From positions 3,224,001 to 3,288,000 of the forward strand of contig OX637794.1 in the NCBI GenBank assembly GCA_951802425.1: a DNA stretch of 64,000 nt, read 5' to 3'. Under the pieces are notes generated by a model, which was not told where the DNA came from, searched no databases, and worked only from the letters and a program-made list of their open reading frames with translations. This stretch comes from Clavaria fumosa (lineage: Eukaryota; Basidiomycota; Agaricomycetes; Agaricales; Clavariaceae). Shown piece by piece: positions 1 through 64,000 of the stretch. Position numbers and translations under genes: made by a program. Positions within the stretch are counted from its first letter, which is position 1. Each line of letters opens with the position of its first letter.

Positions 1-573
1 AGCAAAGTCAAGGAATGACACAGGAAGTCATAGAATGTGCACTGCACAAGCTGTGGCTGTGCCACACTCAGGTTGTGGCTATGCTGCACCACCTTACACT
101 CAAACTTGTAATGGTATAGACTCACTCAGGTTTGAGATTCAGTTTTTAGTTTAGTGAGCAAAATTACTCAGAACAAGCTGTTCTATAAATGTTATTGACT
201 ATAATTTTAAAATACTTTCCCAAAGCCTAGATATCAGCTGTTACTATGCCATAACTCAAAATCTAAGTGTAATAAAAATATTTTGGTCAATAACTTTTGT
301 AGAATACATACTTCTGAGTAATTTCTTTCACCAAAGCTTGCACTCAATCTCAATATCCAATGAGCCTATAGATTTACAGTTTTTGTGTCACTGTTTGAGC
401 ATGTGACACCCGCGCGAGCCTGTGTGACCGCTCGTCACACATCACAGGGATTGCCATCCCACTGCCTGGTTGCTGCCGCCACCACCACCATCACTGGTCA
501 CCACTGCTCCCACTGCCGCTGCCACTGCCGCTGCTGCCGCCGCCGCCACCATCACTCACTGGTCTTTGGGGCA
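1..573. other. Left edge, no gene recognised
   Basis: I see no supported gene here. The stretch from about 465 to 556 is a CCG/CCA/CTG-rich trinucleotide-like low-complexity tract, so the short open frames across it are not credible. The rest is AT-rich and unassigned. It lies beyond the 3' end of the LINE whose ORF2 stops at 835. Confidence 0.5.
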
Positions 574-642
574 TGTCGGACTTCAAAGAAATTTCAATAA
601 GGGATCACATGATCCCATGTTGAACTTTTTTGAAGTCCGACA
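574..642. repeat. Hairpin-forming inverted repeat, MITE-like
   Basis: GTCGGACTTCAAA on the left is matched by TTTGAAGTCCGAC on the right across about 69 bases, with a further TTTCAA/TTGAA pairing inside. The structure is seen directly. That it is a tiny MITE or a solo element end is inference. Confidence 0.5.
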
Positions 643-834
643 CTTGCTTGTTTACAATTGTTTACAATACGATATCTGCCTCTGTCTAAAGACTCAGGCT
701 TAGTGCCTCGACGGACCTAATGTAGTGGTCTAATGGTAGGTTTAAGAGCAAGGTCTATATCTCGATTTTGCAACTTTTGTTTGCAGTGCACCATAGATCC
801 TGCCTGCAAGATATATTGACGTTAAGTGCCATTC

Positions 835-1801
835 TCATGAGATTTGGGCAAGTAAGCAAGTGAGGTCGAGTGGGCAGTTGTGTGGGATGTTTGCGATGCA
901 ATCGAGCGGCGGGACATGACCAAGGTAGTACTGAGAGGTCTGGAGTGGCCAAAGGTCAGCTGAGTCATTGAAGAGGTGGTGTGCGGTGTTTAGTATTGCT
1001 TGGCGCTGCATGGGATTGAGATGCCCATCGTATCGGCTAAGGGTCTTGGTTGTTTTCACTACAACTCTCTCTCCTGCTTCTATCCTGAGTGCCTCCTGCG
1101 CCAAGCATTTAACGAAGATATGGTGAGGGGTCTCCGTCGCGGCGCAGCCAAGTTGGCAGTAGTCGTCATGGTTTGGCTGGGGGGCTCGCTTCGCGATGAT
1201 GTTTGCTGTCGCGAGTTGACCAGATCGAGCGTAAAGTTGCACTAGTGCGGAGTAAGCAGAGTATGCTCTGAGATAAGGGTACTCAAGGGGGGTTGTCCTG
1301 TCGTATAGCCAGGTGGCCATACGATGACCATGTCCGAATGAGAGATTCTGTTGTGACGTGAGTATGAGTGAGGCTTCGACGTGTGCACGTGCATTCGACT
1401 TGATCCAACCTGTGCTGTCCTGGTACAGAGTATATGAGTCCATCATAAAAGATGAGGAGGGTGCGCATGGGACGTGGGGGTAGTGTCGTTGTGCCTCTGT
1501 CGCATAGTGATCTGCCTCCTCGTTTAGCTCGCTCGCGACTGACCCTCCTCCAGCATGTCCTTTTGTGTAATTCAGCTTGCATTTCCCTCTTTTGGTCAGC
1601 TCGAGGAGCCATCGGTAGTGAGAGCGGCCGTTTCGTTTGCGGATACGAGATTCCTGGCAGATGCCGGACCTGCTGTCTTCGATGAGTCGAACCATGTTGA
1701 GGTGGTCCGTGTAGACTGTGTGGTGTCTGGGATGATCTCCTGCTAGGATGAGGGCGGCTATTAGTGCTGTTACCTCACCGTGAAGAATGGAATTGGACTG
1801 C
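835..1801 (-). pseudogene. LINE ORF2, C-terminal RNase H and tail (3' part, split by gypsy)
   Basis: Minus-strand coding sequence that continues the RNase H domain begun at 58059-57687. Leaving out the gypsy element and one copy of the ACTGC duplication joins the two parts in one frame. RNase H acidic positions are visible: the first Asp in WALDGS (right part), Glu in LHGEVTAL, Asp in VYTDHLNMV, and the last in NEEADHYATEAQ following KGHAGGG. A Cys/His-rich tail (CQLGCAATETPHHIFVKC) follows, as in many LINE ORF2 C-termini. The frame then stays open to a stop at 835. The enzyme would remove RNA from the RNA/DNA hybrid during target-primed reverse transcription. This copy cannot work because the gypsy insertion cuts it. 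Nothing clear marks the LINE 3' end further left. Confidence 0.85.
1797..1801. repeat. Target site duplication of the gypsy element (left), ACTGC
   Basis: ACTGC directly precedes the TG of the left LTR and is repeated directly after the CA of the right LTR at 57687-57691. Five bases is the usual Ty3/gypsy duplication. It marks insertion into the LINE RNase H domain. Confidence 0.9.
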
Positions 1802-2361
1802 TGTCAGTCCGAGTCCCTCACAGAAGCGAGAAGGGGAAAGAAGCTCGATTTCAACGTGAGGGCCTACACTCATTACAAAGGCATTATATATACTGGGGGA
1901 AGGGGGCTGTGTAGGAGGTGAGTTATAAGTAAGAGAAATGAGGCTACGTGCTCTGAGTTGCGCGGGATAGGGGAGGTAATATAGGGAAAAGGGAATGCCG
2001 AATAAGGAAGGTAGCGGCGAGGTACGGATGTGGGGAGGACGACAGAGGGAATGCTTGGCGCGGTCTTGGCTGCCCGAGGGGAGACCTCAATTAGGCCCGT
2101 TTAGGTTAGATTGATTGATGGGGGATGTCAGAGGCATTTTTGCTGATCCGCCTCCATCACGAATTGCAAAGCATGGGAAGTCGCAAGGAACGTGGGTGGG
2201 GGCACGTGATGGGTGTTGGTCGCGGGCCTATAGACGCCTGGGGAGCCGTGAGTGTGAAGTTGAGGTCGTGGGTGGTCACGTGATCCCATACTCGGTCCTC
2301 GTAACTAGACTCTAGCGCGTTGTGGACTCAGTGACAGCGGCTTACATAATGGATCCTGACA
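1802..2361 (-). repeat. Ty3/gypsy LTR, left copy (3' LTR of the minus-strand element)
   Basis: The 560-bp sequence runs TGTCAG...CTGACA and repeats at 57107-57686 in the same orientation. The right copy is 20 bp longer through one indel near its inner third. The copies otherwise differ at roughly 18 positions, mostly C/T or G/A changes at CpG sites. The element reads on the minus strand, so this copy is its 3' LTR and would hold the polyadenylation site. Confidence 0.93.
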
Positions 2362-2376
2362 TGGCCCCCTCCTCAA
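2362..2376 (-). other. Polypurine tract of the gypsy element
   Basis: Read on the minus strand, GAGGAGGGGGCCA directly precedes the 3' LTR. This is the expected place and composition for the plus-strand primer of an LTR retrotransposon. The pol stop codon overlaps its edge at 2373. Confidence 0.75.
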
Positions 2377-3888
2377 GGCTGGGCGTCTCGACCGGCCAAT
2401 CGCGCCTTGTCCGGGTGCTTGAGGAAGAAGTCGCGGAGAAGAATTGCGGTGTTGGTAAGGTTCTGGCGGGGTTCCCAGGTATTTTCTTCGATGGGGTAGC
2501 CTAGCCACTTTACCAGGTACTTCACTCCTCATCCTACTTTCTTCACATCCAGGATCTCTTCGACCTCATACTCCAAATGGTCATCATCAATGGTCGGGGG
2601 CGGAGGTGGTCGGGCTTGAGAAGCAAAAGAAGGGGGGATGAACGGGGTGAGGAGCAACTCATTAAATACGTTATGGATTCGCCAGGCTGGGGGCAGTTTG
2701 AGGCGATACCCAGCTGGCCCCACTTTTTCTATGATAGCGAAAGGTCCAGCACGTTTGTTGTCGAGTTTCTTGTTTGGGCGGTCCATTTTCAAGTTTCGCG
2801 TGTCGAGCCAAACTAAGTCTCCCTTCTCATACTCGCGGCTGGGTCGTTTTCCGCTGTTGTAGCTTTTCTTCATTGCTAGCGCAGCTTTCTCCATGGCCTC
2901 TTTGGCAGCACGTCGCGACTCTTCCAACTTTGCCATCCACTCATCAGCAGCTGGGTTCACTTCTGTCTGCGGGTGTATACCTCCATTCCAGGGGTGTCGG
3001 CCGTAGTCCAGGAAGAAAGGCGTGTAGCCTGTCGCGGAGTGTTCCCAGTTATTCAACGCAAATTCCGCTGTGCTCAACCACTCCGCCCAATCGTCCTGGA
3101 AATGGTCGACATATCCCCGCAGGTAGGTCTCAATCTCCTGATTTACCCGTTCTGTTTGTCCATCAGTTTGGGGGTGGAAGGCGGTGCTCGGGTTAGCCTT
3201 TATCCCAATCATCCGGTAGAATTCCTTCATGAATCGAGAGACGAACTGCGGGCCACGGTCGCTGACGACCTTCTGGGGGATTCCGTGGTTCCGGAATACT
3301 CGGTCGCGGAGGATCCTTGCTGCTCCCAGGCTTGTTAAGTCGAAACCGATTGCTTCGATGAGTGTGCGCTTGGTGAATTTGTCGACGATCACAAGGATAG
3401 AGTCAAACCCGCAGGATTGCGGCAACGGACCTACTATGTCCCAGCTGATCGCCCACCATGGGCCATTTGGGACTGGGTGCGGGTGTAGAGGTGCGGTGCG
3501 TTTGGTTCGATCGGGCTTGGTTCTCTGGCAACCTTCGCACCCGGACACGTACTTCTCCACATCCTTCACCATCTCAGGCCACCAGTAGGCCTTGACCATC
3601 GCGGCTTTCATTTTCTTTATTCCGGGGTGTCCTGCAATGGGAAGATTGTGTTCGTAGTTGAGCACCACCTCGCGAACGGTTGTGGGTATCCACACAGTGT
3701 TGTTTCTCCACCAAAGCCCAAGGCAGTCTCGCGTCCAGCTGTCATCAATCTCCGTGGGCTTCGTGACGTGTTCCGCGCTCTTTTTCTGGAGGAGCGTCTC
3801 CATTTCCGAGGTAAAGCTGGTGCGTACGTCCATGTTGGTGGGGAGCATCTGGACGGGGGCATCTTCCTCAGCAGCGTCTCCGTAGTCT
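2373..3888 (-). pseudogene. Ty3/gypsy pol, 3' part: integrase and chromodomain
   Basis: This is the integrase half of a chromovirus polyprotein, which would paste element cDNA into chromatin. The zinc-binding part is seen as YEHNLPIAGHPG...CEGCQRTK. The catalytic core shows Asp in SWDIVGPLP, Asp in VVSDRGPQF and Glu in QTERVNQEIE. The C-terminus begins a chromodomain (LEYEVEEILD) that continues, after an in-frame TGA near 2529, as [19 protein letters not shown] to the true stop at 2373. The TGA is most simply a CGA-to-TGA change at a CpG. The N-side (DAAEEDAPVQM) is the spacer after RNase H, and the 10-kb palindrome is inserted there at 3888/3889. Together the breaks make this a dead copy. 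Confidence 0.9.
3882..3888. repeat. Target site duplication of the 10-kb palindromic element (left), GTAGTCT
   Basis: GTAGTCT lies against the left terminus (CACCCCCTTCAGC) and recurs at 13963-13969. At the right it is separated from the terminus by a 43-base inverted copy of the left flank. Deleting everything between restores the gypsy frame (SRRPDYGDAAEEDAP). Confidence 0.8.
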
Positions 3889-4509
3889 CACCCCCTTCAG
3901 CACACCCACCCCCTATCCAAAAGGCCCAGCCGATTTTGACTGATGCCCTTTTTATGGGCCCAGCCGATCGTCGGCCGAGATATAGCTTTATAGGCTTGGC
4001 CGATCAACTTGATATACCAAAATCCTGCCAGGCATACAGGGATCCCATGGTAATGATGATACCCTTTCAAAAGGGCTGGCTGACACCCATTTTGGGAACC
4101 AGTGTAGAGGGTCTGAAGCACCCTATTCAAACATTTCTCTCACTTACATGACAAATTAGATCAAAAAAGCTGGGGATAAAGCATATGCACAAGATTAGGA
4201 AGCAAAGATCAGATGTGCTATTTGATAGACATGTAAATTACAAGGTCATCTGCATCATTTGAGACTCCTTATCATCTGAGACTCCTCCATGACAACTTAA
4301 CATAGTTGGGTGAGATGAAAACCAATATGCCTTCCAATAGGTCTTCAAAGGGTAGAAGCAAATGTACCAATCAAATATGCAATGGAGCCATTATAAACTA
4401 GAGTGAAATGTGGTTGTCAACTGAGTCAGGATATTCTTTGGAAAAGGATGGGCCTTAATATCCTTTCTGAAGAGTATTCAAATCCACTTTGAATATGTGT
4501 TCTAAAGGA

Positions 4510-5330
4510 GAATGTATTGTTATTGTTCAAATATTCTTGCAATGTAGAAGTTGTGCATGTGAGTCTGTTATCACACCTTGTGATTATATCATTCTGTGGC
4601 TGTGCCTGGGATCCCAGGTGTGACAGTCACACTGTGACCAACTCTGCATATTAGTATTGTTCAGATATCCTTGCAATGTAGAAGTTGTGCATGTGAGTCT
4701 GTTATCACACCTTGGGATTATATCACTCTGTGGCTGTGCCTGGGATCCCGGGTGTGACAGTCACACTGTGACCAACTCTGCATATTAGTATTGTTCAGAT
4801 ATCCTTGCATTGTAGAAGTTGTGCATGTGAGTCTGTTATCACACCTTGTGATTATATCATTCTGTGGCTGTGCCCAGGATCCTGGGTGTGACAGTCACAC
4901 TGTGACCAACTCTGCATATTAGTATTGTTCAGATATCCTTGCAATGTAGAAGTTGTGCATGTGAGTCTGTTATCACACCTTGGGATTATATCACTCTGTG
5001 GCTGTGCCTGGGATCCCGGGTGTGACAGTCACACTGTGACCAACTCTGCATATTAGTATTGTTCAGATATCCTTGCATTGTAGAAGTTGTGCATGTGAGT
5101 CTGTTATCACACCTTGGGATTATATCACTCTGTGGCTGTGCCTGGGATCCTGGGTGTGACAGTCACACTGTGACCAACTCTGCATATTAGTATTGTTCAG
5201 ATATCCTTGCATTGTAGAAGTTGTGCATGTGAGTCTGTTATCTCACCTTGGGATTATATCATTTTGTGGCTGTGCCCAGGATCCCGGGTGTGACAGTCAC
5301 ACTGTGACCACAACTCTGGATCTGCAACTC
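4510..5330 (+). repeat. 134-bp satellite, six tandem copies
   Basis: GAGTCTGTTATC recurs at about 4561, 4695, 4829, 4963, 5097 and 5231, giving a 134-base period. Each unit contains GTGTGACAGTCACAC directly followed by TGTGACC, so every unit carries the palindromic core GTCACACTGTGAC. That core also occurs in the hairpins of the 38-kb element. Confidence 0.9.
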
Positions 5331-5746
5331 ATATCCATAACTACCAGGGCAGGGCAAGTACAATGATTGGACAGAGGGGAACAAGGTGTGAAGACATGTT
5401 CAGAGAAGGAAGGACTACTGTATCTGTAACTACAAGGGCACAACAAGAACATATCCAAGGCTGGGGAAGGCATCTCAGAGAGGGTGATGAGTGTTGAGAA
5501 GGGGTGGTGTCAGCACTGACAGAGCCATCACACTCAAACATTCTTTCATTTACTTGTGTCTATAGTAGTCTCTTTGTGTTTACCTGCCCTCCTCTCCTTG
5601 TATTTACCTACCAGTTTCTACATCATATACACCCTGGGGCTCTTGAGCATGAGCCAGGGATCACTTTATGACTTATTGCACATGGACAGCAGAACATAGG
5701 ATGATTTGACACTTGAGATTATTTGAAAGGATGCTGCTGGCCCACT

Positions 5747-5765
5747 TAGGGTTAGGGTTAGGGGA
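5747..5765 (+). repeat. Interstitial telomere-like tract (TTAGGG)
   Basis: TTAGGGTTAGGGTTAGGGG is seen in the left arm and mirrored in the right arm at about 12178-12195. Three units are too few for a telomere, so this is an internal tract. Confidence 0.8.
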
Positions 5766-6482
5766 GATAAACTGCAATAGATTCAGGGTGATCTCTTATA
5801 CCATATTCATTTGTCAAAGCTAATCCACAAGTACAAATTAATTACAACAAATCAAAAGAAAAACATGTCTGGCATTTACATCAGAGGATGGGTGGCCAAA
5901 TCCACCTCCGACAAGCCATTCATATGATAATATGTGCTTCATTGCAAAGGGGGCACTGCAATCTAGGCAAGCCCCACTTCACCAAAGCAAGAGTCCCCAG
6001 TCTCAAGTAGATAAGATGATCTGTAAGAAACTAGGGTGGGAGGACGCTAACCACATGGCAGTCAGCAGTCCATCCCAGAGCCCATATGGCAACCCCAAGG
6101 TATGAGCAGCAGATAGCACAAAAAAACTTACAAAGATGGGGTTGGGGGAGGTTGTCTTGCATAATAGACCACACTCACATCCTTGGCCCATTTGGCCACC
6201 CCAGGTGCAGGTATGAATGAGGGTTGGTTGGGGCCAGCCTGCATATAAGCTGCCACCAAACCAAAAGGCCCATACGGCCACCCTCTTCACATAACATTCT
6301 GAAAAGCAACATGAATGAGCACCATACCAGTAAAAAGTGTGAATAGTAATAAAACCCACATACCTCTGCAGGTGTCAAGCTCATACAGACACCTGAAGGC
6401 AGACAAGAGCAGCATTCCCTGTATGGCACTGCAGTTGCCACACAGAGAATGCTGCCCTTGTCTGCCACAAACCATAAGGTGG

Positions 6483-7990
6483 ACATGGCAGCACAGGAAG
6501 GGCAGTGGGCAAGCAGGGCAGCGGGGCAGCAGGCAGGGCAACTGGCGGCAGGGCGGGGCAGCGGGTGGGAAGGCGGGGCAGCCAGTGGGCAGGCGGGGCT
6601 GCGGGTGGGCAGGGCTGCGGGCAGGGCGAGCAGGCGGGGCTGCAGGAGGGCAGGTGGGGCTGCAGGAGGGCAGGGCGGGGCAGGGCGGGGCGGCGGGTGG
6701 GCAGGGCTGCGGGGCTGCGAGGCAGCGGGCAGGCAGGGCGGGGCAGCGGGCAGCAGGCAGGCAGGGCAGCGGGTGGGCAGCGGGTGGGCAGCGGGTGGGC
6801 AGGCAGGGCTGCGGGCAGGGCAGGGTTGCGGGCGAGCAGGCGGGGCTGCCGGTGGGCAGGCGGGGTGGGGCAGCGGGCAGGCGGGGCGGGGCAGCAGGCA
6901 GGCAGGCGAGGCAGCGGGTGGGCAGGCGGGGCAGCGGGCAGGCGGGGCAGGGCAGCGGGCAGGCAGGGCGGGGCAGCAGGCAGGCAGGGCGGGGCAGTGG
7001 GCAGGCAGGGCAGGGCAGCGGGCAGACAGGCAAGGCAACGGGCGGGCAGGGCGGGGCTGCGGGGCAGCGGGCAGGCAGGGCGGGGCAGCGGGTAGGAAGG
7101 CGGGGCAGCGGGTGGGCAGGCGGGGCTGCAGGAGGGCAGGGCAGCGGGCAGCGGGCAGGCAGGCGAGGCTGTGGGTGGGCAGGCGGGGCAGCGGGCAGGC
7201 GGGGCGGGGCAGCAGGCAGGCAGGGCGGGGCAGCGGGTGGGAAGGCGGGGCTGCCGGTGGGTAGGCGGGGCTGCGGGTGGGCAGGCAGGGCTGTGGGCAG
7301 GGCGGGGTTGCGGGCGAGCAGGCAGGGCAGCGGCCAGGCAGGGCGGGGCAGCAGGCAGCAGGCAGGCAGGGCAGCGGGTGGGCAGCGGGTGGGCAGTGCG
7401 GGCCAGCGGGCCAGCAGGCAGGCGGGGCAGCGAGCAGGCGGGGCTGCAGGAGGGCAGGGCAGGGCAGGGCGGGGCGGCGGGTGGGCAGGGCTGCGAGGCT
7501 GCGGGCGAGCAGGGCTGCGGGGCTGCGGGCGAGCAGGCGGGGCTGCGGGCGGGCAGGCGGGGCTGCAGGAGGGCAGGGCGGGGCAGGGCGGGGCGGCGGG
7601 GCTGCGATGCAGCGGGTGGGCAGGCGGGGCAGCCGGTGGGCAGGCAAGCGAGGCAGCGGGTGGGCAGGGTGGGGCAGGCGAGGCAGCGGGTGGGCAGCGG
7701 GCGGGCAGGCGGGGCTGCAGGAGGGCAGGGCGGGGCTGCGAGGCAGCGGGTGGGCAGGCGGGGCAGCCGGTGGGCAGGCGGGGCTGTGGGCAGGCAGGCG
7801 AGGCAGCGGGTGGGCAGGGTGGGGCAGGCGGGGCTGCGAGGCAGCGGAGTGGGGCGTCAGGGCAGCAGGGTGGCGGGCAGCGGGGCAGCGGAGCAGCGGA
7901 GCAGGGGCAGCTTGGCAGGAGGGGAGGGCGGGATGCCGGGAAAGCGGGGTGGTGGGGCAACAGGGCTGCGAGGCAGTGGATGGGCAGGCA
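6483..7990 (+). repeat. G-rich minisatellite, left arm
   Basis: About 1.5 kb is built from short variants of GCGGGTGGGCAGGCGGGGC and GCAGGCGGGGCAGC. All six frames stay open for long distances, giving artificial Gly/Arg/Ala/Gln or Pro/Ala/Cys proteins of up to about 590 residues that I do not accept as genes. Dense runs of G on the plus strand could form G-quadruplexes. The mirrored array in the other arm is about 150-200 bases longer. Confidence 0.9.
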
Positions 7991-8838
7991 CAGCAGAGGA
8001 CGTTTCACCATGTTTGTTTGGTGCTCACTGTTTAAAGTGTTTCAACATTTGGCTCTGTTTGTTCATGTTGATATGTCATGTGACTCTGCCCAATGACACA
8101 ATCACAAGCCTTTTCTTGGCCCTGTACTCAGGCCAGGCTAGAATGGGAGGATTTTATGTACTAGGTTCTATATGATGTGATAAGCTAGAGTCTAGATGTG
8201 GGTGCCAAGAGAGGATGATACAAACAAAGGCCCAGAGCTGATTTTGGTAAGCTGCTATGACTGTGGGAAGAAAATTGCATGGCTTGCGAAATATGACTTT
8301 TTATACACCAAAAAATCGGCAAAAATCAGGAGATTCTGAATCTGGATACCCCACATTTGTACCTGCCTTGGTTCAGTGTCAATTCGCAAAATACACAGAA
8401 AATATTCATTTTCCACAATTCTGCAGTACTCTGCAGTACTCTGGCTTGAAAATGGTTAGTGGAGGATACACACATTACCTGTAGACATATGGGGAGGGTG
8501 TAGATTAGTTTAACAACCCACCCACCATCTCTGTCACCTCCCTGGAATCCATTACTAGGAATTAGGGTTATTGGCCTGGGAGCATGGCTATTTGTTATAT
8601 TGCAAATTCCAGCCATCAGACTACACCCTATGACATCTAATACAATCATACAAAAGCCCATAATATTTGGTGCAGAACTACAGATTCCCCATGTCTATTT
8701 TCCCAAAATTCTCAAAATCTCTCCCCAGATAGCCCCCTTTGTCAAATCACATATTCCTGTTAGCAAATAGTTCACAATGTGTACATGAAGACATGTTCAA
8801 AGTTTGGTGAAGTTGGGCCAAGTTCTCAGGAAGATAGC

Positions 8839-8935
8839 CCAGAATATGTCTTCTGGAGGACAGTCTAAAGTGAAGTCAAAGATGAAGGCGAGGATAAGGA
8901 AGACCTTGACAGTCTCCCAAAAGTCTCATTCTGAG
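8839..8935. other. Asymmetric centre of the palindrome
   Basis: The arms end around AAGTTCTCAGGAAGATAGC and its complement. The roughly 100 bases between are only weakly self-complementary (CCAGAATATGTCTTCTGG on one side, CTCAGAATGAGACTTTTGGG on the complement of the other). The true pairing may extend imperfectly into the spacer. Confidence 0.7.
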
Positions 8936-9774
8936 CTATCTTCCTGAGAACTTGGCCCAACTTCACCAAACTTTGAACATGTCTTCATGTACACATTGTG
9001 AACTATTTGCTAACAGGAATATGTGATTTGACAAAGGGGGCTATCTGGGGAGAGATTTTGAGAATTTTGGGAAAATAGACATGGGGAATCTGTAGTTCTG
9101 CACCAAATATTATGGGCTTTTGTATGATTGTATTAGATGTCATAGGGTGTAGTCTGATGGCTGGAATTTGCAATATAACAAATAGCCATGCTCCCAGGCC
9201 AATAACCCTAATTCCTAGTAATGGATTCCAGGGAGGTGACAGAGATGGTGGGTGGGTTGTTAAACTAATCTACACCCTCCCCATATGTCTACAGGTAATG
9301 TGTGTATCCTCCACTAACCATTTTCAAGCCAGAGTACTGCAGAGTACTGCAGAATTGTGGAAAATGAATATTTTCTGTGTATTTTGCGAATTGACACTGA
9401 ACCAAGGCAGGTACAAATGTGGGGTATCCAGATTCAGAATCTCCTGATTTTTGCCGATTTTTTGGTGTATAAAAAGTCATATTTCGCAAGCCATGCAATT
9501 TTCTTCCCACAGTCATAGCAGCTTACCAAAATCAGCTCTGGGCCTTTGTTTGTATCATCCTCTCTTGGCACCCACATCTAGACTCTAGCTTATCACATCA
9601 TATAGAACCTAGTACATAAAATCCTCCCATTCTAGCCTGGCCTGAGTACAGGGCCAAGAAAAGGCTTGTGATTGTGTCATTGGGCAGAGTCACATGACAT
9701 ATCAACATGAACAAACAGAGCCAAATGTTGAAACACTTTAAACAGTGAGCACCAAACAAACATGGTGGAACGTC

Positions 9775-11445
9775 CTCTGCTGCGCCTGCCCATCCGCTGC
9801 CTCGCAGCCCCGCAGCCCCGCAGCGCCGCAGCCCTGCCCACCCGCCGCCCCGCCCTGCCCTCCTGCAGCCCCGCCTACCCGCCCGCAGCCCCGCCCTGCC
9901 CTCCTGCAGCCCCGCCTGCCCGCCTGCTGCCCCGCCTCTACACCCGTTGCCCCGCCTGCCCGCTGCTCAGCCTGCCTGCTGGCCCGCTGGCCCGCACTGC
10001 CCACCTGCTGCCCACCCGCTGCCCACCCGCTGCCCACCCGCTGCCCACCCGCTGCCCACCCGCCGCCCCGCCCTGCCCCGCCCTGCCCTCCTGCAGCCCT
10101 GCCTGCCCTCCTGCAGTCCCGCCTGCCCTCCTGCAGCCCCGCCTGCCCGCACGCTGCCCCGCCTGCTCGCCCGCAGCCCCGCCTGCCCACCCACAGCCTC
10201 GCAGCCCCGCAGCCCTGCCCACCCGCTGCCCCGCCCTGCCCCGCCTGCTCGCCCGCAACCCCGCCCTGCCCGCAGCCCTGCCTGCCCACCCGCAGCCCAG
10301 CCGCTGCCCACCCGCTGCCCTGCCTGCCTGCTGCCCGCTGCCCCGCCCTGCTTGCCCGCTGCCTCGCAGCCCCGCCCTGCCCGCCCACTGCCTTGCCTGC
10401 CTGCCTGCTGCCTCGCAGCCCCGCAGCCCCGCAGCCCTGCCCACCCGCCGCCCCGCCCTGCCCCGCCCTGCCCTCCTGCAGCCCCGCCTGGCCGCCCGCT
10501 GCCCCGCCTCTACACCCGTTGCCCCGCCTGCCCGCTGCCCCGCCTGCCTGCTGGCCCGCTGGCCCGCACTGCCCACCCGCTGCCCACCCGCTGCCCACCC
10601 GCTGCCCTGCCTGCCTGCTGCCTGCTGCCCCGCCCTGCCTGGCCGCTGCCCCGCCTGCTCGCCCGCCTGCTTGCCCGCAACCCCGCCCTGCCCGCAGCCC
10701 TGCCTGCCCACCTGCAGCCCCGCCTGCCCACCCGCAGCCCCGCCTTCCTACCCGCAGCCCCGCCTTCCTACCCGCTGCCCCGCCCTGCCTGCCCTCTGCC
10801 TTGCCTGTCTGCCCGCTGCCCCGCCCTGCCTGCCCGCTGCCCCGCCCTGCCTGCCTGCTGCCGCGCCCTGCCTGCCCGCTGCCCTGCCCTGCCTGCCCGC
10901 TGCCCCGCCTGCCTGCCCGCAGCCCCACCTACCCACCGGCAGCCCCGCCTTCCCACCTACAGCCCTGCCTGCCTGCTGCCCTGCCCTGCCTGCCCGCTGC
11001 CCAGCCCCGCCTGCCCGCCCGCTGCCCCGCCTGCTCGCCCGCAACCCCGCCCTGCCCGCAGCCCTGCCTGCCCACCTGCTGCCCACCCGCTGCCCACCCG
11101 CTGCCCTGCCTGCCTGCTGCCCGCTGCCCTGCCCTGCCTGCCCGCTGCCCTGCCCACCCGCCGCCCCGCCCTGCCCCACCCTGCCCTCCTGCAGCCCCGC
11201 CTGCCCACCGGCTGCCCCGCCTTCCCACCCGCTGCTCCGCCTTCCCACCTGCTGCCCCGCCTTCCCACCCGCTGCCCCGCCCTGCCACCAGTTGCCTTGC
11301 CTGCCTGCCCGCAGCCCTGCCCACCCGCTGCCCCGCCTGCCCACCCGCTGCCTCGCCTGCCCACCTGCTGCCCCGCCCTGCCCACCTGCTGCCCCGCCCT
11401 GCCCACCTGCTGCCCCGCCTGCTGCCCCACTGCCCACTGCCCTTC
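9775..11445 (-). repeat. C-rich minisatellite (inverse of the G-rich array), right arm
   Basis: This is the same unit family as 6483-7990, with the G-rich strand now on minus. It spans about 1.67 kb against 1.5 kb on the left, and the order of variants differs. The arrays have therefore changed independently since the palindrome formed. The long Pro/Cys/Ala-rich frames (up to about 636 residues) are composition artefacts. Confidence 0.9.
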
Positions 11446-12609
11446 CTGTGCTGCCATGTCCACCTTATGGTTTGTGGCAGACAAGGGCAGCATTCTCTGT
11501 GTGGCAACTGCAGTGCCATACAGGGAATGCTGCTCTTGTCTGCCTTCAGGTGTCTGTATGAGCTTGACACCTGCAGAGGTATGTGGGTTTTATTACTATT
11601 CACACTTTTTACTGGTATGGTGCTCGTTCATGTTGCTTTTCAGAATGTTATGTGAAGAGGGTGGCCGTATGGGCCTTTTGGTTTGGTGGCAGCTTATATG
11701 CAGGCTGGCCCCAACCAACCCTCATTCATACCTGCACCTGGGGTGGCCAAATGGGCCAAGGATGTGAGTGTGGTCTATTATGCAAGACAACCTCCCCCAA
11801 CCCCATCTTTGTAAGTTTTTTTGTGCTATCTGCTGCTCATACCTTGGGGTTGCCATATGGGCTCTGGGATGGACTGCTGACTGCCATGTGGTTAGCGTCC
11901 TCCCACCCTAGTTTCTTACAGATCATCTTATCTACTTGAGACTGGGGACTCTTGCTTTGGTGAAGTGGGGCTTGCCTAGATTGCAGTGCCCCCTTTGCAA
12001 TGAAGCACATATTATCATATGAATGGCTTGTCGGAGGTGGATTTGGCCACCCATCCTCTGATGTAAATGCCAGACATGTTTTTCTTTTGATTTGTTGTAA
12101 TTAATTTGTACTTGTGGATTAGCTTTGACAAATGAATATGGTATAAGAGATCACCCTGAATCTATTGCAGTTTATCTCCCCTAACCCTAACCCTAAGTGG
12201 GCCAGCAGCATCCTTTCAAATAATCTCAAGTGTCAAATCATCCTATGTTCTGCTGTCCATGTGCAATAAGTCATAAAGTGATCCCTGGCTCATGCTCAAG
12301 AGCCCCAGGGTGTATATGATGTAGAAACTGGTAGGTAAATACAAGGAGAGGAGGGCAGGTAAACACAAAGAGACTACTATAGACACAAGTAAATGAAAGA
12401 ATGTTTGAGTGTGATGGCTCTGTCAGTGCTGACACCACCCCTTCTCAACACTCATCACCCTCTCTGAGATGCCTTCCCCAGCCTTGGATATGTTCTTGTT
12501 GTGCCCTTGTAGTTACAGATACAGTAGTCCTTCCTTCTCTGAACATGTCTTCACACCTTGTTCCCCTCTGTCCAATCATTGTACTTGCCCTGCCCTGGTA
12601 GTTATGGAT

Positions 12610-13290
12610 ATGAGTTGCAGATCCAGAGTTGTGGTCACAGTGTGACTGTCACACCCGGGATCCTGGGCACAGCCACAAAATGATATAATCCCAAGGTGAG
12701 ATGACAGACTCACATGCACAACTTCTACAATGCAAGAATATCTGAGCAATACTAATATGCAGAGTTGGTCACAGTGTGACTGTCACACCCGGGATCCCAG
12801 GCACAGCCACAGAGTGATATAATCCCAAGGTGTGATAACAGACTCACATGCACAACTTCTACATTGCAAGGATATCTGAACAATACTAATATGCAGAGTT
12901 GGTCACAGTGTGACTGTCACACCTGGGATCCCAGGCACAGCCACAGAATGATATAATCACAAGGTGTGATAACAGACTCACATGCACAACTTCTACAATG
13001 CAAGGATATCTGAACAATACTAATATGCAGAGTTGGTCACAGTGTGACTGTCACACCCGGGATCCCAGGCACAGCCACAGAGTGATATAATCCCAAGGTG
13101 TGATAACAGACTCACATGCACAACTTCTACATTGCAAGGATATCTGAACAATACTAATATGCAGAGTTGGTCACAGTGTGACTGTCACACCTGGGATCCC
13201 AGGCACAGCCACAGAATGATATAATCACAAGGTGTGATAACAGACTCACATGCACAACTTCTACATTGCAAGAATATTTGAACAATAACA
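12610..13290 (-). repeat. 134-bp satellite, five tandem copies
   Basis: Inverse of the array at 4510-5330. CAGACTCACATGC recurs at about 12706, 12840, 12974, 13108 and 13242 with the same 134-base period. One unit is missing compared with the left arm. Confidence 0.88.
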
Positions 13291-13919
13291 ATACATTCTC
13301 CTTTAGAACACATATTCAAAGTGGATTTGAATACTCTTCAGAAAGGATATTAAGGCCCATCCTTTTCCAAAGAATATCCTGACTCAGTTGACAACCACAT
13401 TTCACTCTAGTTTATAATGGCTCCATTGCATATTTGATTGGTACATTTGCTTCTACCCTTTGAAGACCTATTGGAAGGCATATTGGTTTTCATCTCACCC
13501 AACTATGTTAAGTTGTCATGGAGGAGTCTCAGATGATAAGGAGTCTCAAATGATGCAGATGACCTTGTAATTTACATGTCTATCAAATAGCACATCTGAT
13601 CTTTGCTTCCTAATCTTGTGCATATGCTTTATCCCCAGCTTTTTTGATCTAATTTGTCATGTAAGTGAGAGAAATGTTTGAATAGGGTGCTTCAGACCCT
13701 CTACACTGGTTCCTAAAATGGGTGTCAGCCAGCCCTTTTGAAAGGGCATCATCATTACCATGGGATCCCTGTATGCCTGGCAGGATTTTGGTATATCAAG
13801 TTGATCGGCCAAGCCTATAAAGCTATATCTCGGCCGACGATCGGCTGGGCCCATAAAAAGGGCATCAGTCAAAATCGGCTGGGCCTTTTGGATAGGGGGT
13901 GGGTGTGCTGAAGGGGGTG

Positions 13920-13962
13920 AGACTACGGAGACGCTGCTGAGGAAGATGCCCCCGTCCAGATG
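13920..13962. repeat. 43-bp inverted copy of the left flanking gypsy DNA at the right junction
   Basis: These 43 bases are the exact reverse complement of 3846-3888, which is gypsy pol and not element sequence. They sit between the right element end (GGGGGTG) and the right target duplication (GTAGTCT at 13963). A simple cut-and-paste insertion does not make this. Copying past the element end during fold-back or template-switch repair would. Confidence 0.88.
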
Positions 13963-16180
13963 GTAGTCTGGCCTTCGCGAGAGGGTATCGGCTTTGGTGT
14001 TGCTTTTGCCAGTCCGATACTTGATCTCGAAGTCGAAACTTTGGAGTTCTCCATACCAGTGTATCTGTCGTGGCTTCAGTTTTTGGGGCTTTCTGAAGTA
14101 CTGCAGGTTGGCGTGGTCCGTCCAAATCTTGAAGGTCTCATCCACTCCCACGAGGTACGCTCTCCACTCTCTTAAAGCCCTGATGACCGCGAGGAGCTCT
14201 TTATCATAGACGTCATAATTTTTCTCAGCAGCTGTGAGGGCCTTGGAGATGTAGTCGACCGGTCTCCAGGTTCCATCAGGCTGTTGCTGTGAAAGAACAC
14301 CACCTGTCACGAGGTTACTCGCGTCCGTTTCTACCTTCCACTTGCCCATGTCCTGGGGTAGGGCGAGGACCGGGGCTGAGACGAGCGCTCCTTTCACATC
14401 CAGGAAAGCCGTGACCTGTTCGCTCTGCCAACACCAGGGGACGTTGCCGGTGAGCTTAAACAGGGGTTTGGCTCGCATGGACAGATTGGGGATGAATCTC
14501 CGCAAGTGGTTGACCATTCCCAGGAAGCGTTGGAGTTCTTTGATGTTTTGGGGTACGGGCCAGTTTCGGATGGCTTCCGCCTTGGCCGGGTCATGCTCGA
14601 GGCGATTGTGCGAGAGCCTAAGCCCAAGGTAGAACACCTCAGCCTTCTCGAACTCACATTTACTTAGCCGGAGACACAGCCCATTCTCGCAGAATCTCTG
14701 CAGGACTCGGTCCATCCAGTAATGGTGGGTCACGAGGTCATCCGCGAAGATGATGATGTCATCAATATACGCGAGGACATGTCCGCCGGCAATCTCCTCT
14801 CTCAGAATGTGGTTCATGAATCTCTGAAAGGTCGCAGGGGCATTCTGGAGTCCGAACCACATTACTGTAGGTTCGAACAAACCTCGTGAGGTTAAGAACG
14901 CGCATCTCTCCTGGTGCCCCTCCCACAGCCTCATAGATGGAAATCCCCCCTTCACATCGATTTTGGAGAAGATCCTGGCTCCACGCAGCTTGTCTACACA
15001 GTCGTGGATGCGTGGCAGTGGGAACTTATCTTTGATCAGAAATGAATTGAGGCGTGAATAGTCGATGATCGGTCGGAGTTTGTCCTTTTCTCACTTGAAA
15101 AAGAATGGACTGGCATAGGGCGATTTGGAAGGTCTTATTCTCCCTGATGTGAGCTGTTCATCAATCCACCTGTTCATCTCAATCATCTCTTCTCTAGTCA
15201 GCAAGTATAGCTTGGAGGATAAGTGGCCTGGGTCCTCACGGAACTCGATCTTGATGTCAAAGTCAGGTCGCGGCTTGGGTAATACATCCCACTTTGCTTC
15301 GCTGAAGACCATTGGGTATAGCGATGGCCAGTCGGGCATGTCTCCAGAGTCCGAAAAGCGGATTTCCATAGTTGTTTGTAGTGCATTATCCCATATACTG
15401 CCTTTCGGGTAGGCCCAAGGACTCGCGAGGCGCGGGTCGAAGTGGCAGCTTTGGGGGCAGCATTTGAAGGAGACCTTCCCTAGTGGCCAATCAATCTCGG
15501 GGTTGTGTTTGGATAGCCAGTCATGCCCCAAGATGATCTTGTGCGATTTGGCAGCTCCGAGCAAGAAGTGTATTCATTCTTGGTGGTCCCCTATTGTTAG
15601 CAGGAGGTCGATACCATAGTGGATCGGTCCGTTCTTGTTTGCCGAGCCGTCCACATTATACACTTTGATCGGGTTTTGTAGTGGGACGGGCTCCAGTCCA
15701 AGTTCCTTACACCAGGCCAGGTCCATAAAACAATTGGTACAACCTGAGTCGATCAAGACCTTAATGCCTCCCCATTCAGCCGTAGTCAGAGTCTCAAAGT
15801 GCGCCGGTAAGGTCAACTCTCTCTTCTGTCTCTTTGGTTTCTCTTCTGCGACTTTTGTCATTCTGTTGTCCTCAAGTTTGTTCGCGCTCCGAGCGTGTCT
15901 CCGTTGCAAGATCGTATATTTTGGTATACTTGCTATGGGTACAGGGGTGGGGGCGGGAACGTTGCTTGTACTATTACAGAGACGCGAGTTCGGACTCACT
16001 GTGTCTCTTCTCCAAAACCCTGCTCTTGGGTGGGAGCCGGCAGGAGCTGTTGTTGTTGTTGCTGGGCCTGCAGGGCACCAGCCATCTGTCTCTCTCTCTC
16101 GTATATCACAAGCCTGTCGCAGAGCAGCGCAAGTTTGTTCTCATATTCTTCCACCTCCACTGGGCCAGGGACCATCGCGC
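13963..16180 (-). pseudogene. Ty3/gypsy pol, 5' part: protease, reverse transcriptase, RNase H
   Basis: Read on minus: the protease motif (LIDSGCTNCF) lies near 15750. The reverse transcriptase runs from IEFREDPGHLSSKLYLL to the catalytic YIDDIIIFADD near 14760. RNase H follows, with WKVETDASN, KNYDVYDKELLAVI and the ending NTKADTLSRRPDY at 13970. Two in-frame TGA codons break it: one after IGDHQE at 15576-15574 and one after SPFFFK at 15093-15091. In each case the family usually has Trp (TGG), so both look like G-to-A changes. The chain resumes in the integrase part at 3888 once the palindrome is removed. No part of this copy is functional. Confidence 0.92.
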
Positions 16181-16704
16181 GAACCTGCGGCCTCAGGACA
16201 TAGGGTCGCGAGTCCGGGAGGTGGCAGTTTCGGGCGATGTGACCCACCTGGCCACAGGAGCCCGCGTCTGGTCCACGATCATCCTGTCACCAGCACCAGC
16301 AGGACGGGGCATGATCTGAGGAGCAGGGGCGCGTTGCTGCTGCTGCGGGACGGAGGGGAAGCGAGGCGCGGGTCGCGGGGGGTTCGGGTTCGGATAGCAC
16401 GGGGGTGTCGGCAGCAGTCGCAACTGTTGGAACTGAGGCGGGGCCGGGCGGCTGGCGTTCTGCTCGTGGATGATCGCATCAAGCCGTCGTTGCTGAGCGT
16501 CCAGGGTCTCGACCAGATGCTTCCACTGGGCATAGGTGAGTGGCATGGGGTTGACGTTGTAGACCCGCGTGGTCAGCCTCCGGTTGAGATTCGTCTCCAG
16601 CCAGTGGATTAACACGTCAGAGTCATCGACCAGATCCAGCTCTGCCTTGCACATCAACGTTTCGAATAGGGTGAAGAACTCCGCGGCTTCTAGCGCTCCC
16701 TGTT
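16181..16704 (-). pseudogene. Ty3/gypsy gag, 3' part
   Basis: Capsid C-terminal half and linker: EFFTLFETLMCKAELDL, then WKHLVETLDAQQRRLD, then a Pro/Gln-rich linker. The zinc knuckle end (CGQVGHIARNC) reads in another frame near 16250, so there is at least one frameshift. The first Cys of the usual CCHC knuckle is not visible in that frame. Leaving out the 38-kb element joins this directly to the gag 5' part at 55075 (LKQG followed by ALEAAEFF). Confidence 0.85.
16698..16704. repeat. Target site duplication of the 38-kb element (left), CCCTGTT
   Basis: CCCTGTT precedes the terminal CACACCCTTCAGC and recurs at 55068-55074 after the other terminus. Removing the element with one copy restores the gag frame, which confirms the boundaries. 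Confidence 0.9.
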
Positions 16705-17166
16705 CACACCCTTCAGCGTACCCAAACCCCATCTTATAGGGCCAGCCCATTTTGACTGGTGGCCATCTTATAGGCCCAGCCGAGCGTCGGCCAAGATATT
16801 ACATAATAGGCTGGGCCGAGATCTTAGGTCACCCAAAATTGGTAACTAGAGGTTCAGATGACTTGATATGCATGGGGCCTTTAAAATAGGCTTGGCCCAG
16901 GTCAGTAGGGCTTGGCTCAGAATAATATTCTTCAACCTGCATTCCAGGTCTAATATCACTACCTTACATCTGGTAGCACCCGTATTATGATTTTCCAGCC
17001 CTAATGCACTGCTCACTCATCTAAATTACCAGATACTGTAGTAATACCAATGTACCTGAGCAAGAAGAGCTTAGCCCAGACAATTATTCTGCATCCAACA
17101 TCCTATATCAAATGTCCCCTTATTTAATATGACACCCTACAATAAATTGTTCATTATTGAATGTTA

Positions 17167-17239
17167 GGTGTGACATGTCACAGTGTGACTAGCGTTGAAG
17201 TACTTCATCGCCTGTCACATTGTGACACATTGTCACACC
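17167..17239. repeat. GAAGTACTTC hairpin repeat, copy 1
   Basis: Near-palindrome of 73 bases: GGTGTGACATGTCAC at one end, GAAGTACTTC at the centre and TTGTCACACC at the other. It is mirrored in the right inverted repeat at 54533-54605. Confidence 0.85.
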
Positions 17240-18640
17240 TGAAATCTGGGTTAACTGCTTAGGTCACCCAAAAACTAAATCTAGAAATACAGATAACTTG
17301 ATATTGTGGGTGCCCTTAAAATAGGCCCAGCCAAAGCCTACATTCTTGACTGTATATCCAAGCTCAATACTCTTGCATATGCTAGCTCCATATTCTTGTA
17401 TAAGTAGCACTGTTGCTCTTATTTTATCAGCAGCAGAACATGATTTGTGAGGTAGATCATCAGAAGTTAATTCAGCTGCATTTCAGGTTCTATACTACTA
17501 TCCTAAATATGAAACAACTTGCTGCAATGGTATTGTCTATAATCTCATCTTCACCACCTCAATAAACCACTCACCCATCTGGACTACCTGATATGAATAT
17601 GCCTTTACAAAGGGCTCAGCTGAGATGGTCATTCTCAGGTCTGCATTTCATGTCAAATATCCCTTCCTTGCAGATCAAAATCATGAATCCTGAGCAACCC
17701 TATTGTTATTATTCCAACCCCAATGAGCCACCCATCTGGATTTCTTCATTTGAATATGCCCTTCCCAAGGGGTTCCCAGATGGTTTTACTTCACTCAACA
17801 TAGCCTTCTTTCTATGTTCCCAGTCACAGCAGACACCTCTGGAGGTTGATTATTTGATATTAATACCTCTTCATGAAGGGCTTGACTCAGTATTCTCCAA
17901 GCCTAATCCCATGTTAAATATGCTCTACCTGCATATCATAACATTTCAATAATGATCATATAATGTTATTTCTAGCCCCAATGAACTGCCCACTCATCTG
18001 GACCACCTGATATTAAGATGCCTTTACAAAGGGCTTAGCCTGGATGGTTATTCTTCAGTCTACATAACTTCAAATATCCCCTCTCTACAAGTATTGAACA
18101 ATCTGCATATGGAAACAATCACCATTATTATTTCAGTCACAATGAATTGCCTCTTACGAAATGGGCAAGCATACTGCATCAGTATCCCCTTCTTGTATAT
18201 CTTAAACCACCTTTGCAAATGCTAACACCCTTGTCTTCATTTCTACAGCATTGATCAACTCCCATTCATTTACACCCCCTCATATTAATACATTGTTATC
18301 AGCAGCTTTACCCAGATAGTTACTCTCAATAGATTCACTCAATTTGAGAATAATATGAAGGAACCAACATACTAGGTATGCCTTGAGATGTCTCTTGTAT
18401 TTCCTATGATATTTGTTTGACAAGGGGTAGATTTTAAACAATGAAAACCTGTCAAAGTAAAGTTCTATATCATAGATTTAAACAATGTTCTAATTCAAAG
18501 ACATTGGATTGCCATTTCTCAAGATACTGATCCATTTGATTGTCCTTTCTGAAATGCATGGATATGAAAACTTAATCTACAATGTGCATTATTCACACTT
18601 GTAGGGCTATGAAATCAATAAATATACATTTGTCAAAAAG
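17240..18640. other. Subterminal region without a supported gene
   Basis: Degenerate repetitive text in which TTTACAAAGGGCTYAGC-like motifs recur every 100-300 bases (about 17606, 17877, 18023). A 119-codon open frame at 17593-17952 exists unchanged in both arms, but it is built from the same repeats and I do not call it a gene. Confidence 0.55.
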
Positions 18641-18642
18641 AA

Positions 18643-20589
18643 CTACCGCCTTTTTGCCCTGGGTCTTAGCACCCGCTGCTTTGCCTCCATGGATGCTTTC
18701 CTCTTGCTTTGTGTTCGGTATGAAAGATGAGGCTCCTTCTCATCTCTGGCTCTTTTCTTCTTCAGCGAGCCAAACTGCTGATCATTCTCCACCTCACTCT
18801 CCACTTGCAATTGATCCCTCTGCCTCTCCTGCACCTCCTCCAGTATATTTAAATTGGCCATCTCATATGATTGTCCACCAATATCGTCATCAGTGTCCTC
18901 TTCATAATTGGCACTGTCTTCATCTGTAGTGTCCTCGTCATCACCAGCATGGTCTTCATCAGTGTCTTCTCTATCACTGTTATTGACTGGTTTCTCTGAA
19001 CTGGATCTGACTCACATTAGTCAATGATATTTTCAGGTGAGAAAAGATCTTACACTTCAGAGACAAGCCAGATATGCTTAGCTGTTTGACACAGCCTTGA
19101 CACTTCATTGTCAGTATCTTGTGTATGACTCTTGTCTGCATCCCTTAAGGCCTTCCCTCTCCTATGGGTGGGTAGAATCAGTCTTGAACTCAAGGACCCT
19201 TTGACCTAGAGTTTGTCGATGGTGGAGGAAGGAACAAAGCCTTCTCACATCTGCTGATTGCATTTTTGAGGGCTCACGGATGTGTACTCCTTTAGGAATG
19301 TATTGTGCTTGTATAAAGGCACTTGGGTTGTCAGATATTTGCAGCCATGGAACAGCAGCCTTCTTGTTGTTACTTTTCTTGCCTACAAAATACAACATTT
19401 TTTCAATTTATGAAATAATGAAATGTGAAAAGCTTACGGTATGCAATAGTAAAACATGATCTCAAGATCTCCTTGAGCTGAGCCAAGGGAAGTGCCAACT
19501 CTAGAGGTAGTAATGGCCAACCATCCTTGTCTTTTGCAAGATCCCATGGGACGCTTGTATCTGTTCTCTTAGAGAGAAGCACAGCATCCCAATCATCATT
19601 TTGTGGCCTTGTTGCATCCTCTGAACTCAGATTAGAGCTCTTCTTAGACACAATTGTACAGAGCACACTTACTGTTCCACATATCCCCTAAATACTCATC
19701 CCATTTTTGCCAAACAACATCTCCTGTCTGTTGAAACACATCCTTGAACCCAGCAGTGGAGGGTCCTGGCGTCTGGACTCTAAGAGAAATTCAAGAACAT
19801 ATGCATTAGTCAGGAATGTAGAACACCTCATAGAAAACACTCACTTTGCCTTCTTGATCTGCCCTTTGTCATCTTGCCAACCAGCCAACATAAAAATCTC
19901 TACTCCCATCTGCTCTTTGGCCAACCGGGAAAACTCCAAAGCATTATGCATAAACTTTCGCAAAGCCAATCTTACAGTAAAGGAAACAGCTGACATAAGT
20001 TGCAAATGAATAACATGCAGAGATTCACTCACTCTCTTTGAATATTAGACGGTACAGGCTCTGTATTCCACTTCTCAGCCAAGCCTTCATATTCAAGCCG
20101 TTCCTGTGTTGACAACTCCTGGCAAATTTGAGTCCTGGCTCGACGGTATGCGGATAAGAAGTCTATTGTGCCTCTCTCAGCCTTTGAGAGCTCTTCTGCG
20201 CGGGCATTGATTTTTTCCTTCTCATGCTGCTCAACAACACTCTGGAAGGTCCACCTTTTGCGTTTCCAAATATTGAGGCCTGGCCTTTGACCTGGCTCAG
20301 AATCAGAACCATTATCCATTCCTGCCCCAACCCTGCGATGGTTATGCAGCCAGTTGCGAATTTTCTGCAGAAGGAAAGCATCAAATCATAAGTGAATCAG
20401 ATGTGTGAAGTTCTGCTTTACCTGGTTTAAGCCATCAGGGGGATGTTCCTGCATAGCTTCAGCCAGGTCTCGGATTTGTCTCTTGATCTCCTTGACAATA
20501 CTAGCACGTTCCTTGGTGTCTGCCTTCCCATATGCTTCCAGGCTGCCTTTGAGAAGTTCAACATAAGCAGGGGTTGTCCACTTGGTCAT
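18643..20589 (-). pseudogene. Gene A, left copy (frameshifted), unknown TE-associated protein
   Basis: Seven-exon gene with short GT-AG introns, duplicated in the right arm at 51184-53129. The protein would start MTKWTTPAYVELLKGSLEAY. The helix KIRNWLHNHRR at exon 2 looks like a homeodomain-type recognition helix (resemblance only). A conserved middle follows (WTFQSVVEQHEKEKIN, ALEFSRLAKEQMGVEIFMLAGW, VQTPGPSTAGFKDVFQ), then an acidic C-terminal part (TDEDHAG region) and a basic end. Compared with the right copy this one has one extra base near 19176, inside FKT(V/D), which shifts the frame and truncates the last third. The start is the first Met, shared with the right copy. I do not recognise the family. 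A DNA-binding helper for transposition is a guess from the helix and its place in the inverted repeat. Confidence 0.72.
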
Positions 20590-20711
20590 TTACTTGAGGA
20601 TTGTGAGGAGGCAATACGCAGGATGTAGGTAGAAGTAAGAGAACGATGATTCCAACATGTGATGTTGATTGCTTCAAAGACGCAAGAAGTATTTCGAAGT
20701 CACGTGCTGTC

Positions 20712-20781
20712 GGCGTTACATGTCACTATGTGACCTGCGTTGAAGTACTTCAACGCTGGTCACATAGTGACTTGTCACACC
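20712..20781. repeat. GAAGTACTTC hairpin repeat, copy 2
   Basis: GGCGTTACATGTCAC ... GTTGAAGTACTTCAAC ... TTGTCACACC, about 70 bases, at the inner edge of the left inverted repeat. The corresponding place in the right arm (51044-51061) has lost the middle of the hairpin. Confidence 0.88.
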
Positions 20782-21008
20782 CCTTTCAAAGTGAATTGGT
20801 ATTACCAACCAAGTCAAATGTAGAGGAAGGGTGGTTCCAGACTAAGAATTGATACCTCTGTATCATTGCTTATTGAGTTTTCAACAGGGGTGTGCTATTG
20901 GGTAATTTTTGGAGATCTTTATACTCCCTAGAATCTTACTCCTAAGCCATTCTGTGAAGTGATGGACAAATTGATCAAAGGCCACAGATTTGAGTTTCTT
21001 ATCAGTCA

Positions 21009-21076
21009 GCGTTACATGTCACTATGTGACCAGCGTTGAAGTACTTCAACGCAGGTCACATTGTGACTTGTCACAC
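21009..21076. repeat. GAAGTACTTC hairpin repeat, copy 3
   Basis: Same arrangement as copy 2, with CAGCGTTACATGTCAC at the left and TTGTCACACC at the right. It heads the second tandem unit. Confidence 0.88.
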
Positions 21077-21593
21077 CCCTTTCAAAAAAATCAAAGTGCA
21101 TTGGTATTACCAACCAAGTCAAATGTAGGGAGGGTGGTTCCAGACTAAGAATTGAGACCTCTGTATTGTTGCTTATAGAGTTTTCAATGGGGATGTGCTA
21201 TTGGGTAAATTTTGAAGATCCTTATACTCCCTAGAATCTTACTCCTAAGCCATTCTGTGAAGCGATGAATAAAACGATCAAAGGCCACAGATTTGAGTTT
21301 TCTTACCAGACCAGTACCCTGTGATATTTTCTAGACATTATTCCATACCGAAATCAACAATGGAGAACTTACCATCCCTCTACATCCTTGATGGCTTAAC
21401 TTGCTTCACTTTTTCTATCCGGCCCTTCGCCAATCGGGTTGTCGCGCAATTTCTAGAGTTTGGCTGTTGTTCCAAGAGACCCTTATGACCTGGTTTGCAC
21501 ACATATGGGGTGAGGTGTATGCAAATCGTACGCTTTGGTTCACGGTGATAAGGCTCAAAATCAAAAAAGCTAGAGAAATCAATTTAGGAATAT

Positions 21594-24500
21594 TCATCTT
21601 CCCGGGTTCAAAACAGATTCCCAGGCAAGTTCAGCAGCGGTATGCATCCTCCTCCATAAAATAATCTGCTTCTCGGCATAGCATTTGTGCCCAGGCTTAT
21701 GCTCTGTGTCTGCCCAAACAGATCTCCTCTTCCATTCGCTTTCTCGGTTTGCAAACCAAGACAAAGTCCAAGTCATCTCATGTTTCACCAATTCCAACTC
21801 TTCATTCCACCTGTCATGTCGAGCTTTCGCTCGAAGCCAGTTGACCCGGCAAACTTCTCAGTGTTAGAGCAAGTAGACGTTGAGAGGTAAATGAGCATAT
21901 CTCACTTTCATTCATCCAAGGGCTTTCATTACCTCCTCCGGTCCTCCAAATCCAAGGTAGTTTATCATTTCTCTGGCCCACTCGGTTCTCTTCTATGACA
22001 TCTGTGTTCACCTTCAGGTCCGAATCTGAGAGCGCTTGGAATTTGGCAAGTGTATCTGCAGGAGCACCTAAGTCAGACAAGGCAGCTCTTGCTCGCTGAT
22101 ATCTCCCAGCCAGCTCTTTAATCTTAGAACTGATTTGAAGAAGCTCTGCTTGACTCCTTGTCTTGCTGCTCTGTGTTTTGGATTTTCGGATGCATAATTT
22201 GTAGAGCAGTGATTTGTGTCCGATAGCTAGCCTGAGTGCATCAAGGGACTCGCCTGCCTGTGCTGTCCGAAGTTGTATTTCTTGTTCGACAATCTGGCCC
22301 CATCCATTTTTCAGGCAGAAATCTCGACCGAAAGTCGAAGGCATCAAGAGCCTGGCTTGCATGCTATTTCCCACAAGGTCTTCAAAATGATCACCTTCAT
22401 CAATCCCATCCATACCCCCTTCAGAGTCTTCATCCCCTTGCACATCTGACTCATCTTGGTTCCACTCAAAATCTCCAAGAACTGCGGAGATTTTTAAATT
22501 GTGGCCTTCGATTTTTGATTCGAGTTTGTTTAGCCGATCTACAATGCTCTGTTTTTGAGGGATGGCAAGCTTTTGCCTCTTGGACAGTTCTGTCGCAATG
22601 GAATGCCTGGGTAAGGACTTGTTACAGGGGCACTAATAAAAACACTCAAGAGCATCACTCACTGAATTTCTTCCAAAGCCATTCCTTCCATCAGCAGAGA
22701 AACTATGCCTGAAGGCAATCCAACAGTCCTCTCCTTTGTCGACAGCATTAACTGCACTTCTGCAAGAGATGGTGCTTTATTTTTATGTCTTCAGTTTTGT
22801 ATAGGGGTCTGTGGCAAGAATTGAACCCACCTTTGTCCAATTGTACATCATATATCGACAGGTGTTCTCCACGACATTCCAAAGCAACCTTCTCACTTTC
22901 TTTCCATGCTTCTCTTAAATTGCTGGGAATATTGCGATTCAGAACTTCAAAGGGTGTTTTGGTTTGCTGAACGCCTTCAACTGCTGCTTTGAATTTGGAG
23001 GAGAGGGCTTTCACTTGATTGAACATTCAGTTTGAAAAAATATCTTGTAAAAAGCTTTTAATGCTCACCAATCTTCACTAACTTCTTCCAGTTGGAATCT
23101 CGCATGTAGTCATCCAGCACTTCTTGACGATGCGCTTTGCTCATGGCTCGTATGCTGCTGGAGATCTTGTTCAAATTGGACCACAGTGTCTCCAAAATCT
23201 CTCCATCTTGTTGTCCTGCACCAGGAATAAAATTGAGTGAGAAAAGAGGAAAACAAGAAGGAATGTGTGCCCCCAAGTGGAATTTTCCAACTGCTCCTAT
23301 GATCTTTGTAGCAGCTGGCATGTATAGGTATGCACTACTTTCAGCTTGTACTCTGAAGTTGCGAATCCACTGGCAACAAACATCGTAAATGACCAATATT
23401 TCAGACATTCCTTCGGTGCGATATTTCATAGCTTGGCATATTGCATAGTCGATGTTGATGTGACTGCCAAGAGAAAAGTTGAGAAGATTCAAAGAATGTA
23501 TTTGCTCTCACTTACCGCTCGCCCTTCTGAAAATCAACCACACAATGAGGAACAAAGCATCCATGCCGAGAACAGGCGCATGCCCCAATTCCAGTGGCTT
23601 CAAGGTGACTAGAACGTGCATTGAGTGCCTGGCTAATTGCTCGATGGTTTGAGCATTTTGACTTCTAGAAGAAGTATTCAGGATACACATGTAACAGTTT
23701 TGCTGAGGCACTTACCTCACGAATATCCTTTGCCTCTAAAAGGTGCCGCTGATAATTCGAGTTTTCTACCATATATCCTTCTCCATTAGTCAGCCACACA
23801 TCTTTGTCTGCTCTGGGCATCTTCAAGTGCTCTGCAGAAAAATTTCCGTCCACAACGAGAGATCTCCGGAAAAGCCACCTTTCATCGTCAGGAATGAGGC
23901 AAGATTACTCAGGTAAGACTCACTGGTCTGGGTGACTTCTCCAATTGTCAGGAAGATTGATCCCCGGTTGAGGGCATGCTGGGCAGAAAAGAGCTAGATC
24001 GCCTGTGCCTGGTGTTATATCCACATCATGTCCATATCCAAATTGTTTTCTATTCTTCAGATCTCTCCATTGCCGGGAGACTCTCATCAACTCTCGGTAC
24101 CGATCCTAATTATCGCGATCCAGGACAATGAACAAGCAAAATCTAGAAAAGTATGAATTGGACGAACGGGGATAGTGTCTGGGAAAGCGTTAGAGGTTAG
24201 CCACCTCAATTTGGTGTAAAATGCTCCAGCTGAAGTTTTGCACTCCATTGCATCGATATGAAAATGATCAAGAACTTGAAAAGTGAAAGCAGTTTGCGGT
24301 CTCTTGGAGCTTGCAGGAAAGAGATGGTGCTGAAGTAGTTGGATATGGTATGCTGGAGCGTTTGCACATTTGCAGTATCGTATAGTCCTTTCACACACTC
24401 CATTGGAATGAATGATTTGCAGTTGTCTTGCATGGCAACTCTCTGAATCGACGTCACCTTCGTTGCTTGAAAACTGATCCTCATTCTCGTCCTCTCCTCT

Positions 24501-25165
24501 GTCTTGGTACTCTGGACAAGGGGAGCCCTTGTGCCCTAAGCAAATCACCAATCCTGCTTGTGCGAGATCCGATGGTAAGAAGCACATTCCATTCCATAAT
24601 TCAACAGAATGGAATGGGGTATTGGCATGCCCTTTAGCACAACATGCTTTACAAGTCAGAGGCCAATAAAAGCAATCGCGACATCGAAACTTGAATTCTG
24701 TCTTGTGGCAGCCTTGGCAAGTGGTTGACGGGGATGGAGCTTCCAATCCCAAGATTTCCTCAGTGTAGATTGATCGTAGCAACAACCATTCCTCCAGAAA
24801 CACATTCTGGGCCTGAAATTATGTCAGTGGCTACACATTATGAAGGAAGCATCAACCCGTACTTTTCCTTGTTTTCGCTTCCTTGACCTCTCTACACGAA
24901 TAACAGGGACAGAGCCAGGATCAACAGATGCCTCAAAGCGAAGCACTGGAGCTGGTGCAATATTGGAGGAAAAGAAGCCACTGGCAGAGGGCTCAAATTC
25001 TTCGGACAAGAGTTTGTTCGGGGAGGCGGTGTGGGATCGAGAGGAAGTCGATTTACGAACATCGTGAGCTCGTATAAATGACTTTCGGAGTCGCTTGTTA
25101 TAAACTGGAACAAACTCAACCTCCTGAGCATTTTCTTTTCGTTTTGAACCAGGCAGTCCAGCCAT
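21594..25165 (-). CDS. KDZ (Kyakuja-Dileera-Zisupton) transposase with CxC2 cysteine cluster
   Basis: Likely the transposase that moves this element. It has about eight exons with short GT-AG introns, and the start at MAGLPGSKRKENAQ gives a basic, nuclear-type N-terminus. A CxC2-type zinc cluster follows (CQGCHK...CRDC...CKACCAKGH), known from KDZ transposases. The core has the hallmark ATGIGACACSRHGCFVPHC. Acidic residues in the expected places for a DDE triad are Asp in LVVDGNF, Asp in VIYDVCCQW and Glu in QQDGEILETLWSNLN, next to VGKFHLGAHIPSCF. The C-terminus (VNWLRAKARHDRWNEELELV ... CYAEKQIILWRR) also fits the family. I found no in-frame break across the exons I traced, so the gene may be intact. 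Exact splice sites are hand-read. It is the only full transposase in the element. Confidence 0.9.
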
Positions 25166-25637
25166 AAGTAGAGACAGAAAGAAGTACAAGTCACGTGTGT
25201 GGTATTTGAAAGAACAAAGAACCTTCCCTTATGATGCCTTTGCTTCATAACCAAGATACAACTGTCCTAGACTCATGTGTGATGAAAATGATGAGACAGC
25301 ATGACAGAAAGAAGGAACGACAGTGTGATTAAAAGGAGCGGGTCTATGTTCGCCCAGGGCCAGAAGCCGTTGCGCAGTGCAGACAGGACTGATTCGACAA
25401 ATTGTTGGTTTGGGTGATCAGTAAGGAGGCGTTCGAAGGCGTCAACTTTGAGAGGAGTTATGGTTTGGAACACGGGTGAGCTTGGACAGTTTCCCATCCA
25501 TTCCCAACGTTGAATTCACTCTCGGGAGGTGACGGTACCAGTTCTGCAAAGAGTGAGTACCTGGCTGTAACCCCAATCATCTCATCGTCATCTCTCCAGA
25601 GAAACTCAAGTAGCGACGACGCTTCGCTTTAGCTTCA

Positions 25638-26735
25638 AGTTCCTCCCTTCGACTTCTCTTTGCAGTCCCCTTTCCTGTGATGTCCCCCACAGCGGGTGCA
25701 GACATGTTTGAACCTGCAGTTCGTAGTAGACAAGCTCCGTCTCACTTCGCTGATGCGGCTAGCGACACTCCTGCCGACCCACCCGATATCACAACACTTG
25801 GTGAGGGCCCACAAACGACAACCCAAACACCACCAAGCCCCCCTACATCAACATGTGCTGATACCCGTTTGGATCCAAAGAGTCCGAGGACATAATCAGT
25901 GTATTTGGCGAGTTCTCGCTCTCGATGCGGGAAGGCGAGTGGCAACAACGGTGCGTTGCCGTGCAAAGACCCAGTCTCCTGCTGTCCTGACTAATTTTGA
26001 CGGTTTGGATGGACCGTGTCGAAGCTCAATGTCCCCGACACGTTCAATGGTTTGAGTCTTGTCACAAGTTGCATAGGCTCCCGAGAGCACAATGTCGAGG
26101 TTGACCGCTTTGCCCAAGAGGACGTTCGTCCACTCTGAATCTGGGAACCGAGGGACTCCTGGTGTGGTGGAGAGGTGAAGTTTGGCGTTTTTGATGTCGG
26201 CAGCGAAGTTAATGATGAGTCGGCAAGTGAGTTCAAGACTTGGGCTGAGTTAATTCGAAGCAAGTTTTGCCCGCTGTGCCCAGGGATAGAACTCTTCGTC
26301 AACGGGCTGCTTTCGAAGCAACCGGTCTCCTAATTCAGGTGAGTTGCTCCGTCGCCGTTTGTCTCTGGCTCCGCGGGTCTCGCCCTGCTCGCCGAGTTGA
26401 TCCTCTCCAGGTTCGAGATCCTGTCCATCAGGGTCTTCTGCATCTTCGCCACTCTCCGAGGCTGTGCGGAGAATTCTCCCATGCTCCTCAAGTGAGTCGA
26501 GATATACTTCATACGCTGAGTTGACCTGTTCTTCCGATGCGACAGGTCCTGTTTCCCGTAATACGTTGAAGATCTGTGTCACTGCCGCTCCCTTGGTGAT
26601 TTTCCCATCTCGAAAGCGCTTGACAATTTCGTCGCATCGCACATTTGTTGATGGGGCGCTTGGTAAGTCTGAGGCGGACACAGTTCTAGACGTTGGAGGA
26701 GGGTTGGTTCCGACTGCATCTGAGGTTGAGGTCAT
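25638..26735 (-). pseudogene. gag-like ORF relic with zinc knuckle
   Basis: Starts MTSTSDAVGTNPPPTSRTVS. A conserved N-terminal part (CDEIVKRFRDGKITKGAAVTQ) and a charged linker lead to FYPWAQRA. In the next frame follow LTCRLIINFAADIKNAKLHL, VPRFPDSEWTNVLLGKAVNLD and IELRHGPSKPSK, and finally a Cys/His knuckle CRFKHVCTRCGGHHRKGDC near 25690. The order (N-part, SEWTNVL-type core, zinc knuckle) is that of a gag-like ORF common in agaric retroelements. I cannot assign the superfamily. At least two frame changes break it, and no reverse transcriptase follows, so it is a relic or captured piece. Confidence 0.65.
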
Positions 26736-26739
26736 GTAA

Positions 26740-27260
26740 ACCGATCGAGAATGAAGTTCTCAATAAAGTGCTTGTGATATGTATGTGCTGCGATACGTGT
26801 GTGCTGCAATGCGTGTGTGCTAACGGAATGAGGAGGCTCAGTAACACTACCGGCTACTGGAGATGAAGGAGGCGCACCTGGTGAGCAAGAGGAGAGGCTA
26901 GAGAGCCTTTCCCTTCGCTGCTCACCAGGGTAGGGCAAGCAGGGGTAAAGTCTCGGCTGAGATGTTTGCCGCAGCGAGCGGGATACAGATAGTCCGGGCG
27001 CGGGTGAACCGAGTGTTTCACCCAGCGTGGACAATGGGAGCCTCGCCCAGCGCGGGCATGCGGAGGCGAAGCGACGCTTGTCGCTGTGTGGGCTACCAGC
27101 GTCGCGCGTGCGAATGGTATTGCCGCGCATGATTGAACTACTGTAAACAAACTTTAAAATACGACACATGATTGTGGTTCATAACACAAGCTGGCTCTCT
27201 CGAAATTCTGAAATGCTTTGGAACCAACATGTATTTACCTATTCTCATCTATCCTATTCT
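26740..27260. other. Leader of the gag-like relic and TET 3' flank
   Basis: GC-rich near 26830-27110 with many CpG (GCGAGCGGGATAC, CGCGGGCATGCGG). I see no gene. It may be the 5' leader of the gag-like ORF, which reads leftwards from 26735. Confidence 0.4.
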
Positions 27261-27263
27261 CAT

Positions 27264-28701
27264 CTATGAGATATAGTCAGATCTCTTTGGCCATGCAGGC
27301 CTCGGAAAATCCAGTCTGTCATGGACAGTGTCCTTGACGAAATGAGCAATGCATACCCTGTCCCCTTCCCATTGACGAACTTCATGGAAGAAAACCTTCC
27401 CACAGAGGGAGACCATTGTCCCAGGAGGATATGAGAGGGAAACTCCTAACTCTTGAACATCAAAAGTGGTTCCATGGTGTGCCCCAGCACTGAGAAGGAG
27501 GTCAAAGTGCGTTGGACAACCACCTTCATCCCTGTGACGAGGAGTCACCCGATTCACGATCACCTGCATTGCAGTGTATACCGATGGCCATAACTCGACA
27601 TTTTGATACTTTTGAGCCATTTCGACACCCTCTTTGATCTTGCCTATGGCTGCGAGCCCATAGTCATATAGTTCTGGAGTAATTAGTGCTGTGACACAGT
27701 TGCAGAGGAGCTCTACATCGGCAATTGCTGTCATGAATGACCGGCCATGCAATGCCTGCAAACTTGTAGATGCTCTGAGCTTCTCATGAGGTTGCTATTA
27801 GAGATCATCAGTTTGTGCTATTGGATGTCTCATTTGACGCACATCTCGTAGTTGCATAAACCAACCAGCAGAGAATGCCAGAACACCAGCGCCAAAGACA
27901 GTGTGGGCTGGAGGGTTCAAACCCTGCAACCTCCAAGGCTTATCTCGGCCTGATGTCTTGTTCACAAGATTACTCTTGATCAGGGCTATAGCTCTGTTGC
28001 AGTCAGCCTAAATATTTCCATATAAGCAAAGATCAATTAAACATGAGCTCTGCTCACGATTCGCGATGTTGAGATGATACCAGGCAGATGCCATAATATG
28101 ATGTGGTTGAACTTGTCCACTACAATTGCTGGCTCATCGATGTATCCTGAGCCATCTGGGATTCTGAATTTCTTCTTCAGACGAGCCAACTCATTATCTA
28201 TCCTTGACTCATAGTCTCCTGCCATATTGAGCTCCTTGACGTTGCTGATAAATCTTTCGACATCCCAATCTGTCTGAACTGAGAATGTAATTAGTTAACA
28301 GAGCCATGCAGCAACTAGGGACCAAGGGTATTTCAGTGCTCCACGTACTAGGGTTGAGCAAAGCATATGCAGCAGTAAGCGCTATCCTTTGGAAGTCTGC
28401 TTCTCCAAGCGGGGTGTGGTCACTCAAGTCTAAAGCTGTCTTCAGTTCCTCAAGTTCAGCCCAAACTTTGAGCCTGGGATAAAATTGAGGTTATATTAAA
28501 AAATGACAGTTGGAGGATCACATACTGTTTCTTCTTCAGGTTCTCTGTCGCATTGCCACAATGCCTACGCAAAATATCTTTCAACCGGGCCCAAATAGAG
28601 TCTTTTAGAGTGGAGGGTCCTGCCAGTGGGAAGGTCGATGAAGGTGCCAAAGGAGTGGAATTACCCGTCGTTTCCGATGCCTGTTTACGACGTCGCTTCA
28701 T
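27264..28701 (-). CDS. TET/JBP-family 2-oxoglutarate/Fe(II) dioxygenase
   Basis: Predicted to oxidise a methyl group on DNA bases (5-methylcytosine in characterised fungal relatives), using Fe(II) and 2-oxoglutarate in the nucleus. The start at 28701 gives a basic MKRRRKQ N-terminus; an upstream in-frame ATG at 28731 is possible. At least five exons. Seen in order: GEADFQRIALTAAYALLNP; a lysine-rich helix; IVVDKFNHIILWHLPGIIS, a typical lead-in; then the double-stranded beta-helix. Fe ligands are His and Asp of TPRHRDEGG and the distal His of KVFFHEVRQW. The Arg of GDRVCIAHFVKDTVHDR is placed to bind 2-oxoglutarate. HFDLLLSAGAHHGTTFDVQELGV and SYPPGTMVSLCG fill the core. All key residues are present. 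Known basidiomycete TET/JBP genes sit beside KDZ transposases, as here. Confidence 0.9.
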
Positions 28702-28815
28702 GGCTGTTTGTGGAACAGTTGTGAAAATCAAGCTTACATGATGCCTTGCTAACCTTACCCAAACGAGATAAACACTACAATGTTACCTAATAAGCCCTGT
28801 CAGCAAAGTACAATT

Positions 28816-28886
28816 TGTGAGACGAAGGGCATTCATTCACCCATTTGTACAGTACAAATGGGTGAATGAATGCCCTTCGTCTCACA
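28816..28886. repeat. Perfect 34-35 bp inverted repeat (hairpin)
   Basis: TGTGAGACGAAGGGCATTC and its continuation to GTAC at the centre are exactly mirrored, with CAG or no loop at about 28851. It lies just upstream of the TET gene, on the side of its promoter. It could be a tiny foldback element or a regulatory hairpin. Confidence 0.9.
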
Positions 28887-28965
28887 CAACTGCTATCAAG
28901 ATGACACGCTTTTCTAAGAAGTCCAGAGTTATTTTTTTGTAAGAGAAACGTAGAAAAAACACATA

Positions 28966-30454
28966 TTACACCACAAGATACACAACAACGAAAGTGAGCC
29001 TTGAACATGCCACGAGTTGAGATGAATGGTTTGCCTGAGATGAATGGTTTGCCTGCAGTTCAATGGCTTCTTCAAAGAGAGATAAAGTGGCCCATTTCTT
29101 CTCATATTTGCTGATCTCAATCTGGAGGCGCCTTCGCTTTTCCTCCAACTCCTTTTTATCAGAGAGTGAGGGTTGCCTCAAAGACTGTGTATAGGCAACC
29201 AAAGAGGCCCTATTTTGTTGTGAATGACAGGCAATGGAACTTTGCAATACGACTCACTGAGTGGCTTCTATGCTCAATCCTAGAGCCAAGAGATTAGATA
29301 TGCCAGATAGATTTCCAGCAGCATGATGTTTTTGAGAAAGCTCCAGTAGAACCTCAGCACAACCTGGTTCTGTGTAAAAGTGTATGCCATTAGCCAGGCA
29401 ATATAGCAACTATAGATATGTTTTCCAAGTACTGGCCTTTCACATTTGTGACATCGTACACCAAAAGAGCATCTCCCCGTTGAGTCATTGCCTTCTCCTC
29501 TAGGTCCTTCCATTCTAATACCCATGTTGGTTCAAGCCATTTCGTCAACTCATCCAGGGCTAACTTCTTGTCCTCTCTTTCAGTCATTGCTTTTTTTAAC
29601 TTGGTGACAATAGATTGTGCTGTGCCAAGTCATCAGCAAAGACACATGTGAGAATATGGGGATTTGCTTACATGCTCTAGACATTTTCTTCCAATTGGAA
29701 TCCTGCATGTAGCTGTCCAGTATCTCCTGCCGATGTGGTTGAGACATGCCCCTTGTATGGCTTGCTGCCTTATTAAGTGATGACCAAAGGCTTTCCAATA
29801 CTTCCCCATCCAATTGCCCCACACCTTGCACAAAGTTCAAAGAGAACTGTGCAAAACATTTTTGGATGTGAGCACCTAAGTGGAATTTTCCAACTGCAGT
29901 TATCACTTCAAGATCCTCCCGCACATACAAGTGCCCACTGGCATCAACTCGCTGCTGAAAATTGATGTGCCACTCACATCCAACATCATATACAAAAATG
30001 ACTCTCTTGGCAAGTAAGACGGCTGAGGAGTGAGCGGGTTTTGGTCGTTGGATGGAGGTTGGTCGTCTGGTGTGGGATCCTGGTTTCCTTGATCTCCGGG
30101 CTGCGAACTAATTGTATGGGATCGGGCACTTGCAGCTTCTCTGAAACGATCGAAGTTATCGAGCATCTTGGTGTAGGATTCAAGCGCTTTAAGAAACTCG
30201 GGCTGTTCGAACGTTTCGTGTGGGATGATCTGTTGGAACTGTAGGATGGCTGCAACCTTCGTGAGACGACCTCCGCGGTATTGTTGGACGACTTCATAAC
30301 ACTTTCGACCAACTTCGGTGTCTGCACCCTGAAAATTTTGGTCTTGTGCGTCGATAGACGGTCCAGCAACGTCAATCGATGCCCCTTGGTTCGATGATTG
30401 CTGTCTATTCGCTTGTGATGTAGATGGATGTGCTGTATCATCACTCCTTGACAT
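28966..30454 (-). pseudogene. Chimeric relic: gag-like N-terminus joined to a KDZ transposase fragment
   Basis: The first part (30454 to about 30010) starts MSRSDDTAHPSTSQANRQQ and contains KCYEVVQQYRGGRLTKVAAI, a paralogue of the gag-like N-terminus at 26735. Around 30000 the text turns into the second half of a KDZ core: CEWHINFQQRVDASGHLYV, ITAVGKFHLGAHIQKCF and VGQLDGEVLESLWSSLNKAA with the third acidic residue, then LEWKDLEEKAMTQRG and short downstream exons. The zinc cluster, the first catalytic Asp region and the C-terminus are absent. The KDZ part differs clearly from the complete copy at 23100-23400, so it comes from another element. Not a working gene. Whether the junction is transcribed is unknown. 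Confidence 0.7.
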
Positions 30455-30459
30455 ATTTG

Positions 30460-30994
30460 AGAATATGATTCGATTGGAGGTACGACGATATAGTGCTAAG
30501 ATGATACAGGTGTAACACTAGGGAAAAGGGAGTCATAGTGAGAGCGAGTGAGGAGGGCATACAGAGACGACATACACGAGGGGACACCGAGAGCGAGAGA
30601 GGAGGTAGAGAGGCTGGCTCGGTGTCCCTCGTGTTAAGAGTAATGGTGATGTCTCAAAGGAATAGCAGGGGCTAAGTACGAAAAGGAAATGGAAGTGGAG
30701 CGTATGAGAGTTAAACGAGGTAGAAGAGTAAACATAGGTAAGCAAGAGGAAAGGGAAGGAGAAGCGAGGTTAAGTTAAGAAGGAGAGACGAAGAGGGAGG
30801 TCTCTGAGTCGCGCGGGGCGAGAGGAGAGATGCGGGGCATCTGGACGCACGGAGCGTGAGGCGAGTGGATCGCAATATGTCAAGGACATAAGATGCACAG
30901 GGCGTGAGAGGCACGGATGCCGGATGAGTGCTCTGGGAGTGCTTGTCACAGATTAGACTCTAGTAAACTTGTTTAAAGCCGATTAAAGTCACAT
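30460..30994. other. Purine-rich, CpG-containing stretch without a gene
   Basis: Sequence from about 30530 to 30900 is rich in GAG, AGGG and CGAGAG with scattered CpG, like the leader in front of the other gag-like ORF. Probably 5' leader DNA of the ORF starting at 30454. Confidence 0.4.
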
Positions 30995-31093
30995 GATTGG
31001 ATGGACATATTGAATTGAACAGACTCTCAGTTGGTTACTCGCGATTGGAGGTCGGTGAGTCACACGCAGAGGTGTCACACTATGTGACCATCG
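30995..31093 (-). repeat. 99-bp inverted repeat, left partner
   Basis: Reverse complement of 42730-42828 with about two mismatches. It includes an ATG (ATGTCCATCCAATC on minus) equal to the first five codons of the frame that opens the JmjC locus, plus its upstream DNA. It looks like a relic of a second, inverted copy of that gene start. Confidence 0.9.
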
Positions 31094-31163
31094 ATGAAGT
31101 ACTTCAACGGCGGTCACACTGTGACCAGCGTCGAAGTACTTCAACGCCAGTCACACTGTGACC
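31071..31163. repeat. GAAGTACTTC hairpin repeat, doubled copy 4
   Basis: Two GAAGTACTTCAACG cores in tandem separated by GGTCACACTGTGACCAGC, bounded by GGTGTCACACTATGTGACC and GTCACACTGTGACC. Confidence 0.85.
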
Positions 31164-31164
31164 A

Positions 31165-32884
31165 TTCTTGAAGTTCTCTTTTTTTGCCTTCAGACTTTTT
31201 GTAGACGAACGGTCGCCTTCTCAATTGCAACTGGTGAGGGACAGTGCTTCTGGCATTGCAGAGTAATGTCAGAGGCACTGCCCCTCTCTACGCAAGGCTA
31301 TTCTATTCATCTCAGCTCTCGCATTTTCTGTTATTATTATTATCAAGATGAGCTACTCTCACCTTCAGAAGGAAGCCATGTTTGGTGTGAAAACTAGTGC
31401 TGGTACACTGTAACAAAGCAAAGTGCGAACCTCATAGGCAGTGACATTTAAAGCAGAGGTCACGTGATTTTTTTCACCGACCAGAATTTCTTCCAAATTT
31501 TTAAGTTGTTGTACAATTCTTGGTTATAACGTAGAAAAGATTGAATAAAAAAGGTATAAGAGTGCAAATGTATGTAGGGCCATTTGGAGAGGACTGAGTG
31601 GCCAGTTCAGTCCTCCCCGAGCCCGGAGAAAGAAGCGCTATCTAAATATGGGTGCATCGAAATTCTGTAGATATGCTAAGGGAAACACCCATGAGATGAG
31701 CACAGAGATATGTGAGATGTAGATACTACGTACTTTGAAAAGGCTTCTATGGAGGTTCCACTCGGTCTCGTCTGTAGGGCTAGTACTTCCTTCTTCGGAG
31801 GCTTGCGATTTCTTGTTGGTAGGGCTAGTAATTAAGGTCAGTACGAGTAACAAAAGTACGCAATACGTACCGTTTGCTAGACCCAACTCGGGTCTTCAAA
31901 ATGCCCTGAATTGGAACAATCCAGTGAGTACGCACAACTGACAATGGCAATAATTCCAGGTGGAAACAAAAGCCTATTATCTTCAAGGGGTGAGATGAGG
32001 CCAATCAGCATCAAGATCAGCATTCAATCTCATCGGCAAGCATAATGCCCCCCCCCAGAGCCAGTCCTAGGAGGCAGAATGACTCGCGCCAGCATATAGA
32101 CGCAAACTCAACTCTGAAGGCGCACAGTGCCCCCTCCCCTTGACTCGTGCTAGCCTGACTGCAAAGCCCATACCCTGAAAAATAGATGAGTAGTATGGAC
32201 TGATAGGAAACTGCTCACCTGAGAAAAAGAGCCTCGGACCTTGGAGAAGGAGTATTGGACCTCAGAGAAAGAGTGTCGGAAGAGGGAGTCGCAATGCCCG
32301 CAGCACAAGAATAAGGCGTATCCAGCACTGCTCTGCAGGTGCAGTGCTGGATGCGTCGCATTCCTATGGGAAGAGTGCATGGAAGAGAGAAGAAAGTGAC
32401 GGATCTCTATGTTTCAGTTTATTTATGTTATCATCACATGATGAGTGCTCAACGCATTGTCCATCACATGATGAACACGCGACGCGTTGTCTGTCACTGT
32501 TTCACAGATGAGCGCTGAGCACGCGACGCGTTCACAGTCACTCAAAAAAATAATCGTGTTTAAATGTGTTTACAGTAGTCCAATCAGTAGCAGCCTGGCC
32601 CCATCCTTTCTTCTCGCCCTCTTACCAGCTGTACCTTTCAGCTTCTCACTTTGGTACATTCTTTTGACTGCTAGTGTACTCATTTGCGAGCACCCGCCTG
32701 CCACTCCCTCTACTTAGCCTACTGTTTGCCCTACACGACTTGTGAGCTGAGCCCCCCCAGGCGTCATCAGATGCCGGGGGTGGCTGCTTTACCACTACTT
32801 ATTACATCATTTGCATGAATTTGTTATAGCTTATGTAACTACACTGCAAACATTCTTGCCAAACGAAACTGAGAATCTCTAATA
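31165..32884. other. Intergenic region, no gene recognised
   Basis: No open frame here shows a family match I can name. Around 32425-32545 the text repeats CATGATGA...CGCGACGCGTT three times in varied form. About 32380-32880 is likely the promoter side of the zinc-cluster gene that follows. Rejected short frames have no supporting motifs. Confidence 0.4.
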
Positions 32885-34390
32885 ATGGCTTCTCGGTCTC
32901 AAAAGCGACGGCTTCCAACAAAAGAAGAGCTTGTGAATAAGAAGCGACATCTTTCAGCTGCTAATGATGTATGTGCTCTTTTGCTGTTGCAGAACTAGTA
33001 CAAATGTCTCCCAGCGTTGCTACATGTGCCTTAATGGCAATAAACCCTTGATCATCTGCTACAACTGTCCTCGCACACTATGCTCAAATTGCATAACAAT
33101 CCCGGCTTTTCCATCTTCAAATTTAGTATTCTTTTGTCTCAATTGCCATGAACGATTCTTTGCATCACAGCCATATAAAGTGAGGGTCTTATGTTCCAAT
33201 CCTCCTTCTAACCTGAACAATGCCCAGGGCCTCCATATCCATGACACCACCATCCCCCCCACAGTAGACGGTGATATCAATGTTGCGGCTTTTCGTCCTG
33301 TTCATGACCAAGGGGTGAAGATCAAAGGTCACTTTCAGATGACTGCACAGTCTCAGGTTATCAACACGAAACTGGTTATTGTCCACTTTTACCTCTCCGG
33401 CTTGCGATTGAATGGATCTCCTGCCAAGATTCTTTCTGAGTACATGTCAGCATTCCTGGATCAAGAGGTCCTAGTTAACAGAGAGATCTCGTTTGACCTG
33501 TCCTCTGACATGCTGATTTCTGAGCATGCCAATCGAATCCAGAACAATGTCAGAGAGATTATTGGCCAATGGTAAGTGGACTGCTATCACTTGGAAAATT
33601 TCTAACACTGCGCAACAGCTCAACTACCCGAGTCGTCATATTCATAAGTACACAGTTGCACAAGGATACTGGAGACCCAATGCTGGGTCCAAACACGTCT
33701 GGCAGTGTTACAGAGGTGAGAGATGGGTAACCATTTTTAAAAACACTGCCTTTACATTATTCCTAGTTCATGCAAGCACTCCTCCCCAAGCCGCTATTCC
33801 CAATCAATACAGAAGCTCACTTATGGTTCTTGACTGGTCTCTCTCTTGTCAATAAGTCATCGAGTTATAACAGTTTCTTGATTAGTTCCAGCCAGTGGGT
33901 CTGTCTCACTCCCCAAATTTCTGCTCTGACTTAATATTTCAGCCTTAATCTTTCTCATATCATTGGCTTCACCAATGCGGAGCTGCAGCCCTGCATAATC
34001 TCCCCCCTTGTCCTTTCATATGCCCAGCATGTTCTTGTTGAAGGCCTTCCTTTCTTCAACTTCAATCACCAATTTCTTCCAACAATGACTTCAATTTGCC
34101 GGCACACAAACATCTTTCATATCTTCAGAGAGCAAGGAAAGCCATGTGGTTCTCGCTACATCTGGACGCATCGTACCATTCGCCCATGGGGTAACAGGCT
34201 GCCTGTGCAGTGTGAAAGTTGTGGCCGCATCCGATCCTGGGTATCGGTAAATGGCCCGGATTCATCTTGCTTGTTTGGTTGTAAGGGCTGCCCGAAGAAA
34301 GTCAAATTTCCATGCCCTAATACTGTGAAATGGCTAGGTGGGGAGGTTGATGGTGGGCGATGGATGGTTGTCTCAGAGGTGAATGAGTAG
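32885..34390 (+). CDS. Zinc-cluster protein 1, paralogue of the H3-tail-like protein
   Basis: Multi-exon gene for a protein with an N-terminal Cys cluster (RCYMCLNGNKPLIICYNCPRTLCSNC ... FFCLNCHE), a middle domain (KLVIVHFYLSGLRLNGSPAK; TRVVIFISTQLHKDTGDP) and a C-terminal zinc ribbon (CESCGRIRSW ... CLFGCKGC). The same order is found in the gene at 39422, and TRxxxF.....DxxSGDP/TGDP lines up. The cluster CxxC...CxxCPRTxCxxC resembles PHD/ZZ-like or CxC clusters seen beside KDZ elements. The start is uncertain: ATG at 32885 opens MASRSQKRRLPTKEELVNKK but runs to a stop unless spliced, while ATGs at 32964/32967 read straight into the cluster. Function unknown; a chromatin or DNA reader is inference. 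Confidence 0.65.
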
Positions 34391-34399
34391 TTCAGCATG

Positions 34400-34868
34400 G
34401 AACATCGTTAAATAGCCTAAATCTACCTTTGTCACATTGTAGGAAGTTGCAATTTGAGTGGGTTTCAGGTTCAAATTATCACCTGTGTAGAAATTACTCG
34501 GCCTCAAGACCATACGAATAGAGTAAACAATTTTCATGATTAGCCGAGCCCCCCTAATCCTGCTCTACTACAACAACAACTGTATCAGAAAACCTTGCCA
34601 TGTTGTGACTCTGATATGATATAAATCCAATAAATCAATAAATTAGAATTCACACCATTCAGTCATTTTTCAATGTAAATATCATTCCAGCCCACATCTA
34701 CACCAGTCCGCAAATATCAGGGCAGCCAATGTTCGGCCACTTCTGATGGGTAAACACGTGGTATGCCAACCCATTCAGTCAAAATCCCCCAATAGACATG
34801 GGATACCGGATGGTGAATATCCTCCAGTTCACTTGCGCCAGCGGAGTCTGGCGGAAGTATCCAATTTG
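34400..34868. other. Intergenic stretch, no gene recognised
   Basis: AT-rich 3' flank of the zinc-cluster gene running into the tandem repeat. Nothing supported. Confidence 0.4.
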
Positions 34869-35310
34869 AACATATGTAATGGGTCCGGCGGAGAGTATCC
34901 TTTGCCCAACAGCCATCGGTCCGGCGGACATGGTATAAAATATTCTCTGCCTAATAACCATGGGTCTGGCGGTTGACAAGAATATTCTTTGCCTAATAAC
35001 CATTGGTCTGAGACATGGTATAGAATATTCTCTTCTCAATAGCCATTGGTCCGGTGGTGGGTGGGAATATTCTTTGCCCGATAGCCACTGGTCCGGCGGA
35101 CATAGTATAGAGCCTAATAACCGGTCCGGCGGTGGGTGGGAATATTCTTTGCCCGATAGCCATGGTCCAGCAGACATAGTATAGGATATTCTCTGCCTAA
35201 TAACCATGGGTCTGGCGGTGGGCAAGAATATTTTTTGCACAATAGCCATTTGTCCAGCAATGGGCAAGAATATTCTATGCCCAATAGACATTGGCATGGA
35301 ATATTCGGAT
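34869..35310 (+). repeat. Degenerate tandem repeat, about 50-bp units
   Basis: Units built on GAATATTCTTTGCCYAATAGCC followed by ATTGGTCCGGCGG, about nine in 440 bases, alternating between GACATGGTATAGAATATT and GGTGGGTGGGAATATT variants. Open frames through it (up to 172 codons on minus) are repeats, not genes. Confidence 0.85.
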
Positions 35311-35485
35311 ATTTATTACAGTTGTCATACCAGACATTGAATATCCTCCCTATTGCTTTCGGACTTTCCTATGCTTCCCTGCTGGAGGTCCTATCTTTAC
35401 CACTCCTGTCTCCTTCCTTTTTCTCTCCCGCATTTGTCTCCTTCTAAAACAATGTGAGTTCTTGCTCACTCAGGGAATATTTCAC

Positions 35486-37126
35486 TTACAGAACTTGGGC
35501 CAATGGAATGAGCTTGAATATATCAGCCACTTCTCTCACCATTTGGCTCCAAGCAGCCCGTTCTTCCTCTTCCAGACTCAATCCCCATACCTTCATCCCC
35601 ATGACAAGGAGAACAATTCCTGTCAAACCACCCCCACACCATTCCTTTTTGACCAAGATGTCAGCATCTTGCTCATCACCTTCAGGCCGGATCCTCCCCC
35701 ACCATTCAGCGACCTCTAGGCCAATTGAGGGATAGTCGATATCCTCGTAATTTCTTGCTAACCGAGTATGGCTCCACCTGATGAGGGAAGGAGGAACAGG
35801 GACTCCACAGTTCTCCAGTGCCAATGGTGGTCCTCCAGCTGTCGCCAAGGCAGATTCAGCTTCAATCCAAGTCTCACATAAGGCTCTCCAGTCTGCTCCC
35901 AGCTTCTCTGAATCCTCAAATCCCAAACCAACCTCATTCGATAGCCTCTGCATCATATTTGGCAGGAGACTGGTCATGTAAGTCTTAGCAGATGCTGGCT
36001 TAGCTGGCTTGGGCTTGCGATAATGCCTTAAAATAATTGAGACATGAGCATGGTGGAAGAAATTGATGCAACAGGCTCACCTCTCAATTACTGCAGCCAG
36101 ACAATCTGCTGTTGCAGTCAAGACATCCCATGCAGCAATGTCAATGTCCTGCGAGTATGACGGAAGCTTTCCAGAGAGGTCTTCAGGTTCTGTAAAGAGT
36201 ACGAAGTGCACATCTCTCAGTGCTAAACCCAGTCCAAGCAGAAGTTCCTTCACATGAGCATGGGACTTCGGTGGATTTTCAGACTCAAAAAGGCCTTTTA
36301 AGGAACTGGCAAAGCGATACATGTAAAGTCATGTGATTATACACATCCTAGAAACAAGTTTATTGTCTCTCACATGCTGCAAGTTTGTATTCTGACATTG
36401 GCTTTCATATATTAATTACTTATATAATTTATGTTCTCATTATGCACTAGGAAGGGCTGACTACCGTCAGCAGAACCCTTGCTTGAATCAGCCAAATTTT
36501 GTTTGTACAAACTGATAAATAAGTTATATAATTTAAGAGGGATATACAATAAATAATATATGACACATACAATAAATAATATGAGAAATATACAATAAAT
36601 AGGTTTATGAGACATAAAAAGTTGACAATCAAACATGATATAATCTACAAATAAGATTATTTAGTATCATTTTGATAAGCCATAACTGAAATGAAGTCAC
36701 CCACCTAAACTCGAGCCTTCTTGGCCATAGGATCTGTTGCCGTAGTCCTACGTTTACAAGGGGATATGATAGCTCTCTTTGGTGGTATAAGAATCGCATA
36801 GATGAGATATTTGCAACATAAGTATCACATCCAAGCTCATCACCTTTTGCTGCGATACTCCAATGAGACAGAGTGAAATAAAGTTCAACTACTGCTCCGA
36901 TCAATTCAGAACGATATTCTGAAGGGGAAATTAGATTCCCATTCATATTGTAGGCAGGTACCGGGATAACACGGTGGGTTGTCTTCATCATCTCCAGAGC
37001 GTCCTTGGCATCAGCAGACTTTACGGGCCAATTCTCAATGTGATACAATGAGCCGGTTTCTCCAAAATATATAAGAGTATTGTCATTACTTGGGCTGAGA
37101 CTGCTATGATCACTGGCCGCATCCAA
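35486..37126 (-). CDS. Unrecognised multi-exon TE-associated gene
   Basis: Minus-strand gene starting MDAASDHSSLSPSNDNTLIY. Exon 1 carries TTHRVIPVPAYNMNGNLISP, ELIGAVVELYFTLSHWSIA and GCDTYVANISSMRFL. After an AT-rich gap (36410-36650, intron or insertion) come LLLGLGLALRDVHFVLFTEP with WDVLTATADCLAAVIER, then MTSLLPNMMQRLSNEVGLGF ... WGRIRPEGDEQD ... GIVLLVMGMKVWGLSLEEEE. I know similar hypothetical proteins from agaric genomes but no function. The AT-rich gap makes the exon 1 link less sure. No catalytic motif seen. It lies convergently with zinc-cluster gene 1, with only the 50-bp repeat array between them. Confidence 0.5.
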
Positions 37127-37299
37127 ATTGTTATTATCATCTACATTGTTCCCAATGGCCTACCAGATCTTACTATCAGGACAAAGATAGAATGGCAAAA
37201 TAGGCAGTAAGTGAATACTAAGCAGACCTCACATGGACCTACTCTCATGTCTCATCCTTAAGAGACCCCTAACACCTTCATTCTTGGGATGGGACGACT

Positions 37300-37745
37300 A
37301 CCGCTGTCACTGGTTACTGCCACCGCAGTTGCTGGTCGCCGGCGCCGCTGTCTCTGGTCGCTGCCTCCGCCGCTGCCGCCGCCGTCACTGGTCGCCACCG
37401 CCGCCCTCGCTGGTCGCTGCCGCCGTCGTCGTTGGTCGCTGGTCGCCGCCGTCGTGGGTCGCCACCACCGCCGCCGCTATCGCTAGTTGCCGCCGCTGCC
37501 GTTGCCGGTCGCCGCCGCTGCCGTCGCTGGTTGCCGCCGCTGACGTCGCTGGTCGCCACCGCTGCCCGCTACCACCGGTCGCCGCCGCCGTCGCCGTTGC
37601 TGGTCGCTACCGCTACCGCCGCTATCGCTGGTCGCCGCTGCCACCGTTGCTGGTCACCGCTGCCACCGTTGCTGGTCGCCGCCGTCGCTCTTGCTGCCCC
37701 CGCCGCCGTCGCTCTTGCTACCGAGAGGGAAAGGAGGAAGATGGA
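37300..37745 (+). repeat. GTCGCTGGTCGCCGCC low-complexity tract
   Basis: About 450 bases of imperfect repeats of CGCTGGTCGCCGCCGCC type. It has open frames on both strands without any domain. The downstream 37880-38050 is a GAGGGTGAGGGTGA purine tract. I do not call a gene here. Confidence 0.8.
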
Positions 37746-38300
37746 GAGCCGCGGCCACCGTTGCCGTCTGTTGTCTGCCGTCGTCCATCGCCCTGTACGT
37801 AGTAATTTGAAAAATGAAATGAAATGAAAATGAAATGAAAAAAGGACAGGGACGAGGGCGCACCTGGTGGTTCCCACCCATCGCCGCCGTTGTCATCCCT
37901 TGGGGGTGGGAGAAGAGAGAGGAGAGAGAGAGGAGAGAGGGAGGAGAGAGGGTGAGGGTGAAGGTGAGGCGAGAGGGTGAGGGTGAGAGGGTGAGGGTGA
38001 GAGGGAGGGAAAAGAGGGAGGGGTGAGGGTGAGGGGTGAGGGTGAGGGTCCCGCCGCCGCCGTCGTCGTCGTCGCCATCTGTCGTCTGCCGTCGCCATCT
38101 GTCGTCTGCCGTCGTCCGTTGCCCTGTAAATAGTGAAAATAATAATAAAATGAAATGAGGATGAAAAAAGACCAGGGAGGGCGCACCTGGTCTCGCCGCC
38201 GCCATCATCGCTTAAAGAAAGGAAAAAGAGAGACGAGAGGGAGAGGGAGAGAGAAAAGAGCTTGGCACGCTTTGCTAAGATTATGTAAGCCATCTTTCTA
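37746..38300. other. Purine tract and duplicated GTCGTCTGCCGTCG segments
   Basis: CGCACCTGGTGGTTCCC / CGCACCTGGTCTCGCC and GAAATGAAAATGAAATG-type segments occur twice (around 37810 and 38140), so this is a rough tandem duplication. No gene seen. Confidence 0.5.
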
Positions 38301-38309
38301 AACTAAGCA

Positions 38310-38391
38310 AGGGACCTGACGCGTCAGGTCACATGATCGTGAGTGTGGGAAGGGACCTGATGCGTCAGATCACATGATCGTGAGTGTGGGA
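38310..38391. repeat. Two direct repeats containing CCTGACGCGTCAGG palindrome
   Basis: GGGACCTGACGCGTCAGGTC ... CATGATCGTGAGTGTGGGAA occurs twice in tandem, the second with GATGCGTCAGATC (CG against TG/CA). Confidence 0.75.
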
Positions 38392-38574
38392 ACCCATGTT
38401 GAAGTTCAAAAACACGGAGTCGTCTTTTTTTTTCTCGCACCACCCTTTCCCCTCTACCACAATGACCGCCCTCATTATCTTTGCACTCCCCTGTCTGCGC
38501 GAAAGGGGGCTGAAGGAAGGAAAGGGCTGGATGCATACAGCCTTTTCCCTCCTCCAGCCCCCCTAGCAACTCAA

Positions 38575-38888
38575 CGCCTTGACGCTGCGGTGTGTCAGGG
38601 CGTGTGGCCCTCGGTGGCCTTCTCGACTCAACACCCTGACGCCACGGTGCGTCGGGGTGTATGGCCCTCGGTGGCCTTTCTCTCGTCGACGCTGCGGTGC
38701 GTTAGGCGACACGGCCCTCGGTGGCATTCTCTCGTTGACGCTACGGTGCGTTAAGCGACACGGCCCTCGGTGGCCTTTCTCTCGTCGATGCTGCGGTGCG
38801 TTAGGCGACATGGCCCTCGGTGGCTTTCTCAACACAACTTGGCTCTGCGGTGAGTCAGGGTGTGTGGCTCTCGGTGGCCTTCCTCTTG
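38575..38888 (+). repeat. ~50-bp GC-rich minisatellite, six units
   Basis: Units share GACGCTGCGGTGCGTTAGG, then ACACGGCCCTCGGTGGC, then TTTCTCTCGTC. Six copies with 49-58 base spacing. Not coding. Confidence 0.85.
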
Positions 38889-38889
38889 G

Positions 38890-39421
38890 TCGGTTCCTAC
38901 TACCCTTGGGTAGTGACACTCACAAGGTATGCACATCTCACCCTCCTCACTTACTGATTTTTGGACCAGCCCGATTCTATGCTTACTACCCATGTGGTCG
39001 GCCATTGAGATGGAGAGATTAGGACAAGGTAAGTGTACCACTTCAACATCCCCTTTTTACTTAAGCAATTTCAGGTGACTTTGCGATGTGCGACCCCGAT
39101 ACTCAACCACAGGTGTTGGCACCAACTACCGGTTGCTGCGTTTTCTCATCTTTTGTAGTTGTAGACATCATATTCATGTAAGGTTCATGTGGTGGGGTGC
39201 TCCCGATGAGGGCCCGCATTGGGGGTTCCACACCACTGAGCTGCGTAGTTAGGATTTTTTGTTGAGTGAAAAAAAATGTCAATGAATTGCACTTCGTCTT
39301 TAAACTGATGTCTATGCTGTGCGTTGTTTACCGCATTCCGCATGATCTTTTAAGTCACGTGACGTGTTCGGCCGACACTTTGAGTCGTGACGCCTTGTCT
39401 GCCTTGTCCGTTCACACAATC
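38890..39421. other. Upstream region of the H3-tail-like gene
   Basis: Intergenic DNA between the 50-bp minisatellite and the ATG at 39422. An in-frame open frame reaches back to 39266 but looks like leader sequence. No other gene seen. Confidence 0.4.
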
Positions 39422-41115
39422 ATGGCTAGGACTAAGCAATCTGCTAAGAGGTCATCTGGTGCTCCTGCTATGAGAGCCACCCTGCCTAAGGACTATCCCA
39501 AGTCTGCTGATCCTGCACCAGCACGCAAGGATCCTGCTCTCGTTCTGGTAAGCACTGGTGTGTCTGTCCATTCCGATCGTGTTGATCAGGAGATCAGCCT
39601 ATGGTTCATCCCGCAGACCCAGAGGCAAATGATGAGGTGAGTGGACCCCCTTTGGATTTGCCATTGGATCTGACCTGACTGCCCCATAGTGGTGTTCTGG
39701 GTGTGGGAATGGCGGGCTATCTCTAAATTGTGATTACTGTCCACGAACGATGTGTGACAGGTGCTTGAGTATCCCAGGGGGGCAGCACCTGGTTGCCCAG
39801 GCAAACACAAAGTTCATGTGTGTGAGTTGCCATATCAGGTCTGACGCTCGGAATGAGCCCTATCATGTATGGTTTTATTTTCATACCTTGTGCAGTAGGA
39901 ACTAAAATTTTGAGCTCTTAGCCCCTTCACCATGATGATCAACCCATCCCACAACTGTTTGGGTTAGTCAAGCCTGCCACACTCCGAGGACACTATGCAC
40001 GCCAAAACACCGACTCAATCGCCCTTGTCAATATTCGCCTCAGCTCCATCACTGAAAGGGGTGATCCTTTCAAGTCTGTGGCGAACACGCTGAGCGGGTG
40101 GTACACCCCAGAATCAGAGGGAAAGGAATTCCTCGAATTAGAAGTCAAGCTGGATGTTATTCCATCGGATGTCAAGTCGTTGCAGAAGCACCAGTCGATC
40201 TTGGCAAAATTTGTAAAACATATTCAACAGTAAGTCTTATTTTTTATTTATAAGTCAATTTCTGATGTTTATTACTATTCTCTTATTCAGAAAGAGAGTT
40301 ACGCGTCTCCTTGTCTTTTTATACACGCATACCGACCCAGACAGTGGTGATCCCCACTGCACCCCAGGCACAGCCCTTGAAATCGGAGTGGTAAGTCTTT
40401 CTTCACATGATTTTTGATATTAGTGATCTGGATACATTCATTTTTAGTTTCTAGAAGCGATTCTTGGGCCAGATCTCACATCGTTTGCCAAGGGTGCGCA
40501 CTCGATGCTCATTATGGAGGTATGTGGGAGTATGTGGGAGACGGATGCGTCCCTCTTCGCAATACAAAAGTTTGCGAAGGCATAAGTGGCTTATTTTGAG
40601 TTTCTGCCTACTTTCTCACAACCAGCAGTCAGTATTTCAACCACATCATCGGGTTTGGTCAACCGAACTTTTATCCACACTTGGCAACCTCATTTTTGCT
40701 GAAACTTGTCATCAAGAATTTCGTCGAGTGTTTTTCCATCGTTCGAATTCTCCCCGAACTTTTGAAAGAGGAAGAGGGCCTCGGTGCCCATACATCAGTC
40801 AAGGTATTTTCACCATTCATCGGCCTCGAGTATGTCTGGTGGCACAAGAATCTCCATCCGCTCGGGGACCTGATTTCGCCACAGTGCCCAGTCTGTCACA
40901 CTGTTCGTACACTGACAATTGGCACTGAGATGGCAAAGCCCGGTTTTTATTCTGTCTCTTGTTCATGTGGCTGGAAAGGGCAGAAAGCAGGCAAGAGTGG
41001 CTTGGAGATTATGAGTGGAGGAATTGCGGGCTGGGGGAAGCGCCTCCTGTACAGGACTCCTGCCAGCTTCTTGACCATCTGGAAGGCCTCCCGAGATTTT
41101 TACTACATGTTCTAA
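39422..41115 (+). CDS. Zinc-cluster protein 2 with a histone H3-like N-terminal tail
   Basis: ATG at 39422 has A at -3 and G at +4 and opens MARTKQSAKRSSGAPA. After Met removal that is ARTKQSAKRSSG against H3 ARTKQTARKSTGG, so residues 1-5, 7, 10 and 12 are identical, including Lys4. A spliced linker (ALVL then PMVHPADPEANDE) leads to a Cys cluster WCSGCGNGG...CDYCPRTMCDRC...FMCVSCH. Next comes the middle domain (GLVKPATLRGHYARQNT, IALVNIRLSS, TRLLVFLYTHTDPDSGDP), then a C-terminal region with zinc ribbon CPVCHTVRT ... SVSCSCGWKG, and the stop at 41115. The cluster and ribbon match the gene at 32885. The open frame also runs back to 39266, which would bury the tail, so the start is likely but unproved. 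A mimic that engages H3-tail readers or modifiers is inference. Confidence 0.68.
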
Positions 41116-41250
41116 GAATTTCTTGCCTTGTACAAATAATTTCCACGTTGTGAAATCATACTTCTGCTTCATGAATCATTTTTTCTGTCATGTGAACTGT
41201 TGTAGTTCAATCATGCATTCGACAGCAGTGACCAGGTTTTTCACATGTTA

Positions 41251-42544
41251 GAGTGCGTCCGGCAGCAATTCCGCATGCGGAATCCTCAGCCAAAAAAAAT
41301 ATCTCAATCTCAAGTTGCCAAGTGCGGCAGAGGGGCTGTCCGACACCCTCTGTCGCAAAGTGAGATTGAGATTTTTGATTGAGATATTACTACTAAAAGT
41401 TCGTCGAGGTCAGACCTCGACGAAAACTTGAGAAATTGAAAACTTCGAGTGACTGCTTCATACTGCAGCCACCTGCTCTTGTTCCCGCACACTCTGTCCA
41501 TCACACTTCTCTGAGTCCAGGCCATCTCTATCTTGACATACTCCTCATTACTGCCTCTATGGGATCGAACTGGACTTGGATGTGATGGACCTCGACATGT
41601 CAAAATATTTCGGCGAACCTGTGGAGTCTGGCACAAATGACATGAGCGTGGATGGATTTTTTACGTCCGCGCCCGCCCCAATGTCCGAAGCTGCCAAAGT
41701 GTCAAGGGAGGGGCACACCATCGGAATAGATCTACTTGAAGTTTTCTCCAGTAGTGCGGATGATATTTTCGTGTCACTCAGTGGACCATCACCATCGAAC
41801 GAACAATCAGCTGAGCAAAGTCTTTCGTCGTCCAATCTGGCTGGTGGTTTATCATCGTCCATAACTGGGTCCGCACAGTTGCCCCGCTCTATCATGGCAA
41901 GCCTCACTGCCGACTCACACATCGACCCGGGCCACCTCACGTCTGCTGGCGACGACGAATTCTTTGCAAGCGGGAATGATATGGACATGGAAGTGTTCTT
42001 AGGCATAAATGGACGCCCCGATCTGAACCCGGATGCAGAAGCAGTTCCCAAACCTGCCCCTTCTTGATCTACGATCAGACCGACCGACACGCGAGCTGCT
42101 CGTCATTGCCATGCCAGCCGCCCGTCCGACTTTGTTTTTTTACGTAGATGTCATCCTGTAACAGGCATAGCAACATTCTTCTCGTTGTAGTGGTGGATAA
42201 AACGTTTGAATTTGTTGATATTTTTTGTAGAGATAACAAATTTGATAGTGGCAGCGGTGCGAGTGCAGTGCCTTCGGAGTCTTCTCAAAGCGTGAAGAAC
42301 ATTGCAATGCTGAGGCACCACCAGCAAAGAGTACTATTAGTCCAGCGGCAGCTACAGATGGGAGCAGGACTGTGTTGACGGGAGCCATTGTGATGAATAT
42401 GAGTGAGTTACAACTACGATAACATTGGCGTTCGCGTGCTACCACTCAAATCTCAGTTTGCGAAACTCTGTCTCAACTGCACAAGTGCCAGATTGAGATT
42501 TCGCGCAGAAATTGCCGCGCTCGGAATTGCTGCCGGACGCACTC
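41251..42544. mobile_element. 1.3-kb TIR element with TTA duplication (PIF/Harbinger-type, nonautonomous)
   Basis: GAGTGCGTCCGGCAGCAATT at the left is exactly mirrored at the right end (42522-42544), giving a 23-bp perfect TIR. TTA flanks both sides (41248-41250, 42545-42547). TIR plus a TWA duplication is typical of PIF/Harbinger. Inside there is no transposase, only an open frame of 163 codons on plus (41576-42067, MDVMDLDMSKYFGEPVE...) that also stays open on minus, so its coding status is doubtful. Subterminal GAGATTGAGAT motifs occur at both ends. Confidence 0.85.
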
Positions 42545-42729
42545 TTATGTATGAAAAACTATGATCATTTTATATTTATCTACACTGTTGCTCAGAGTAA
42601 CAACAAGCTGTTGAGACTTCATGACACAATGTGAATCTAGTGGCGAGCTTCAGGACAAAGGCTGCATGTGATGAGGCTTCGTTGGTCATGTTCCTGTCTC
42701 ACCTCATGTGATCATGTGACTTTGTTTAA

Positions 42730-42828
42730 CGATGGTCACATAGTGTGACACCTCTGCGTGTGACTCACCGACCTCCAATCGCGAGTAACCGACTGAGAGT
42801 CTGTTCAATTCAATATGTCCATTCAATC
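42730..42828 (+). repeat. 99-bp inverted repeat, right partner, over the JmjC locus start
   Basis: Inverse of 30995-31093. It contains a half copy of the hairpin motif (GGTCACATAGTGTGACACC, 42734-42752) and ends five codons into the frame opening MSIQS at 42815. It may hold the promoter of this gene. Confidence 0.9.
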
Positions 42829-45800
42829 TTCAACTTCCAATACCGTCTTCGGAGCCCAACTGTTGCGTAACTCTGAAGTATATAAGAACTATCCTTGGCT
42901 CACCGATATCTTGCTCGGTCCTGGTTCGCTGCAAGAGAATACAGCACATTGGCTGGGGCGATATCAGAACACGGAAGGAGACATCGCAGAGTTTTGTTTG
43001 GTGAAACACATCTTCTGATTAATTTTTCTTAGCTAATCTATAGATCAAAAGTCAATGGCCAGCATGTTAGACGATCTAAGCACACAAACCGAGCCTATTT
43101 TGGCGCGGCAGAACTTAACATTGGCGAAGTATTTCCTTGCACCCCTGGCTGATATCAACAATGAACAATGCTGGAAGAAATCTGACTCTGCTGGTCTCAC
43201 GGGTGCCGCCCATTTGTTGTTTCGCCATGCCCTCTTAGATCGTATAGTTTTCTCAACGTCCGATAACGATGCTCCCTTTCAACTGTCCCCGCGGTCGGAA
43301 TTCCTCGATGCCCCGTCAAGGCTGAAAGAGGTATAGAGCCTTAATGTTTTCTGGAGTGGCTGGAATGTTGACTTGCTTATGCAACACAGTTCATCTCCCT
43401 CCTGAAAGATTGGGTTAAACCCATTCGATCGGCAATCAGATCGCAAGACTCTGAAGGCCAACTTTTGCGGGATTCGACATCTTTCTTTTCTACCCCCCTT
43501 CCAACAAATCTTACCTCACAACAAGCGAAACTCATATGCATGGTGAGGTTCCTAGGCACCGGGACAGAAAGAATGCGAAAGATCCAGATAAACACTATTG
43601 TCCAAAACTTTGAAATGATGGCGTTTGCAATTTCTTGGTTTGGTTTAGTGCGTATCGGTGTCGTTATAACTCTTATCCGAAAGCTAATATTACTCCAGAA
43701 TAGTCAGGCCAACTTTTCTCAATCTTTACAAGACTGGGTGAAGATTCTCACAGGGTGAGCAATACGTGTCTTTTTTTCTCTCTTACATCTAATAGCAAAC
43801 TCTATCCAGAGAGGCTAGCACACTAGGCCTCACCATATCACCTGACGTCATTGCAAGTTTCCAAGATCCTCGTATTAGCCCGTTGTTCAACACGGTTCAA
43901 GCGCTTTTCCATTTCTGTGTCGCAATATCGCCGTTGCTTGCCCTGTCTTCCCGGTCATTCGATGTATCATCTGTCAAGCGAAGTTATCTCGTTTCAGTGA
44001 GTGTAGCAGTTGTTACTGATTGCATAGCTAACAAATTGTGTAGACTGCACTGACCCTCGGAAATGAGAAGCCGGTTTTTTTGGCACAGACAGAGAAGGCG
44101 CTCTGGCAATCCCTGACGCGAGCAAGTCTAACCGGCGAAACGATGACTGCGTTCAACAGCTTCATCACTGAATTTCAAGACCTAGAAACAGAACATAAAG
44201 GTCCGATAGTAGAAATAGATTGGTATTCTCGTTCTCGTAAGTGGTTATGAGGTGCCTGTTGCAGTGGCTAAATAGTGTCTAGGCAAAGTTGTACGTGTTA
44301 TTACAGCTCCAGAGAGGGGAGAGAGCGAACTGTCGTCCCATGGCGAGGTTAATTTGGCTTTGGTGGAGGAGGGGTCTGGCGTCTCAGGTGAAGCACTGTG
44401 GGAGCAAGAATATGAAGTAGAAGAACCAGAGGAGGAACCAGCAGATTTGAAGAGGGAACAAAAAGCAGAGGAAGTGAAGGAAGCGGAGGAAGTAGAAGAA
44501 GTAGAAGAAGTGAAGGAAGGGGAGGGAGCTGACGAAGCCGATGAAATGGAGGAGGTGGAAGAAGCTGAGGGGAAAACAAAATCGCCTCCCCTTTCGAGAT
44601 CTGGCCGTCCTGTCCGAAAGGCGGCAATGCGAGCACTAGGCCTGGATTCTTTGGAGGTGAAACACGACCTTAAGCCAACACCTGCTCGAAAAATCATGCC
44701 CCGCCAAACAATAAACGAGCCAACTCAAATGGGCTGGACAAGGCCTATAGGTGTCATTGTCGATCTCAAGGTAGAGGTAAGTCCTTTTGGATTGTTTCTC
44801 TTTGCAAATGTGTCTCATAGTTGGATAGACAGCTGATATCCCTGAGCTCTCTTCTCTTCCTGCTCCTCAGGTAAGCTAATCTCAAAGTGCTTAACCATTC
44901 TACTCACAGTTCAACAGATTGAAGGGCGCAGTGTAGATGTAACGATGTGGGGTGCTGACCCTAGTTCTGGTCCAACAACCTACAAGCACTACGCAACCTC
45001 CGATTCGGTTTGTCTAATATGGTTGCTTCTTCTCTTATTTATTTAATTTATTGCAGGCTTTTCGCGAATATCCAGTATTGAATGATATGGTGGAGATGGT
45101 TGAAGCATGTTATGTGCAAGGGATCCCAAAGCACCACCTCCCAGCAGCCAGGTCTCATAAATTCGAGCCAGAGGCATCGTCGATCTTTGTGACGTCGTGG
45201 GATGACTTCATGGTCATTCCAAGCAAAGAGATTCAAGAGATTTTTCGGCAACGGCATATCCTTGTATCACCGACACCTATCCGCACATTGGAATTTGATG
45301 AAGAAGGACTATCGACGTTAGCACCTCTCAACCAAAGATGTGTTGTCCAAGGTTTGTAGTATCTTTTATTTTGCTTCAATTGTTCATGCTCATTTTGCTG
45401 TAGTTGCAGAGATGCGCAAGGATGTCTCAGGCAACCTGCTTCGAAATGCAACACTTTACGAACTATTGGATGCTACTCGTAATGAAGGGCAGAGGAGGAT
45501 CTTAAACGGCCTTGATTTTCCCATGGGCCACCTCAGCCTACCCCCACCACCGCGATTCAAGTAAGGACCTTCACCAAGTAGTGATTTTTATTTTTATTTC
45601 ATTTCAATTTCTTCTAGTGCTCTCGCCACGCATGAGTATGCAAAACATCAAACACGTAAAGTAGAAGGATTTGTAAAAAATAATTCGACAGAAGAAGATC
45701 TTGTTTGGGGATTGGTGGCAACGAAGGGATCAATGTCGATGCCCCACATCGATGATGATGGCCTAGCAGCTGTCATGACGATCATGGCAGGTTCAAAATG

Positions 45801-47013
45801 GTGGGTACTGCTCCGCCGTCGCCGGGATGCTGATACGGGTGACCATCGTGGAGATCTCTTCTCGGCCCACTCGTTCCCCCTCAATTGGGAGCACTTCAGC
45901 ACAGGGAAGGAGTTTTTGGAGGCTGAGGCAGTCTATCTAAAAGCAGGGGATTCATTGTAAGTTTCTAAATATTGTCACTCACTTCATTTAATAGCTTCCT
46001 TGCAGCTTCATGCGCCCTGGGACTCTCCATTTCGTTTTAGGCACTGACAACACCATCATTCACAGTGGTCATTTTTATTGTGCCTCGACAATGTCTCGCA
46101 GTTGCGCTGCAGCCATCCACACGACAGTCCTCAATCCCATCATAACGAACCAGTATCATAAAACAACTCAGTCATACTTCGCAAGGATGATGTCAATGTG
46201 GGTGGACCATTTTGTTGGTGGTGCTTCAAAATATGGTATTTTATTACTCTCCTCATGTTTTTCTGTCTTATATCTAAGTGTTTCCTAGCCTCTGCAGAAG
46301 CCCTGGCCCATATTCCAGACATCACGACAAAGCAGGGCCTTTTGGACCTCATCATGGTTGGCAACATGCTCGAGTTTGGGCATGCATTTGATCGCAACAT
46401 CCCTGGCAAGAAGGCTCCACCAGCTGTCGTTGAAGAACGCAATGTTGCGATGTGGCGATACCGAATATTCCAGAGCTGGTTCAATAAACACTATGTCCTG
46501 GATATCGGTGGACAGGGTGTAAACCCCTGTTATATTTTCAACAAGTCTTTAATCAATTTTGCAGCTGCGACATGCTCATATGTCAAGCGATGGGAGAAGA
46601 AGACCAATCTCGGTGTCTCCCCCATGGTCGTCGCACTCGTATACAGCCATATTCGAAGCGAATGGCAGGACCTCCTGTCACCTTTTGAAGGCTTATGTCG
46701 AAACAAGGGTCAGGCTCACAAGCTTCTATGGCCTCGTGATTTCAGGATTCTCCGGAGCGATGAGTCGCAAGTCTGGACAGAGCTTCTAGACTGGCTCGAG
46801 GAACCTATTTACACCAATGCCTTCACGCTTGAAGACAACCTCAGCAATGCTGATGATGATACTTCAGATGAAGAACCCCCAGCGAAAAGGTTGGTTGATG
46901 GTGTGTACTGCCTGCTTATATTTTCTTTCAGAGATGTTTATATTGTATATGTCATAGATGAATCTGAAGATGATAGAGCTGACTTGAAGCGGAGGAAGCG
47001 TGGCAAGCAGTGA
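42815..47013 (+). CDS. JmjC-type oxygenase with acidic stretch
   Basis: Large multi-exon gene for a predicted 2-oxoglutarate/Fe(II) JmjC protein, the class that demethylates histone lysines or hydroxylates proteins. The N-terminal exons (MSIQSSTSNTVFG..., MASMLDDLSTQTEPIL..., KALWQSLTRASLTGE) are unrecognised, and the first splice is unsure; the start could be 43055. A Glu-rich stretch (EEVKEAEEVEEVEEVKEGEG) precedes LSRSGRPVRKAAMRALG, a basic patch. The catalytic part is near 45600-46180: MPHIDDDGLAAVMTIMAG gives the His-x-Asp ligands, GSKWWVLL follows, and FMRPGTLHFVLGTDNTIIHS gives the distal His and the usual GHFYCAST end. A C-terminal helical region ends in a basic KRRKRGKQ, a likely nuclear signal. 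All three metal ligands are present. Substrate unknown. Confidence 0.8.
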
Positions 47014-47045
47014 AATTAGTTGTAATAATGTTTTAGAGATCTTTG

Positions 47046-47230
47046 GAGTGCGTTTGGCGCAGGGTTTTCTCACAGCAACACTCAATAATGATAAAAATTG
47101 TGATCTTAAAATTTCGCATGTGGCAGAGGTGTGTTCAGTGAGATTTGTTGCATGATGAGATTAAGAAACACGATTGAGATATTGCTACCAAAAATACGCA
47201 GAGCTCAGAGCTCTACATATTTTTGGGTGA
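47046..47230 (+). repeat. Relic of the TTA-type MITE (left half)
   Basis: GGAGTGCGTTTGGCGCAG resembles the MITE terminus at 41251, and CATGTGGCAGAGG...GAGATT...ATTGAGATATTGCTACCAAAA matches its left part. No right end seen. Confidence 0.55.
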
Positions 47231-47403
47231 CAACAATCTGAAACCTGTCACCTGGACTTTGTGTGAGAATGCTCTCATTGGGAGTACTCCAGTTGTTGAA
47301 TAATCTTTGTTCATTTATTAATTTATAGCCTGATTGATCTTTCTTTGAGTCCTTCACCGTCAATGACAAGAACATTGAGTGTATTTCAAAGTCACGTGCC
47401 ATC

Positions 47404-47475
47404 GGCGTTACATGTCACTATGTGACAAGCAGTGAAGTACTTCGTCACGTGTCACATTGTGACTTGTCATACACC
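47404..47475. repeat. GAAGTACTTC hairpin repeat, copy 5
   Basis: GGCGTTACATGTCACTATG ... GTGAAGTACTTCGTCACG ... GACTTGTCATACACC, an eroded copy between the JmjC and Ulp1 genes. Confidence 0.8.
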
Positions 47476-47755
47476 GCTGTACCAGCCTAGATGAATATAA
47501 AAGCCAACAAAATTTGATTCAACAGTGCAGTAAAGACAAGAGAGGGCACAGAACAGACAGTTATTAAGCATTTCTTCTCAGACATCCGAAAGAGACAGTA
47601 GGGTCTGAGAACTCGATAAGCCCTGAAACAGAAATCTACATTCTTACTTCTGTCTCTCGAACCATCCTTCCTCTACACTCCTTAGAATCTCACTCCTTAG
47701 CTGTTCACGGAGATTTGTGACCATCGAATGCTTCCACATGTTGTCCATGCTCAGC

Positions 47756-49119
47756 TCAAAACCTGAGCCATTCTGCAAAGCAATGAGAAGAATAGAAATC
47801 AAAGGTGGGTGGTCTCACCTGTACCGCATCCCAAAGTCTTTTGCCCTCTGTCATCCAAAGCCTTCCAAAATGGATTGTATAAATACCACAATCACTTCCA
47901 TTTCCTTGCTTGATAACCTGTAATTACACGATATGAGGACAAATAATAAAGCCTTAGAGAATCCACACCAACTTTTGGATAAATGACTTTGGGCAGCTTG
48001 ATAGACGCCAACCCTTGGGCCTTCCCAGCAGAGTGAAAGACACCCATAATTGCAGCCTCATCTTCAGCGGGCATTTTGTCGTAAAGGCTGTCGAGGACAA
48101 CTATGAAACTGTGATATTTTCTTTCCATTATTCCACACCAATGCTAATGATCAAGAACTTACCATCCCTCTACTTCATTGCTACCTTTCATGAAGCATTG
48201 GTATGGGTTAACTACAACTATTAAGTACCAATGTTTTCTGGAATAACAGCAGTAATCAGTTGAGAGGAAGATGGAAAAAGGAGATAATCACTTGCTTGTT
48301 GTCGCTGAAGGCTGGAATAATCCAATATGTATATCTCAGTGTGAGATCTGGAATCCATCTGGAAGCATTCTCTGCTCCATCTTTTCTGCTCCAAGCTCAT
48401 TAGCTGATACTTCTTAAAGATTAAAATATTTACCGTAATTTAGTAAGGAAAAATGAGCTGGCTAACCAGAATGATGCTGCTGCAGAGCCATGTTGTATCC
48501 GCACATCAGCTACTGTCTTACTGTATAAATTTCATTATATTAGTAAGATTGCTAAGGAGCACCAATGCCTACCGTAGGGCAAAGTCCACAATGTGGTCAT
48601 TGATCCACCGACCATCATCCAAGAGTTCGAGCTCTTTGACATCCATCTCAAAGTCCCCTGCAATCATTGTTTGATCTGCTAGACTACAATATATGAGAAT
48701 ACTTGCTATATGCAGTGAATTGAAAGCTCATCTACACTGAAGAGCTTTCCCAAATAGTTGTTGATTCTTCACTCCTTGAGACATCCATTAGATTCAGAAC
48801 TACACCTGTCTCAACGGAAACTTACTCGAGATACCCCCAAGAGTCTCCAGGAAAATTGGGTTTGACAGATTGGACAAAAATGTGATATTTCTTATTATTC
48901 CACATCTCTTCATTTTGATCAAACAAAAGCATGAGCTCTCGAAACGCAGCACGATCTGGAAATTATGCTCAGGCAACTGATTTTGAATAGAAGTTGGAAT
49001 GAGTACTTACTTGCATCAGTCTTGTTCCAAAATTCCATCACTGAAGAAGTTGCTGGACGGACAAGATTCACGTTCAAGACCATTATGACGTGGTCTCCCT
49101 TATCCTGGGGGTCACTCAT
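47756..49119 (-). CDS. Ulp1/SENP-type SUMO protease (peptidase family C48)
   Basis: Predicted cysteine protease that would remove SUMO from proteins. It begins MSDPQDKGDHVIMVLNVNLV (49119) and has about seven exons with short GT-AG introns. The C48 core is read in order: LELLDDGRWINDHIVDFAL (the WLND-like entry), LTLRYTYWIIPAFS, KHWYLIVVVNPYQC with the catalytic His, SFIVVLDSLYDKMP with the catalytic Asp, and QGNGSDCGIYTIHF with the oxyanion Gln and catalytic Cys. It ends ...TEWLRF at 47756. The catalytic set is complete. The N-terminus is short compared with host Ulp1, so it may be a stand-alone catalytic domain. Ulp1-like proteases travel with several eukaryotic DNA transposons. Some exon joins are hand-read and may be off by a few codons. 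Confidence 0.8.
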
Positions 49120-49611
49120 CTAGAACGGTGAGATGCATTGGCCTGATTTCATCTGCACTTGAATCTCACCTTACAGGAATAAGCATCTCTTTCTAATCAG
49201 ACGTGCACATCGGGCAATCCAGGATCTGTTAATGTCATCATTGCCCTTTAGAGAGCTATTTAGTTGTCGCACGAAGCACAGCAAACAAGAAAAGCTTACA
49301 TTGCTCTCTGTACCTGCAGAGACACATAGAGTGACTCCATCTGTTTTGTCTGTTTGTCAATGTGATAAGAGGAACAAGGGAGAATTATCGGTGAAGACAT
49401 TGTCGAAGTGGTGGAGATCAAAGCGACTGTCACATCTTGTCACACGATGTTTGATCAATAAGAGAATTGCAGCTATATAATTTCTGAGGCATTTACACAG
49501 AAAAATCAATAAGCAACGATACAGAGGTCTCAATTCTTAGTCTGGAACCACCCTTCCTCTACATTTGACTTGGTTGGTAATACCAATGCACATCGATTTT
49601 TTTTTGAAAGG
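49120..49611. other. Ulp1 upstream region and inverse copy of the 3'-flank unit
   Basis: About 49120-49480 holds the presumed Ulp1 promoter; no other gene seen. From about 49500 the text is the inverse of the 297-bp unit at 20712-21310 (CAATTCTTAGTCTGGAACC). Confidence 0.5.
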
Positions 49612-49680
49612 GGTGTGACAGGTCACAGTGTGACTTGCGTTGAAGTACTTCAACACTGGTCACAAAGTGACATGTAACGC
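49612..49680. repeat. GAAGTACTTC hairpin repeat, copy 6
   Basis: GGTGTGACAGGTCACAGTG ... GTTGAAGTACTTCAAC ... GTGACATGTAACGC, inverse of copies 2 and 3. Confidence 0.88.
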
Positions 49681-49750
49681 TGACTGATAAGAAACTCAAT
49701 TCTTAGTCTGGAACCACCCTTCCTCTACATTTGACTTGGTTGGTAATACC

Positions 49751-50940
49751 AATTCGAGCACCTTGCAAGATGATCCTGATGTCCATGAAGCCCATGATAT
49801 TGTAGAACTCAGCATCAGTGACAAGAGCGACAGCAAGCTCAGCCTTGGAACCTCCTTCCTACATCCCCTGCCCCCACATCTGCGCCTTGCGCGCGCGGAA
49901 CGTCCGACTCGCCGTCGCGTTTGAAAAGATTCGCAGCAGTTACCGCTCGTCAAGCACCTGGGACTACCGGCCGTTCTCACCCCCAACGAGCTCCCTGGCC
50001 CTCCTCGCCGTCGTTCCTACGACTACTACCACCACAGCGGACGTCATCGGCGCCATCGAGAACAGTGTGCCTGGGTATAGCATCTGCGCATGCCTGTGCT
50101 GACCCGCGCAGGGTCGCTGGGCGGGAACGTCTGTCTCCTAGGCGTCAGATACAACGGCTCGTCGTCAAAGTAGAGCCCACCATCGCCCAAGTCCGTTAGG
50201 GACCCCACCGTCGCCTTGCCCCACCGTTGCCCCGCTGTCGCTTTGCCCCTACCTGCCCCACCCTACCGTTGCCTCGCCCCGCCGTCGCCTTGCCCCACCG
50301 TCACCCTGCCCCGCCATTACCTCGCTCCGCCCTGCCGTTGCCCCGCCCCGCCCCACCCCGCCCGGCCGTCGCCATCACACCTCGCCGCCGCCTCGCCTCG
50401 CCTCGTTGTGCCTCGCTTTGCCTTGCCTTGCCTCGCTCCACCACCTCGTCTCGCCTCGCCTCGCCTCGCCTCGCCCCGCCGCGCCCGGCCTTGTCTCACC
50501 TCGCTCCGCCTCGCCTCGCCCCTCCGCGCCCGGCCTTGCCTCGCCCCTCCGCGCCCGGCCTTGCCTCGCCCCTCCGCGCCCGGCCTTGCCTCGCCCCGCC
50601 TCGCCCCGCCGCGCCCGGCCTTGCTTCGCCCCGCCAAACTCACAGAGGAAGGGCCTACGCCAACGGCAGCGGACGCGCCACCCCACCCTACCTTCGACAT
50701 CAGCCACCACCTAGAAGCAGGACTTGCACACCCCCCCATTCGACTGGGCACCGGTAGCTTTTTCCCCCACGCTGGGGTTTTTTTAACACACCCGCTGACC
50801 CCCCTTCTTACTCACTTTTCCCACCTCCACTCCTCACACACACTAAGCGCATCCCGCGCGATGGTGCCGCACAGCGGCCCAGAGCACATGTCAAGGCATT
50901 CCCACATAGTAACAAAGAGACAGAGAACATGTAGCATACT
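49751..50940. other. GC-rich insert with low-complexity CGCC tract
   Basis: The base composition changes abruptly at about 49755. To 50200 the text is CpG-rich and non-repetitive, as if a piece of host DNA had been captured. From 50216 to 50640 it is repeats of CGCCTCGCCCCGCC. Open frames on both strands (Pro/Leu/Ala/Arg-rich) are composition artefacts. I recognise no gene, although a captured exon at 49760-49920 cannot be ruled out. Confidence 0.5.
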
Positions 50941-51043
50941 CTAACATAGGGCATAGCCTCAAAATGAGTATAAATAGGATTTAAAATATATGTATATATA
51001 TTTATATATATAAATACCAATTCACTTTGATTTTTTTGAAAGG

Positions 51044-51061
51044 GGTGTGACATGTAACGCC
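51044..51061. repeat. Hairpin repeat with its centre deleted
   Basis: GGTGTGACATGTAACGCC equals the two outer ends of hairpin copy 2, with about 52 internal bases missing between GTGACA repeats. A slip across the hairpin stem would explain it. Confidence 0.8.
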
Positions 51062-51183
51062 GACAGCACGTGACTTCGAAATACCTCTTGCATCTTTGAA
51101 GCAATCAACATCACGTGTTGGAATCATTGTTCTCTTACTTCTACCTACATCCTGCGTATTGCCTCCTCACAATCCTCAAGTAA

Positions 51184-53129
51184 ATGACCAAGTGAACAAC
51201 CCCTGCTTATGTCGAGCTTCTCAAAGGCAGCCTGGAAGCATATGGGAAGGCAGACACCAAGGAACATGCTAGTATTGTCAAGGAGATCAAGAGACAAATC
51301 CGAGACCTGGCTGAAGCTACGCAGGAACATCCCCCTGATGGCTTAAACCAGGTAAAGCAGAACTTCACACATCTGATTCACTTATGATTTGATGCTTTCC
51401 TTCTGCAGAAAATTCGCAACTGGCTGCATAACCATCGCAGGGTTGGGGAAGGAATGGATAATGGTTCTGATTCTGAGCCAGGTCAAAGGCCAGGCCTCAA
51501 TATTTGGAAACACAAAAGGTGGACCTTCCAGAGTGTTGTTGAGCAGCATGAGAAGGAAAAAATCAATGCCCACACAGAAGAGCTCTCAAAGGCTGAGAGA
51601 GGCACAATAGACTTCTTATCTGCATACCGTCGAGCCAGGACTCAAATTTGCCAGGAGTTGTCAACACAGGAATGGCTTGAATATGAAGGCTTGGCTGAGA
51701 AGTGGAATACAGAGCCTGTACCGTCTAATATTCAAAGAGAGTGAGTGAATCTCTGCATGTTATTCATTTGCAACTTATGTCAGCTGTTTCCTTTACTGTA
51801 AGATTGGCTTCGCGAAAGTTTATGCATAATGCTTTGGAGTTTTCCCGGTTGGCCAAAGAGCAGATGGGAGTAGAGATTTTTATGTTGGCTGGTTGGCAAG
51901 ATGACAAAGGGCAGATCAAGAAGGCAAAGTGAGTGTTTTCTATGAGGTGTTCTACATTCCTGACTAATGCATATGTTCTTGAATTTCTCTTAGAGTCCAG
52001 ACGCCAGGACCCTCCACTGCTGGGTTCAAGGATGTGTTTCAACAGACAGGAGATGTTGTTTGGCAAAAATGGGATGAGTATTTAGGGGATATGTGGAACA
52101 GTAAGTGTGCTCTGTACAATTGTGTCTAAGAAGAGCTCTAATCTGAGTTCAGAGGATGCAACAAGGCCACAAAATGATGATTGGGATGCTGTGCTTCTCT
52201 CTAAGAGAACAGATACAAGCGTCCCATGGGATCTTGCAAAAGACAAGGATGGTTGGCCATTACTACCTCTAGAGTTGGCACTTCCCTTGGCTCAGCTCAA
52301 GGAGATCTTGAGATCATGTTTTACTATTGCATACCGTAAGCTTTTCACATTTCATTATTTCATAAATTGAAAAAATGTTGTATTTTGTAGGCAAGAAAAG
52401 TAACAACAAGAAGGCTGCTGTTCCATGGCTGCAAATATCTGACAACCCAAGTGCCTTTATACAAGCACAATACATTCCTAAAGGAGTACACATCCGTGAG
52501 CCCTCAAAAATGCAATCAGCAGATGTGAGAAGGCTTTGTTCCTTCCTCCACCATCGACAAACTCTAGGTCAAAGGGTCCTTGAGTTCAAGACTGTTCTAC
52601 CCACCCATAGGAGAGGGAAGGCCTTAAGGGATGCAGACAAGAGTCATACACAAGATACTGACAATGAAGTGTCAAGGCTGTCTCAAACAGCTAAGCATAT
52701 CTGGCTTGTCTCTGAAGTGTAAGATCTTTTCTCACCTGAAAATATCATTGACTAATGTGAGTCAGATCCAGTTCAGAGAAACCAGTCAATAACAGTGATA
52801 GAGAAGACACTGATGAAGACCATGCTGGTGATGACGAGGACACTACAGATGAAGACAGTGCCAATTATGAAGAGGACACTGATGACGATATTGGTGGACA
52901 ATCATATGAGATGGCCAATTTAAATATACTGGAGGAGGTGCAGGAGAGGCAGAGGGATCAATTGCAAGTGGAGAGTGAGGTGGAGAATGATCAGCAGTTT
53001 GGCTCGCTGAAGAAGAAAAGAGCCAGAGATGAGAAGGAGCCTCATCTTTCATACCGAACACGAAGCAAGAGGAAAGCATCCATGGAGGCAAAGCAGCAGG
53101 TGCTAAGACCCAGGGCAAAAAGGCGGTAG
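51184..53129 (+). pseudogene. Gene A, right copy (early stop at codon 4)
   Basis: Same seven-exon gene as 18643-20589. The exons I read are about 51184-51351, 51409-51740, 51803-51928, 51994-52100, 52131-52335, 52391-52718 and 52766-53129. Codon 4 is TGA (51193-51195) where the left copy has TGG, so translation from the usual Met fails. Met45 of the left copy is also Thr here. The rest of the frame is open, including the part that is frameshifted in the left copy. The C-terminal exon is acidic (EDTTDEDSANYEEDTDDDIG) and ends in basic RPRAKRR. Several arm differences (KHKRW against KRKRW, HTEELS against RAEELS) are CG-to-CA changes. Function unknown. Confidence 0.72.
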
Positions 53130-53134
53130 TTCTT

Positions 53135-54532
53135 TTTGACAAATGTATATTTATTGATTTCATAGCCCTACAAGTGTGAATAATGCACATTGTAGATTAA
53201 GTTTTCATATCCATGCATTTCAGAAAGGACAATCAAATGGATCAGTATCTTGAGAAATGGCAATCCAATGTCTTTGAATTAGAACATTGTTTAAATCTAT
53301 GATATAGAACTTTACTTTGACAGGTTTTCATTGTTTAAAATCTACCCCTTGTCAAACAAATATCATAGGAAATACAAGAGACATCTCAAGGCATACCTAG
53401 TATGTTGGTTCCTTCATATTATTCTCAAATTGAGTGAATCTATTGAGAGTAACTATCTGGGTAAAGCTGCTGATAACAATGTATTAATATGAGGGGGTGT
53501 AAATGAATGGGAGTTGATCAATGCTGTAGAAATGAAGACAAGGGTGTTAGCATTTGCAAAGGTGGTTTAAGATATACAAGAAGGGGATACTGATGCAGTA
53601 TGCTTGCCCATTTCGTAAGAGGCAATTCATTGTGACTGAAATAATAATGGTGATTGTTTCCATATGCAGATTGTTCAATACTTGTAGAGAGGGGATATTT
53701 GAAGTTATGTAGACTGAAGAATAACCATCCAGGCTAAGCCCTTTGTAAAGGCATCTTAATATCAGGTGGTCCAGATGAGTGGGCAGTTCATTGGGGCTAG
53801 AAATAACATTATATGATCATTATTGAAATGTTATGATATGCAGGTAGAGCATATTTAACATGGGATTAGGCTTGGAGAATACTGAGTCAAGCCCTTCATG
53901 AAGAGGTATTAATATCAAATAATCAACCTCCAGAGGTGTCTGCTGTGACTGGGAACATAGAAAGAAGGCTATGTTGAGTGAAGTAAAACCATCTGGGAAC
54001 CCCTTGGGAAGGGCATATTCAAATGAAGAAATCCAGATGGGTGGCTCATTGGGGTTGGAATAATAACAATAGGGTTGCTCAGGATTCATGATTTTGATCT
54101 GCAAGGAAGGGATATTTGACATGAAATGCAGACCTGAGAATGACCATCTCAGCTGAGCCCTTTGTAAAGGCATATTCATATCAGGTAGTCCAGATGGGTG
54201 AGTGGTTTATTGAGGTGGTGAAGATGAGATTATAGACAATACCATTGCAGCAAGTTGTTTCATATTTAGGATAGTAGTATAGAACCTGAAATGCAGCTGA
54301 ATTAACTTCTGATGATCTACCTCACAAATCATGTTCTGCTGCTGATAAAATAAGAGCAACAGTGCTACTTATACAAGAATATGGAGCTAGCATATGCAAG
54401 AGTATTGAGCTTGGATATACAGTCAAGAATGTAGGCTTTGGCTGGGCCTATTTTAAGGGCACCCACAATATCAAGTTATCTGTATTTCTAGATTTAGTTT
54501 TTGGGTGACCTAAGCAGTTAACCCAGATTTCA
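53135..54532. other. Subterminal region of the right arm, no supported gene
   Basis: Inverse of 17240-18640, with the same recurring GGGCTYAGC/GGCCCAGCC motifs and the same 119-codon open frame on the other strand. Confidence 0.55.
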
Positions 54533-54605
54533 GGTGTGACAATGTGTCACAATGTGACAGGCGATGAAGTACTTCAACGCTAGTCACACTGTGACATGTC
54601 ACACC
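54533..54605. repeat. GAAGTACTTC hairpin repeat, copy 7
   Basis: Mirror of copy 1. It has GATGAAGTACTTCAACGC where copy 1 has GTTGAAGTACTTCATCGC, and both orientations keep the GAAGTACTTC centre. Confidence 0.85.
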
Positions 54606-55067
54606 TAACATTCAATAATGAACAATTTATTGTAGGGTGTCATATTAAATAAGGGGACATTTGATATAGGATGTTGGATGCAGAATAATTGTCTGGGCTA
54701 AGCTCTTCTTGCTCAGGTACATTGGTATTACTACAGTATCTGGTAATTTAGATGAGTGAGCAGTGCATTAGGGCTGGAAAATCATAATATGGGTGCTACC
54801 AGATGTAAGGTAGTGATATTAGACCTGGAATGCAGGTTGAAGAATATTATTCTGAGCCAAGCCCTACTGACCTGGGCCAAGCCTATTTTAAAGGCCCCAT
54901 GCATATCAAGTCATCTGAACCTCTAGTTACCAATTTTGGGTGACCTAAGATCTCGGCCCAGCCTATTATGTAATATCTCGGCCGATGCTCGGCTGGGCCT
55001 ATAAGATGGCCACCAGTCAAAATGGGCTGGCCCTATAAGATGGGGTTTGGGTACGCTGAAGGGTGTG

Positions 55068-55074
55068 CCCTGTT
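55068..55074. repeat. Target site duplication of the 38-kb element (right), CCCTGTT
   Basis: Matches 16698-16704 directly outside the terminal GTGTG. Confidence 0.9.
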
Positions 55075-55696
55075 TCAACTTGGCAATATCGTTTAGGGCG
55101 GTTGCCATGATGTTAGGGTCATCGAAGGCCCTACACAGATCCAGGACGAAATCTTCCCAAGTTCTGGCTACTCCAGCATTTAGGATCTCATCACCTCGCA
55201 TGTTCGCCCATTCTGCTGCGAATCCTTCTCCTGTAATCTTACTCAGCGCAAACAGGATCTTGTTCAGATCACTGGCATAGAGCCCCTGATTTCCCAGGAA
55301 CTGTAGTCGGAGGGACCTGAGGAAGGTCCGGAAGTTCTTCTTATTTCTATCAAAAGATGGAATGGCTAGGTCCAGCCTCGGCATTGGGGCTGCGGGGACG
55401 GCGTCTGCCATTTCGGGTATGGGCGAGGGCGGCAGCGAGGGTTCTGGCAGCGATGGATTCGCGGGTTCCGGCTCTGGAGTCGCAGGTGACTGTGGTGGTG
55501 GTGGTGGTGACGGTGCTTGCCGGGCTAGGCGCTCGTCTAAACTCGCGAAGTCTACGGGGGGTTCGGTATGAACTGGTGGTGCTGGGGGGGATGGGGTTGA
55601 TAGGACGGGGGATGAAAGCAAGGGGTCGGTATTCGTGGACGATGAACTGTTCGACTCCGAGGAGGGTAAGTTCTGTCTGGATCTCCATGGAAACAT
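55075..55696 (-). pseudogene. Ty3/gypsy gag, 5' part (capsid)
   Basis: Reads MFPWRSRQNLPSSESNSS, a Ser/Pro-rich N-part, then the capsid: IPSFDRNKKNFRTFLRSLR, ILFALSKITGEGFAAEWAN, WEDFVLDLCRAFDDPN, LKQG. The 38-kb element then interrupts it, and the protein resumes at 16697. Gag forms the particle in which element RNA is copied. An upstream frame (56087-55350) overlaps it by about 350 bases, so the true start or a frameshift site is not settled. Confidence 0.85.
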
Positions 55697-56087
55697 ACGC
55701 GGGTTCGTTCGTCAACTCGTCGTTGTCGCTGTTTACGTAGTCCTCGAGGTCGTCGAGGTTGATGTCAATGGTGCTGTGTACGGGCAATCTCGTGCCTGAG
55801 GTCATGGAGTCTGGTAGGGCGACTGCTAAGGCCTCTCTCAATCTCTGCTCTCGTCTGCTCTGCTCCTGTGCGTATAGTCTTCCGAAGTAAGGCGCGAGTC
55901 TTCTCTCTTCTTCGATGATCCAAAGCTCAAAAGGGCGTAGCTCTCGCGGTCTCAGTACCGCAGTTTCCGTCTCCGAGACGTCGGATTCCGTGGGTGTGTC
56001 TGGGTAGAATTCAGTTCGTACGTGAGTGTCAAAGTACCTCGCCCAGTATTCGTCTTCTCCAAAGTCTAGGACCGTGGTGAGTGTCAC
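55350..56087 (-). CDS. ORF overlapping gag of the gypsy element
   Basis: Starts MTLTTVLDFGEDEYWARYFD. It is acidic and Arg-rich, with DINLDDLEDYVNSDNDELTN, and ends in another frame inside gag. The first two thirds are plausibly the gag N-terminus, with a change of frame near 55700 into MFPWRS. Whether that is programmed or a mutation cannot be told from one copy. No known domain. Confidence 0.5.
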   Translation of the reverse strand: MTLTTVLDFGEDEYWARYFDTHVRTEFYPDTPTESDVSETETAVLRPRELRPFELWIIEEERRLAPYFGRLYAQEQSRREQRLREALAVALPDSMTSGTRLPVHSTIDINLDDLEDYVNSDNDELTNEPAYVSMEIQTELTLLGVEQFIVHEYRPLAFIPRPINPIPPSTTSSYRTPRRLREFRRAPSPASTVTTTTTTVTCDSRAGTRESIAARTLAAALAHTRNGRRRPRSPNAEAGPSHSIF

Positions 56088-57094
56088 GGTCCTATCCAGT
56101 CACCTAACTGTCATGGTCCTATCCAGTCACCTAATCACCTCCGAAACACCTCCGAAACACCTCCGAAGCACCTCCGAAGCATCTCCGGCATCTCCGACAC
56201 AGTTCCGCCCGAACTCCGCTCCGCTCCATCTCTGCTCCGGCTCCAACTCCGAAGCTCCGGTCCGGACTTTCGTCCGACTTCGATATCGGTCTTTCGGACT
56301 ATATGGACTTTGTTTCTAGTATGTTCCCTGGTGCTAGTCCATGGTTAGCAACCATTGGGACGATGCCCACTGCCCATGGGAACTTATTCTTTGTCTTACA
56401 TGTATCACCTATGCCTTCCCACTCCTCAGGTGAAATTACTATGTACATTTGATATATTCATGTTTCACAGTCTGCCCTATGCCCTACCCTAGTAGCATAT
56501 AAACCCCCATGTATCTCCATGATCCTCAGTTCGAATATTAACGTTATTTCTGGTCCTTGCCACTTGGTCTGTGCGTTAAGGGACTTCGTCCTCACTGTTC
56601 TCAACAGTCCCGACGAGTTCCGCAAAACTCCGGCGGACTCCAACGGACTCCGGGCAATTTCCCTTCAGACTTCATCCTTCCTTGTCCTGGAAAGCAAAGT
56701 ACCAGCAAGGTTAAATTGGGACACGTATACACGTGGTGGCACAACCCATAAGTTGAGGCCATAGTCCCACCCCCTTTGACCTCCTTCTAGTCCTTCTAGC
56801 TTTTGTGTAGAGGAGAACTCCTTATGCAACTCCGATCCGGACTCCGACCGGACTCTGCTCCGCTCCGGCTTCGCCTTTGCCACCCTCCTTTGTGGTCTCC
56901 TCTACACTACCCCTCCTACTCCTGCTTTGAAGCAAAGAATCAGATCTTAACAGTGTGGCTCATCCGTTATGTCCTCGTTACGCGTCGGATACACCAGGAT
57001 GGTTCTCTCGTCATTCTGTTGCACACGACAGGCAGGGGGTAGGGAGAAAGCTAGGCTGACCGGGGGTTGACAGGGTCAAGGTAGCAAGGGGTGG
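56088..57094 (-). other. 5' leader of the gypsy element
   Basis: Runs between the 5' LTR and gag. At 56140-56190 it has five or so direct repeats of CACCTCCGAAA. Many ACTCCG/CTCCGGC variants follow elsewhere (56210-56270, 56600-56660, 56815-56880). No gene seen. Confidence 0.6.
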
Positions 57095-57104
57095 ACGTTG
57101 AAAT
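57095..57104 (-). other. Putative self-priming primer-binding site
   Basis: On minus, two bases after the 5' LTR comes ATTTCAACGT. Its exact complement ACGTTGAAAT lies inside the LTR at 57162-57153. In Tf1-type elements the first bases of the element RNA fold back onto such a site and prime reverse transcription. This needs transcription to start at about 57162, which is not shown. Confidence 0.5.
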
Positions 57105-57106
57105 TG

Positions 57107-57686
57107 TGTCAGTCCGAGTCCCTCACAGAAGCGAGAAGGGGAAAGAAGCTCGATTTCAACGTGAGGGCCTACACTCATTACAAAGGCATTATATATACTG
57201 GGGGAAGGGGGCTGTGTAGGAGGTGAGTCATAAGTAAGAGAAACAAGGCTACGTGCTCTGAGTTGCGCGGGATAGGGGAGGCAATATAGGGAAAAGGGGA
57301 TGCCGAATAAGGAAGGTAGCAGCGAGGTACGGATGTGGGGAGGACGACAGAGGGAATGCTTGGCACGGTCTTGGCTGCCTGAGGGGAGACCTCAATTAGG
57401 CACGTTTAGGTTAGATTGATTGATGGGGGATGTCAGAGGCATTTTTGCTGATCTGCCTCCATCACGAATTGCAAAGCGTGGGAAGTCGCAAGGAACGTGG
57501 GTGGGGGCACGTGATGGGTGTTGGTCGCAGGCCTATAGATGCCTGGGGAGCCGCGAGTGTGGAGTTGAGGTCGTGGGCGGGCGCTTAAGGTCACGGGTGG
57601 TCACGTGATCCCATACTCGGTCCTCATAACTAGACTCTAGCGCGTTGTGGACTCAGTGACAGCGGCTTACGTAATGGATCCTGACA
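57107..57686 (-). repeat. Ty3/gypsy LTR, right copy (5' LTR of the minus-strand element)
   Basis: 580 bp, TGTCAG...CTGACA, partner of 1802-2361. The extra 20 bases (GCGCTTAAGGTCACGGGTG region near 57583) are the only length change. As 5' LTR it would carry the promoter, reading leftwards. Confidence 0.93.
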
Positions 57687-58059
57687 ACTGCTCAGGTAGT
57701 TTCATGATTAGCGTTTGAGGTCCCGTCATGGCTGCCGTGATGGTCCTTGGTCCGTTGCGGGTTCTGGGTTTGATGATCATGCTGCCGTCCAAGGCCCAGT
57801 TGTTAGGCTTGTTGGTGTGAGACTTAGGGAGATTCTGAGTGGATGCGAGATGTTTGATGTGTAATTCGGCCTGTAATTGTCTTGTTTGTCTTGGGATCAG
57901 TAATTCGGGATTGCCAGAGATAAGGGAGGTGGGGCTTATCAGTTTAGGCAGCGTATCGTTGTATCTAGTGCATCTTTTGTCGTTTGTGACCAGCCGATCG
58001 TTGCTAGGGGTTTTGTATGTTCGGCAAAGGTCCATTGTGCGTCGAGACCTCTTTTCCAT
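57687..58059 (-). pseudogene. LINE ORF2, RNase H N-terminal part
   Basis: Reads ...LPKSHTNKPNNWALDGSMII (first catalytic Asp) ... MTGPQTLIMKLPEQ and is cut by the gypsy LTR. The frame continues at 1801-835 once the gypsy element is removed. It lies between the RT part and the LTR. Confidence 0.85.
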
Positions 58060-58198
58060 TGTCCTATGTGTCTTAGCAGTTTAACTCCTTTGTGGAGCCA
58101 TTCGCATTCGGTCTGTTTGCTGGGGTCTTTTTTAGGCTCATTGTGAGAATATGGGAGATTGCAACATCACTGGTCCAGATATGGCTGATGTCTGTTGG

Positions 58199-59791
58199 TC
58201 AGATAGAGATTTCTGGTTTTGATTTGGAGAGGTGGGTTTGTGCTGTAATCCATGCGCTTGGTATCTTCTTTGCGTAGTGTGTGAAAGTTCTAGACAGGCC
58301 TGGGCCGTTGAGTGGATCCATGCAGTTGTTGATGCGGCAAGTCCAGTCGGCATGAGAGAGAGTTGCGATGGTTCTGTAGGCCTTGATGTGGTGGTTCAGG
58401 TCGTGTAGGAGTCCGTCGATTGCGATGCCAGCGTTGGAGCGGTAGATGGATGGGAAGTCTGCACCATGGTGTTCAAGAGGGAGTGTCAGGATTTCGGTGT
58501 TAGGGTGGTACGGGAATCCAGTCGTGTCATGTATTTTGAGTTTGATTAAGTTGTCGAGGGCTAGGGCATCCTTGGGCTTCAGTGGTTGCAAGGAAATGAG
58601 CGCGTGGCATCTGGCCATTATGTGCTGTGTTGTGATCTTATGCAGTGTCAGCGGAGTTTGCATTGATAGTTTGGGAAATTGGAATGCTTCTATGAACGAT
58701 TTGAGTTCCATATATCTCGTGTCAGGTTCATTGACCATGGTGCGTAGGAACTCGAGTCTGTTTTGTATGAGGGGTATGGTGACCGTTGATTGTTGTAGCG
58801 GGTCGGTTACATTTGAAGGTGTGACTGTGAGGAAGGATATTGTGGGCGGGGTGCCAGCGGGGGGTTCAAGTATGAAGGCTTGGGTCTTTGACCATTGTGT
58901 GGTCCAGCCATAGGCAAGCTGGAAGCATTCCATAAGGTAGCAGAAGTTGATAAGTGTAGGGATTGACTTAGCGAATATGTAGGAGTCGTCGGTTGCTTCG
59001 ACCATGTTTATGCGAATCTGAGTTGTGTCATGGTTGTGGTGTGGGTCGTCGTCAATCCTTGGGCTGGCACTGATTGTTAGGGCATCTGGGTTAGTCCGTG
59101 CTGTGTCATCGAGGTATCTGTGGCCCAGGCTTGTCGTCAGGGCTGATTTGAGTGGTGACATCGGTCCCCCTTGTTTTGTCACACCATTGATGACAATTGG
59201 CGTTGATGGGCCGTATGCAGTCCGGATGGTGCAGAGGGTTTGGTGCTGAGCTGCGCGGTCGAGGTCGATGATGGTGGTGGGGAGGCCGTAGGCGATAATG
59301 GCATCGTAGAAGCCCTGTGGGGAGAGGCGGTCAAATCCTTTTGTCTGATCTCTTTTTATTGCATACAGGGTGTTCTTATTGCGTGTGGCCCAACATTTGA
59401 TGTTTGCCAGGAGACTCATGATGTCTCGGGACTGGACGCTGGGTTGTGTTGCGATCTGTGTTTCAGGAATTAGTCGGACTCTGGATGCGTATGAGAGGAG
59501 CTTGTGGTTCAGCCATGTCATTGGGGAGTTAGCAATGAAATTGGAGAGGAGGATTCCTTGGTAGTTTAGTAGGTCTGTTCTGGTGCCGCGCTTGTGTATC
59601 GTTGTCAGCCACATGTCTTTTGTGTGTCCTGGGAAGGTGTTTGTTGCCACAATGAAGTTGTGGAGGTCGAGAACGAGTGTCAGTGCTTCGTCTGATAGGT
59701 TTTTAACGCACCATTTCTCCCATCCGTCTGGGCCTGGTGATGGTTTTTGGTTGCCCCGTCGTATCATGGTGCGGAAGTCATCAAGTGTCAT
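58199..59791 (-). pseudogene. LINE ORF2, reverse transcriptase
   Basis: Non-LTR reverse transcriptase. Seen: KPSPGPDGWEKWCVKNL entry; LIPETQIATQPSVQSRDIM; the first catalytic Asp in YAIKRDQTKGFDRLSPQGF; NGVTKQGGPMSPLKS; and the active-site DD in VEATDDSYIFAKS (YADD in most families). GWTTQWSKTQAF and a thumb region follow. Its start ATG overlaps the end of the endonuclease frame by about ten bases (AAAATGACACTTGA), so EN and RT are in different frames here. A single-base loss is likelier than a designed overlap, but I cannot decide. The frame ends at a stop at 58199 before RNase H. Confidence 0.88.
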
Positions 59792-61103
59792 TTTCTTGTG
59801 TGGCTTTGATATAGAGTTCGATTGCTAGTGAAGGGGGGGTGCCTCCGTGGGTGCTGTTGAGGAGTCGTAGGGCGCTACCGGCGCAGCGTGCTCTGTGAGT
59901 CAGTTTCTGGATGTCTGGGGACATGATGAGACCATGGTCTTTGATGTATCGTTTTGTTCGTCCAAACACAGTTTCAGCAGTGCTGTTTATGATGGTTGTT
60001 AGTTTGGTATAGCGGTCAATGAAGGACTCAGCGTCAGTGACAGGGTTATCGGTCATGTTGGTCATCTGGATGCGTTTGTCAACTTTGTCTTGAAATTCGC
60101 GGTATCGGTGTTTTGTTTTGTTTGTTGGGAACTGGATTCTGCGAAGGTGGTGATGAGGTATCAGGATTCCGCTTTGTAAGGCTGTTATGTTGCAGGTTGG
60201 TGGGAGGATCACTGTGCGCGATATGATGGCCCTGTGGTCAGTCATTGGTATGTAGTCAGAGGACTTGCTGGCGACGCAGATGTCGCCATCTGCGAAGCCT
60301 TTCCTTGATACAACTACCCAGTCAATGATATTCCCGCCCATACTAATGTTGCCTTGTGCTTTGCTTGTCCAGTCATTGCTGCAGGTCCTGTTGGTTCTTA
60401 GAGACCATAAATCGATGCCATCAGTACTGTGCACGAAGTTCATGAAGTTAAGACGGGACGTAGCACAGTCAATAGCTCGTTCGGCTATTTCTATTGTGGC
60501 ATTCAGGTCGCCAGCGATTGACCATGAATGGGGGGCATCGTCGCATAGTTTCTTGAGGTCCTTCCAGAAATCTGTTGTATGTCGACCACCAGGGTTCCAG
60601 GGGGCATAACTTCCAATTAGTCTGTGGGTAAAACCGGTGCCGTTTGACATTGGGAGTATTAAGTCGAGTGCGACAATGCGACCGGTCAAGGAGGCGGGGA
60701 GCTCAGATAGTCGTTGGTGTACTTGAATATCCTTGCGGATGCCGACTAGCGTCCCCCATTTGTAGATATGGTGTCCGTCTGCTCGAACGCCTGGTTCCTC
60801 GAAGATGTCGTAGTCCTGAAAGGGGAGTTTCGATTTGAGAGGGGTGTTAGTTTTCATCTCAGATATCACAAAGGCATGAGGTCTCTGTGTGGTGATTACC
60901 GCATTCACATGGGAGATCTTAATGTTGTGTACCAGGCCGTTTGCGTTCAGCGCATAGATTGTGAAAGCGTTAGTCATATGTACAGGCGGCATTGCCATTA
61001 CTGTTGTGATCAACATTAAAAAGAGTATCAACCAGAGAATGGGAAGCAATGTAAAGGATCGACTCAGGAAGGTATTGTTTCTACGTGGGCTAGAGGCAGA
61101 CAT
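59781..61103 (-). pseudogene. LINE ORF2, apurinic-like endonuclease
   Basis: Exonuclease-endonuclease-phosphatase fold that nicks target DNA for primed reverse transcription. Seen: FTIYALNANGL, FVISEMKTN with the metal-binding Glu, YDIFEEPGVRADGHHIYKWG, LIGSYAPWNPGG, SIAGDLNATI with the GDLN motif, and DWVVVSRKG then PMTDHRAIISR with the catalytic Asp-His. A hydrophobic stretch near the start (LLPILWLILFLMLITTVMA) is unusual for an endonuclease and may be leader sequence. ORF1 overlaps its start by about 14 bases. The reverse transcriptase follows in another frame. Confidence 0.88.
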
Positions 61104-62012
61104 GGGGGGGGAAACGTAGGGTGGTCATAAGGAGTTTGCGAGTCATGCGGGTCATGGGAGTCACGGAGGTCATGAGGGGAGTCATAGGAGTCATGGGGGT
61201 CATGGGTCTTGTAAGTAGGCGAGAATCAGAGTCTAGTGGGGTCGGACATTTGTGCGCTGCGGCTCTCGCTTCTGTTCCTTGTCTGGCCCTGTGGGGGGCT
61301 ATGTTGAAGGGGTTCTCTGAACTGATGGCAGACATCACTGGGAACAGATAGCGAGCGCCGCAGCCTTTGATTAGTCTGGTATTGGGTTTGAGTGTGGTAC
61401 TCACGAATTCTTCCTCTTCCATGTCCGCATCTGACCTATTCCCAGCGTCAGCAGAGACTTTTCGCTTCTTAGTTGTCATCGTTCGTCTGGGGAGGGTCAT
61501 GCTTGTGAGCACGTCGGAGAGTTGGCCAGTGATGGGTGTGCTCGTTTGGAGGTTGTGGGGGGGAGGCTGTTGCGATTCCAGGTTTGGTGCGGCTGTGGAA
61601 GAGTTAAGTAGGGCTGAGATCGGATTGGAGTTCTGTGGTGCGGTTGCTGGTGTTGTGAGGGAAGGCATTGCGGGTGGGGCAGGGGCAATCAGTGGTTGGC
61701 CAGGGAAGGAGTTTGCGGCGGTCCTTTGTTCGTCAAGTAGTTGTCTCTTCTTCTCCTCCAGACCCTTGAGTTTGTTCTCTGCTTGCGAACTTTCTATTTG
61801 ATTGTTACTGAACCAAATTTTATCACGGTAGTACCTTACATCATCATCGATGTTGGCGATTAGGGTTTGGTAGTAGTTCTCGACCCACATCTGTTCGAGT
61901 CCTACTGCATTTGTGCATACTTGGTCAGTGAGCATCTGGACACCCTGTCCCAGTTGGAGTATACTCTGGGTGACGGCCTGTACCTGCACTATGGACCCAA
62001 TAGCAGGTTGTT
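61090..62012 (-). pseudogene. LINE ORF1, C-terminal part
   Basis: Coiled-coil-type segment (LEQMWVENYYQTLIANIDDD, QAENKLKGLEEKKRQLLDEQ), a Pro/Ser/Ala linker, a basic patch (TTKKRKVSADAG), then an ending built on repeats of MTPMTPLMTSV encoded by 9-base CATGGGAGT-like repeats at 61130-61210. It overlaps the endonuclease start by 14 bases. It is cut on its N-side by the insertion at 62013-63397. ORF1 proteins bind element RNA. Confidence 0.7.
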
Positions 62013-62115
62013 ATCACCATCTGGTCAGATGATTTATGACTTTCACCCAAAAATCAGTGCAAAACAGGTGATGGGTGATTTCTAATCACCATCAAAATCA
62101 AGGGATGTTCACTAG

Positions 62116-62710
62116 ATAAGATTGAGTTATATAATACACCCTCAATTTGGGTGATATTAAACTGGAGGATATTAGGTTGTGCAAAACACTCTTGAAATCA
62201 AGGGATATTCAACATAATGAGATTGAGTTATATAATACACCCCCCAGTATGGGTGATATTCAACTAGAAGATATTGGGTTGTACAAAACACTCTTTACAT
62301 CAAGGGATATTCAACATGATGAGATTGAGTTATATAATACACCCCCCAATTTGGGTGATATTAAGCTGGAGGATATTGAGTAATACAATACACCCCATTA
62401 ATTTGAGTGATATTAAATTGAAGGATATTGAGTGATATAATACATCTCAATTTGAGTGATATTGAACTGGAAAATATTGAGTGATACAATACACCCATTT
62501 AATTTGAGTGATATTGAACTGAAGGATATTGAGTGATACAATGCACCCCTTAATTTAAGTGATATTAAACTGGAAGATATTGAGTGATACAATATACTCC
62601 CTCAATTTGAGTGATTAAACTGGAGGACTTTGAGTGATACAATACACCCCTCAATCTAAGTGATATTAAACTGGAGGATATTGAGTGATACACCTCTCAA
62701 TTTGAGTGAC
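62116..62710 (+). repeat. Tandem repeat, about 54-62 bp units
   Basis: About ten units of ATTGAGTGATACAATACACC, then CTCAATTTGAGTGATATTAA, then ACTGGAGGATATTGAG. The left units are more regular (TTATATAATACACCCC) and the right ones more diverged. Confidence 0.85.
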
Positions 62711-62740
62711 ATTAAGCCACAAAATCTTATTGTCTAGATG

Positions 62741-62815
62741 GGGACTGTAGTGTAATGGGTAACACAGCAGTTGTGGGTTGAGTCCAAATCCATGAGTGCT
62801 TGGGTTCAACTCCCA
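62741..62815 (+). other. tRNA-like pol III promoter (SINE head candidate)
   Basis: TAGTGTAATGG at 62748 fits the A box (TRGYNNANNGG) and GGTTCAACTCC at 62803 fits the B box. GTGT...ACAC can form a D-stem and GGG-TTCAACT-CCC a T-stem. The acceptor ends do not pair, so it is not a working tRNA gene. A tRNA-derived SINE head is the best reading. Confidence 0.45.
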
Positions 62816-62829
62816 CTGAGTGCATAATT

Positions 62830-63397
62830 TACAGGCTAAAAAAACACTTGGAGATAGAGTTAAAATCACTGAAAGTATATAGAATCCACCTAAAATATCA
62901 AGTTGAAATGTGCTTGTTAGCAGTGACATTCACCTGGAGAGCAGCAGGTGAGTTTGGTCATATATGTGCCAAAAATAACATAACCCATTTCATTTACCTG
63001 ATTATCAACCAATACAGTTTCAAGATATAATCAATAAATTAATTTTGTACAATTTCTTATGGTGAAAGATAGTGAAAAACACCTAAGATTATGGCTAAGA
63101 TGACCCAAAAACTAACATGAAATTCACCTATTAGATCAGCTTAAAAAGCACCAATGATAGAGTGAAATCCACCTATTAGAGATCAGCTTAAATACACTTG
63201 TATTGTAGTGATATTCACCCAAAAAACAGTGGGTGAATTCGGACATAAAAGTAGTGAAAATCACCCATTCTTTGTACCCAATAAACACTTGATTATCAAC
63301 TAGTCATGGTGATTTTCACTTAGGAAACCATTGATATTCACCACATTTCAGGGTTCTTTGTGTGGTGATTTTCACCCAACTTGGAGCCTACAGTGCT
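62830..63397. other. Non-coding tail of the insertion
   Basis: AT-rich text with recurring GTGAAATCACC/GTGATTTTCACCC motifs (about 62870, 63160, 63210, 63310, 63365). No gene. Confidence 0.5.
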
Positions 63398-63980
63398 GGT
63401 TGTTGGTTGCAGTGAGTGAGTCCCGGGTAGAGTTCTCGAGCGCGTCCATTTGTTTGTTGATATTGGCTTCAGTGGTTTTAATCTGCTGAAGTAGCTGATT
63501 GGCTCCAGACTCGATCTTGCTCACAACATTTCTTTTGCGGAAGGGAGGGGCTGAGTTGTATTCGAACAGTATGGCTGGGATGGATAAGTCATTGAGTTTC
63601 AAGTTTGAGAAATATTCCTGGAAGCGATCCGCTGACTCTAGGACTAGCTGGGTCAAACGCCAGTCGCGCATTGAGAAGATGTAGGCGTCGGGGTGTCCAG
63701 ATGGGATGCAGTAGTTGTGGAAGAGGGATTCTGACTCATTGGCGAATGCATCAGCGATCCATTCGGAGAGGCTTTCAGCTAGGCCACAGCTATATCCATT
63801 TATTCCAGTGATGATGAGCTCAAAGGCGGACTCTACTTTAATCTGTCTACTTCCGACTGCATGGGTAGCTGTAGGCCATATTCCGCTCAGGAGTAGCTCG
63901 CGGCCGGCTATGGCGTCTGCCTGATCAGGTGAGGCGAGGATAATGACTGGTCCGCCGTCAGTTCCGAAGTGGCCTACCAC
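63398..63980 (-). pseudogene. LINE ORF1, N-terminal part (runs to the window edge)
   Basis: Reads MVGHFGTDGGPVIILASPDQ, LLLSGIWPTATHAVGSRQIK, FELIITGINGYSCGL, ESLFHNYCIPSGHPDAYIFS, then a coiled-coil-like end (ESGANQLLQQIKTTEANINK). It may extend beyond the window. I link it to ORF1 because it lies directly upstream in the same strand and ends at the insertion point. The family resemblance is from memory of agaric LINE ORF1 proteins. Confidence 0.55.
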
Positions 63981-64000
63981 AGTTCCAGGGAAGTTTTTAG

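Follow-up and report, generated by a model that had tools for sequence, protein, structure and literature searches.

The 64,000-nucleotide stretch of Clavaria fumosa DNA analysed here (the window) raises the question of whether a KDZ transposase and a series of chromatin-related genes form one mobile unit, and what those genes would do for it. Our reading, to which we assign a probability of about 70%, is that the locus is a 38.4-kb KDZ DNA transposon whose conserved cargo would likely undo or block host chromatin silencing of the element. The limits of the transposon are defined by the sequence itself: it occupies positions 16705-55067 (38,363 bp), begins at 16705 with CACACCCTTCAGC, finishes at 55067 with GCTGAAGGGTGTG, and is bordered by a target-site duplication and long terminal inverted repeats (TIRs).

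16698..16704, no strand: target-site duplication CCCTGTT, left copy, read directly from the flank
16705..20726, plus strand: left TIR, 4022 bp, from the TIR alignment
51047..55067, minus strand: right TIR, 4021 bp, 99.4% identical to the left TIR
55068..55074, no strand: target-site duplication CCCTGTT, right copy, read directly from the flank

The two TIRs are 99.43% identical over 4022 bp, differing by 22 mismatches and one 1-bp gap. Joining the flanks at a single CCCTGTT yields one unbroken gag frame, and intact relatives of the target retroelement represent the empty site: of 149 candidate genome matches to a 285-nt piece of the joined site, 40 were scored, at 87-96% identity; 39 of these span the whole piece and the remaining one spans bases 11-285. 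The exact ends, the duplication, the gag frame restored upon removal and the 4-kb inverted repeats had all been claimed in an earlier note on this DNA and were all read in the window; the mapping of empty sites that it proposed gave the result just described. No Rfam match and no tRNA were found in the whole window. The following genes were modelled within the element:

18643..20589, minus strand: TIR gene, left copy, about 500-530 aa, no Pfam family above cut-off and no PDB match
21594..25165, minus strand: KDZ transposase, 10 exons, 1009 aa, CxC2 plus full KDZ domain (Pfam E 7e-44)
25896..26735, minus strand: predicted 263-aa protein, no recognisable domain (gene model)
27264..28701, minus strand: TET/JBP dioxygenase, 5 exons, 405 aa, aligns with CcTet (E 7e-21)
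29390..30454, minus strand: second, half-length KDZ protein, 320 aa, KDZ profile 114-217 only
35350..36322, minus strand: predicted 281-290-aa protein, no recognisable domain (gene model)
39422..41115, plus strand: H3-tail-mimic protein, 7 exons, 456 aa (hand-spliced model)
44143..47013, plus strand: JmjC-like oxygenase, 9 exons, 813 aa, with HID...LHFV as putative iron-binding motif
47644..49119, minus strand: Ulp1-type SUMO protease with HW, VLDS and GSDCG motifs, C-terminal exon joins tentative
51184..53129, plus strand: TIR gene, right copy, one stop in the C10-based model

The unit recurs within the same genome. Seven complete copies, 38.3-49.3 kb in length, lie at seven loci on six contigs, and each of the seven has its own matching 7-bp target duplication. 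The five copies read end to end (that of the window and four others) are collinear, with about 97-99% identity in long blocks. KDZ, TET/JBP, JmjC-like and Ulp1 matches lie inside the same ends in 7/7 complete copies, and the flanks differ. A diverged relative, C8 (33,675 bp, TIRs of ~4.5 kb, 7-bp duplication), retains the TIR genes, KDZ, TET, the start of the H3 mimic, JmjC and Ulp1. Across this genome, the full cargo set lies between two inverted TIR-gene copies at at least 21 of 39 JmjC-type loci, and a KDZ or TET match is found no more than 15 kb away at 55 or more of the 70 mimic-protein loci, versus 10.3% of random points (C1-C10); these counts are lower bounds, taken among the KDZ matches listed, which are part of 185, with some further gene matches partly listed. 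Exon matches were assigned to loci by hand for the linkage, mimic-start and JmjC-locus counts, and one comparison used a hand-picked subset of the KDZ matches listed. Stops or frameshifts occur in the copies; the C7 copy has them in four of the checked genes. No mimic gene was seen where one was looked for in the 22-kb families. The proposal of one bounded mobile unit bearing the whole set is thus upheld within this genome, where the cargo was found between the same ends in other copies, with the different flanks and 7-bp duplications that the earlier note had suggested searching for, and it extends to diverged relatives.

The element belongs to the KDZ superfamily, as its transposase combines a KDZ domain (E 7.2e-44 over profile 2-217) with a CxC cysteine cluster (CxC2, E 2.5e-24). 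Two traits of Kyakuja are present, namely the 7-bp duplication (in 7/7 complete copies and the C8 relative) and 5'-CA..TG-3' ends (CACACCC...GGGTGTG), but the absence of TIRs described for Kyakuja-1_LB and -2_LB does not hold for TIRs of 4.02 kb, and the element is therefore filed under KDZ rather than under Kyakuja of the described form. Zisupton was excluded since the target duplication is 7 bp, not 8 bp. The captain of Starship elements is a tyrosine recombinase (DUF3435); no DUF3435 Pfam match was found among the gene models scanned, some open stretches being without a model.

Sequence and structure comparisons identify two of the cargo products as a predicted TET/JBP dioxygenase and a predicted Ulp1/C48 SUMO protease. 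The former matches the TET/JBP Pfam profile (E 3.8e-14, 52.7 bits against a cut-off of 34.9), and its alignment to CcTet structures spans the HRD and second H of an HxD...H iron site; CcTet is reported as a 5mC oxidase in the available part of PMC12730594. The latter scores 23.4 bits against a Pfam cut-off of 20.7 when the model of the C10 copy is used, 17 of its 19 PDB matches are SENP/ULP-type, and the HW, VLDS and GSDCG motifs (H/D/C triad) were read in the window copy. These results, together with the Pfam matches of the transposase, agree with the identities first proposed for KDZ, TET/JBP and Ulp1. The JmjC oxygenase of the earlier note stands in part: HxD and a later H are present (HID, LHFV), but the Pfam score of 16.9 bits (E 0.0088, profile 4-114 of 114) is under the cut-off of 24. 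The protein has no PDB match, and a protein-database search with residues 150-640 gave no match at E <= 0.001.

The gene within the TIRs has a defect in both window copies, the left having one base more than the right near 19178. A protein-database search with its product gave no match at E <= 0.001; it may be a divergent HMG-domain protein. The earlier note had overlooked this gene inside each TIR, along with the half-length second KDZ protein and the H3-tail-mimic/PHD gene.

The predicted product of 39422-41115, from a gene model spliced by hand, begins MARTKQSAKRSSG... and resembles the histone H3 tail. Its parts follow in the order MARTKQSAKRSSGAP, a PHD-type zinc finger, a possible caspase/CHAT-like region and a zinc-ribbon-like end. 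The zinc pattern is CxxC...CDxCPR...C..CxxCH, in which Cys replaces the usual His of C4HC3. PHD/ADD proteins account for 28 of 30 rows of PDB matches, none of them strong by itself (best E 0.004). Pfam gave neither a PHD match nor a histone domain, so the protein is not itself a histone H3; true H3 genes are located elsewhere in the genome (L046, L047). Of the 'two zinc-cluster proteins' in the earlier note, one most plausibly corresponds to the CxC2 portion of the transposase and the other to the PHD portion of this protein. With regard to the caspase/CHAT-like region, Foldseek on a low-confidence model of an Earliella relative (mean pLDDT 48.4) ranked SAVED-CHAT at the top (E 3.6e-5), along with caspase-4, which makes such a region possible. 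A second structure aligner scored flavodoxin-like folds as high on this low-confidence model; those flavodoxin-like matches were not counted as evidence.

The H3-like start recurs across the genome. The pattern M[A/P]RTKQ occurs at 50 starts: two belong to the true H3 genes, one to an unrelated ORF, and the other 47 were taken as mimic genes, 36 of them with the mimic body downstream; reversed-pattern controls gave 0. Tails located through the protein body rather than the pattern are also H3-like: PRTKQ at L049, ARTRQ at L050, and MARTKQ in proteins of the polypores Earliella and Trametes, which have only 25% identity to the window protein. The annotation of the Earliella protein begins at MARTKQ. 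Families vary (PRTKQ, ARTRQ), the K9 context is not universal, and at 34 of the 70 mimic-protein loci, including the C6 copy of the element's own family, the 3.5 kb upstream contain no M[A/P]RTKQ start.

Purifying selection acts on five element genes. The five near-identical copies differ by too few SNPs to reveal any codon bias, and the C8 relative was chosen for this reason. Compared with C8, dN/dS ranged from 0.05 to 0.33 across the five genes after removal of codons with gaps or stops: 0.19 for KDZ (1008/1010 codons used), 0.05 for the last exon of TET (172/176), 0.18 for JmjC (811/814), 0.33 for the Ulp1 part (190/190), and, for the TIR gene, 0.20 with the C10 copy and 0.21 with the right copy of the window (533 and 532 of 534 codons). 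The C8 element has one stop in KDZ and one in JmjC.

A noncoding feature also sets the element apart from its surroundings. The palindrome GAAGTACTTC, the core of a ~95-bp GTCACA/TGTGAC repeat, occurs 8 times in the element, 8-9 times in each of the other four copies read and 8 times in C8, against 0 times in the 25.6 kb of flanking sequence. In the window, all without strand, these are:

17197..17206: palindrome, core of the ~95-bp repeat
20742..20751: palindrome
21038..21047: palindrome
31096..31142: two palindromes, at 31096 and 31133
47434..47443: palindrome
49642..49651: palindrome
54566..54575: palindrome

Taken together, these features suggest how the transposon might escape silencing. 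The KDZ transposase would act on the 4-kb inverted repeats and move the element by a cut-and-paste mechanism, and the palindromes would likely recruit one of the element's proteins onto it. The TET/JBP enzyme would oxidise the 5-methylcytosine of element DNA, a repressive histone methyl mark would be taken off by the JmjC-like enzyme, and silencing factors would lose their SUMO to Ulp1. Through its PHD finger the mimic protein would dock onto H3 tails, with its H3-like N-terminus occupying host H3 readers or writers; alternatively, this N-terminus may restrain the protein's own PHD and caspase/CHAT-like region. We infer from the predicted proteins that the element could manage DNA methylation, histone marks and SUMO-based silencing, as was first suggested for it; DNA_methylase (PF00145) matches are present at two loci of the host genome. 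A fuller version, in which the family counters silencing as one kit, is offered tentatively: a mature A/P-R-T-K-Q N-terminus would decoy H3 readers and writers beside an H3-reading PHD, and a caspase/CHAT-like protease would clip H3 tails or silencing factors, in addition to the transposon-borne DNA and histone demethylases and the SUMO protease.

The same genes might instead serve transposition itself, with the PHD/H3-mimic and TIR-gene proteins selecting or opening target chromatin and Ulp1 processing or stabilising the transposase complex. H3-tail readers can guide integration, the cargo genes accompany the transposase in each family compared, and a gene inside both terminal repeats is conveniently placed to supply end-binding proteins. 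We nevertheless consider this role unlikely, given that cut and paste has no obvious step for a TET/JBP or JmjC-like oxygenase and that PMC12730594, in the part available, argues that transposon TET genes serve escape from methylation-based silencing. Host genes carried along, or now serving the host in chromatin control during development, would fit the 64 TET/JBP matches in the genome, and purifying selection fits host use equally; the copies are, however, recent insertions with intact duplications, and the linkage of mimic loci to KDZ or TET far exceeds that of random points, which leaves this origin very improbable.

Whether the H3-like N-terminus could be an accident of ORF prediction, or a convergence with no role, bears on the mimic alone. 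The start is predicted from sequence, and both its variation among families and its absence at 34 loci speak for such an accident; the 50 pattern matches against none in reverse, and the tails recovered independently of the pattern, make it improbable. An origin of the entire unit by segmental duplication or through an error of assembly is scarcely credible: two 4-kb arms of such high identity could mislead assembly, but the unrelated flanks at seven loci, the 7/7 duplications and the empty-site relatives led us to reject both.

For the preferred reading, that of a transposon whose cargo counters silencing, KDZ with TET/JBP and Kyakuja-like ends are already known, whereas the long TIRs, the assembled cargo set and the H3 mimic were found in none of the papers searched and are taken as new. 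No description of the full set as a bounded unit, in line with the earlier note, and no transposon-encoded histone mimic were found in the literature searched; histone mimicry is known in viruses and some cellular proteins. To our knowledge, DNA demethylation, histone demethylation and deSUMOylation have not been seen together with H3-tail mimicry in any earlier transposon, and this element, if our reading is true, would be the first with this four-way combination in one mobile unit. Fungal transposon escape from 5mC and heterochromatin would then become directly testable with cloned genes, and the element may help explain the multiplication of TET/JBP genes in mushrooms.

Several known systems share parts of this arrangement. 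In the KDZ/TET elements described by Iyer et al. (2014), KDZ is reportedly associated with TET and extra genes, among them one for a divergent HMG-domain protein; a bounded unit of 38 kb, long TIRs and an H3 mimic are not known from these elements. The transposase of the Arabidopsis VANDAL elements is Mutator-like, unlike KDZ. VANDAL/VANC resembles the element, according to the available parts of PMC5735166 and PMC10398659, in being a transposon with a self-encoded anti-silencing protein, and a parallel may exist between its repeated noncoding motifs and the element's repeats; the VANC protein differs from the cargo proteins. Another is TET+ Kyakuja of the KDZ superfamily (Kojima 2025, PMC12730594), which, in the part available, shares the KDZ transposase, a CcTet-related TET/JBP, the 7-bp duplication, CA..TG ends and occurrence in Agaricomycetes; Kyakuja-1_LB and -2_LB are described there without TIRs, in contrast to 4-kb TIRs holding a gene, and the terms JmjC, SUMO, Ulp1, PHD and HMG are absent from the main text as available. 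Cryptococcus KDZ1 (PMC12810828), which is active, likewise has TIRs and a KDZ transposase with a CxC zinc motif, but is about 11 kb long with 241-bp TIRs and an 8-bp duplication, and the available part mentions no chromatin cargo. As for the mimic, BAZ2B (PMC5663869, available part) also has an H3-like stretch adjoining a PHD finger, which lowers PHD binding to H3; there, unlike here, the stretch is an internal lysine-rich linker of a cellular protein, with no N-terminal ARTKQ. Finally, from the accounts available in part, the Starship giant transposons have a tyrosine-recombinase captain where the element has a KDZ transposase and long TIRs, and are like it in being large, cargo-bearing and fungal.

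The element (window 16705-55067), a KDZ transposon, has its ends, its CCCTGTT 7-bp duplication and its long terminal inverted repeats (TIRs) at the positions claimed in the earlier note. The TIRs are 99.43% identical over 4022 bp, with 22 mismatches and a single 1-bp gap at 19178. Rejoining the flanks without the element yielded a single open gag frame, as had been claimed. With a 285-nt probe for the empty site, the genome yielded 149 candidates, 40 of which were scored as matches (87-96% identity): 39 ran full length through the junction and one spanned bases 11-285; these are insertion-free paralogous retroelement copies. A search of the genome (48.76 Mb, 17 contigs, C1 onward; window C1:3224001-3288000) with a 1-kb TIR probe recovered seven complete paired copies, besides a lone end on C4 and more distant ends.

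Complete copies of the element
Window copy, 38,363 bp
C2:2580158-2629497
C10:2448685-2489236
C5:1100072-1140117
C7:1256638-1294922
C6:451897-500158
C2:1093238-1141268

All seven copies are bounded by a matching 7-bp duplication and all seven sequences are distinct (CCCTGTT, CATCAGT, GCTGAGG, GATGTCC, CCGGTTC, AGCGAGG, ACTGCTG). Copies with different duplications, which the earlier note had proposed to seek in other strains and related genomes, exist within this genome, and the element is a member of a real mobile family. The window copy and four others were read entire: their bodies are collinear and ~97-99% identical in long blocks, and both orientations occur. Length differences amount to +10.7 kb in one C2 copy (C2b), +1.8 kb in C10 and +1.4 kb in each of C5 and C7, and ~1.8 kb present in other copies is absent from C7. 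For the remaining two copies, gene positions were taken solely from protein and family matches.

The surroundings hold further repeats. A 10-kb near-palindrome (window 3846-13962) has arms that are 98-99% identical, 134-bp tandem repeats and a GC-rich core (72-73%); TCACCCCCTTCAG, which resembles the KDZ end motif, sits at the inner side of the left arm's boundary, and both arms seem to take in part of the host-like flank. It is possibly a rearranged, transposase-less relative. Direct repeats of 90-96% identity stand one on each side of the element (1793-2361 and 57098-57686) and probably derive from neighbouring retroelement sequence, and a ~51-bp tandem repeat array (62095-62715) adjoins long retroelement-like ORFs.

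Genes were modelled with a small purpose-built program for spliced genes, for which exons of the element served as training set, and the models were largely consistent between copies. Further genes may lie in the remaining open stretches.

Predicted genes of the element (window coordinates)
Minus strand, TIR gene (the gene inside each TIR), left
Minus strand, KDZ transposase, 1009 aa, CxC2 + KDZ
25896-26735, minus strand, unknown, 263 aa
Minus strand, TET/JBP, 405 aa
29390-30454, minus strand, second, half-length KDZ protein (half-KDZ)
Minus strand, unknown, 281-290 aa
Minus strand, Ulp1
39422-41115, plus strand, H3-mimic protein
Plus strand, JmjC-like protein
Plus strand, TIR gene, right

The KDZ and TET/JBP assignments of the earlier note held, both domains exceeding their Pfam cut-offs; the TET protein matched CcTet structures (8jkk/7vpn, E ~7e-21), with HRD and H aligned. 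Ulp1 was likewise borne out: the model from the C10 copy slightly exceeded the Pfam cut-off, 17 of 19 PDB matches were SENP/ULP-type proteases, and the motifs HW, VLDS and GSDCG are legible in the window. The JmjC claim stood in part. Unrecognisable at first, the gene showed MPHID...RPGTLHFV once one splice site was shifted, but the Pfam JmjC score (16.9 bits, E 0.0088) fell below the cut-off of 24 and a PDB search gave zero matches; we therefore call the predicted product JmjC-like. By eye, the 263-aa protein and half-KDZ share the N-terminal pattern RxGxxTKxAAxxQ, and half-KDZ looks as if it were a fusion of this small domain with a transposase C-half. Genome-wide (48.8 Mb) there were 64 TET/JBP and 185 KDZ matches; one group of weak sub-cut-off TET matches is located near contig ends (e.g., C1:5273111, C4:21061, C8:50823, C10:59155) and is maybe a subtelomeric lineage.

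The element copies are partly decayed. Stops interrupt KDZ and half-KDZ in C5 and C7, TET and the mimic gene in C7, and JmjC in C2b. The window copy has open frames for KDZ, TET, half-KDZ, mimic and JmjC and an incomplete model for Ulp1; its left TIR gene is 1 base longer than the right, which has one stop, and the TIR gene of the C10 copy is open. A diverged relative on C8 (33,675 bp, duplication TGGCTGC, TIRs ~4.5 kb and ~99% identical) is ~91-98% identical to the window element in the TIRs and flanking modules, whereas the middle differs. It retains the TIR genes, KDZ, TET, the mimic start, JmjC and Ulp1. Between the window family and C8, dN/dS was 0.20 (C10 copy) and 0.21 (window right copy) for the TIR gene, 0.19 for KDZ, 0.18 for JmjC, 0.33 for Ulp1 (190 codons) and 0.05 for the last TET exon, where dS was saturated. 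At 21 or more of 39 JmjC loci, Ulp1, KDZ and TET matches lay between two TIR genes within 40 kb, the left one on the minus strand and the right one on the plus strand; these 21 include a distant ~22-kb family, with JmjC exons mostly 49-67% identical, in which genome protein and family matches revealed no mimic gene. Among the matches listed, the set was incomplete at 18 of 39 loci; the loci at C1:95469, C5:44064, C12:46807 and C4:4499736 lie <100 kb from a contig end. As judged from these comparisons, the cargo set is conserved.

The predicted mimic begins MARTKQSAKRSSGAP... in the window, its H3 counterpart being ARTKQTARKSTGGKAP, and shortly after this tail comes a PHD-like zinc pattern, WCSGCGNGGLSLNCDYCPRTMCDRC...FMCVSCH. 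PHD/ADD proteins such as ATRX, TRIM33, AIRE and TIF1 are known as readers of the unmodified H3 N-terminus; PHD or ADD proteins, these four among them, made up 28 of 30 PDB rows for the mimic (best E 0.004), and a Pfam scan did not call PHD. The model reads through in the window, C10 and C2b copies; in C5 a frameshift disrupts it late and in C7 a stop does so early, and the C6 copy has the body without the exact MARTKQ start. In its middle part the protein has kept a His, in YTH, and a Cys, in xCG. Foldseek with a low-confidence model of the Earliella scabrosa relative (mean pLDDT 48.4; 10-residue blocks 37-78 over residues 201-430) first matched SAVED-CHAT (E 3.6e-5) and caspase-4, but a second aligner ranked flavodoxin-like folds equally high, so a caspase/CHAT-like middle region is a lead only.

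Exact M-A-R-T-K-Q matches numbered 11 (CGN arginine) and 19 (AGR arginine) across the genome, and M-P-R-T-K-Q matches 20, against none for reversed-pattern controls. These 50 include two true H3 genes and one unrelated short ORF; the other 47 were taken as mimic starts, 14 of them read directly in the DNA, and for 36 of the 47 the mimic body is matched on that strand no more than 3.5 kb downstream. Among the KDZ matches listed, at least 18 of 27 MARTKQ mimic starts have a TET or KDZ match no further than 6 kb away, six are inside complete window-family copies, and three are near neither. A whole-mimic protein search gave 70 loci after grouping by hand; a KDZ or TET match lay within 6 kb of at least 47 of them and within 15 kb of at least 55, compared with 4.3% and 10.3% for random points on C1-C10. 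One finding speaks against the mimic reading: at 34 of the 70 loci, 3.5 kb of sequence contained no M[A/P]RTKQ start. One or more of the 34 start MARTRQ, and others may be truncated or differently spliced.

Tail variants read directly were ARTKQTAKTSTGSP (C7, C8 and C9), ARTKQTPKKSTGGR (C3), PRTKQSASRSTGAP (locus L049) and ARTRQSAKRSSGAP (locus L050). L049 (C1:4195850-4196450) forms with 19 further MPRTKQ matches a set of KDZ-linked mimic genes in which MPRTKQ replaces MARTKQ; the position-1 proline would be expected to alter N-terminal processing and H3-reader binding. A protein search returned three relatives: that of Earliella scabrosa, annotated from MARTKQNARKSTGAP and with the PHD pattern; that of Trametes sanguinea, where MARTKQSAKRSVGG is internal to a protein annotated as longer; and a fragment that lacks the N-terminal part. 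In seven tails compared, R2, T3 and Q5 were present in all and K4 and A1 each in six, while the K9 context varied. The C8 and C3 tails were found via the MARTKQ pattern, hence are not independent of it; searches with the protein body brought up those of L049, L050, Earliella and Trametes.

We infer that the cargo set acts in counter-silencing. Two loci of the host genome match DNA_methylase (PF00145), so the element probably faces DNA methylation, which TET would oxidise. Histone methyl marks would be the target of the JmjC-like protein and SUMO conjugates that of Ulp1, while the mimic would target readers or writers of H3. Candidate recognition sites are repeats of GAAGTACTTC within GTCACA/TGTGAC arms: the window element has 8 and its 25.6 kb of flanks none, each of the four further copies that were read has 8-9, and the relative on C8 has 8.

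In the literature searched, mostly outside subscription journals, we recognised no description of a transposon-encoded H3 mimic or of such a combined set. The words JmjC, SUMO, Ulp1, PHD and HMG are absent from the main text of PMC12730594. That text does describe the association of KDZ with TET/JBP in Agaricomycetes, in agreement with the earlier note, which had called it known in basidiomycetes. The 7-bp duplication and CA..TG ends of our element fit the Kyakuja transposons as described there, but Kyakuja are reported without TIRs (PMC12730594), whereas the element in C. fumosa has them.
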